37,384 nt of DNA from Verrucomicrobiota bacterium. Its GTDB lineage: Bacteria; Verrucomicrobiota; Verrucomicrobiia; Limisphaerales; UBA9464. The notes beneath the pieces were generated by a model that ran no database searches, was not told where the DNA came from, and worked only from the letters and a program-made list of their open reading frames with translations. The DNA lies in assembly GCA_947454705.1 (NCBI GenBank), contig CANGKZ010000047.1:1-37384 (forward strand), read 5' to 3'. Each line of letters starts with the position of its first letter. Within the stretch, counting starts at the first letter, position 1. Positions 1 to 37,384 of the stretch are shown one piece after another. Position numbers and translations under genes: made by a program.

Positions 1-119
1 CCATACTTCTCCCGCATCGCCCCAAAACTCTCTCCTCCCTGCTCCAACTCAGCCACCACCTTAAGCTTGAAACTCCTACTGTACCTTACCTCTTCTCGCA
101 CCTCTCGTTTTCCATTCAT
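1..119 (-). CDS. IS3-family-like transposase OrfA, N-terminal fragment (runs off the window)
   Basis: Reading leftward from the ATG at 119, the first 39 codons of an open frame run off the window edge. The peptide has an N-terminal basic stretch, then RYSRSFKLKVVAELEQGG, then a segment ending AMREKYG. This is the usual start of the helix-turn-helix OrfA protein of IS3-type elements, in which a YSREFKLEAV-like helix is followed by ARKYGI and a WxxK motif that would lie outside the window. The same start is present in inverted orientation at 37274-37384. Only the DNA-binding N-terminus is visible, so the IS subgroup and whether the element is intact cannot be judged. Confidence 0.72.
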   Translation of the reverse strand, partial: MNGKREVREEVRYSRSFKLKVVAELEQGGESFGAMREKY

Positions 120-149
120 AGGCCGTCAACCTATTTCAGGACGGGACCC
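9..149. repeat. 141-bp IS end, inverted copy of 37244-37384
   Basis: Bases 9-149 read as the reverse complement of 37244-37384 with no difference that I could find. The shared block includes the transposase start and about 30 bp of leader and stops at GGGACCC (149), after which the two flanks differ completely. I take this boundary as the end of the IS. Its extreme bases would be GGGTCCCGTCCTG in the direction of the transposase. Confidence 0.85.
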
Positions 150-159
150 AAATCCCCCG

Positions 160-187
160 CATCCAGCATCCAGCATCCAGCATCGCC
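160..187. repeat. CATCCAG heptamer array next to IS end
   Basis: Three perfect copies of CATCCAG (160-180) are followed by a decayed fourth, CATCGCC. The array lies 10 bp from the IS boundary at 149. The same heptamer recurs at 5670-5690 and 11997-12020 and, inverted, at 1975-2000. Confidence 0.85.
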
Positions 188-200
188 GGATTCCCCCCAT

Positions 201-268
201 TTTTCATTTTGAATTAATTATTTCGAATTGGCCCCTCCCCTCCTGCCTTCCTGTTTTCCAAATTCATC
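201..268. repeat. AT-rich heptad array plus Gly-less 'CAGGAAA' module upstream of the antiporter
   Basis: Four heptads lie in a row at 201-228: TTTTCAT, TTTGAAT, TAATTAT and TTCGAAT, each ending in AT, followed by TGG. Similar four-unit arrays occur at 5624-5651 and 14940-14967. Next to it, 239-268 is a copy of another dispersed module whose reverse strand reads GGAAAACAGGAAGGCAGGA; relatives lie at 11712-11745, 16647-16675, 17647-17680 and 19608-19645. Confidence 0.7.
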
Positions 269-327
269 CCATTTTTTCGCAGCACGCGCATTGCCTCCGC
301 CGGGGGACGCGCCAATTTGGCGGCGGC

Positions 328-1902
328 ATGAACGGCATTGTGGACATTTTCGTGGGCCTCCTCCTCGCGGTGGGAGTGCTCGCCCTGGTCGCACGACGAC
401 TCCACATCCCCTACCCGATTCTGTTCGTCGTCGGCGGATCCCTCATGGGACTCGTCCCCACCCTGCCCAAGGTGCGGCTCGATCCCCAGCTGATCTTCCT
501 CCTGTTCCTCCCGCCGCTGCTTTTCCCCGCAGCCCTCTTCACTTCGTGGCGCGACTTCCGCGCCAACCTGCGGCCCATCTCACTCCTCGCCATCGGACTC
601 GTGCTCTTCACCACCATCATTGTGGCGTGGATTGCACATCATTTCCTCCACCTGCCGCTCGCCGTTGGATTCGTGTTGGGAGCCATCATCTCTCCGCCCG
701 ATGCCATTGCCGCCACCGCCATCGCGGAACGGCTTCACGTGCCCAAGCGCATCGTCACCATCCTCGAAGGCGAAAGCCTGGTGAACGACGCCACCGCCCT
801 CGTGGCTTTTCGATTCGCCCTCGCGGCCGTCACCACCGGAACGTTTTCCCTCACCCAGGCCAGTTTGAGTTTCGTGGGAGTCTGCGTTGGTGGCATCGCC
901 CTGGGACTGGGCGTGGGCTGGCTCGCGGCCCAATTCCACAAACGCGTGGATGATACCCCCATCGAGATCACCGTCTCGTTGCTCACCCCGTTCGCCGCAT
1001 ATCTACCAGCGGAACACCTCGGTGTGTCGGGCGTACTCGCAGTGGTGTCGGCCGGCATGTACCTCGGCGGACGCATGCCCGAATTGCTCAGCGCGCAAAC
1101 CCGCATCCGCGGCGGTCCGGTGTGGGAAATGGTCGAATTCCTCCTCAACGGATTCGTGTTCATTCTCATCGGACTCCAACTCCCCGAGGTGCTGCGAACC
1201 CTCACCGTGAGTTCGCTTCCGTGGACGCATCTGGTCGGATACGCCCTGCTGGTCAGCGCCGCGGTGATCCTGATCCGGATCCTGTGGGTGTTCCCGGCCA
1301 CCTACCTGCCGCGAATGCTGTTTCCGCGGGTGTGTCACTCGGATCCGAATCCGCCGTGGCAGCATGTAGGGGTGGTGGCCTGGACCGGCATGCGTGGCGT
1401 GGTGTCACTCGCCGCCGCGCTGGCACTGCCACTCACCCTCGAGAACGGTCAGCCCTTCCCCGGTCGCGACCTCATTTTGTTTCTCACCTTCAGCGTCATT
1501 GTCGCCACGCTGGTGGGCCAGGGCTTGAGTCTGCCGCCGTTGATCCGATGGCTGGGAATCCGGGACGACGGCACCATGCAACGCGAGGAACGGGAAGCCC
1601 GGCTCGCGGCGAATCGCGCCGCGTTGCAACACTTGCATCGCATCCACGATGAAAACGCGGGCGAGACCGATGCCCTGCGTCGTCTGCGGATCGAGTACGA
1701 GGACCACATCCGCCAGGCCGAAGGGGCGGAATCGGAAAGCGCGCCCCTGCGGCGCTTCTCGGTGGAGTTCGAGCGTCTCTCCCGCGCCGCGCTGCACGAG
1801 GAACGGAAGGCGCTGATCCATCTGCGGAATCAGAATCGCATCAGCGATGAAGTCCTCCGCCGCGTCCAGCGCGACATCGACCTCGCCGAAGCGCGTCTGT
1901 GA
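328..1902 (+). CDS. CPA1-family Na+/H+ antiporter
   Basis: This is a polytopic inner-membrane cation/proton antiporter of the bacterial CPA1 group (the YjcE/NhaP-like type). The open frame extends upstream to 67, but that part is the IS end and repeats. I place the start at the ATG at 328, giving 524 residues, the usual size of the family. About a dozen hydrophobic segments fill residues 1-400. The ion-translocating signature is visible: SPPDA at 122-126 and EGESLVNDATALVAF at 147-161, including the conserved Asn-Asp pair. The last ~120 residues are charged and helical and should be a cytoplasmic regulatory tail. The protein probably exports Na+ or Li+ in exchange for protons and takes part in pH and salt homeostasis. 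It stands alone, between an IS end and a repeat block; no clear Shine-Dalgarno is seen. Confidence 0.9.
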   Translation: MNGIVDIFVGLLLAVGVLALVARRLHIPYPILFVVGGSLMGLVPTLPKVRLDPQLIFLLFLPPLLFPAALFTSWRDFRANLRPISLLAIGLVLFTTIIVAWIAHHFLHLPLAVGFVLGAIISPPDAIAATAIAERLHVPKRIVTILEGESLVNDATALVAFRFALAAVTTGTFSLTQASLSFVGVCVGGIALGLGVGWLAAQFHKRVDDTPIEITVSLLTPFAAYLPAEHLGVSGVLAVVSAGMYLGGRMPELLSAQTRIRGGPVWEMVEFLLNGFVFILIGLQLPEVLRTLTVSSLPWTHLVGYALLVSAAVILIRILWVFPATYLPRMLFPRVCHSDPNPPWQHVGVVAWTGMRGVVSLAAALALPLTLENGQPFPGRDLILFLTFSVIVATLVGQGLSLPPLIRWLGIRDDGTMQREEREARLAANRAALQHLHRIHDENAGETDALRRLRIEYEDHIRQAEGAESESAPLRRFSVEFERLSRAALHEERKALIHLRNQNRISDEVLRRVQRDIDLAEARL

Positions 1903-2008
1903 AAACGGAGTTCGGGGAAGAATTTGGAAAGCAGCTGGGAGATTGGAGCTGGCAGATGGGGGGATCCGACGATGGCGGATGCTAGATGCTGGATGCGGAG
2001 GCGCGCTT

Positions 2009-2047
2009 TTGGAGTGCGGTGGCAGAGCGGAGCGTCGATACCGCTTT
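2009..2047 (-). repeat. REP-like hairpin, long-loop type A
   Basis: The reverse strand has the family layout AAAGCG...CGCACTCCA. The stem is GCGGT (2016-2020) with ACCGC (2040-2044). The element continues to about 2101 with a second conserved part ending GCATCGCATCGG. Confidence 0.7.
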
Positions 2048-2159
2048 TGAAAACGCCTCCAAAACAAAAACCGACCTGTCGCATCGCATCGGTTCCAAGA
2101 ACATTTGCCTCTCCGCGCCTCTGCGGTTCCTACGCACCGTTCCCTGCCTCGCGCAGAGC

Positions 2160-2193
2160 AAAGCGGCGTGGCGCTGCGCTTCCCGCCGCACCA
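2160..2193 (+). repeat. REP-like hairpin, type B
   Basis: AAAGCGGCG leads into a loop and closes with CGCCGCACCA. The stem is GCGGCG (2163-2168) with CGCCGC (2184-2189). It is an inverted copy of the elements at 5349, 7871 and 11630. Confidence 0.7.
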
Positions 2194-2238
2194 AAGCGAC
2201 TGGCGACTCGGGTCTGCCCGATTGCGTTTTAACCTTCT

Positions 2239-3981
2239 CTACCGCCTCGGCCCACGCGGGCCGCGCTCGGGCCCGACCGGGCCGGCCAGCTTGCGAATGC
2301 GGAAGGAATCGAGATCGAACCACGCTTCCCCATCCGCCGCCCGGAGCTGGGCCACGATGGGAACCTCCGCCAGCGCGTCCCGGACAAAGAATTCAAACTC
2401 GATCGGCTGCCAGTCGGACGTACCAAGAATGGGTTTTTCCCCGCGCTCCCCGAGCACCTGCAATCCCGCACCTCCGCGGGAGTCGCCGGGGTCGGGCTGG
2501 ACACCGCTCACCTTCACCCGTCCCACCACGGAGTAGCGGCCATGCTCCAACCACAGACCCGTGTTCCACCCGCCGATGCAGCTGCCATCGTCCGCAGCGA
2601 TGCGCACGGTCCGACCCGCCTGCGGGCTGTTTGTCGGAGAGAAACTCGGTGCACCAAAAATGGTTTTTGGCTTCCAGTCCTTGAGCGTCACAAGGCCGTT
2701 GGTATCGAACACCGCCGGTTCGATCGGATGTTCCAGCTGTCGGTCGAGACTTGCCCCGCGTCGCGCAATCGATGATTTGAGCGCCGCAATCAGGGCCGGG
2801 TATCCGGCCGATTCTGCATGCTTGCCGTTGACCATCTCCGCCTGGATGCGATCGGCGATGAGCTGCACGCGGTTCGTAATGCGGGCGACATCAAACACGC
2901 GGGTCCGCAGGGTCTTCAGACGCTCGATGTACGCCCGGCGCAGCTCCGGATGCTTGATCACCTCTTCGGCGATCCTGCCCTGCATGCGCGGAAGAATGCT
3001 GCCCTCGGGACTCCAGAACATCTGATCCATTCCGTGGGGCATGAGGGTCAGCTTTCCGCTGGCCGGTTCGGAGTACAGCCGCCAGTTGTTGCGGTTCATC
3101 GGATAGCCGTCCCAATCCCAGACGATCACCTCCATCGCCATCAGGGAAAGGAACCGGTCCACATCGAGAATCTTGCGAAGCGCCTCCAGCTTCTTCGCCG
3201 GATCCGGCTCGTCCAGGGCGGCGACCAATTGCTTGCGATCCGCCTGGTCCGATTTCTCGTTCCCCACATTCACGCCCAGCGTCTCGGTCACGTCCCGCAC
3301 AAACCCGCCGTCGTAAAGAGTGCCCGAAGGATCCTGGAAGTGCCGCGAAACAAAATCGCGGTCCCACCCCTCCACCAGCACGTACATGCCAAGGTCCCTG
3401 CCGTTCACTTCCAGGCGCGCCTGCGTCGCACGCGGAACGGGCACGCCGGATTCGAGAAACAATTCCCGGCAGATCTGTTCGCTGAGAAAGGTCGGATCCT
3501 GAACCGAATTGTTCAGACTCAGTTTTCGCAGCCCGTGAAACCGCTGGCTCTTCACGTACTTGTCGAAGGCCAGCGTGAAGGCCGGCTTGTCCAAAAAGGG
3601 ACGGAAACTCCCCGCCGCGCCCTTCAGGTGAACCTGAACCCCGTTGTACACCCGATCGCCCTCCTGGAGCGTCCCCACCACATTCTCACGGGTCGATGAG
3701 GTCCCGAATCCGCCCTGCACCTTCGACAGCGTCTCCATCGCGTTCGTCGACAGAATCAGCTTCAGCTTCAGGATGGGGCCATTGGAGAAGAGGGCCGTGT
3801 ATTCGGCGTTGTCCTGCTTTACGGCTTTGGCGGAACTCTTCTTGTCCTTGGCCATTGCCGGCATCCATCCCACGCACAGCACGGCCGCGAGCATCAGGGC
3901 CGCGCGCATCCAATGGAACGAATTCATGGAAAGGACCGAGGCAGGAGAACCGGCCTGCCGTGAACGAAGGGCCGGAATCAT
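2239..3981 (-). CDS. Secreted CotH-family protein kinase with C-terminal beta-sandwich
   Basis: CotH proteins are atypical secretory kinases, best known for phosphorylating spore-coat proteins in Bacillus; in non-sporulating bacteria they are predicted to modify exported or surface proteins. The start at 3981 is chosen because AGGGAGG lies just upstream and the ATG overlaps the preceding stop (ATGA). An alternative ATG at 3927 begins directly at the signal peptide and lacks a Shine-Dalgarno. From 3981 the product is 580 residues with a signal peptide ending near MPAMA (44). The kinase core spans ~110-330, with RKLSLNNS, a WDWDGYPMNRNNWRLY motif near 288-303 and MPHGMDQMF near 314-322, the metal and catalytic region. 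Residues ~425-570 look like a carbohydrate-binding jelly roll. The C-terminal tail (GPVGPERGPRGPRR) is basic. It is translationally coupled to the upstream triple-domain gene. Confidence 0.82.
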   Translation of the reverse strand: MIPALRSRQAGSPASVLSMNSFHWMRAALMLAAVLCVGWMPAMAKDKKSSAKAVKQDNAEYTALFSNGPILKLKLILSTNAMETLSKVQGGFGTSSTRENVVGTLQEGDRVYNGVQVHLKGAAGSFRPFLDKPAFTLAFDKYVKSQRFHGLRKLSLNNSVQDPTFLSEQICRELFLESGVPVPRATQARLEVNGRDLGMYVLVEGWDRDFVSRHFQDPSGTLYDGGFVRDVTETLGVNVGNEKSDQADRKQLVAALDEPDPAKKLEALRKILDVDRFLSLMAMEVIVWDWDGYPMNRNNWRLYSEPASGKLTLMPHGMDQMFWSPEGSILPRMQGRIAEEVIKHPELRRAYIERLKTLRTRVFDVARITNRVQLIADRIQAEMVNGKHAESAGYPALIAALKSSIARRGASLDRQLEHPIEPAVFDTNGLVTLKDWKPKTIFGAPSFSPTNSPQAGRTVRIAADDGSCIGGWNTGLWLEHGRYSVVGRVKVSGVQPDPGDSRGGAGLQVLGERGEKPILGTSDWQPIEFEFFVRDALAEVPIVAQLRAADGEAWFDLDSFRIRKLAGPVGPERGPRGPRR

Positions 3982-5117
3982 CGCGCACCTCCCTTGGACG
4001 CCTTGTCCGAAGACGGGCCGCGGACCAGATCCAGTTTCAGTTTCCCGCCTCCCCCCTGCTCCCAGTTTCCCTCCAGCGTTTTTCCATCTGCGGCAAAAGT
4101 TCCGGTATAAGTGCCGCCGATCGCGCGATATTTCATCACCAAGGTCGAATTGGTGAACACCACACTGCTGGCGAGAATTGGCTGACCGCCCTGATCCAGG
4201 CTCTTCATGGTCGCCGCGTATGAGGCATCCGGTAAACGTCCCAGTTTCAGTTGGAGCCTCAGTTGCTGCTCCCCGACGGACAGCACCCCGCTCCACTCGC
4301 CGCGGGGATCGGCCTTCGACTTGGGATCCGGCTCAAACGTGGTCCCCTCCGGAAACGGGGTCACGGGCTTGGCTTCGCGCTTGAAGGTGATCGGCAATCG
4401 ATTCCCCGACAGCTTGAAGCCACCACCCAGCTCGTTGGCATCGGGAGTCAGCTTGGCCTCGAGCGAAATCCCGCGCATCGGCCATTTCAGCAACGCAAGC
4501 CCGTTGGTCATCACCACATCGGAAGTGGGCAGCCCCACCGCGAAATGCTCATAGTCATCCAGCTCCGCCACAAAATTCCCGTCCTTGAGCCGCCCAATTT
4601 TGAGACCGATCAGTTGCTTGGAGTTTTCATCCCCGGGAAGCATTGCCCGCCAATAACCTCGTAGATCCGGCTTCTCCCCGGGACCTGTGGCAAAGGACGG
4701 CTTTTCTTCGGGCTCATTGCCCTTCGGGTTCTTGGTAAAAACCACCGAGACCGGCCGGCCGCCCGGTCCCTCAGCGAATTGCCCGGTGATCTTCTTTCCA
4801 TCTGCGGAGACCGTTCCCTCCAGCGAGGTGCGAAACGCGTCCAGCTCCACCCGGATGTCGGGCGCGTGGTACAACACCGCCCCCACGGGCATGTCCTTTG
4901 CCCCCTGGTCCGGAACGTCCATCGAGGCGATCACCCGCTTGCCGTCCTCCGAACGCACCAACCGCAGGATCAGGCGCATCTTCATTTCGCCCATCCCGAG
5001 CATGCCATCCCAGCGGCCGACGAGATCCAGCGTGCTGCTCGTGGATTTGGCCCACGCTGCGCCGGGGGAAAGGCAAAGCCCCGCACTCAAAAGAAAAACA
5101 GAAAGCCGGTGATTCAT
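3978..5117 (-). CDS. Secreted protein with three tandem copies of a ~95-residue beta domain
   Basis: The 379-residue product begins with a clear signal peptide (cleavage near GAAWA, residue 23). The rest is three copies of one domain at about 32-128, 154-250 and 275-372. Each starts with G-x-W-x-G/A-x-L, has a run of alternating hydrophobics, a mid motif like SLDQGG, and ends with a DG-K-x-L-x-G-x-W/F segment. I recognise this domain as the small N-terminal module that precedes alpha/beta hydrolases in many acidobacterial and verrucomicrobial proteins, but no hydrolase follows here. The first gene of a two-gene operon, it overlaps the CotH-like kinase by 4 bp and could be its partner or substrate (inference). 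No name can be given. Confidence 0.75.
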   Translation of the reverse strand: MNHRLSVFLLSAGLCLSPGAAWAKSTSSTLDLVGRWDGMLGMGEMKMRLILRLVRSEDGKRVIASMDVPDQGAKDMPVGAVLYHAPDIRVELDAFRTSLEGTVSADGKKITGQFAEGPGGRPVSVVFTKNPKGNEPEEKPSFATGPGEKPDLRGYWRAMLPGDENSKQLIGLKIGRLKDGNFVAELDDYEHFAVGLPTSDVVMTNGLALLKWPMRGISLEAKLTPDANELGGGFKLSGNRLPITFKREAKPVTPFPEGTTFEPDPKSKADPRGEWSGVLSVGEQQLRLQLKLGRLPDASYAATMKSLDQGGQPILASSVVFTNSTLVMKYRAIGGTYTGTFAADGKTLEGNWEQGGGGKLKLDLVRGPSSDKASKGGAR

Positions 5118-5342
5118 GATTCAAGAACTGAGCTGGAGCCTGCCGAACCGTCGTGGAGGAGCCTGGGTGCCTGCCGTGAAAACGATTCCAATACGACCCC
5201 TCAGACCCGACAAAGTTGCAGCAAAAATCCGATGCGCAGCAATTCTCTTCAACTTTCCGCGGCTCCGCTGACTGCCGCTCCTGAGGACAGTGGCAAAAGG
5301 AGATCGACTGAGCCCCAAAACGAGACGAGTCGCTTGTCACCT

Positions 5343-5378
5343 TGGAGTGCGGCGGGAAGCGGAGCGCCACGCCGCTTT
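5343..5378 (-). repeat. REP-like hairpin, type B
   Basis: The stem is GCGGCG (5349-5354) with CGCCGC (5370-5375), flanked by GGAGT and CTTT, the inverse of the family flanks. Confidence 0.7.
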
Positions 5379-5503
5379 GCTCAACGCCAACCGCGCAACC
5401 GGGCGAATGAACCGCAGAGGCGCGCAGACGCAGAGGGGTTTTAGGGGACGCTTTTGACACCGATGCGATGTCATCGGTCGGTGCGACACCACGAACGGTT
5501 TCG

Positions 5504-5541
5504 AAAGCGGTGTCGACGCTGCGCTCTGCCACCGCACTCCA
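5504..5541 (+). repeat. REP-like hairpin, type A
   Basis: The stem is GCGGTG (5507-5512) with CACCGC (5530-5535), preceded by AAA and followed by ACTCCA. The upstream part (5460-5500) matches the conserved second half of the element at 2009-2101, inverted. Confidence 0.75.
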
Positions 5542-5749
5542 CAGGCCCAGGGCGACTACCCGAACCGCGAAAACACTGGGCCCGCCCCCGGGAAGCCCAT
5601 TTTTGGTACTCCAGCAGAACCATTTTTCATTTCTAATTGGGCATTCTGAATTGGCCGCTCCCTCCCCATCCTGTATCCAGCATCCAGCATCTTTCGATCG
5701 ATCTGCGATCTCCGAGCTCCCAGTTTCAGTTTACCCTCCCGCCGCGAGC

Positions 5750-6442
5750 ATGAATCCGACCCCTCGGACCGATCCCAACGACGGCGTGATCTTCTACACC
5801 CGGGCCGATGCCATGAGGCTCACCCCGCGCGAGTACGAGGACTGGGTGTACGCCCGCGAAACCCCAAAGGTGGACGAGGTCCGGATTGTCGATTCGGTGC
5901 GGCTCAACCGGATCCTGACCAAGTGCCCGGTCTGGGTTCCCTTTGTCTTCTGGCCCCCGATCATCGCGTGGCTCCTCTGGCCCCTCACTCCCGGCAAATG
6001 CCTCGCGCTTCTGATCGGAGCCATCCTTTGGTTCCCGATCGAATACCTGTTCCACCGGTTTCTCTTCCACATGCCGGTGGTCAACAAGCCCACGCAGTTC
6101 GCCCATTTCTTTCTGCACGGCATCCACCACCTGGCGCCCGATGATCTGGATCACCTCGTCTCCCCGCCGTTGGAGCTCGGGGCTCAGGCCCTGGCCGTGT
6201 ACGGACTGCTGCGCGCGCTGCACGTCCCGCTTCCCGAGTGCGTACTCGCGGGAATCCTGATCCAATACCTTCGCTACGACCTCATGCACTACTCGCTGCA
6301 CGCCTTCGATCGCGAGCACTTGGAGCGCGTCCCGCTCCTCGGTGGATTCCTGCTCCGTTGCAAGCGCAACCACATGCTGCACCATTTCCACGACGCGCGC
6401 AGCCGCTACACCATCAGCTACCTCACCCCCTGGACGGAGTGA
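5750..6442 (+). CDS. Fatty acid 2-hydroxylase-like membrane di-iron protein
   Basis: This is an integral-membrane member of the fatty-acid-hydroxylase/sterol-desaturase superfamily, which uses a His-cluster di-iron site to hydroxylate lipid chains. The open frame starts earlier, but the ATG at 5750 follows the repeat region and gives a 230-residue protein of sensible size. Hydrophobic segments lie around residues 58-100 and 145-175. The histidine clusters are in the right order: HRFLFH, HGIHH followed by PDD and LVSPP, HYSLHAF, and HMLHHFHD near the C-terminus. The HGIHH-x3-D...LVSPP arrangement resembles eukaryotic FA2H/Scs7 2-hydroxylases, without their cytochrome b5 domain. The electron donor is unknown. 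The stop overlaps or nearly overlaps the next gene, an ALO-type flavin oxidase, so the pair is probably co-translated. Confidence 0.82.
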   Translation: MNPTPRTDPNDGVIFYTRADAMRLTPREYEDWVYARETPKVDEVRIVDSVRLNRILTKCPVWVPFVFWPPIIAWLLWPLTPGKCLALLIGAILWFPIEYLFHRFLFHMPVVNKPTQFAHFFLHGIHHLAPDDLDHLVSPPLELGAQALAVYGLLRALHVPLPECVLAGILIQYLRYDLMHYSLHAFDREHLERVPLLGGFLLRCKRNHMLHHFHDARSRYTISYLTPWTE

Positions 6443-6447
6443 TCCCC

Positions 6448-7743
6448 GTGCAACGGAACTGGTCCGGATCGGTTCAATTCAGTCCCGCAATCGTCGCCCA
6501 CCCGACCGACGAATCGGCGATTTCACGCCTCATTGCCGACGCGTCGGCACGCCGCAGCGGGATCCGCGTGGTCGGAAGCCGCCATTCCTTCACTCCGCTC
6601 ATTGCCACCGAGGACACCCTGGTCTCCCTGGATCGGTGGAGCGGTCTGATTGAAACCGATCCCACCCGGAACACCGCCACCGTCCGATCCGGAACCACGA
6701 TTCGTTCCCTCGGCCCCCTCCTGCGCGCGCAGGGCATGGGCATGGAGAATCTTGGAGACATCGATGTCCAATCCCTCGCGGGCGCGATTTCCACCGGCAC
6801 CCACGGGACCGGTGCGACGCTCGGAAACCTGTCCACGCAGGTGGAGGGACTCACGCTGATCACGGCCGACGGCTCGCGCCTGGAGTGCTCCGCCGAATCC
6901 GATCCCGACCTGTTCGACGCCGCACGACTCTCGCTCGGGCTCCTTGGCGTGATCACCCGCGTCAAACTTCGTCTGCGACCGGCCTACCGGCTTCATCTCG
7001 TCCAGCGGCGCGAACGACTCGACGATTGCCTCGCCCGCTTGGACTCCGCGGGAGCGATGAATCGGTATTTCGAATTCTACACCTTTCCCGGATCCGATTG
7101 GGTGCTGAGCAAGTCCATGAATCCCACCGCGGATCCGGTTCGCGATCACCCCATCCGGTCCTTCCTGAACGATGTGGTGTTGGAGAATGCGGGACTGAAT
7201 CTGCTGAGTGAACTCTGCCGCTGGTTTCCGAACACCTCCCTGCCCATCAGCCGCCTCGCCGTGCGGCTCGCCTCGGAATACGAGAAGATCCAGTGGAGCC
7301 ACCGATGCTTTGCCTCGCCGCGTTTCGTGAAGTTCAACGAGATGGAGTACTTCATCCCTCGGTCCTCCATGGCGGATTGCATCCGTGAGATTCAGCACTG
7401 CATTCGACGCGAAAACCACCACGTCCATTTTCCCATCGAATGTCGCATGGTCCGTGCCGACGACCTCTGGCTGAGCCCGGCGTATCAGCGGGACAGCGCC
7501 GTCATTGCAGTCCACATGTACAAGGGCATGGAATATCGGCGGTATTTCGAGGCCATGGAGTCCATCTTCCGAAACCACCAGGGCCGTCCGCACTGGGGCA
7601 AGATGCATTCACTCCGTGCTGATGATTTCACGGCGCTGTACCCAAAATGGAACGCCTTCCTGAGCCTTCGGGATCGCCTCGATCCGGCTGGCGTGTTCCT
7701 GAATGACTATCTCCGGCCGTTGTTTGGAACGGGGTCAGGCTGA
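6448..7743 (+). CDS. FAD-binding oxidase, D-arabinono-1,4-lactone oxidase family
   Basis: This belongs to the VAO/ALO family of flavoproteins that oxidise aldonolactones or related sugars, passing electrons to O2 or another acceptor. I chose the GTG at 6448, which has GGAG 8 nt upstream; the GTG at 6439 (GTGA overlap with the previous stop) is the alternative. The 431-residue product begins NWSGSVQFSPA, with VVGSRHSFTP (about 41-50) where the FAD-linking His (H46) sits; the family usually has GSGHS. NLGDIDVQSLAGAISTGTHGTG is the FAD pyrophosphate region (quoted in part: GDIDVQSLAGAISTGTHG). The ALO C-terminal domain ends with HWGKMHSL, LYPKWNAF and FLNDYLRPLFG, all typical. It forms a pair with the upstream lipid hydroxylase-like gene. 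The true substrate is not evident. Confidence 0.88.
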   Translation: MQRNWSGSVQFSPAIVAHPTDESAISRLIADASARRSGIRVVGSRHSFTPLIATEDTLVSLDRWSGLIETDPTRNTATVRSGTTIRSLGPLLRAQGMGMENLGDIDVQSLAGAISTGTHGTGATLGNLSTQVEGLTLITADGSRLECSAESDPDLFDAARLSLGLLGVITRVKLRLRPAYRLHLVQRRERLDDCLARLDSAGAMNRYFEFYTFPGSDWVLSKSMNPTADPVRDHPIRSFLNDVVLENAGLNLLSELCRWFPNTSLPISRLAVRLASEYEKIQWSHRCFASPRFVKFNEMEYFIPRSSMADCIREIQHCIRRENHHVHFPIECRMVRADDLWLSPAYQRDSAVIAVHMYKGMEYRRYFEAMESIFRNHQGRPHWGKMHSLRADDFTALYPKWNAFLSLRDRLDPAGVFLNDYLRPLFGTGSG

Positions 7744-8152
7744 TCCGGGCAGGACTCCAAAGTCCAAAGGCCAAGGGGCCTAATTCCTTGTAGCCGCCGC
7801 CGGAAGAAGGCGGATCCCCCAAACTTTCGAAGTCACCTGATGCAGGCCCGCGCCAAACCCATTTTGGAGTGCGGCGGGAAGCGGAGCGCCACGCCGCTTC
7901 GCTCAACGCCGACCCACCAACGGAGTTAAGAAACCGCAGAGGAGCGGAGGGATTCGGAGGAGGTGGTTGCAGATGCGGCACGACCGATCGGTTCCGCACT
8001 CTGTCGCCCCGCTGGGGCTTGGATGCTTGCTCCAAAACAACCCCGGGCTGAAGCCACGGGGCTATTTTCGGAAATGCAGCCACGGCGAAGAGTGAACCCG
8101 AGCCTCAAATCCAGTATCCAGCATCCGCGATCTTCGTCTCCCAATCTCCGCC
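7744..8152. repeat. Intergenic repeat mosaic between convergent genes
   Basis: No gene is visible. Contents: a short heptad-like run (CTCCAAA, GTCCAAA, GGCCAAG; about 7755-7778), a 159-bp block (7793-7951) repeated at 11552-11710, a partial REP-A fragment around 7985-8005, a sequence with GGGGCTTGG and an imperfect CCCCGGGCTGAAGCCACGGGG hairpin-like segment near 8040-8063, and a heptad run (CCAGTAT, CCAGCAT, CCGCGAT; about 8111-8131) ahead of the terminator of the next minus-strand gene. Confidence 0.65.
7793..7951 (+). repeat. 159-bp direct repeat, copy 1 (contains REP-B hairpin and GC module)
   Basis: Aligned without gaps at a constant offset of 3759 bp with 11552-11710, with about ten mismatches by eye. 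It contains the REP-like hairpin GCGGCG (7871-7876)/CGCCGC (7892-7897) and ends in AACCGCAGAGG. The two copies bracket the lyase-like gene 8246-11383. Confidence 0.85.
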
Positions 8153-8210
8153 CGAAAAAAAGACCCGCGGTGCCCCTTTCCGGCGTACCGGAACTGGAAC
8201 ACCGCGGGTG
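8153..8210 (-). terminator. Rho-independent terminator of the lyase-like gene
   Basis: On the minus strand, 36 bp after the stop, a 10-bp perfect stem ACCCGCGGTG/CACCGCGGGT (8200-8209 with 8163-8172) encloses an inner hairpin TTCCGG-TACG-CCGGAA and is followed by CTTTTTTT (8155-8162). It is the clearest terminator in the window. Confidence 0.9.
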
Positions 8211-8245
8211 TGAAATCCACAGCCCCAAAAGGCCGCGGTGGCGAA

Positions 8246-11200
8246 TCAAAGATGGAACAGCAGGACGCCCGCTGCGTCGGTCGTGACGGCCTGAGCGCCC
8301 GGGGGTTGTCCCGGAGTCACCTGAACCTGGATGCCACCGGCAACATTGACCGCAGTGATCGCGTACGACGTTCCCGGAGCGAGTCCGGTGACAAACACGT
8401 TCGCCACCGTCGAAGGCACCAGCAGCGTGGTTCCCTGGAATGCCACGGCGAGGTCCGTGGCGAAGAACACCGCGGTGTCCACGATCAACGCACCGTCAAA
8501 CGGAGTGCCGCCGATGCTCTGAACCAGCGACGCCGGATTCGGACTGGTCACCAGCGGATCCGTGCCCTGGAGCACGTGGAGGAAGCGCGTGTTGGTGGGC
8601 AGTGATGGGTCCTCCACCACGAGGCGGCCGGTCATCGATTCCATCTGCGCAATGTTGGAGATCGTCCCGCCTTCCGGCACGTAGGTGAGCGTGGCCGATG
8701 CCGGGAGCAGCGACTTTACGAAGAGGTGCTGCCCTCCGGGGCTGGTGGCAGATGCGAGCCGCGCCGTGGCATCAATCTGCGGGGGCATCGCAAAGTTCAC
8801 GTTGAATCGCTTGAACCCGTTGTGCAGGGAGACCGCGCGGTCGTACACCACCACGTGATCGCTGGTGAGCCAGAGGATCGAACGGCTGGCGTGCTGGATG
8901 TCGAGCGCCGCATTGGCCGGCGTCCAGATCGAGGGACGGTTGTAGAGCGCGGTCATGTCCGTGCTGGCGTAGGCGTATCCCGGTCCGGCACTCGCCGTCG
9001 TGACCGGATCCCCGGCGCTCATGCCGTTGTTCCACTGCGATCCATTGGGCCAGTACGGCGCCTCAAAATAGTTCAAATTCTGGGGCTTTCCGTTGGCGCA
9101 CCAATTTTGGAGCGCGAGGGAATTGTGCCACAACGACGACTGGCCATTACCGTTGTTGTCGTAGTTGCTCAGCTCCTTGGTCAGCCATTCGCCCTTGCGG
9201 TACAGCTCGAACTGGCCGGCGTCCCCGTCCTGGTGGTTGATGGATTCCCAGGAGCTGCGGAAGGTGAAGACCGAGGCATTCGGACTCCAATCGGTGCGGG
9301 CCAGCAGGCGGCCGTTGCCGGCATCGATGAACTGATTCGGATACGAGGGCCGCGGATCCGCGGCGGCAGGCTGCGTGGGATCGAGGAGGAAGAAGTACAG
9401 GATCGCGTTCTGCACCCCGTACGACGACGGCTGCTGGATGCGCTGATGCAGCAGCGGTGCCCCGCCCTCCACCGCATTCACGGCAAACCACTTCGCTGCA
9501 TCGCCGTTGGAGGTGTTGCCATTGCACTGGTCGAGCAGCGACTTGAGCGCGAACACCTGCATGAAATCAGGGGTAATCCACAACCGGAGCACATCGCCAT
9601 AGCTGGCCATGCGATAGAACGGTCCCATCCAGGATTGGTTCGCGAGGACGGTCGGGGCCGGGGCAATCGAGTTGGCAAAGCCGACCAGGTACCGGTCCCA
9701 CACGGGTGCCGACACGATCGACGCCTGCGGGCCGGAGATCGTGGGATCGGCAAACCCGGCCGTCTTCAGCGCCAGCATTTCACCCAGCACGTAGGAGAAG
9801 GCGTGACCATACAGGCCGCCCTCCGGCGAAAGACCGCCACTGGCAAGGCCAACGCTGGCGGACGGGGAAAGCCCCAGCGAACTCCGCACCACCGAGGGAT
9901 CCCCGAACATGGCGAACTGCTGGTACAGCCACGCCCCAGTGACGTTCGGAATGTAGCTGCGCAGGGAATTTCCAAGCACGGACAACGGCGTCGAGGCGGT
10001 CACCGCGGGGTCGTCCGCGGGATCGATGACGAGCGACATCAGCGTCAGCAGTCGCGCGTGTCCCGAGTAGTAATTGTTGGCCGCCACGCGATGCGCTCCG
10101 CCCGAGGGAAGTAGCGCGGTGCTGTTCATCACACCGATCGGCGACGGATGATCTCCACCGCAGACGTACGCGTTCAGGCAGTCGTTCGCCCAAATCAGGA
10201 AGGCATCCCGGGCCAGCACCTTGTCGGAGGCCGACAGGATGTCATTCCCCTGCCCATCCTTCGCGTTGTAGATCCAGTCCAACGCCAGTGGCCAGGCTTC
10301 GCTGTTGGCGTTCGCGCGGTTGAACAGCGAGAACATCGGATCGCGGAACGGCATGCCGGTGGCGTGTCCCTTGACCACTTCGGTGAAGGCGTTGACCAGC
10401 AGGTTGCGCGCGCGCTGCGCATGAAGGATCCGGGCGTTCGGGTCCGGATCGATCAGCGAGAACAGCGCAAACACCAGGGCGTGCTGCTCGGAAAGTTCGC
10501 CGGTGTAGCCCTGCGTATCGCCGAAGTCAGGATAGACGGGATTCACCACGCCGCCGGGGTAGAACGACGAATTGTAAACCACCGACGACTTATTCAACAC
10601 GACACGCAGGCTTTGATACACCGGATTGTTGGTGTTCGCCCAGGCGCGCAGGCGCGGGAGGTCATTCGTGGTGATCCACAATCGCGGATGCGAAGCCACC
10701 GGCTGAGGCACCGGGGCCGGGGTGTAGAAAACGGCCGACTCCGTCACCGCCGAGGACGGCATGGTGAACGTGGTGGTCGAGGCAAAGCTGCTGCCGAGCG
10801 CCACGTTGCCGTTCCACTGCTTGGACCACTGCCCTGCCGGAGGCGTCGAGGCCACCAGCGTGATCGTCGTCCCGGGCGCAAAATTGCCGCTGACCACCCC
10901 GTTGGCCGTCCCCCCGGAGACCGTCACCGTGTACGTGCTCGGAGGTGGCGGAGTGGAGGTTCCGCCCCCAGTTCCAGTGCCGCCGGTGGTGCCTCCCGGA
11001 GGGGGATTCACCTTCACCGTAAACGCGTTGTAGGCGGTGGCTCGGGTGGAATCCGACACCTTCACATAGGCCGAAAACGGATAACTGTAGATCCAGCTTC
11101 CCGACGCCGTGGGCATGCCTCCCAGAATTCCGTTGGTCGGATTCAGGGCCAACCCCGGGGGAAGCCCGCCGGATTGAATCGACCAGGAATAAGGCGGCGT

Positions 11201-11383
11201 ACCGCCGGTCACGACCAACTGCTGAGAATAAGCAGTGCCCACCGTGGCGGCAGGCAGCGTGGCGGAGGTGATGGCCAGGGGTGCCGCCAGCACAGTGCCG
11301 GCCGCGAACCCAAAAACGGTGAAACAAGCGGCTGCTTCAACGCAGCCACGACTCAGGGAATGACGTGGTGTTTTGGAATGCAT
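8246..11383 (-). CDS. Large secreted heparinase/alginate-lyase-like protein with Ig-like N-terminus
   Basis: The 1045-residue product has an N-terminal signal peptide (about 1-33). Residues ~35-125 are a putative Ig (He_PIG) domain (TVGTAYSQQL, GLPPGLALNPTNGILGG). A Gly/Thr/Pro linker (about 128-148) leads to a divergent InlB-type repeat domain (~149-220: TYTVTVSGGTANGVV...). From HPRLWITTNDLPRLRAW (~232) an all-alpha toroid-like region runs to ~640, followed by beta-rich heparinase II/III-type sheets with NHQDGDAGQFELYRKGEW near 720. This is the layout of exported polysaccharide lyases of the heparinase/alginate-lyase superfamily; catalytic residues cannot be fixed without an alignment. The C-terminus has no dockerin or PEP-CTERM motif. 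It stands alone, has its own terminator, and is bracketed by 159-bp direct repeats. Confidence 0.72.
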   Translation of the reverse strand: MHSKTPRHSLSRGCVEAAACFTVFGFAAGTVLAAPLAITSATLPAATVGTAYSQQLVVTGGTPPYSWSIQSGGLPPGLALNPTNGILGGMPTASGSWIYSYPFSAYVKVSDSTRATAYNAFTVKVNPPPGGTTGGTGTGGGTSTPPPPSTYTVTVSGGTANGVVSGNFAPGTTITLVASTPPAGQWSKQWNGNVALGSSFASTTTFTMPSSAVTESAVFYTPAPVPQPVASHPRLWITTNDLPRLRAWANTNNPVYQSLRVVLNKSSVVYNSSFYPGGVVNPVYPDFGDTQGYTGELSEQHALVFALFSLIDPDPNARILHAQRARNLLVNAFTEVVKGHATGMPFRDPMFSLFNRANANSEAWPLALDWIYNAKDGQGNDILSASDKVLARDAFLIWANDCLNAYVCGGDHPSPIGVMNSTALLPSGGAHRVAANNYYSGHARLLTLMSLVIDPADDPAVTASTPLSVLGNSLRSYIPNVTGAWLYQQFAMFGDPSVVRSSLGLSPSASVGLASGGLSPEGGLYGHAFSYVLGEMLALKTAGFADPTISGPQASIVSAPVWDRYLVGFANSIAPAPTVLANQSWMGPFYRMASYGDVLRLWITPDFMQVFALKSLLDQCNGNTSNGDAAKWFAVNAVEGGAPLLHQRIQQPSSYGVQNAILYFFLLDPTQPAAADPRPSYPNQFIDAGNGRLLARTDWSPNASVFTFRSSWESINHQDGDAGQFELYRKGEWLTKELSNYDNNGNGQSSLWHNSLALQNWCANGKPQNLNYFEAPYWPNGSQWNNGMSAGDPVTTASAGPGYAYASTDMTALYNRPSIWTPANAALDIQHASRSILWLTSDHVVVYDRAVSLHNGFKRFNVNFAMPPQIDATARLASATSPGGQHLFVKSLLPASATLTYVPEGGTISNIAQMESMTGRLVVEDPSLPTNTRFLHVLQGTDPLVTSPNPASLVQSIGGTPFDGALIVDTAVFFATDLAVAFQGTTLLVPSTVANVFVTGLAPGTSYAITAVNVAGGIQVQVTPGQPPGAQAVTTDAAGVLLFHL

Positions 11384-11437
11384 GGATTCATCAAATCACC
11401 CCGGAATTCCAGGAATCCCAACCCTATCCAAGACCTC

Positions 11438-11457
11438 CAGGGTGACTCTTCACCCTG
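11438..11457 (-). promoter_or_regulatory. Hairpin/operator-like palindrome upstream of the lyase gene
   Basis: CAGGGTGA and TCACCCTG form a perfect 8-bp inverted repeat with a CTCT spacer, 55 bp upstream of the ATG at 11383. Its minus-strand 11-mer CAGGGTGAAGA recurs exactly at 16618-16628, upstream of the PQQ-repeat gene. A role in regulation is inference. Confidence 0.45.
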
Positions 11458-11551
11458 CACTACGAGAAACATTTCCTAAGGTTACAGGGGGCAGGCGAAA
11501 AAACTTTTGACGCGGTGGAACGGATCCACGACGGGCACGAAAGCACCAGCC

Positions 11552-11710
11552 GCCGCCGCCGGAAGAAGGCGGATCCCCCGAACTTCCGAAGTCACCCGAT
11601 GCAGGCCCGCGCCACGCCCTTTTTGGAGTGCGGCGGGAAGCGGAGCGCCACGCCGCTTTGCTCAACGCCGACCCAGCAACAGAGTTAAGAAACCGCAGAG
11701 GCGCGGAGAA
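11552..11710 (+). repeat. 159-bp direct repeat, copy 2
   Basis: Partner of 7793-7951. It contains REP-B stem GCGGCG (11630-11635)/CGCCGC (11651-11656) and the GC module AACCGCAGAGGCGCGGAG. Confidence 0.85.
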
Positions 11711-11943
11711 GGGATTGAATCTGGAAAGCATGAAAGCAGGACCGGAAAACCCAGCATCCAGCTTCGTTCATTCGCCCCATCTCCGATCTCCCATCTGCCA
11801 TCTCCTCCGTTTCTTTTCTCCTCTGCGCCTCCGCGTCTCTGCGGTTGCTTCCAAGGTGCGGTCTGTAACTTCACACGGGGCCCGCAAACGAATCTTGTCC
11901 CGATGCGATGGTACCGGTCGGTGCAACACCACGGACGAATTCC

Positions 11944-11981
11944 AAAGCGGTGTCGACGCTCCGCTCTGCCACCGCACTCCA
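11944..11981 (+). repeat. REP-like hairpin, type A
   Basis: Stem GCGGTG (11947-11952) with CACCGC (11970-11975), flanked by AAA and ACTCCA. The element extends left to about 11899. Confidence 0.75.
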
Positions 11982-12048
11982 AAAGCGCGCCCCATCCAGC
12001 ATCCAGCATCCAGCAACCAGCATCCTCACCCTCTCCCCTCTCCGATCC

Positions 12049-14823
12049 TCACTTCGCTTCGGCTGGCGTGTGGATCGCCGCGAGACGCACCGTGCTCACG
12101 CTCATCAGCGGAGTTCCTTCCTTCGCGGTTTCGTTGAGGAACACGAGATACAGATCGTGTTTCCCTTGGACTTCCTGGACCTGCACCGGAATCGCCGGCG
12201 GTGCGGCAGGCGGACGATCCGCCCGCGCGCCGGGACTCGCAGCGGCCGGCTTGCGCGGTTCCACCCGGGTCTCACCGAGCAACTTGCCATCGGCGGAATC
12301 CGCACGGATCCGCACCGTTCCGCCCGCGTGCGAAGCCTGGGCCATCGCCACCACGGAAAGGTCAATCTGCTTCACGCCGGTCAGGTCCACCTGCTTGAAA
12401 CCGAGCACCGCGCCCGTGCGGACGAGGGTCCCACGTCCGCCGGATTCGGTCTGGCGTTTCACCTCGGCGCGCGAAGCATCGAGCGTCGGGCTGCGCAGCA
12501 CCCGGATGCTTTCCCCACTCAACGGCGGGGCCTGTTCCTCGCCCTGATCGGTGTACACCGCGCGCAGCACCAACGAGCCGCGACCGGAATCGCCGGCCGA
12601 CAGTTTCGGGGTGAAATTCCCGGCGAGTGCGTGTGTGCCGGCGTTTTTGTCGGCGAGGCTCAGCACGTATTTCAGGATCGTGGACGCCTCGGATTCATTG
12701 ATCAGCGCATTGGGCGGCATGGCGAGCGGACTCCACACGCCGCCTCCTCCGGTGACCACCTTGGAGGCCAGGCGCGCGGGCGCGGCGGAATCGTTCACGT
12801 ACTTGCGCGCGATGTCGCTGAACGAGGGGCCCACCAGCTTGCCTTCCACGAGATGACACGCCTTGCAGTTGCCCTTGGTGATCAATGCCTGCGCCACCGG
12901 AAAACGGGCCGCCGCTTCCTCGCCACGCGGCAGTCCTTTCAACGACGCCAGATCAAATCCCTCCGGCACGAAATCGATGCTCAGATTCACCCGCTCCTTG
13001 GGAATGCGGCCCGAGGCGAGCGTCCCGTCTTCCCGATCCGACACTTCCACCGCGTAGGCAAACGGCTGGTTCGGGAAATAGAACATTTCGTTCCCCTGCA
13101 CCTTCACCGCCACCACGGGAGGTTCGTTGCCCGACACAATGGGGACCGACTTGCTGTCGCTCGCGCCGGTGGGGTCGGTGACCGTCAACCGCGCCACGTG
13201 CGCCCCCGGCTGGTCGAACTTCACCGTCGGATTCGGCTCATCAAACACCCGCGGAGCCCCGGCCGGACCAAACACTTCCCAGCGGTACTTCAACGCATCG
13301 CCGTCGTTGTCCCGCGTGCCCTCGGACGAAAGCTTCACGTCAAACGGCGGCACCCCGCCGGTCTTGTTCGCGGCGGCCACCGCGTTGGGTTTGCGATTGC
13401 CTGCCTCAAATTCGATACGCACCAACTTGGCCTCCGGGCTGGCCTGGAACCAGCGGCCGCCGTACTCGAGCACGTACAGGTCGCCATCCGGACCAAACTT
13501 GAGGTCGATCGGCTCCACCGGGCGGTAGTCGGGAACGATGCGTTCCATCGACTTGAAATCGCCGTTGGGCTGCATGCTCACCGACAGAATCAGGCGTCGC
13601 GAAAACTCGGCGATGATCCAGTTGCCTTCAAAGTAGGACGGCCAGGGGCGCTTCGGCTCCTTGAAGTCGGAACGGTGATAGATGGGTCCGCCGATGGCGC
13701 ATCGTCCCCCGGTGCCGAGCGCCGGGAATTTTTCCATCACGCCGCCGTGATAGTAGATGAACGGCGGAGCCTGCGGAGGGAGCTCCCGAATGCCGGTGTT
13801 GTTCGGGGAGAGGTTGGTCGGCTTGAGCGGATCTTTCTTATCGAGCGCCTTGCCTTGGACGTAATCCCAAAACGGAAACGCCTGATCCCCCACGAAATAC
13901 GGCCAGCCAAAGAAACCCGGTCCACGCGCTTGGTTAAACTCGTCGTATCCGCGCGGTCCGATCGGCCCGTCCTCGCGGTTGTCGGGTCCCACCTCGCCCC
14001 AGTAAATGAACCCCGTCTTGCTGTCGCGCGACACGCGCCAGACGTTGCGGTGCCCCATGGTGTAGATCTCCGGACGCGTCTTCGGCGTGCCCGGCGGGAA
14101 CAGGTTGCCCTTGGGAATCGTGTAGGTGCCATCCGGCTCGGGATGGATGCGAAGGATTTTTCCCTCGAGCGAATTGGAGTTCGCCGTGCCGCCCTGATCG
14201 TCCCAGGCCGCGCGGCCCGGACGCTCATCGGTCTGCGAGGAACCGGTGTTGCCGCGGTTGTTGCCGATGGTGATGAGCAGGTTGCCTTCGTCATCCCAGG
14301 TCATACCGCCGCCGGTATGACAGCACGTCTCGCGCTGCATCTCCCAATCCATCATCACCTTCTCGGAATTGGCCACGAGGATGTCGTTGCGGACCTCCCA
14401 CCGGCTGAACACCGCCTTCTTTTGCGTGGGATGGAAGTAGTACAAATAGACCCAGTGGTTGTCGGCAAACTTGGGATCAATCGCGAGCCCCACCAGGCCC
14501 TGTTCGTTGTTGCCGGTGATGTTCACGGCGAGGCTTCCCATCACCTTCACGCCGTTGATCGCGGGATCGTACACCTTCAGCGCGCCCTTGCGTTCCGCGA
14601 TGTACACGCGTCCGTCGGGCAACACTTGGAACACCATCGGTTCATCCAACGCGCCGGGCTGCGTGAGCGCCACCGGAGTGAACCGATTGTCCTCGGGCCG
14701 GCGCTGCGCGTCCGCTCCCGTTTGGGCGAGCGCCCCGGAGGAGGCGGCACCGCTCAGAACCAGAAACGAAAGCGACATCGACATCGACGCGAATCGTCGC
14801 CACGACAGAGAAAGAGAACTCAT
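12049..14823 (-). CDS. Secreted PQQ-type sugar dehydrogenase fused to PKD, cytochrome c and CBM6-like domains
   Basis: The 924-residue product has a signal peptide (cleavage near GALAQ, about 34). Residues ~45-480 form a glucose/sorbosone-dehydrogenase beta-propeller: MVFQVLPDGRVYIAERKG at the start (given in part: DGRVYIAERKG), HTGGGMTWDDEGNLLITIG, YTMGHRNVWR and DLYVLEYGGRWF. A PKD-like domain (~485-575) follows. A monohaem cytochrome c domain carries CKACH at 653-657 and MPPNALINESEAS downstream with a possible Met ligand. The C-terminal ~180 residues resemble a CBM6 carbohydrate-binding module. The enzyme would oxidise a sugar in the periplasm and hand electrons to its own haem. The related verrucomicrobial proteins often start with a ThuA domain, which is absent here. 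The upstream PQQ-repeat gene has the same orientation, 139 bp away. Confidence 0.85.
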   Translation of the reverse strand: MSSLSLSWRRFASMSMSLSFLVLSGAASSGALAQTGADAQRRPEDNRFTPVALTQPGALDEPMVFQVLPDGRVYIAERKGALKVYDPAINGVKVMGSLAVNITGNNEQGLVGLAIDPKFADNHWVYLYYFHPTQKKAVFSRWEVRNDILVANSEKVMMDWEMQRETCCHTGGGMTWDDEGNLLITIGNNRGNTGSSQTDERPGRAAWDDQGGTANSNSLEGKILRIHPEPDGTYTIPKGNLFPPGTPKTRPEIYTMGHRNVWRVSRDSKTGFIYWGEVGPDNREDGPIGPRGYDEFNQARGPGFFGWPYFVGDQAFPFWDYVQGKALDKKDPLKPTNLSPNNTGIRELPPQAPPFIYYHGGVMEKFPALGTGGRCAIGGPIYHRSDFKEPKRPWPSYFEGNWIIAEFSRRLILSVSMQPNGDFKSMERIVPDYRPVEPIDLKFGPDGDLYVLEYGGRWFQASPEAKLVRIEFEAGNRKPNAVAAANKTGGVPPFDVKLSSEGTRDNDGDALKYRWEVFGPAGAPRVFDEPNPTVKFDQPGAHVARLTVTDPTGASDSKSVPIVSGNEPPVVAVKVQGNEMFYFPNQPFAYAVEVSDREDGTLASGRIPKERVNLSIDFVPEGFDLASLKGLPRGEEAAARFPVAQALITKGNCKACHLVEGKLVGPSFSDIARKYVNDSAAPARLASKVVTGGGGVWSPLAMPPNALINESEASTILKYVLSLADKNAGTHALAGNFTPKLSAGDSGRGSLVLRAVYTDQGEEQAPPLSGESIRVLRSPTLDASRAEVKRQTESGGRGTLVRTGAVLGFKQVDLTGVKQIDLSVVAMAQASHAGGTVRIRADSADGKLLGETRVEPRKPAAASPGARADRPPAAPPAIPVQVQEVQGKHDLYLVFLNETAKEGTPLMSVSTVRLAAIHTPAEAK

Positions 14824-14962
14824 GGGTGAAGTGAGAGGACCGAAAAAATGAAAAATTGGGGAATTAAAAATGAAAAATTACCGAGCCCGGGAGCCTGTCA
14901 CGAACCGCTCCATCAGTAAGCCGGCTTCCGGATTCCCATTTTTAATTTTGAATTGGTCATTT
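14824..14962. repeat. AT-rich heptad arrays forming an inverted repeat between two minus-strand genes
   Basis: AATTAAAAATG (14862-14872) and CATTTTTAATT (14937-14947) are perfect 11-bp inverted arms. The right arm is part of a four-heptad array (TTTTAAT, TTTGAAT, TGGTCAT, TTCTAAT; 14940-14967) that overlaps the last codons of the upstream PQQ-repeat gene. The left arm lies in AAAATGA/AAAATTG heptads (about 14846-14879). Confidence 0.6.
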
Positions 14963-16507
14963 CTAATTCTTTAGCGCCCCAAAACACCACAGCGCCTTCG
15001 ACGTCCGAAACACAACAGCATGGTCCGCCGTGGCGAGCGAGGTGTTGGCGGATTCGCCCACGGGGTTGACCGAGAGCACCTCAAACTTGGGCGCGGCTTT
15101 CAAAACGATCACGTCGCCCGCGCGGTTCGGCACGTAGATCCGGCCCTCGGCGAGGATCATCGACGACCAGCTTTCACTCTGCGATCCGGATCCATTGAGC
15201 CGCTCCTGCCAGACCGTCTTGCCAGTGGCGATTTCGTAGCACTGTGCGACGCCGTCGTTGGCGATGGAGTACACATGACCGTCGTGCACCACCCCGGTTC
15301 CGAAGGCGTTTTTAACCCGGTCCACACGCCACACGCGTCCGGACTCGCTCACATCGCCACTGCCCCCGGGCTTGAGTCCGATGGCACTGCCTCCCGCCGG
15401 TCCGCCGCTGGAAGCGATCAGGGTTTCGCCATTCCACAAAGGCGTGGCGTACACCGCGCCGCCAATGCCCTTGCTGACCCAGAGCTGCTTGCCGGTGGCC
15501 GGATCATAGGCCACCACCCGGAACGGCATGCTGGCGATCAATTCATCGTGCCCATTGACGCGAATCACGGCCGGCGTGCTCCAAGATCCGCCGCCACCAC
15601 CTCCGCCGCGTCCGCCCGGTCCGCGACCTCCACCTGGGCCACCCGGACCACCACGTCCGCCACCAGGCCCGCCTGGCCCGCCCGGTCCACCTGCCGGAGC
15701 AGATCCACCGCCGGGGGCCCCCGGGGCCGCAGCCACCGCAGGACCACCCGCAGGTGCGGCACCCCCCGGAGCTCCGGGTCCGCCGGGTCCGCCGGGTCCG
15801 CCTGGCCGACCCGGACCGCCCGGGCCTCCGCGGCCGGGACCGCCCTGCTGCTGTTCCTCGGGTTCCGGCTGGGGCGGTTTGGCTTCCCAGACGGTTTCGC
15901 CAGTCTTGCGGTTCAGGGCGATGAGACGCGCATTTTCACCCGGACCAAAATTGACGATGCAAAGATCCCCATGCAGCACCGGAGAGACGGCAGTTCCGAA
16001 CATGTGGTTCAACTTGCCCAGATCGCGGTGCCAGACCTCCTTGCCCGACAGGTCATAAGCAAACACCCCCGGGGATCCGAGGCAGACATACACCCGTTCG
16101 CCATCGGTGGCGGGGGTTCCGGCGCAGTACGGATTATTCTCCTGAGTTTGCTCGGGTTCCGTGTAGGTCACGCCCGATTGCCAGAGCATCTTCCCGGTCG
16201 CGAGATCGAAGCACATCAAGGTCCGACGATTCTCCCCCGGCACGGCCTGGGCGATGAACACACGATCTTTCCAAACGATCGGCGATCCGTTTCCGGCCGA
16301 GGGAAGCTCGGTGCGCCAGAGAACGTTTTCCTTGTCCGACCAGCGGATCGGCAGGCCCTTTTCCTTGGACACCGCGGTTCCATCCCCTCCGCGCCAACCG
16401 GTCCAATTCGCCCCCAAAACGGGCACCGTGCAGACGAGAGCGACACCGAGGTGGAGAATTGGAAGCACCGCACGTGCGGAAACGGAGGAAAGGATCGGGG
16501 TTCTCAT
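14963..16507 (-). CDS. Secreted PQQ-repeat beta-propeller protein with a collagen-like insert
   Basis: The 514-residue product starts at the ATG at 16507; the frame extends to 16903 but that part lies in repeats and has no signal peptide. The signal peptide ends near VLGAN (32-34). PQQ-enzyme-like blades are clear: NWTGWRGGDG, FDLATGKMLW, YDLSGKEVW, LNRKTGETVW, YDPATGKQLW and YEIATGKTVW. Verrucomicrobial and planctomycete paralogues of this kind are BamB-like secreted propellers with no proven cofactor. Residues ~221-308 form a Gly/Pro-rich collagen-like stretch (GGPGGP and GGRG units) inserted between blades, immediately after EEQQQ. The propeller may bind a sugar or serve in an exported complex; no catalytic function can be claimed. 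An upstream motif GGGTAACCAGGGTGAAGA lies at 16618-16635. Confidence 0.82.
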   Translation of the reverse strand: MRTPILSSVSARAVLPILHLGVALVCTVPVLGANWTGWRGGDGTAVSKEKGLPIRWSDKENVLWRTELPSAGNGSPIVWKDRVFIAQAVPGENRRTLMCFDLATGKMLWQSGVTYTEPEQTQENNPYCAGTPATDGERVYVCLGSPGVFAYDLSGKEVWHRDLGKLNHMFGTAVSPVLHGDLCIVNFGPGENARLIALNRKTGETVWEAKPPQPEPEEQQQGGPGRGGPGGPGRPGGPGGPGGPGAPGGAAPAGGPAVAAAPGAPGGGSAPAGGPGGPGGPGGGRGGPGGPGGGRGPGGRGGGGGGGSWSTPAVIRVNGHDELIASMPFRVVAYDPATGKQLWVSKGIGGAVYATPLWNGETLIASSGGPAGGSAIGLKPGGSGDVSESGRVWRVDRVKNAFGTGVVHDGHVYSIANDGVAQCYEIATGKTVWQERLNGSGSQSESWSSMILAEGRIYVPNRAGDVIVLKAAPKFEVLSVNPVGESANTSLATADHAVVFRTSKALWCFGALKN

Positions 16508-16617
16508 GGTCAATGGGGCGTTTGCGAGGATCAGAATTCGCGTACGGAAAATAAATGCAAACCAGCGGGAGTCCTTGGCGAAGACAGCCGGGCTCCAAAA
16601 CTGGATACGTGGAATTT

Positions 16618-16635
16618 TCTTCACCCTGGTTACCC
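16618..16635 (-). promoter_or_regulatory. Shared motif GGGTAACCAGGGTGAAGA upstream of the PQQ-repeat gene
   Basis: It begins about 110 bp upstream of the ATG at 16507. It shares GGGTAAC-NN-GGGTG with the palindrome region at 17615-17635, and CAGGGTGAAGA with 11447-11457. A regulatory role is inference. Confidence 0.4.
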
Positions 16636-16690
16636 GCGGGGAGGGTTGAATTTGGAAAGCATGAAAACAGGAACGGGCTGGGCTCGGGCA

Positions 16691-16716
16691 AAAGCGGTAG
16701 AGGACTACCGCAGTCC
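16691..16716 (+). repeat. REP-like hairpin, short-loop type D (left half of doublet)
   Basis: Stem GCGGTAG (16694-16700)/CTACCGC (16705-16711), loop AGGA, flanks AAA and AGTCCA. Confidence 0.8.
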
Positions 16717-16765
16717 AAGACCTGTCGAATCTCGCCGCGGGGGTGAGGAACTCGCGAACGCGTCG

Positions 16766-16793
16766 TGGAGTGCGCCAGTCCTCTGGCGCTTTC
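16766..16793 (-). repeat. REP-like hairpin, short-loop type D (right half of doublet)
   Basis: Stem GCGCCAG (16772-16778)/CTGGCGC (16783-16789), loop TCCT (AGGA on the other strand), flanks GGAGT and TTT. Compared with the left half, both sides of the stem changed together while loop and flanks are kept. Confidence 0.8.
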
Positions 16794-16960
16794 GAATGCA
16801 GGACTGGGTTCAACTCTCTCCTCCCGCCCAATCCTCCATCTCCGATTTTCCCCAACCGCAATTTACCCTCGGGCAGCTCCTCCGCGGTTTCTTCCTCCTG
16901 CATTCCTGCGTTCCAAATTCAATCCCTCCGCAACGCAGTGCTCCACTTTTGACATCACCC

Positions 16961-17012
16961 CAAAAAACGAAACACCCCAGACACGAGCAGCGCAGCGCTC
17001 GGCCTGGGGTGG
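16961..17012 (-). terminator. Rho-independent terminator of the small Gly-rich protein gene
   Basis: On the minus strand CACCCCAG (17011-17004) pairs with CTGGGGTG (16980-16973) around a GC-rich inner fold, then TTTCGTTTTTT follows. It lies about 60 bp after the stop at 17070. Confidence 0.85.
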
Positions 17013-17069
17013 TTCACCGCTGCGTCGGGAATGAAGCCCGACGCAGGATCAATGTTAGGAATCGATCAA

Positions 17070-17510
17070 TTAGACTCCGCCCTTCGGGGTGGTCGAAACC
17101 GTCGTGGACCGGGTCTGAATCACCGCACCAGTGGCGACATCCACCACAGTCACGGTGCACAGGTAAAGCTGACGGGAAGGCACCGCCACGGTGATCTTGC
17201 CATTGAGGGGCGCGGCACCGTCGGTATAGACGACCGCCTTGGTGGTATAATTGGCGATGGTCACGGTCACATTGACCGCCTGACTGGCATCGCAGGGCTT
17301 CACACCCCAACCCATTTGAACGGAGCCGAGGCCGGTTTCACCGACCTTGCCGTCTCCCTTGACGGTCAGGCTGGTGATCGGTTGGCACACCGCAACGCCG
17401 CCGCCGCCACCACCACCGCCACCGGTTCCGATCTCGGCGGAAAGGGTCACAACTTGGGAGGCCAACGACACGAGGGCCAGCAAGCCGACGGTGCAGAATT
17501 TCTTGTTCAT
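17070..17510 (-). CDS. Small secreted hypothetical protein with a poly-glycine segment
   Basis: The 146-residue product begins with a signal peptide (MNKKFCTVGLLALVSLASQ..., cleavage near residue 25), followed by a Thr-Gly then nine-glycine run (about 29-38). The mature part is Val/Thr-rich and beta-like, with three cysteines (in AVCQP, VKPCDA and YLCTV), so one disulfide is likely. I do not recognise the family. The ATG at 17510 is the only sensible start. The gene has its own strong terminator and a palindromic element 105 bp upstream, so it looks like a separately regulated exported product. The glycines are encoded by a CCG/CCA trinucleotide tract, which could vary in length without frameshift. 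Confidence 0.7.
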   Translation of the reverse strand: MNKKFCTVGLLALVSLASQVVTLSAEIGTGGGGGGGGGVAVCQPITSLTVKGDGKVGETGLGSVQMGWGVKPCDASQAVNVTVTIANYTTKAVVYTDGAAPLNGKITVAVPSRQLYLCTVTVVDVATGAVIQTRSTTVSTTPKGGV

Positions 17511-17614
17511 GTTTCCTGATCTATTGGGGTTCGAATTGCGTGCGTCGCACTTGGGTAGATTAAGTTCGACGTCTTCAAACTCCCCGGATCCAGCGGATCG
17601 AACAAAGCCATTTT

Positions 17615-17632
17615 GGTAACACCCCTGTTACC
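17615..17632. promoter_or_regulatory. Operator-like palindrome GGTAACA-CCCC-TGTTACC
   Basis: A perfect 7-bp inverted repeat with a 4-bp spacer lies 105 bp upstream of the small secreted protein gene. Size and symmetry fit a dimeric repressor site; a hairpin in RNA is equally possible. Confidence 0.5.
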
Positions 17633-17646
17633 CTGCGCCGAAGCGG

Positions 17647-17770
17647 AGGATCGAATCTGGAAAACAGGAAAGCAGGATGGGGAGCTGGAATCGGACAGCA
17701 GAAGAGATGCTGGAAACAGGTCGCCCCCAATTTCTAATTTCTCATTCTCAATTTTTAATTCTCCGACACC
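17647..17770. repeat. CAGGAAA module and AT heptad array at the end of hipA
   Basis: 17647-17680 carries the CTGGAAAACAGGAAAGCAGGA-type module (8-bp step). 17728-17762 is an AT array with 7-bp step (TTTCTAA, TTTCTCA, TTCTCAA, TTTTTAA), which runs into the last codons of hipA at 17755. Confidence 0.6.
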
Positions 17771-19053
17771 CGGTGGGTCTTTTGAATTTTGCGAGTCCAC
17801 GCCTCCGTGACCCGCGCCTCCGCCGCAAACTCCGGCCATCGCTTCACCGCCGCACACACCTCTTCCAGAATCGTCGCAGCCCTGCCCCGCTTCATCAGCG
17901 CCGACTTCGCGCACGCCTCAAAATCGGCGCGCGTAAACCCATCCCGCTTTCCATTCATCGTCATCTGATGCGTCGAGGTCCACGATCCCGACGGATTGTA
18001 GCCGTAGGTCACATCGAACGCCGGCGCGAGCGACCACTCGCCCTGCTGGTTCATGAGGAACGCGATGTTCTTCACATGATCGTCCTGATTCCGCGCCACG
18101 ATGTTAAAGGCCATTCGGCGGAACTGCTCCTCCACCGCGGCCATCGGCATCTTCAACTGCCGAATCGTCAACAGGGCCTGTTCATAGGCATGAGCCCCGG
18201 CCTGGTTGAAATCGAAATGCCCCAGCGCGCCGAGCGATTGCATGTGCAGCTTTGCGCCCCCCTCGCGACGGTCGAATCGGCACGTCATGAAGTGCCGACG
18301 CCCGTTCTCCTCCAGCAGCCGACACTCGCTCATGGTGATCCCCGCCGACCGCGCCATGAGATGATACGCATACTCGATGGCACCAAATCCCTTGGGGTCT
18401 TCCAGTTCCTTGTCCTTGTTGCCGGACACGCCGTCAAATTTCAGCAGCCAGTATTCGAATCCGTCCCCGGCCTCGATCTGACCCGACCGCACTTCGTTGG
18501 TGGTCCGGTTCCACGCAATCACGGCCTTCGCCCGCGCCCCTCCCGCCGAAGTGCCCACACGCAAAATGTCGCGCAGCGCCTTCTCCTTTCCGGCCTCGTG
18601 GAAATGGCCCCGCAGGTCGCTCCGATGCGTGAGTACCTCGCCCGCCAGACGCACCAGCGCATCGATCTCGATCTTCGTCGCCGTGCGCGGCCTGGGTCCC
18701 AACACCGGAGCATATTCCAGCGCACCCATTCCCCGCGTGCCGGTGTAGCAAAGCCTCTCCACCGCATTGAAACTCGCCGGTTTCCGCCCCTGCGTGGCCA
18801 GCCAGGCATCGATCAGCGCGTTGCCGAATTTGTCTGGCAACGAATCCGCCAGCATTCCAGGCAGGCCGTGAAAAGTGGCACGAGGCAGCGTCGGAAACTC
18901 ATACACCCGGTCGCTCAACGGCATGGTCAGCGGCGAAAGCTCGATCCCACTTTGCGCGAACTCGGGATCGTACTGAAACGCCGCCACCTCGCGTCCCTCG
19001 GCAAGTGACACCGCGCCGATGGTCCGTCCCCAGAGCTGGACCTTGGCAATCAT
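17755..19053 (-). CDS. hipA: HipA-family serine/threonine kinase toxin
   Basis: The 432-residue product is of typical HipA length. In the E. coli type II system HipA phosphorylates glutamyl-tRNA synthetase and induces dormancy; HipB neutralises it and represses the operon. Visible features: the N-terminal HipA domain (LSDRVYEFPTLPRATFHGLPGMLADSLPDKFG, in part GMLADSLPDKFG), the phosphate-binding loop GTSAGGARAKAV, the YWLLKFDG strand, the catalytic NQDDHVKN (322-329; D324 corresponds to the catalytic Asp by position) and LAPAFDVTYG, the metal-binding DFG-like motif. All key residues are present, so it should be active. The start ATG at 19053 overlaps the hipB stop by 4 bp. The substrate may differ from that of E. 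coli. Confidence 0.92.
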   Translation of the reverse strand: MIAKVQLWGRTIGAVSLAEGREVAAFQYDPEFAQSGIELSPLTMPLSDRVYEFPTLPRATFHGLPGMLADSLPDKFGNALIDAWLATQGRKPASFNAVERLCYTGTRGMGALEYAPVLGPRPRTATKIEIDALVRLAGEVLTHRSDLRGHFHEAGKEKALRDILRVGTSAGGARAKAVIAWNRTTNEVRSGQIEAGDGFEYWLLKFDGVSGNKDKELEDPKGFGAIEYAYHLMARSAGITMSECRLLEENGRRHFMTCRFDRREGGAKLHMQSLGALGHFDFNQAGAHAYEQALLTIRQLKMPMAAVEEQFRRMAFNIVARNQDDHVKNIAFLMNQQGEWSLAPAFDVTYGYNPSGSWTSTHQMTMNGKRDGFTRADFEACAKSALMKRGRAATILEEVCAAVKRWPEFAAEARVTEAWTRKIQKTHRVSEN

Positions 19054-19415
19054 TGAGGATCTCCCCAGGTCCAGGCCTTGGATTTACCGGCGGCCTTCGT
19101 GCCTCCGCTTCCTGTCCCTGAAGCACGCCGACGCTGACGGTTCTGAAGCTTCAACAGTTCCATCGGACTCGCCGTTTCCTCGGGAACCAGCGCCTCCAAC
19201 CGATCCATCAAGCCCAGCACCCGGCAAATCCGGACAAAGCCAGACAGCTGCGTCGCCGCCACGCCCAATTCGAGGCGCTGCACCGTCCGCAACCCCAACC
19301 CCGCCTGCTCCGCGAGCTGCTGTTGGGTGAGGTTCTTCGACAACCGAAGCCGGGCCACGCGCCCACCCAGCTGCGTCAGAAACGCCTCATCGGTCAGACC
19401 GGTTCCTTCATTCAT
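19050..19415 (-). CDS. hipB: HipB-like antitoxin, XRE-type helix-turn-helix
   Basis: This is the antitoxin and autorepressor of the pair. I use the ATG at 19415 (121 residues); a GTG at 19433 would add six residues. The helix-turn-helix spans about 18-75: RVARLRLSKNLTQQQLAEQAGLG (part: LRLSKNLTQQQLAEQAG), LRTVQRLELG, then LSGFVRICRVLGLMDRLEALVPE. The C-terminus is a basic Ser/Gly-rich tail (QNRQRRRASGTGSG...), probably disordered, as in other HipB proteins where it guides degradation. The stop overlaps the hipA start (ATGA). A cluster of similar 14-mers in the AT-rich upstream DNA may be its binding sites. Confidence 0.88.
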   Translation of the reverse strand: MNEGTGLTDEAFLTQLGGRVARLRLSKNLTQQQLAEQAGLGLRTVQRLELGVAATQLSGFVRICRVLGLMDRLEALVPEETASPMELLKLQNRQRRRASGTGSGGTKAAGKSKAWTWGDPQ

Positions 19416-19459
19416 ACACGCCACTTGTGACACAAAGCGGGTGCATATTCAAGTTTATC

Positions 19460-19549
19460 CGCCACTTAAGGCGTATTACTGTTTTTTATTTAGACGCCTT
19501 TCTAGACGTTTTAAAGGCCTCTCATGGGCTTTTTGCGCCTTTTCAGACG
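19460..19549 (-). promoter_or_regulatory. Three iterated operator-like 14-mers upstream of hipBA
   Basis: On the minus strand: CGCCTTAAGTGGCG (19473-19460), CGTCTAGAAAGGCG (19508-19495) and CGTCTGAAAAGGCG (19549-19536). They fit CGYCT-N4-(A/T)GGCG, a half-palindromic pattern. Start-to-start spacings are 35 and 41 bp. AAGTGGCG also recurs just ahead of the hipB ATG. HipB proteins bind several operators upstream of their operon, which fits. Confidence 0.6.
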
Positions 19550-19674
19550 CTTTCTTTAATTCTGCTAAGTTGCGCCTCCGTTCCGGGACTCAGGACGCGG
19601 AACCAGATTGGATCGAATTTGAAAACCGGGAACGCAGGAAAAGAAAACTCGGAGATCGAAAGAGATGCGCGCCG

Positions 19675-19715
19675 TTGGAGTGCAGTGGCGGAGGGGCTCG
19701 TCGACACCGCCGTTG
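19675..19715 (-). repeat. Degenerate REP-like hairpin
   Basis: TTGGAGTGCAGTGGCGG...CACCGCCGTT keeps the outer layout of type A with changes in stem and flank. Confidence 0.45.
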
Positions 19716-19822
19716 AGGCCGGTCTTGCGGCTGCCCCAGTCGGCGTTTCGCTTTTCGCCCTTCTCCCTTTGCCTTGGGCTGTGCCACACACTCCGGGGCT
19801 CCGCAGTTTCCTCCTTCGTTCG

Positions 19823-22108
19823 TCAGTCTCGATGATTGGGCCGTCCGGATGAATCGAAGGAAAAGCGCTTCACCGCCCAGGGTTTCGCGGCGGATTCCCC
19901 CTCGGTCACCGTGTAAAACTGGTCCCGCTCCACGCCGGGCAGCGTTTGGGTAACCCCAGTGGTGGGCCAGAAGATCTCAATCGATCGAATCGCCGTCGCA
20001 TCCCCCAATCCAATCTCGGCCCGCAGCGGATTTGCCCCAAAGCTTCCGCCCGTGTTCACCCATTTGTAAACCGATCGGGGACCCGACGGAGTTTCCACAT
20101 TCACCCGGATTCGCGACCCGATCGCCGAGCGGTTCGACTTCGTTCCCGTCAGTTTCAGCGTCACCCAGTGACGGTTGGTCGCGCCCGGATTCAGGAACAG
20201 CACCTTCCGGTAGTTGTCACCCGAGTAGGCGCCTCCCATGTTCATGAACACGTCTTGATCGCCATCGTTGTCCAGATCGGCAAACGCGCAGGCGTGTCCC
20301 TTTTGCAAATGCCCGGTGCGGGTGGCGGTGGTGACATCCTGGAACCCCCTGCCCGCGTCGTTTCGAAACATGCGGTTGGGAACTAGCGTGAGCAGATCCG
20401 GATCGCCCGTGCCCAGGTAGAAATCCGGGTACCCGTCGTTGTCGAGATCGCCGAAATTACTGCCCATGGCGTGCAACACGCGATCGAGGTGCATCGGAAC
20501 GGTGACATCGGTAAACGTGCCGTCGCCGTTGTTGTGATAGAGCTTTGGAGCCACCCCGCGGCTGGGTTTGTGGAGGTAGTCGGCCACGATGTCGCCGACG
20601 TCGAAGATTCGGTATCCGCCCACATAGAGATCCGGTTTGCCGTCCTGGTCGTAGTCGAAAAACCAGGTCGGAAAGCTGTGGCTCGGTCCGGGCACGTGAG
20701 CGGCCTGGGTCACGTCGCGAAACGTCCATGCGCCCGATTTCGGATCCGCCCCCGCGACCGCCCCATCGTTGTGAAACAGCCGATTCCCTCCGTCTCGCAA
20801 TGACAGGTACAAATCGGGCCGCCCATCGCCGTCGTAATCTGCCGACGCCACGCCCTTCACCCATCCGACCACAGCGACCCCCGAGGCCGCCGCGCATTCA
20901 GTGAAGGTCCCGTCGCGATTGTTGTGATAGAGCTCGCACGGACGACGGTCGCCCCGATCGGTCATCTGCGATTCGTTTCCGATAAACAGGTCGAGCCAGC
21001 CATCCCCGTCGTAGTCGAACCACGTCGCAGTCTGCGTGGGGTTTTCGCTATACATCCCGGCTTCTTGAGTGACGTCGGTGAAGGTCCCGTCGCCATTGTT
21101 ACGAAGCAGCGAATTGGGCAGGCGTCCTTCGCGCCCCAACCAGGCCCCGCGCAAAATAAACACGTCGACCAACCCGTCGTTGTTGTAATCCGCCGAGATC
21201 ATGTTCAGCCCGCCCCACAGGCCATCGAGGCCTGCCTCGTGGGTGCGATCGGTGAAGTGGCCGTTGCCGTCGTTGTGAAAAAAATGCAGCGGGGAACGAA
21301 GGCCCCAGCTGGAGAGCAGGACGTCGAGAAGCCCGTCGTTGTCGAAGTCATCGATCACCGTGCCCCCGCCAAGATCATCGACATCGAGCCCGAGGGATCC
21401 CGCGATCTCCGGGTACACGGGCATCGCGGCTTCCGAGGCAAATACATCGGGTCCGATCCGCCACGGGGCGGGCACCTGATCCGGCCATTGCCCCAGGGTC
21501 ATGGAGGCGATGTTCAAAAGCCACTCGGCCCGCAGGTCATCGGGCGCCGCCGCCAGACAATTGGTGAGCATGGAGATTGCGGTCATCGAGCCGCGCGGCA
21601 GCTTGTGGTAGGCCGAGGGCACCAGCGGGAAGAGGCATGAGGTCCCGTTGTGATTGGCGAGGCAGTTCTCCTGTTCGCCCAAACGGATGGCCGACATCGC
21701 CCCGCCAAGCATCATCCCCAAAGACTTCCCCGGCGCGGCAAACTCGGGCACCTCCCGGTAAAACTCCGAGAGCAGCTGAAATTGCTTCATCGCCTGCTCG
21801 CTCTGCCCCGAGTTCAAAAGCTCGGTGGCATAAAGCTCCCCGAGCTCATTGATCAGCGCGAGATTGGTCGTTCCGCGAAGACGCGCCTCAAACCCCGCCA
21901 CCCGCTCCTTGTTCAAGAAACGGTTCCGTCCCGGATTCGATTTCTCCGCCAGCTCCTTGAGCCGGGCCGCCATGCGACGCGTGCTCTCGGGTTGAACCTG
22001 ACCCACCTTATTGGTTTGCCCGGACTGCGCCGAGGCCTCTCCAACCGCCAAAAGACCAAAAACGGTAAAAACAATGTACGAACGCGCACGTTTTTGTATC
22101 CAACGCAT
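19823..22108 (-). CDS. Secreted FG-GAP/VCBS repeat protein with ASPIC/UnbV domain
   Basis: The start is placed at the ATG at 22108 (761 residues), directly before a signal peptide (MRWIQKRARSYIVFTVFGLL..., cleavage near EASA). The open frame upstream to 22171 lacks such a feature. Residues ~40-230 are helical and TPR-like. From ~240, at least six FG-GAP/VCBS calcium-binding repeats appear, with DFDNDGLLDV, DYNNDGLVDV, DYDGDGWLDL, DYDGDGRPDL, DYDQDGKPDL, DLDNDGYPDF and DLDNDGDQDV, each followed by a FHNDGNG/NNGDGTFTDVT-type strand, forming a beta-propeller. The C-terminal ASPIC/UnbV domain (NRSAIGSRIRV ... WPTTGVTQTLPGV) is intact. Such proteins are exported and very common in Verrucomicrobia and Planctomycetes; their exact role is unknown. 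Confidence 0.9.
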   Translation of the reverse strand: MRWIQKRARSYIVFTVFGLLAVGEASAQSGQTNKVGQVQPESTRRMAARLKELAEKSNPGRNRFLNKERVAGFEARLRGTTNLALINELGELYATELLNSGQSEQAMKQFQLLSEFYREVPEFAAPGKSLGMMLGGAMSAIRLGEQENCLANHNGTSCLFPLVPSAYHKLPRGSMTAISMLTNCLAAAPDDLRAEWLLNIASMTLGQWPDQVPAPWRIGPDVFASEAAMPVYPEIAGSLGLDVDDLGGGTVIDDFDNDGLLDVLLSSWGLRSPLHFFHNDGNGHFTDRTHEAGLDGLWGGLNMISADYNNDGLVDVFILRGAWLGREGRLPNSLLRNNGDGTFTDVTQEAGMYSENPTQTATWFDYDGDGWLDLFIGNESQMTDRGDRRPCELYHNNRDGTFTECAAASGVAVVGWVKGVASADYDGDGRPDLYLSLRDGGNRLFHNDGAVAGADPKSGAWTFRDVTQAAHVPGPSHSFPTWFFDYDQDGKPDLYVGGYRIFDVGDIVADYLHKPSRGVAPKLYHNNGDGTFTDVTVPMHLDRVLHAMGSNFGDLDNDGYPDFYLGTGDPDLLTLVPNRMFRNDAGRGFQDVTTATRTGHLQKGHACAFADLDNDGDQDVFMNMGGAYSGDNYRKVLFLNPGATNRHWVTLKLTGTKSNRSAIGSRIRVNVETPSGPRSVYKWVNTGGSFGANPLRAEIGLGDATAIRSIEIFWPTTGVTQTLPGVERDQFYTVTEGESAAKPWAVKRFSFDSSGRPNHRD

Positions 22109-22572
22109 TACAAATTGGATACGACGATTCAAATCCACGTAAGTTGACGATGGAGACACAGATTTCGGCAAGCATCCGCAAGACCAACTTGGGGCGTTCC
22201 GGTTTCAAAAAGAGTGCAGGAAGGAGATCATTTTCCTGTCCGTCACACCTCGGGCTCGGATTCCGAACGCGGCGATTGAGGGTTGAACCCGAAAACGGCA
22301 GTCGAAACCACAGATGGACACAGATTCACACAGATTGAGAGGGGGCATTGGTTTTCAACGCGGCTGGAAGGTTTTCACCGTCCGACTGAGTCATGCATCC
22401 TTCCGTTCTGCGCGGTTCCATCTGTGTTCATCCGTGTCCATCTGTGGTTAAACTCTGGGTTCATCTGCGGTTCTTCCCCCTCCCCCCCGCCATTCGGCTC
22501 ATTGGCAGAATCTTGCCGAATGGATTATTTCTTTTCCCCGTCCGACTGCTTCGTTGAAGCTCTGACTCCTCC
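22109..22572. other. Divergent intergenic region containing a 144-bp inverted-arm element
   Basis: This region separates two divergent genes and must contain both promoters. Its main feature is the element at 22306-22449. 22450-22572 has a further decayed TCTGGGTTCATCTGCGGTTC unit. I see nothing recognisable in 22109-22305. Confidence 0.6.
22306..22449. repeat. 144-bp element with 30-bp inverted arms, copy 1
   Basis: The left arm 22306-22335 is built of CACAGATNNA units with a 10-bp step; the right arm 22420-22449 is its reverse complement with three mismatches. The interior is 84 bp. A second copy with identical geometry lies at 27492-27635. Confidence 0.88.
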
Positions 22573-25500
22573 ATGCCATCCCGATTTCCATGCCGACGCT
22601 CGTTCTGGCCGCTCTGGATGGGCCTCCTCGCGTGGTGCGCCCGGGTTCACGGCGCGACGGAGCCGGTGCGGGATTCCGAGTTGTTCGAACGTTCCATCCG
22701 CCCCCTCTTCGTTGATCATTGCGTGACGTGCCACGGGCCGAGTGCCAATCCGGGCGGCGGACTCCGCCTCGACACCGCCGAAAACGCCACCCGCGGGGGA
22801 ATGAATGGACCGGCTTGGAACGTGAAATCGCCGGATTCGAGCGCCGTCCTGCAGGTGCTCACCGGACCCCACCCGAGCGCGGGCGGCAAACGCCTGACCG
22901 GGCTTCCGCACTCCGCGGCATCGGATCTCAAACGCTGGATCACCGCCGGTGCCGCGTGGCCCGCGCCCGTGGCCAACAACGGCGGCGCTCGCGGTGACTT
23001 CCCCATGGCCGAACGCAAGGCCCGCCTGCCCTGGATCTGGCAGCGCCCCGTCGCCTCCACGCCTCCCATCGCGCAAACTCCGGCGGGGTCCGCATCGATG
23101 GTCGATCGATTCATCGTCGCCCGATTGCAAAAGGAGGGACTCAAGCCCGCGCCTCCGGTCGCCCCATCGCTCTGGCTCCGACGCATCCACTTCGCCCTCA
23201 CCGGCCTTCCGCCGTCCATCGCCGACATCGCCGCGTTTGAAGCCGATCCCTCCCCCGCCGCCCGCGAACGGGTCGTGGACCGCCTTCTCGCTTCGCCCCG
23301 TTTCGGCGAACGCTGGGCGCGTCACTGGATGGACCTCATGCGCTACGCCGAGTCCCGCGGACACGAGGGCGATTACGTCATCCCCAGCGCCTTCGAATAC
23401 CGCGATTACCTCATCCGCGCGCTCAATGCCGACGTGCCGTACGACCAACTCGTCCGCGAACACCTCGCCGGCGACCTCCTGAAGACCCCGCGCACGAACC
23501 CGGTGGACGGCTTCAACGAATCGGTGATCGGAACCGGATGGGCCTTCCTCGGCGAAGAGATCCACGCGCCGGTCGATACCCGCCAGGACGAGTGCGACCG
23601 CACCGACAACCGGATCGATGTCCTCAGCAAAACCTTCCTCGGTCTCACCGTGTCGTGCGCCCGGTGCCACGACCACAAGTTCGACGCCATCACGCAGAAG
23701 GATTACTACGCGCTGGCCGGATTCTTCATCAGCTCAGGCTACCGTCAGGTCCGCTTCGAGACCGAAGCCCGCGAAGTCGAGTCCGCCCGCCGGCTCGATA
23801 CCCTCCATGGCGAATCGGACCGCCCCCTCCGCTCCGCCGTCGCCGCCGCGCAGAAACCCCTTTTGGGACACCTCGATTCCGTGATCCGCGCCGCCGCCGG
23901 CGTGGCGCATCGGGCCGGTGCCGTCGATGCCTCCGGGGCGTTGCACTACACCGCCACCAATCGCTTCCCCGAAGCCTGGACCGCCCACGCTGCCGCAGAA
24001 GCGCAGACCGCTTCGGTTCCGGCCCGATGGGTCGAAGCCTGGACCCTCGCACTCCTCAACGCCGCGCAGGGACGTGACCCTGTTCTCGCTCCCTTGGCCG
24101 CCGCCGCGCTGAAGACCGCCGCGCCGGCTCCGTCGGCCAAAGCCGCCGCCGCCTCCAACACGGCCCTTCCGACCGGAGCGCGAGTTCTGGCCGACTACTC
24201 CGGAACCAAGCCGTCGCTCTGGGTCACCGACGGACGCGCCTTCGGCCCCGGTCCCTCGTTCGCGGGCGATTGGATCCTCTCCGCCGGCAAGTCCGGAGCT
24301 CCCGAACTGCGCGTGGCCACCCGCACCGCGGCGATCACCGATCCGGTGTGGTCCCGGGTGCGCCCCAAATTTGGTACAGAGCCCGAACCCACCCTCTACG
24401 GCTCGTGGAATCGCTCCGGCCGCGTGCTGCGGGCCCCGAAACAAATGCTGGAAACAGGCAAGGTGCACTACCTCGTCCGGGGCGGAGGACGCGTGCTGGC
24501 TTCGGTCGATTCCCAGGTGTTGGTCACCGGCCCCATTCACACCGTTCTCGTGAAGGAATGGCCCACCTCGCGTGACTGGCGCTGGGTGTCACACGATCTC
24601 TCCGATTACGCAGGACATCGCGTCAGCCTCGAATTCACCCCCGGACCCGATGCCGATCTGGAGCTCGCCACGATCGTGGAATCGAGCGTCGCCCCGTCGA
24701 ACCCGACGCATCCCGTCGCCGATTCCCTGGCCCTGGCCCTGGCTCAGTCGGACTCCTCGTTGAAGTCGGCCATGCAGGCCTGGAGCACCGGCCTCCGCAA
24801 TGCCGGGGCGGCCTACGCGAGCGGCGACGGCGCACCGGTCACCTTGGCTTGGATCGACTGGCAGCTCAGCCATCCGGAACTCTTCGACGAACGCGGCGGC
24901 GCGCAGCCCGAACCGTTGTTCACCACGTTGAAGGTGCAGTTGAAGGCCCGTCAGGCGATCGAGGACTCCATCCCGTGGGAATCCCGCACCGCCCCCGCCC
25001 TTGTGGACGGCAACGGGGTGGATGAGTTCCTCCTGAAACGCGGATCCCCCGCCCGCGCCGATGCCGAGGTACCCCGCCGCTATTTGGAGGCCATCTCGGA
25101 CTCCCGGGGCATCTCCAGTCCGCATTCGAGCGGCCGACGCGAACTGGCCGATGTCCTCACCTCTCCCGACAACACGCTCGTGTCGCGCGTGATGGTGAAC
25201 CGTGTGTGGCATCACCTGTTCGGACGCGGGATCGTTCCCACCGTGGACAACTTCGGCTACCTCGGCGAACGCCCCAGCCATCCCGAACTCCTCGACACTC
25301 TCGCCGTGCAATTCGTTGAGCGCGATCACTGGTCCATCAAGCGGCTCATCCGCAGCCTCGTTCTCACCGAGACCTTTGCCATGGACAGCGCGCTGACCGA
25401 TCCCATCGCCGAGGAAAAGGATCCCGACAACCGCCTGCTCCATCGCGCGAGCCTGCGCCGACTCGAAGGGGAGGCGATTCGCGATACCATTCTCACGGTC

Positions 25501-25998
25501 TCCGGGCGCATCACCGATTCCATGTACGGCGTCGGCGTGCCGCTGCATCCCTCGCAGTTCATCGAAGCCCGCGGACTCCGTGCCGAACGCGGCCCCCTCG
25601 ATGGCGACGGACGCCGCAGTATTTACACCGCCTCGCGACGCAACTTCCTCCCGATGATGATGCTCGCCTTCGACACCCCGATTCCCTTCACCACCAACGG
25701 GCGTCGCAACGTGTCGAACGTTCCTGCGCAGATGCTCTTCCTGATGAACGATCCGTTCGTGCACCAGCAGGCCGAAGTCTGCGCTGAGCGGATCCGCAAG
25801 CAGATGCCCGGCGCCACCGCCGACGAACAGATCCAATCGCTGTTCCTCTCCTTCTTCAGTCGCCGGCCGACCGCGGCCGAACTCCAGCGCTGCCGCGCGG
25901 CGCTCCAGCGCAAGGCTCCGGACGAAGCCGGAACCGATGAACTCGCGGAACTCTGCCACGCCTTGTTCGGCGTGAAGGAGTTCGTGTACCTGCGTTGA
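22573..25998 (+). CDS. PSCyt1/PSCyt2(DUF1549)/PSD1(DUF1553) multidomain protein
   Basis: The 1141-residue product has a signal peptide (to about 27). The N-terminal planctomycete-type cytochrome c domain carries CVTCH at 50-54 (FERSIRPLFVDHCVTCHG, part: FVDHCVTCHG). DUF1549 follows from ~175 (SMVDRFIVARL, FGERWARHWMDLMRYAES) with a second haem-like motif CARCHDHKFD at 362-371. A beta-sandwich insert of ~230 residues (about 530-720) resembles a carbohydrate- or ligand-binding domain. DUF1553 forms the C-terminal third (RRELADVLTSPDNTLVSRVMVNRVWHHLFG, part: NRVWHHLFGRGIV; then TTNGRRNVSNVPAQ and MNDPFVHQQA). These proteins are exported and always paired with a DUF1501 protein; they are thought to serve in extracytoplasmic polysaccharide or redox metabolism, without biochemical proof. 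The partner starts 16 bp downstream. Confidence 0.92.
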   Translation: MPSRFPCRRSFWPLWMGLLAWCARVHGATEPVRDSELFERSIRPLFVDHCVTCHGPSANPGGGLRLDTAENATRGGMNGPAWNVKSPDSSAVLQVLTGPHPSAGGKRLTGLPHSAASDLKRWITAGAAWPAPVANNGGARGDFPMAERKARLPWIWQRPVASTPPIAQTPAGSASMVDRFIVARLQKEGLKPAPPVAPSLWLRRIHFALTGLPPSIADIAAFEADPSPAARERVVDRLLASPRFGERWARHWMDLMRYAESRGHEGDYVIPSAFEYRDYLIRALNADVPYDQLVREHLAGDLLKTPRTNPVDGFNESVIGTGWAFLGEEIHAPVDTRQDECDRTDNRIDVLSKTFLGLTVSCARCHDHKFDAITQKDYYALAGFFISSGYRQVRFETEAREVESARRLDTLHGESDRPLRSAVAAAQKPLLGHLDSVIRAAAGVAHRAGAVDASGALHYTATNRFPEAWTAHAAAEAQTASVPARWVEAWTLALLNAAQGRDPVLAPLAAAALKTAAPAPSAKAAAASNTALPTGARVLADYSGTKPSLWVTDGRAFGPGPSFAGDWILSAGKSGAPELRVATRTAAITDPVWSRVRPKFGTEPEPTLYGSWNRSGRVLRAPKQMLETGKVHYLVRGGGRVLASVDSQVLVTGPIHTVLVKEWPTSRDWRWVSHDLSDYAGHRVSLEFTPGPDADLELATIVESSVAPSNPTHPVADSLALALAQSDSSLKSAMQAWSTGLRNAGAAYASGDGAPVTLAWIDWQLSHPELFDERGGAQPEPLFTTLKVQLKARQAIEDSIPWESRTAPALVDGNGVDEFLLKRGSPARADAEVPRRYLEAISDSRGISSPHSSGRRELADVLTSPDNTLVSRVMVNRVWHHLFGRGIVPTVDNFGYLGERPSHPELLDTLAVQFVERDHWSIKRLIRSLVLTETFAMDSALTDPIAEEKDPDNRLLHRASLRRLEGEAIRDTILTVSGRITDSMYGVGVPLHPSQFIEARGLRAERGPLDGDGRRSIYTASRRNFLPMMMLAFDTPIPFTTNGRRNVSNVPAQMLFLMNDPFVHQQAEVCAERIRKQMPGATADEQIQSLFLSFFSRRPTAAELQRCRAALQRKAPDEAGTDELAELCHALFGVKEFVYLR

Positions 25999-26014
25999 TA
26001 CAAACCCTGATTCC

Positions 26015-27472
26015 ATGAACGACGCCCTTCTCAACGCGCACGCCGCCGGGATCCGCCCGCTGACCCGGCGCGACATGCTGCGCCAGTGCGCCTGCGGGTT
26101 TGCCGCCACTGCGTTTGCCGGGATGACCACCTCGCTCGCGCGGGCGGCCGCGGCCTCGGGCGCAGCCTCCGGAATGACCCCGCGCAAGCCCCACGCCGTG
26201 GCGCGCGCCAAGAACGTCATCTTTCTCTACATGGACGGCGGCGTGTCCCAGGTGGACAGCTTCGACTACAAGCCGATGCTCGAGAAACACCACGGCAAGG
26301 AGCCCCGCTCCGTCATGGGTCCGCTCGAGAAGACCCAGTTCAACAACATCGGACGCGTGATGAAATCGCACTGGTCCTTTGCCCGACGCGGGCAATCCGG
26401 CCAGTGGGTCAGCTCCCTCTTTCCACAGATCGGACAGGAAATCGACGAGCTCTGCTTCATCAAGTCGATGACCTCCAAGTTCCCGGAGCACACCAGCGCG
26501 AATTACTTCCTGCACTCCGGCACCGGGCTGCAGGGACGCCCCAGCATTGGGGCATGGGCCAGCTACGGACTCGGCACGGAGAACCAGAATGTGCCCGGAT
26601 TCGTGGTGTTGAACGGCGGTTTGATCCCGTCGGGCGGGCTCGACAATTTCAACAGCGGTTTCCTTCCTGCGACCTACCAGGCCTCCATTCTCGAAGCCAA
26701 GGATCCGCCCCTGCTGAACATCCGCCCGATGGAAAAAGCCGCGGGCCTGCAGCGTGCCAAGATGGACCTGATCCACGAGCTGGATCTGGAGACCTCGCGA
26801 TTGTCGGGGCATCCCGATGCGCTGGAATCTGCCATCGCCAACCACGAGCTCGCGGGCCGGATGCAGCTGGAGGTGCCCGACCTGATGTCGATCCAGGGCG
26901 AATCCGAAGCCACCAAGAAACTCTACGGACTCGATTCCGACTTCGAACCCACGCGCATCTACGGACGCCAGTGCCTGATCGCCCGGCGTCTCGTCGAACG
27001 CGGCGTCCGCTTTGTCGAACTCACCTGCCCGCGCGTCGGTGGTGCGGATCGTTGGGACGCCCACAGCGGACTGCTTCAAAACCACGGCCAAAACGCCCGT
27101 GCGGTCGATCAACCCATCCGCGCGCTTCTCGTCGATTTGCGCGCCCGCGGGTTGCTCGACGAGACCTTGGTGGTGTTCTCCGGTGAATTCGGCCGCACCC
27201 CGTTTGCCCAGGGCGGCGATGGACGCGACCACAACCAGTTCGCCTTCACCGCCTGGATGGCCGGCGGAGGATGCCGTGCCGGCACTTCGATCGGTGGCAC
27301 CGATGAATGGGGCTACAAGGCGATCGATCGTCCCTTCGAGATGCACGATCTCCACGCCACCCTGCTGCACCTGCTCGGGCTCGACCACACCCGCCTCACC
27401 TACCGTTTCGGCGGCCGCGACCTGCGCCTCACCGACGTCTTCGGCGACGTCATCACCGAAGCCGTGGGTTGA
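26015..27472 (+). CDS. DUF1501 protein with Tat signal (sulfatase/phosphatase-like fold)
   Basis: The 485-residue product is the obligate neighbour of PSD1 proteins. The N-terminus has a twin-arginine signal (LTRRDMLRQCACGFAA, about 16-31), so it is exported folded, possibly with a bound metal. The core resembles alkaline-phosphatase/sulfatase folds: VIFLYMDGGVSQVDSFDYKP (part: FLYMDGGVSQVDSFD), GKEPRSVMGP, FPEHTSANYFLHSGTG, VVFSGEFGRTPFAQGGDGRDHNQ (part: GEFGRTPFAQGGDGRDHN) and HDLHATLLHLLGLDH. The Asp/His residues in these motifs are those expected for a two-metal site. No formylglycine Cys motif is present. The function in the family is not established; co-occurrence suggests it acts with the cytochrome-bearing PSD1 protein in the periplasm. 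Confidence 0.92.
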   Translation: MNDALLNAHAAGIRPLTRRDMLRQCACGFAATAFAGMTTSLARAAAASGAASGMTPRKPHAVARAKNVIFLYMDGGVSQVDSFDYKPMLEKHHGKEPRSVMGPLEKTQFNNIGRVMKSHWSFARRGQSGQWVSSLFPQIGQEIDELCFIKSMTSKFPEHTSANYFLHSGTGLQGRPSIGAWASYGLGTENQNVPGFVVLNGGLIPSGGLDNFNSGFLPATYQASILEAKDPPLLNIRPMEKAAGLQRAKMDLIHELDLETSRLSGHPDALESAIANHELAGRMQLEVPDLMSIQGESEATKKLYGLDSDFEPTRIYGRQCLIARRLVERGVRFVELTCPRVGGADRWDAHSGLLQNHGQNARAVDQPIRALLVDLRARGLLDETLVVFSGEFGRTPFAQGGDGRDHNQFAFTAWMAGGGCRAGTSIGGTDEWGYKAIDRPFEMHDLHATLLHLLGLDHTRLTYRFGGRDLRLTDVFGDVITEAVG

Positions 27473-27491
27473 TCTGATCGCGAGAAGGTTC

Positions 27492-27635
27492 AACCACAGA
27501 TGGACACAGATTCACACAGATGACGGGGGCAATGAAACGGTCGAAAGAGGGCAACTTCCTTCAGCTGCTGCGTGAATCACAGTTCGCTTCGGTTCGCGCA
27601 TTTTGATCTGTGTTCATCCGTGTCCATCTGTGGTT
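27492..27635. repeat. 144-bp element with 30-bp inverted arms, copy 2
   Basis: Arms 27492-27521 and 27606-27635 are the same sequences as in copy 1 (22306-22449). The interior is again 84 bp, similar only at its beginning (GGGGGCA). It lies between the DUF1501 gene and the sulfatase gene, 80 bp ahead of the latter's ATG. Confidence 0.88.
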
Positions 27636-27714
27636 GCTCGCTCCTTCGAGAGCCTGATTTAGTTCGATCGGATCTACGTCAGCACAAGCATTTCACCGCA
27701 CTCTGATTCAACCC

Positions 27715-29196
27715 ATGCGCGTCTCCGCTGTTTTCCTGCGTTGCCTGAGTGTTCTTGCTTTGAGTTTTGCCGCACTCCAGGCCACGGCGGCCGCAGCCGC
27801 GCCGGAGAAGCGTCCGCCGAATGTGGTCGTCATCTTCACCGACGATCAGGGGTATCAGGATGTCGGCTGCTTCGGAGCCAAGGGCATCCGCACTCCCAAT
27901 CTCGACCGCATGGCCGCCGAGGGGATGCGGTTCACCGATTTCTACGCCGCCCAGGCGGTGTGTTCCGCATCGCGCGCCGCACTGCTCACCGGCTGCTATC
28001 CCAATCGCATCGGCATCCTCGGAGCCCTGTTTCCAAAATCAAAAATCGGGATTCATTCCAACGAGATGACCATCCCAATGCTGCTGAAGTCGCGCGGCTA
28101 CTCGACCGCCATGTTCGGCAAGTGGCACCTCGGTGATTCGCCGGAGTTTCTCCCCACGCGACACGGCTTCGATGAGTACTACGGCCTCCCGTACTCCAAC
28201 GACATGCGGCCGAAGCATCCGAACACGAATTTCAATTTCCCGCCGCTGCCCGTGATCGAGGCTGACCGTGTCATCGCCACCAACCCCGATCAAAGCCGCC
28301 TCACCGGCACCTACACCGATCGCGCCATCCGCTTCATCGAGGCGCATCGCGACACGCCATTCTTTCTCTACGTTGCCCACAACATGCCGCACGTGCCCCT
28401 GTATGCGAGCGAGCGATTTCGCGGACGCTCCCAGCGCGGACTCTATGGCGATGTGATTGAAGAGATCGACGACTCCGTGGGACGCATTTTGCAAACGCTG
28501 CGTCAGCGCGGACTCGATCAAAGCACGCTCGTGATCTTCACCTCCGACAACGGCCCGTGGCTCGTGTACGGCGACCACGGCGGCAGCGCGGGTCCGCTGC
28601 GCGAGGGCAAGGGCACTAGCTTCGACGGCGGCATGCGCGAACCCTGCATTGCCTGGTGGCCAGGAAAAATCCCCGCCGGAACGGTCTGTCGCGAAGTCGC
28701 CGGAACCATTGACGTCCTTCCGACCATCGCCCGAATCACCGGCACCCCGCTGCCGGCCGACCGGGTGATCGATGGACGCGACCTCTCGCCGCTGCTGTTC
28801 GGCACCCGGGGCGCGCGGTCGCCGCATGACGCGTTCTTCTTCTACTGGGACCGCGAACTCCAGGGCGTGCGCAGCGGTCCGTGGAAACTCCACTTTCCCC
28901 ACTCCTATCCCAAGCCCGTGGTCTTTGGAAAAGAAGGCCTGCCTGGCCGCGCGACGACGCAAAAGATTGGTCCCGCGTTGTATCATCTGGACTCCGACCC
29001 CGGCGAAACGCGCGACGTGGCCGCGAATCATCCGGCCGTCGTTCGACGCCTCGAAGCCCTTGCCGAGGCCTGTCGCGACGATCTGGGCGACAGCCGCACC
29101 GGCCGCGCGGGACGCCGCGTCCGCGAACCCGGCCGACTCGAAAACCCCACCGGTCCCCTGCCCGCTCAGGCTTCGACGCCGACTTTGACTCCATGA
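27715..29196 (+). CDS. Secreted type I sulfatase (arylsulfatase family)
   Basis: The 493-residue product has a signal peptide (cleavage in the Ala-rich stretch near residue 29) and begins PPNVVVIFTDDQGYQDVGC, whose Asp pair D43-D44 binds calcium. The signature CSASRAALLTG starts at C83; this Cys is converted to formylglycine, the catalytic aldehyde hydrate. GKWHLG, HNMPHVPL and FTSDNGPW carry the remaining metal and sulfate ligands. The C-terminal domain (LYHLDSDPGETRDVA) is typical of arylsulfatases acting on carbohydrate sulfate esters. The stop overlaps the start of the next gene by 4 bp; that gene encodes a formylglycine-generating enzyme, so enzyme and maturase are co-translated. The real sulfated substrate is unknown. 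Confidence 0.95.
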   Translation: MRVSAVFLRCLSVLALSFAALQATAAAAAPEKRPPNVVVIFTDDQGYQDVGCFGAKGIRTPNLDRMAAEGMRFTDFYAAQAVCSASRAALLTGCYPNRIGILGALFPKSKIGIHSNEMTIPMLLKSRGYSTAMFGKWHLGDSPEFLPTRHGFDEYYGLPYSNDMRPKHPNTNFNFPPLPVIEADRVIATNPDQSRLTGTYTDRAIRFIEAHRDTPFFLYVAHNMPHVPLYASERFRGRSQRGLYGDVIEEIDDSVGRILQTLRQRGLDQSTLVIFTSDNGPWLVYGDHGGSAGPLREGKGTSFDGGMREPCIAWWPGKIPAGTVCREVAGTIDVLPTIARITGTPLPADRVIDGRDLSPLLFGTRGARSPHDAFFFYWDRELQGVRSGPWKLHFPHSYPKPVVFGKEGLPGRATTQKIGPALYHLDSDPGETRDVAANHPAVVRRLEALAEACRDDLGDSRTGRAGRRVREPGRLENPTGPLPAQASTPTLTP

Positions 29197-30260
29197 ACAC
29201 CTCCACGCATCGGGTTGGATTGCCGCTGATCCTCGCCTCGCTCCTGAGCGCGACTTCACAGGCTGCAGAGCCGGCCCGCGCGGGAGTCGCCGCGAAGGAA
29301 ACCGTCCCGCCGGGAATGGTTCGAATCCCGGGCGGTGAATTCCGGATGGGCACCGAGGATCCTCGGGACAAGGTCTGCGGTGGACGCGAATCCATGGCCG
29401 ATGCGCGGCCCATTCACCGCGTTCGTGTGGATGCCTTCTGGATGGACGTCACCGAAGTCACCAACGCGGAGTTCCGCAAATTCGTGGACGCGACCCATTA
29501 CGTCACCGTCGCCGAGCGTCCGTTGAAGCCCGAGGATTTCCCTGGCGTTCCCAAGGACAAACTGGTGCCCGGATCCGTGGTGTTCACGCCACCCTCCGCG
29601 CCGGTTCCGCTCGATGATTTTCAACAATGGTGGAGCTACGTGCCGGGAACCAACTGGCGTCATCCGCAGGGTCCCACCTCGAACCTCGACGGCCGCGACG
29701 CCTACCCGGTGGTGCAGATCGCTTTTGAAGACGCCGAGGCCTATGCGAAATGGGCCGGAAAACGCCTTCCCACCGAGGCCGAGTGGGAATTCGCCGCCCG
29801 GGGCGGACTCAAGGACACCACCTACACCTGGGGCAACGAGCTCCGTCCGGAGGGTCGCTGGATGGCCAACATCTTCGAGGGACACTTCCCGGATCGCGAC
29901 ACCGGAGCGGATGGATTTGCCGGCATCGCGCCGGTCGGCCGGTATCCGGCGAACGGCTACGGACTGCGCGACATGGCGGGCAACGTGTGGGAGTGGTGCG
30001 CGGACTGGTACCGACCCGACTACTATCAAGTGCTTGCTGGTACGAAAGACGGCCTTGCGGTGAATCCAAAAGGCCCGGCCGACAGCTTCGACCCGCTCGA
30101 ACCGGGTGTACCAAAACGGGTCCACCGCGGCGGATCGTTTCTGTGTACGGACGAGTACTGCACGCGCTACATGGCGGGCACGCGCGGCAAAGGCGAACCC
30201 AGCACCGCCAGCAACCACCTCGGCTTCCGCTGCGTCCGCTCGATCCTCCCGGTGAAGTAG
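29193..30260 (+). CDS. Formylglycine-generating enzyme (SUMF1/FGE family)
   Basis: FGE oxidises the Cys in CxP/AxR of sulfatases to formylglycine using O2 and copper. The ATG at 29193 overlaps the sulfatase stop (ATGA); the 355-residue product has a signal peptide to about residue 25, so it would act outside the cytoplasm. Motifs: PPGMVRIPGGEFRMGT (about 39-54), VDAFWMDVTEVTNAEFRKFV (part: FWMDVTEVTNAEFRKF), YPVVQIAFEDAEAYAKWAGKRLPTEAEWEFAARGG (part: GKRLPTEAEWEFAARGG), GNVWEWCADWY and the C-terminal GGSFLC-x4-C (C318 and C323) with SNHLGFRCV. Both copper-binding cysteines of true FGEs, spaced five apart, are kept, unlike many SUMF1-domain paralogues. It is therefore likely a functional maturase for the adjacent sulfatase. 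Confidence 0.92.
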   Translation: MNTSTHRVGLPLILASLLSATSQAAEPARAGVAAKETVPPGMVRIPGGEFRMGTEDPRDKVCGGRESMADARPIHRVRVDAFWMDVTEVTNAEFRKFVDATHYVTVAERPLKPEDFPGVPKDKLVPGSVVFTPPSAPVPLDDFQQWWSYVPGTNWRHPQGPTSNLDGRDAYPVVQIAFEDAEAYAKWAGKRLPTEAEWEFAARGGLKDTTYTWGNELRPEGRWMANIFEGHFPDRDTGADGFAGIAPVGRYPANGYGLRDMAGNVWEWCADWYRPDYYQVLAGTKDGLAVNPKGPADSFDPLEPGVPKRVHRGGSFLCTDEYCTRYMAGTRGKGEPSTASNHLGFRCVRSILPVK

Positions 30261-30437
30261 GCGGCGGAGAACGGGAGGAGCTGGCAGATTGGAGATGGGA
30301 GATGGGGCGGCGAGCCGCAGAGAAATCAATCCCGCCGACATCCAGCAGCTAGCATCGCCCTATCTCCCAGCTTCCATCTCCCATCTGCTCCCTCTCCCTT
30401 CTCCGCGCCTCTGCGCCTCGGCAGTTAATCGAACCGG
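30261..30437. repeat. Mirror-image heptad arrays between convergent genes
   Basis: Heptads GGAGCTG, GCAGATT, GGAGATG, GGAGATG (about 30278-30305) are followed by CATCCAG-like units (about 30340-30356) and CTATCTC, CCAGCTT, CCATCTC, CCATCTG (about 30359-30386), then the GC module CTCCGCGCCTCTGCGCCTC (30400-30418). First and third arrays are approximate inverted copies. Confidence 0.65.
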
Positions 30438-32447
30438 TCAGCCTTCGTCCGAGCTGGTCAGCTTGGCGAGGACGCTCAGGTCCTCGAGCGTCGTGGTGTC
30501 GCCCTTGATCTCCACGCCGGCGGCCACCTGCTTCAGAAGACGGCGCATGATCTTTCCGGAACGCGTCTTCGGCAGCGCATCGGCAAAGCGGACATCATCC
30601 GGCTTGGCCACGGGACCAATCTCCTTGCCCACGTGATTCCGCAGCTCGTTCTTGAGCTCGGGGGTCGCCGTAACACCGGTCTTGAGCGTGACGAAGCACA
30701 CCAGCGCCTGGCCCTTGAGTTCGTCCGGCCGTCCTACGACCGCGGCCTCAGCCACGCTCGGGTGACTCACCAGCGCGCCTTCCACTTCGGCCGTGCCGAT
30801 GCGGTGACCGGCCACGTTGAGCACGTCGTCGATTCGGCCCACGATCCAGAAATACCCGTCCTTGTCCTGACGGCATCCGTCGCCGGTGAAGTACGAGCCC
30901 TTCACTTCGGTCCAGTAGGTTTCCTTGAACCGCTTCGGATCGCCCCAGATTCCCCGGAGCATCGAAGGCCACGGCTTGCGCACCACGAGCTTTCCGCTGG
31001 TGTTCTTGGGAACCGCCTTGCCCTTGTCATCCACCACCTCGGGATGAATGCCGAATAACGGCAGCGTGGCCGTACCAGGTTTGGTCGGGGTCGCGCCGGG
31101 CAGCGGCGAGATCATGATGCTGCCGGTCTCGGTCTGCCACCAGGTGTCCACGATCGGGCAGCGTCCGCCGCCGATGACCTTGTGGTACCACATCCAGGCT
31201 TCCGGATTGATGGGTTCGCCGACCGATCCCAGCAGGCGCAGCGAGCTGAGGTCGTGCTTCTTCGGCCAGTCCTCGCCCCACTTCATGAACGCGCGAATCG
31301 CGGTCGGTGCGGTGTAGAGAATGGTGACGCGATACTTCTCGATGATGCGCCAGAAACGATCCGGCTCGGGCCAGTTCGGGGCGCCTTCATACATCACCGC
31401 GGTCGCACCGTTGGCCAGCGGGCCGTACACAATGTAGCTGTGGCCGGTCACCCAGCCGACATCGGCGGTGCACCAGTACACATCTTCATCGCGCAGATCG
31501 AAGACGTACTTCGAAGTCATCTTCGCCCCGAGCAGGTAGCCCGCGGTCGAGTGCAGGATGCCCTTGGGTTTTCCGGTCGATCCGCTGGTGTACAGGATGA
31601 ACAGCGGCGCCTCGGAATCCATCTTGGCCGGCGGGCACTTGTCGTCCACGTAGTCCAGTTCGCGATGCCAGAAGACGTCGCGTCCCTCGGCCATGTGGAC
31701 TTCATTCCACGTGCGACGGAGCACGATCACCTTCTCAATCGTCGAGGTGAGCGACTTGCCATCGGCATCCTGGAGCTTGAGGGCGTCGTCCACGTTCTTC
31801 TTCAGCGGGACAACTGCGCCGCGGCGGTATCCACCATCGGCCGTGATCACCATCTTGGCGCCGGAGTCCTGGATGCGATCCGCGACCGACTGGGCGCTGA
31901 AGCCACCGAACACCACGCTGTGCACCGCGCCGATGCGCGTGCAGGCGAGCATGGAAATGGCGGCCTCGGGGACCATCGGCAGATACAGGATCACGCGATC
32001 GCCGCGGCCGATTCCGTTTCGCTTGAGCACATTGGCGAAACGGCAGACCTCGCGATGGAGCTGGGAGTAGGTGAGCACCCGTTCCTCACCCGGCTTGCCG
32101 TCGGTGGCGGGCTCGCCTTCCCAGATCAGCGCGGCCTTGTTGGCGTAGGGGGTGCCGAGCCAGCGGTCGAGGCAGTTGGCGGACACATTGAGTTGTCCGC
32201 CGATGAACCACTTGGCGAACGGTTCCTTCCACTGGAGGACCTTCTTGAAGGGCTTTTGCCAGACCAGTTCCGCCTTGGCCTGGGTGCCCCAGAACTTGTC
32301 GGGCTTGGTGACCGACTCGGTCCAGAGCTTCTTGTACTGGGCCATGCTCTGGATGTGGGCCTGGCCGGAGAATTCCTTCGACGGCTTGAAAATCCGGTTC
32401 TCCTGAAGCTGGGACGACGTGTTGTTGGGCGCAGCGGCTTTGCTCAT
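30438..32447 (-). CDS. acs: Acetyl-CoA synthetase (AMP-forming)
   Basis: This cytoplasmic enzyme activates acetate with ATP and CoA to acetyl-CoA. The 669-residue product is of family length. Motifs: the N-terminal ACAS_N region ([29 protein letters not shown]), [16 protein letters not shown], the adenylation P-loop [38 protein letters not shown] and the C-terminal SGKIMRR with the acetylatable catalytic Lys (about K632). All are intact. The ATG at 32447 is the natural start though no Shine-Dalgarno is seen. It stands alone, convergent with the FGE gene. Confidence 0.97.
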
Positions 32448-32690
32448 GACAATAGGAAAGGCAGGCCGGGAGATTGGAAACTCCCGCGGAACGAGTCAAC
32501 GATCTGGGCCGAAAACTATCGAACGGCTGCCGACATGGTGGCGGATGCGAAAAGCAAACCGCGGAGGCGCGGAGGCGCAGAGAATGCGGAGGAGACGACT
32601 GATACTGGAGATTCGATCCCAGCCTCACCAACTCTCGCGCATTCGCGCTTTGCCTTCTTCCTTTTGCCTTTTGCCTTTCGCCTCGGCGCG
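32448..32690. repeat. Repeat-containing gap upstream of acs
   Basis: It holds a GC module variant (AACCGCGGAGGCGCGGAGGCGC, about 32560-32582) and a heptad array TGCCTTC, TTCCTTT, TGCCTTT, TGCCTTT, CGCC (about 32651-32682) reaching the stop of the flavodoxin gene. The acs promoter must be here but is not evident. Confidence 0.6.
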
Positions 32691-33248
32691 TCAGTTCGCG
32701 CCGAGGCGGGTGTCGGGGTGCAGCACGGGATGGAGTTCCTTGCGGCCGTCGCAGAAGACCGCCGTCCATTCGGCCAAACGCCGCCCCAGCAGCTTGCATC
32801 CCGCAATCGCCACTTCATCGCGCGGCTCGCGCAGCGCCACCGCACCGTAATGCGCCGTGTGCAGCTTGGCCGAGTAGTCGGTCACGCCGAAGGTCAGGAA
32901 TCCGAAATTCATCAGCACGGTCAGAATCGACTGGCACGACAGCTCCATGCCCCCGCCCCATCCGCCGGCACTGCTGAAGGCGCATCCGATCTTTCCATCC
33001 ACCTTCATCCAGTGCGGTCCCATGGTCTCGTCCCAGAACCGCTTCATCTGCCAGGACAGAATCCCCATGTTGGTCGGACTCCCCACGGCAATGCCATCGC
33101 ACCACACCACGTCGTCGGGCGTCGCCTCGGCCACCGACCGGACCCGCACTTCGGTACCAGAAATGGAACGGGCTCCCTCGGCCACCAATTCGGCCATTTT
33201 GGCGACGTTTCCGGAGTTGGAATGAAACAGGACAAGAACTCGGCTCAT
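32691..33248 (-). CDS. WrbA-like flavodoxin, NAD(P)H:quinone oxidoreductase type
   Basis: The 185-residue cytoplasmic protein has a flavodoxin fold. The FMN phosphate loop is HSNSGNVAKMAELV (about 9-22). GSPTNMGILSWQMKRFWDE (about 57-75) and AFSSAGGWGGGME (about 90-102) match the FMN-contacting loops of WrbA, which reduces quinones by two electrons and protects against oxidative stress. The ending differs from E. coli WrbA, so I leave out the gene name. It may share a transcript with acs downstream (243 bp gap), but that gap is full of repeats. Confidence 0.85.
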   Translation of the reverse strand: MSRVLVLFHSNSGNVAKMAELVAEGARSISGTEVRVRSVAEATPDDVVWCDGIAVGSPTNMGILSWQMKRFWDETMGPHWMKVDGKIGCAFSSAGGWGGGMELSCQSILTVLMNFGFLTFGVTDYSAKLHTAHYGAVALREPRDEVAIAGCKLLGRRLAEWTAVFCDGRKELHPVLHPDTRLGAN

Positions 33249-33316
33249 GCGGGCCGCAGTGCATCAGGTTTGCGGGTTCTTGTCAGCCCACGGCCTTCGG
33301 TTAGCCTTTCGGTGCC

Positions 33317-33982
33317 ATGAATCTGAACCCGAATCCGAATCCGACCACGACCCCGACGTCCCGTTGTTCCCTGTTTTCCTCCGTGGCCGCAGCGGCGCTG
33401 CTTTCCAGTTCCGCCCTGCTCGCGGAATCGCCGTCGGCCAGCCTGTCCTCGCTGGCCAAGAGCTTCACCGCGGCCGCCGCCAAGCCGGCCGATCCCACCC
33501 TGGTCAGCGTCGGTGCCGACCTGACCTCCAAGCTGAAGTCGCTGGACTCCGTGCTCGGCGCCTCCGATGCCGTGAAGTCCCAGCTCACCGGCACCCTGCA
33601 ATCGCTCCTCGGCGGCAAGGATTCCGAGGCACTCGCCACGGTCTGCAAGATCGCGCAGGTCACCACGCTCACGCCGGAGCAGAAGGGCATCGCCAAGGAA
33701 ACCGCGAACCTCGCCGCCGCCTTCGTGGTGCAGCGCAACTTCGCGGCGTTGGAAGGCGCGAGTGGGGATGTGGCCACCGTCGTGAGCTCGCTGCGCAAGG
33801 GCGAACTCACCACCGCGGCTCCCGCGATTCAGCGCATCGCCAAGAACGCCAGCCTCACCGCGCCGCAAAAGCAGTTGATCGGATCCGTGGCCGACCAATA
33901 CGCGCCCGGACTGCGCAAGGCGAAGGATTCGCTGAAGAAGGGGCTCGACGGCATCCAGGGCCTCCCCGGATTGGGCAAGTGA
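33317..33982 (+). CDS. Secreted helical hypothetical protein with internal duplication
   Basis: The 221-residue product has an N-terminal Asn-Pro repeat (NPNPNP, from a 6-bp DNA repeat), then a signal peptide (about 18-36, ending SALLAE). The rest is Ala/Leu/Lys-rich and helical. Two segments look duplicated: KIAQVTTLTPEQKGIAKETA (about 112-131) and RIAKNASLTAPQKQLIGSVA (about 171-190), sharing IA-x4-LT-x2-QK. I do not recognise the family. It is followed 63 bp later by dapF. Similar small secreted helical proteins occur in Verrucomicrobia, but no function is known to me. Confidence 0.7.
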   Translation: MNLNPNPNPTTTPTSRCSLFSSVAAAALLSSSALLAESPSASLSSLAKSFTAAAAKPADPTLVSVGADLTSKLKSLDSVLGASDAVKSQLTGTLQSLLGGKDSEALATVCKIAQVTTLTPEQKGIAKETANLAAAFVVQRNFAALEGASGDVATVVSSLRKGELTTAAPAIQRIAKNASLTAPQKQLIGSVADQYAPGLRKAKDSLKKGLDGIQGLPGLGK

Positions 33983-34045
33983 CGGTTCGCCCCCCGGGGC
34001 GTCACGAATCTTGTCTCCCGCCTGCCGGCGATTACGCTCACCGGC

Positions 34046-34867
34046 ATGCGTCTTGAGTTCGTGAAAATGAGCGGCGCCGGCAATGACTTCATCGTTGCCG
34101 ACAACCGTTCGGGTCAATTGTCCCTCTCCCGTGAAACCGTCGCCCGCCTCTGCCACCGGCAGTTCGGCATTGGGGCCGACGGTCTCATGCTCCTCGTTCC
34201 CTGCCGGTCGGGCAAAGCCGACTGGGCCTGGCAGTTCTGGAATTCCGACGGCTCCGATGCCGAAATGTGCGGCAACGGCGCCCGTTGCTTCGCCCGCTAC
34301 ATCCAAAAGGTGACCGGGGCCACCGAGCGTACCACGTTTGAAACGGTCGCCGGCGTCATCGGCGCCACCTTCCACGGCGAACGCGTCACCGTTACACTCA
34401 CCGCGCCGCAGGGCCTGCGGTTGAACGAGGCGGTCCCCTCCTCCACCGGCCCGCTCACCATCCATTCGCTCAACACCGGCGTGCCCCACGCGGTGGTGTA
34501 CGTGCCGGATGCCGACCAGGCGATGGTGCAGGCGCTCGGACGCGAGATCCGCTTCCACGAGCACTTCAAGCCCCGCGGCACGAACGTGAATTTCGTCGAA
34601 GTAAAGGGCCCGAACTTCATCCGCGTTCGCACCTATGAACGTGGCGTGGAAGGCGAGACCCTGGCCTGCGGCACCGGCCTCACTGCCTGCGCGCTGGTCA
34701 GCAGCAAGGTCCACGGATTCAAGTCCCCGGTCCGCGTGGTCGTGCAGGGCGGCGATGAATTGGAAGTGCATTTCGACACCACGGCCGACGGCGGATTCAG
34801 CAACGTCCGCCTCAATGGCCCGGCCACCTTCGTCTTCGAAGGCAGCATCGAACTCCCCGCCGCGTGA
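34046..34867 (+). CDS. dapF: Diaminopimelate epimerase
   Basis: DapF converts LL- to meso-diaminopimelate, the last step before lysine and peptidoglycan precursors; it is cytoplasmic and cofactor-free. The 273-residue product has KMSGAGNDFIVADN at the start, the first catalytic cysteine in MCGNGARC (C75) and the second in ACGTG (C208). Both are present, as are GIGADGL and PHAVVYV. The length is standard. The stop overlaps a GTG start for the next gene (GTGA), so dapF begins a three-gene co-translated operon (dapF, TPR protein, phosphatase). Confidence 0.97.
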   Translation: MRLEFVKMSGAGNDFIVADNRSGQLSLSRETVARLCHRQFGIGADGLMLLVPCRSGKADWAWQFWNSDGSDAEMCGNGARCFARYIQKVTGATERTTFETVAGVIGATFHGERVTVTLTAPQGLRLNEAVPSSTGPLTIHSLNTGVPHAVVYVPDADQAMVQALGREIRFHEHFKPRGTNVNFVEVKGPNFIRVRTYERGVEGETLACGTGLTACALVSSKVHGFKSPVRVVVQGGDELEVHFDTTADGGFSNVRLNGPATFVFEGSIELPAA

Positions 34868-35805
34868 GTTCCGCCGGTTCCCGCTCCGGGGTTCGTTTCG
34901 TGCGTTCCCGACGATTCCGCAGGCTTGCGGTGGTCGTGGCCACGATCGGATGGCTCGGAGCGGGAGCCTGGATTCCCGGGGCTTCCCGCGCCCTCGCGCA
35001 CGGGGCGCTGCACCAGCAGCTGGTCGATGTCTCATCGCAACTCGCGGCGGATCCCGAAAACTTCGACCTCCTCATCCGGCGCGGCGAACTCCAGCGGCTG
35101 CATCAATCTTGGGGCGATGCCCGGGCCGATTTCGAAAAGGCGCGGTCTCTCCGCCCCGACGATCTCGAACCCGTGTTTCGTCTCGGCCGATTGGAACTCG
35201 AGGCCGAGAATCCCGTGGTCGCCGCCCGATGGCTCCAGGCGACGCTCGACAAGAAGCCCCATCACATCGAGGCCGCCCTGCTGCTCGCCCGCGCCTGCGT
35301 CCGCACGGGCAAGCCCGGCCAGGCCGTCGAACATTTCAACACCGCGGTCCACTGGAGCCGCGAGCCCCGGCCCGAATGGTTCATCGAACGCTCTGCGGCG
35401 ATCCTCGCCGCAGCTCCGTCGGGATCCAAAGAGGGCTTGAAGCTGGCGACCGCGAGCCTGGATGAAGGTCTCGAACTGGTCGGCCCGGTGCCAACCCTCC
35501 AGCTCGCTGCGATCGAGCTTGAAGTGAAGGCGGGACGAATCGATGCGGCGCTGAAGCGACTCGATGCCATCCGCAACGTCAGCGAGCGCAAGGAACAGTG
35601 GTGGTTCCGCCGCGGATTGCTCCTCGAGCAGGCCGGCCGGGCCACCGAGGCCGCCGCGGCGTTTCAATCCGCCCGCTCGGCAATTGATTCTCTTCCCGAA
35701 CGTCAGCAGCGCACCCTCGCCATGACGGAGATGAAGCGGGACCTCGAAAAACACCTGCGGAACACCCGGTCCGCAACGACTCCAGCCACCCCCATCGCTC
35801 CATGA
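34864..35805 (+). CDS. Exported TPR-repeat protein
   Basis: The GTG at 34864 overlaps the dapF stop. The 313-residue product has a basic N-terminus and signal peptide or anchor (RRFRRLAVVVATIGWLGAGA..., to about residue 45, ending ALAHG). Tetratricopeptide repeats fill ~55-290 (NFDLLIRRGELQRLHQSWGDARADFEKARSLRPDD, part: GDARADFEKARSLRPDD; then EPVFRLGRLELEAENPVVAARWL; part: FRLGRLELEAENP). TPRs mediate protein contacts, so it may hold the downstream phosphatase or another envelope partner. The stop overlaps the next ATG by 4 bp. The partner cannot be named. Confidence 0.82.
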   Translation: MSSAGSRSGVRFVRSRRFRRLAVVVATIGWLGAGAWIPGASRALAHGALHQQLVDVSSQLAADPENFDLLIRRGELQRLHQSWGDARADFEKARSLRPDDLEPVFRLGRLELEAENPVVAARWLQATLDKKPHHIEAALLLARACVRTGKPGQAVEHFNTAVHWSREPRPEWFIERSAAILAAAPSGSKEGLKLATASLDEGLELVGPVPTLQLAAIELEVKAGRIDAALKRLDAIRNVSERKEQWWFRRGLLLEQAGRATEAAAAFQSARSAIDSLPERQQRTLAMTEMKRDLEKHLRNTRSATTPATPIAP

Positions 35806-37154
35806 TCGCCACGCGAGGCTCTTCCTCCACCTGCTCAGGAACCCTCCGCAATTTCGCCCGAATGTGGATCCTGGCGTCCATCGCGTGGGGACTTTCCGCG
35901 GCGGCGTTGTTGGCCGCCGACACCCTCACGCGCGGGCCGTATTTGCAGCTCGGCACGCCGCGTTCGATGATCATCCGCTGGCGGACCGATCCCGCCACCA
36001 AGGGCCAGGTGCAGTACGGCACGAATCTGGCCAGCATAACCAATCTGGCGAGTCATGCGGGCGTGCTGACCGACCACGTGGTTCAGCTTTCGAAGCTGAA
36101 ACCGGCCACGCGCTATTTCTACCGCGTTGGCTCGCCCACCAACAAATGGCTCACCACGCCGAGCGAGATGTACAGCTTCGTCACGCCTCCACCCGTGGGA
36201 CCCGCGCGGCCGGTCCGATTCTGGGCGCTGGGGGATCCGGGCACGGCGAACACCAATCAGCTCGCCGTGCGCGAAGGCTTCTACAAATGGGCCGGAGCCC
36301 GAACACCCGATCTCTGGCTCATGCTGGGCGACAACGCCTACGCCACCGGTACAGACAAGGAATACGGCAAGGCGGTGTTTGATCTCTACGCCACCGAGCA
36401 CCGGCGGAATCCGCTCTGGCCCACGCTCGGGAATCACGACGCCTTCAGTGCCAATTCTGAAACCGAGTCGGGCGTGTACTATGACGTCTTCACCCTCCCC
36501 ACCCGCGGCCAGGCCGGAGGAATCCCCAGCGGGACCGAGGCGTACTATTCGTTCGACTACGCGAACATCCACTTCATCTGCCTCGACTCCCAGGATACCG
36601 ACCGCAGCACCAACGGCCCGATGGCCACCTGGCTCAAGACCGACCTCGCCTCCACCGCGCGCGACTGGATCGTCTGCTTCTTTCATCATCCCCCGTACAG
36701 CAAGGGCACCCACGACTCAGACAAGCGCAACGACAGCGGCGGGCGACTGCTGGAGATGCGCGAAAACTTCGTACCAATTCTGGAACAAGGCGGCGTGGAC
36801 CTGGTGTTGACCGGGCACAGCCACGACTACGAGCGGACGTTTCTGCTCGATGGCCACTACGGCTCCAGCACGAACCTGACGCGGGCAATGATCCGCAACG
36901 GAGGCAACGGACGGGACGATGGCGACGGTGCGTACGCAAAGCCCGTGGGAACGGTCTCCCATGCGGGCGCGGTGTACATCGTCACCGGCAGCGCGGGCCA
37001 GACCAGCGGGGGAAAATTGAATCACCCGGCGATGTACGTCTCGTTGAACAAACTCGGATCCGTGGCCGTGGATGTGGACGGATCCGAGATGCGGGTCACC
37101 TACGTCGGCACCCTTGGGCAAGTGCGGGATTATTTTACTCTGCGGAAGAAGTAG
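35802..37154 (+). CDS. Secreted purple acid phosphatase-like metallophosphoesterase
   Basis: The 450-residue product hydrolyses phosphate esters with a two-metal site, outside the cytoplasm. The signal peptide ends near LLAAD (about 39). A fibronectin III-like N-terminal domain (~40-130: TRGPYLQLGTPRSMIIRWRT, part: RGPYLQLGTPRSMIIRW; and KLKPATRYFYRVG) is typical of purple acid phosphatases. The metal ligands lie in order in FWALGDPG, LMLGDNAY, TLGNHDAF, CFFHHPPYS and LTGHSHDYER. No motif is missing. Starts: the ATG at 35802 overlaps the TPR stop; the ATG at 35862 is an internal alternative that would still leave the signal peptide. Third gene of the dapF operon; coding ends 18 bp before a heptamer array. 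Confidence 0.93.
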   Translation: MIATRGSSSTCSGTLRNFARMWILASIAWGLSAAALLAADTLTRGPYLQLGTPRSMIIRWRTDPATKGQVQYGTNLASITNLASHAGVLTDHVVQLSKLKPATRYFYRVGSPTNKWLTTPSEMYSFVTPPPVGPARPVRFWALGDPGTANTNQLAVREGFYKWAGARTPDLWLMLGDNAYATGTDKEYGKAVFDLYATEHRRNPLWPTLGNHDAFSANSETESGVYYDVFTLPTRGQAGGIPSGTEAYYSFDYANIHFICLDSQDTDRSTNGPMATWLKTDLASTARDWIVCFFHHPPYSKGTHDSDKRNDSGGRLLEMRENFVPILEQGGVDLVLTGHSHDYERTFLLDGHYGSSTNLTRAMIRNGGNGRDDGDGAYAKPVGTVSHAGAVYIVTGSAGQTSGGKLNHPAMYVSLNKLGSVAVDVDGSEMRVTYVGTLGQVRDYFTLRKK

Positions 37155-37172
37155 GAGCGGACGGGGCCGAGG

Positions 37173-37244
37173 AGATGGCAGATGGCAGATGGCAGATGGC
37201 AGATGGCAGATGGCAGATGGCAGATGGCAGATGGCAGATGGCAG
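37173..37244. repeat. Tenfold perfect heptamer array AGATGGC
   Basis: Ten uninterrupted copies of AGATGGC run 37173-37242, then AG leads straight into the IS end. It is the longest and only perfect array here and must be length-unstable. Confidence 0.95.
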
Positions 37245-37384
37245 GGTCCCGTCCTGAAATAGGTTGACGGCCTATGAATGGAAAACGAGAGGTGCGAGAA
37301 GAGGTAAGGTACAGTAGGAGTTTCAAGCTTAAGGTGGTGGCTGAGTTGGAGCAGGGAGGAGAGAGTTTTGGGGCGATGCGGGAG
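37244..37384. repeat. 141-bp IS end, inverted copy of 9-149
   Basis: Reverse complement of 9-149 with no difference seen, beginning GGGTCCCGTCCTG directly after the AGATGGC array. Confidence 0.85.
37274..37384 (+). CDS. IS3-family-like transposase OrfA, N-terminal fragment (runs off the window)
   Basis: The first 37 codons are identical to those of the fragment at 119-1, pointing outward to the right. The peptide has the basic start, RYSRSFKLKVVAELEQGG and ends AMRE at the window edge. The rest of the element is not in the window. Confidence 0.72.
   Translation, partial: MNGKREVREEVRYSRSFKLKVVAELEQGGESFGAMRE

Follow-up and report, generated by a model that had tools for sequence, protein, structure and literature searches.

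A probable REP/RAYT variant with a somewhat unusual recognition tag in a Verrucomicrobiota genome

REP elements are described as short palindromes of 21-65 nt (PMC6006769). In E. coli, such palindromes (REP/BIME) occur in high copy and in opposite pairs, carry a GTAG foot and are accompanied by an HUH-Y1 TnpAREP of subclass 2.2 (4ER8); the residues Q95 and R104 are reported to contact the GTAG and to be well conserved in subclasses 2.2, 2.4, 2.5 and 2.7. The RAYTs of subclass 2.5 (Bertels group 3) from Pseudomonas, Xanthomonas and Stenotrophomonas have a DH[LF]H motif and lie near hairpins of their own type, which form opposite pairs (REPINs) and arise in lineage-specific bursts. Subclass 2.8 from Cyanobacteria is described in PMC6006769 by NHYH, W[YH], YIHYNP, a median length of 199 aa and long REPs whose foot is GT[AG]G, and TnpAY1 class 3 from Planctomycetes, Acidobacteria and Proteobacteria by Y----Q, NHVH, a CnGA foot and up to ~600 hairpins per genome. 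For a verrucomicrobium, Opitutus terrae, REP repeats and their dimers have been reported as GTAG-17, GTAG-19 and GTAG-20, with a GTAG/GTGG tag that is mostly GTGG in GTAG-20 (PMC3733652). A role of the 5' tetranucleotide as guide was shown in one system, that of Marinomonas, which is flexible (according to PMC8266576).

The repeats analysed here and their RAYT clade are a variant of this theme with a somewhat unusual recognition tag. They share with E. coli the short high-copy palindromes, the opposite pairs and the HUH-Y1 protein, for which 4ER8 is the nearest solved structure by sequence and fold, but the foot is NTGGA[G/C]T, and in the 12 members of the RAYT's own family the equivalents of Q95 and R104 are F/H and T/S (Q and R are kept in L219). 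Opposite pairs, lineage-specific bursts and the location of the RAYT near its own hairpin type are common to subclass 2.5, as is a stem-adjacent GGAG, because the REPs there are reported as GT[AG]GGAG followed by the stem (PMC2817692, in which "GGAG" is found 16 times, at least in part inside these consensus REPs); the GT[AG]G part, however, is mostly missing here, and the HUH motif is NHYH. The clade may belong to subclass 2.8, with which it shares NHYH, W[FH] and a similar length (189 aa) and from which the long, GT[AG]G-footed REPs set it apart by description only. TnpAY1 class 3 resembles it in having a non-GTAG foot, a high hairpin number and partly the same phyla, but differs in the foot itself and in its motifs (NHYH and Y-H-N[PA] here). 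The O. terrae repeats, compared by description, differ in their tag and may overlap with the present families. IS200/IS605 elements have the HUH-Y1 fold and a hairpin with a 5' guide as well, whereas the clade gene is mostly single-match per genome and is far outnumbered by the hairpins in its own genome. Among the matches listed, a literature search with the repeat letters gave no REP paper by title and abstract start, and searches for RAYT/REP with phylum names or GGAG gave no such family in titles or abstracts; "GGAG" is absent from the text of PMC3733652 and, at word starts, from that of PMC6006769.

Hairpins of the window and their copies in the genome

The window is the whole stretch of DNA analysed, 37,384 nt of contig CANGKZ010000047.1 (Verrucomicrobiota bacterium, GCA_947454705.1). 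The original prediction of ten hairpins with common flanks held for all ten, including the two whose flank is one of the close variants mentioned there:

2010..2047, (-): type A hairpin whose foot TGGAGT occupies 2010-2015 and whose TTT side occupies 2045-2047
2160..2195, (+): type B hairpin, degenerate flank ACCAAA instead of ACTCCA
2010..2195: REPIN-like unit of A(-), spacer and B(+), feet outside
5343..5378, (-): type B hairpin
5504..5541, (+): type A hairpin, forming a B(-)A(+) unit with 5343-5378
7865..7900, (-): type B hairpin, solitary
11624..11659, (-): type B hairpin
11944..11981, (+): type A hairpin, lying 284 nt away from 11624-11659
16691..16717, (+): type D2 hairpin with stem GCGGTAG and foot TGGACT, carrying the variant CGCAGTCCA
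16766..16792, (-): type D1 hairpin with stem GCGCCAG and foot TGGAGT, lying 48 nt away from D2, the two feet facing each other
19676..19714, (-): decayed type A copy with mismatched stem, AAA absent, carrying the variant TGCACTCCA

Two of the ten are degenerate (2160 and 19676). With at most one mismatch, CGCACTCCA matches the window 27 times compared to a shuffled mean of 13.9 (0 of 100 shuffles reach 27); eight matches are exact, one of which (27771) lies outside the ten hairpins. Single copies were folded alone as DNA. The drawn stem resulted for both type D copies and for one type B copy, the only one folded; for type A, copies 2010 and 19676 were folded, and in neither was it the minimum-energy structure. 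As to the intergenic location originally stated for all copies, no Pfam-supported domain in the ten window ORFs scanned is overlapped by a hairpin copy; several further mechanical ORFs do overlap copies. The type D pair falls inside the longest reading of a PQQ-repeat ORF, 14963-16903(-), for which residue 133 is a better start, giving a signal-peptide-like N-terminus and leaving the pair upstream.

As to whether copies are few or many, the genome holds hundreds. The pattern AAAGCG-N8..30-CGCACTCCA has 254 exact sites and its reversed form one; sites of the GCGG type number 213, reversed zero. These counts and the window shuffles exclude chance repeats. Type D is counted at 57 copies. With lengths of 27-38 nt and this copy number, the hairpins have the size and abundance of REP elements. 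Across eight genomes of the genus the GCGG-type counts are 213, 0, 18, 0, 0, 4, 0 and 3, as lineage-specific bursts would give.

Compensatory stem changes, which had been read from the ten window copies, are undecidable from those alone and clear in a set of 51 distinct 27-mers whose sole stem requirement was GCG/CGC. There, 91.6% of cells are paired compared to 74.4% after shuffling, 67 cells are changed on both sides compared to 19.7, and the covariation score is 0.443 compared to 0.129 (best slid control 0.151), none of the 500 shuffles being as high in any of the three. Two of the five measures, pairs with both-side change and further pair types, were no higher than in the shuffles. At the 3' foot, TTT is present in 50 of 52 sites picked without requiring it.

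The unit 2010-2195 has 38 near-whole matches elsewhere in the genome (counted by eye), of which 35 start at window positions 2000-2014 and 21 end exactly at 2191; the unit boundaries coincide with the outer feet. Within 400 nt, 46 of 63 sampled copies have a neighbour. We found 13 A/B pairs with the feet outside, six of them with an 18-20 nt gap, and also three same-strand A pairs. In the one region compared, the two neighbour genes are apart in relatives, and neither an insertion event nor a clean empty site was seen.

The RAYT gene and its association with the hairpins

A RAYT flanked by the hairpin had been predicted, and the genome contains one on contig C20 (L197:469-1038). This HUH-Y1 gene encodes 189 aa, has A/B hairpins on both sides and scores 84.5 bits with NCBIfam NF047646 (cut-off 80). 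Its only PDB sequence match is 4er8, E. coli TnpAREP, which is also the best fold match of the clade model (mean pLDDT 71.8); the HUH motif NHYH and the catalytic tyrosine align with 4er8 in a Y1 fold. NF047646 has three matches in the genome, namely this A/B RAYT, a second RAYT (C30), whose repeat does carry GTGG, and an IS200 TnpA (C26); a search with PF01797 gave only the last, missing the true RAYT. The clade gene is present once in its own genome (G000), not in the several near-identical hairpin-bounded copies of an IS200/IS605 element, and of the 33 genomes of its phylum in which it occurs, 26 have one match at E<=1e-30.

The clade occurs in records of five phyla. Some members score just under the NF047646 cut-off of 80 (L206, 76.4; L211, 75.9). 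In the class 2 signature Y---NP, eight of the 12 own-family members have NP, and L197, L199, L224 and L210 have NA. Damaged genes are L210, with an internal stop, and L221, with the HUH motif changed to NYYH; of 18 stop-flagged rows, 17 stop at or a few residues from the match end, only L210 being clearly interrupted.

Hairpins with these flanks lie alongside 53 of 53 clade genes, on both sides in 45. Among other Y1 genes, 5 of 42 have an adjoining hairpin, none on both sides, and 37 have none (Fisher, 3e-21 for any side and 3e-19 for both). With reversed flanks the clade genes gave 2/53 and 0/53. The 12 own-family loci are not independent, because the A1 profile was built from hairpin-flanked family genes, and the genomes of 12 other clade loci were chosen for holding the hairpin pattern; for the 29 loci whose sole basis of choice was relatedness, the result was 29/29 for any side and 24/29 for both. 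The clade cut-off was 110 bits, within an empty interval in which scores drop from 169 to 90. Four loci were left out beforehand: L218 and L270, which fall at the place of L197; L239, at that of L192; and L236, the IS200 TnpA stretch. The remaining 108 loci gave 95 rows, the 13 without an A1 profile match yielding none and having no flanking hairpin in an earlier, stricter search. The hairpin finder was loosened before the final count, because the stricter version had overlooked hairpins, seen by hand, at L203 and L210 on one side or both.

Could these hairpins be MITE-like ends of a classical IS that lie near Y1 genes by chance? Their inverted pairs with near-constant spacers would suit such ends, and an IS200-type TnpA is present in the genome. 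That protein was rejected as mobiliser: it scores 77.5 bits as IS200 and 24.4 as RAYT, compared to the cut-off of 80, and no such hairpin lies within 1.5 kb of its gene (L001). Together with the contrast between clade RAYTs and other Y1 genes, this makes that explanation very improbable.

At the level of genomes, at least five hairpin sites (by-eye count) are found in 25 of 33 own-phylum genomes with a clade RAYT and in 21 of 255 without one (maximum 76), at most 11 RAYT candidates having been scored per genome; a clade RAYT of 169 bits or more is present in only 9 of 30 genomes chosen for the pattern. Draft assemblies, this limited scoring depth and loss may explain hairpin-rich genomes without a detected enzyme. 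Such genomes are also what one would see if the hairpins were kept chiefly as host elements that terminate transcription or stabilise mRNA 3' ends, and their link to the RAYT were historical. The hairpins are G+C-rich and followed by TTT on one strand, and the pair 2010-2195 is enclosed by two Pfam-supported genes that converge on it, 1902(+) and 2239(-). On the other hand, the range from 0 to 213 GCGG-type copies among species of one genus and the arrays of hairpin pairs that surround RAYT genes speak against host retention, as do the conserved far-side foot, which is foreign to terminators, and a T run of usually only three or four; an Rfam scan of the window at gathering scores matched no family. 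We consider a chiefly host role improbable.

Types A and B on the one hand and type D on the other look like separate sub-families. In the own genome, stem and foot of type D are linked in all 57 copies, which probably descend from two parents (stem classes counted by eye). None of the three NF047646 matches in the assembly, which is 95.7% complete, is D-flanked, while D-like hairpins flank clade RAYTs in the sister species G003, G004, G006, G025 and G047. We therefore give an even chance to the explanation that type D was spread in the past by a RAYT like those of the sister species and persists in its 57 copies after its own enzyme has gone. The missing fraction of the assembly stands against this, and so does the A/B RAYT, which could take D stems because the flanks are alike.

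Foot sequence and guide

The clade hairpins as a rule have NTGGA[G/C]T as their 5' foot. Of 195 hairpins near clade genes, 24 have GT[AG]G no more than 12 nt from the stem, and 171 lack it. The foot is therefore either of a GGAG type or a GTGG foot minus its first G. The latter, an ordinary GTGG guide in which the first G has become dispensable (NTGG followed by A[G/C]T) and the guide system is unchanged in kind, has a little under an even chance of being right. T at -6, G at -5 and G at -4 are near-constant (178, 194 and 195 of 195), and GTGG itself is found in 13 of 50 loci. If NTGG is taken as a relaxed GTGG, the foot agrees in part with the GTAG/GTGG of REPs. The GT[AG]GGAG reported for Pseudomonas and Xanthomonas REPs (PMC2817692) and the tolerance of changes at the first motif positions described for Marinomonas (PMC8266576) fit it as well. 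Yet TGG is equalled in conservation by A at -3 and T at -1 (192/195 each), and G at -7 is the rarest of the four letters (24/195).

The bolder reading, which we regard as unlikely, is that the five-phylum clade has shifted its guide: GGAG or GGAC at the stem would replace GT[AG]G and be read by the changed residues, and one unit could contain two hairpins that differ in foot, as in type D, where the stem GGTAG goes with GGAC and the stems GCCAG, GGCAG and GCGAG go with GGAG. The residue change alone does not imply a changed foot, because subclass 2.8 is described with W[YH] at Q95 and a GT[AG]G foot (PMC6006769). If the shift were true, the left and right ends of these REPINs would be truly distinct, each with a guide of its own, as in IS200/IS605, and a rule leading from foot to cleavage site could be read from nature.

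A model for hairpin spread

Taken together, we hold it very probable that the hairpins represent REP elements, in many cases paired as REPINs (two opposite hairpins around a spacer), and that they are the substrate of the cognate RAYT of contig C20, which spreads them. Of the mobilisation originally suggested, the cognate gene and its association with the hairpins at all clade loci examined were found; the movement itself we infer from the REPtrons of E. coli, Stenotrophomonas and Marinomonas. By this analogy, the RAYT would bind the folded single strand 5'-NTGGAGT-GCGNNN..NNNCGC-TTT-3', the 5' foot would serve as guide, and the enzyme would cut a nearby CT, a candidate being C|TTT at the 3' foot; binding and cleavage would let copies spread between genes. 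We propose that stem covariation reflects the protein's need for the folded form, and that the flanks, like the three base pairs at the bottom of the stem, are fixed because they are the common parts for recognition and cleavage.

For the question of how RAYTs find and move REPs, this clade lets the rule be tested: its foot is different or relaxed and its contact residues are changed, the flanks are fixed while the stems covary freely, and the same genome has a second RAYT whose repeat carries GTGG. Automatic searches restricted to GTAG/GTGG, such as the RNAMotif step described in PMC6006769, would miss most repeats of this kind.

Hairpins of the window and their copies in the genome

All ten hairpins of the original prediction were recovered from the window at their predicted positions, those at 2160 and 19676 being degenerate. 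They measure 38 nt (type A), 36 nt (type B) or 27 nt (type D) and carry AAAGCG at one end and CGCACTCCA or CGCAGTCCA at the other; on the opposite strand the element reads 5'-TGGAGT-GCGNNN...NNNCGC-TTT-3', where TGGAGT, or TGGACT, is the foot. The 3' TTT was present in 50 of 52 sites picked without requiring it and is therefore no query artefact. A GGATTGAATCTGGAAAGCATGAAAGCAGGA-like repeat recurs four times near hairpins (11712-11745, 16643-16676, 17648-17681 and 19610-19643), its copies being 71-100% alike. The window also contains:

9-149 and 37244-37384: inverted identical 141-nt contig ends, resembling the start of a transposase gene
22306-22338/22417-22449 and 27491-27521/27606-27636: a second kind of dispersed repeat, CCACAGATGGACACAGATTCACACAGAT, forming two inverted pairs with about 80 nt between copies
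156-184, 197-239, 5620-5691, 11982-12024, 14936-14978, 30272-30368 and 37159-37249: short-period repeats (CATCCAG, AGATGGC, ATTTTTCATTTTGAATT)
17755-19053, minus strand: HipA-like kinase in which Pfam finds the N-terminal as well as the C-terminal domain

IS copies, perhaps IS3, probably account for the contig breaks.

The source assembly, in which the window is contig C47, is a 5.45 Mb draft of 80 contigs with 95.7% completeness. In it AAAGCGG-N18..30-CCGCACTCCA has 213 sites and the reversed pattern none, while the broader AAAGCG-N8..30-CGCACTCCA has 254 versus 1 reversed, which is not the low copy number that would have spoken against a dispersed family. Type D with either foot accounts for 57 copies, or 60 with the foot letters free. 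Across eight genomes of the genus, the narrower pattern gave 213, 0, 18, 0, 0, 4, 0 and 3 sites, and type D (foot letters free) 60, 5, 0, 18, 26, 21, 20 and 4.

In 0.82 Mb sampled from this genome plus the stretch of contig C20, we surveyed 33 A, 19 B, 6 D1 (stem GCGCCAG) and 5 D2 (stem GCGGTAG) copies, 46 of the 63 having a second hairpin within 400 nt and 17 being single. The predicted inverted pairing is seen here as 13 A/B pairs with feet outside and gaps of 86-135 nt (one at 284). The surveyed stretches further hold six feet-facing neighbours spaced 18 or 20 nt, three D1/D2 pairs with feet facing across exactly 48 nt, one D1/D1 pair with feet outside and a 59 nt gap, and three same-strand A-A neighbours. 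A query with window positions 900-3300 returned 38 near-whole A-spacer-B matches besides itself (70-79% identity) and 13 partial ones from the same genome. The outer foot lies at 2010, and 35 of the 38 near-whole units begin to match at 2000-2014; in 21 the match stops precisely at 2191, the point at which the B copy of the window degenerates.

Covariation was assessed in a scan of named genomes (at least 116 stretches) whose sole requirement was AAAGCG-N8..36-CGCACTCCA; after removal of nested ones, 159 matches were retained among the matches listed. Going by record titles, their sources include Verrucomicrobia, Kiritimatiellae, Lentisphaerae, Planctomycetes, Acidobacteria, Chloroflexi, Armatimonadetes, a parachlamydia and others, some by chance matches. 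A run of at least six contiguous pairs, three preset by the query, occurs in 62 of the 73 listed matches of 27 nt, in 6/10 of 26 nt, in 9/17 of 28 nt and in 14/59 of the remaining lengths. In the 51 distinct 27-mers among them, each of the four free pairs shows 3-4 Watson-Crick types, paired cells amount to 91.6% versus 74.4% in shuffled sets, 67 cells versus 19.7 are altered on both sides, and the covariation score is 0.443 versus 0.129 (best slid control 0.151); none of 500 shuffles reached any of these three observed values. The double-change pair count and the further pair types in these 27-mers were not above shuffles. The compensatory stem changes read from the ten copies thus hold in the larger set.

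A RAYT clade flanked by the hairpins

A search of the genome with PF01797 matched only an IS200-type TnpA. The RAYT profile NF047646 (cut-off 80 bits) had three matches, scoring 84.5 bits on C20, 76.6 on contig C30 and 23.9 for the IS200 TnpA:

C20, L197:469-1038: RAYT ORF of 189 aa, above the cut-off
C30, L219:5778-7565: stretch with a second RAYT (DHLH and a WQ motif, under the cut-off) amid its own repeat family
C26, 62346-62693: single IS200-type TnpA, no TGGAGT hairpin nearby

The C20 gene is preceded by hairpins A, B and A and followed by another A, as expected of the RAYT that had been predicted. Its sole PDB sequence match is 4er8, a TnpAREP (E 2.7e-5). A structure predicted from 11 clade sequences (mean pLDDT 71.8, pTM 0.69) likewise has 4er8 as its best fold match (E 5.4e-8, TM 0.53/0.59, rmsd 12.1), followed by IS200/IS605 transposases, and the HUH motif (NHYH) and catalytic Tyr are both found in the clade sequences.

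An alignment of eleven family members (54-65% identity to the C20 protein) found relatives in 33 of 288 genomes of the phylum at E<=1e-30. Among 30 genomes picked for the hairpin pattern, nine carried a clade gene scoring no less than 169 bits (by record title Phycisphaerae, Planctomycetia, Terriglobia, Acidiferrum, Chloroflexi, Anaerolineales, Deltaproteobacteria and two Verrucomicrobia) and 21 had none at that score. In one uniform test, which asked for a hairpin of this flank type no more than 700 nt from the gene, 53/53 clade genes were positive, 45 on both sides, compared to 5/42 other Y1 genes on one side and 0/42 on both; reversed flanks at clade genes gave 2/53 on any side and 0/53 on both. 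The association was complete in the own-family loci (12/12, both sides 12), in those from pattern-picked genomes (12/12, both sides 9) and in those from the search of the phylum, which made no use of the pattern (29/29, both sides 24). Across clade loci the flanks are constant and the stems vary. Within the phylum, at least one site occurs in 32/33 genomes with a clade RAYT versus 81/255 without, and at least five sites in 25/33 versus 21/255 (p 7e-17, relatedness uncorrected); 76 sites are present in one genome that yielded no clade RAYT.

In a 63-row tree the clade stands apart from other Y1 genes with a support of only 90/62. Phyla are intermingled, the deltaproteobacterial L247 adjoining a row of the window's own phylum and Chloroflexi appearing in two places, and judging from these sequences the clade has likely spread horizontally. 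At L221:1064-1624 a clade RAYT flanked by hairpins has NYYH replacing NHYH and, by its sequence, is perhaps catalytically dead.

The foot next to the stem

In the available text of the respective sources, the automatically found REPs of PMC6006769 and the GTAG families of PMC3733652 have the foot GTAG or GTGG, and CnGA is known from TnpAY1 class 3 (PMC6006769). At 50 of the 53 clade genes we counted the feet of 195 nearby hairpins, using a finder that tolerates no more than a single mismatch from TGGAGT or TGGACT and would miss strongly different feet. Positions -6 to -4 are T 178, G 194 and G 195, positions -3 to -1 are A 192, G/C 152/39 and T 192, and position -7 takes any letter (T 115, A 28, C 28, G 24); GT[AG]G occurs in 24 hairpins at 13 loci. 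Because of these counts, the clade foot may be GGA[G/C] beside the stem, or GTGG with the first G no longer needed. The REPs of Pseudomonas and Xanthomonas, with GT[AG]GGAG ahead of the stem in the available text of PMC2817692, bridge the two readings.

A more far-reaching proposal, that a RAYT clade of five phyla has its guide shifted to GGAG/GGAC, with changed residues and possibly two feet per unit, seems improbable to us, the more so in view of the foot count. The available text of PMC6006769 describes Q95 and R104 (E. coli numbering) as well conserved in four GTAG-REP subclasses; in the alignment, these are replaced by F or H and by T or S, respectively, in 12 clade family members and kept as Q and R in the C30 RAYT. 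The H101 position is T in the family members and the C30 RAYT alike. Such a change is by itself no proof, since subclass 2.8 of that source has W[YH], yet a GT[AG]G foot. The C30 RAYT lies amid a distinct repeat, GTGGA-GGGCGTGG-TTCCAC-CCACGCCC, with 87 copies in the genome at no more than one mismatch and two stem versions (GCGTGG/CCACGC and GCGCGG/CCGCGC). Its foot is GTGG but also contains TGGAG, which makes it a useful yet unclean control.

As for two feet, the stem GCGGTAG goes with AGTCCA (foot TGGACT) in 26/26 type D copies of this genome, and the other type D stems go with ACTCCA (foot TGGAGT) in 31/31. These near-identical copies probably descend from two parents, whereby the linkage would be one event counted many times. 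Comparable pairing is seen near the RAYTs L199, L204 and L215; it is not general, because L206 and L214 have both stems with one foot and L211 and L224 have TGGACT throughout.

According to the available text of PMC8266576, TnpAREP cuts at CT and, in the Marinomonas system, at CA as well, the site being set by complementarity with parts of GTAG, and a motif change shifted the site in Marinomonas, not in two other systems tried. A GGAG foot would retain A3G4, said to select CT, and the candidate cleavage is CT at the 3' foot of the hairpins (between CGC and TTT); for a GGAC foot, GT would be the predicted site. No insertion event was seen in one region compared with relatives. The available parts of the literature examined held no description of a relaxed or changed foot, a matching RAYT clade or its phylum spread. 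The reading of these hairpins as REP elements with a cognate RAYT stands; what varies from the known pattern is the foot, relaxed or changed, together with the protein clade accompanying it and the spread of this clade over phyla.
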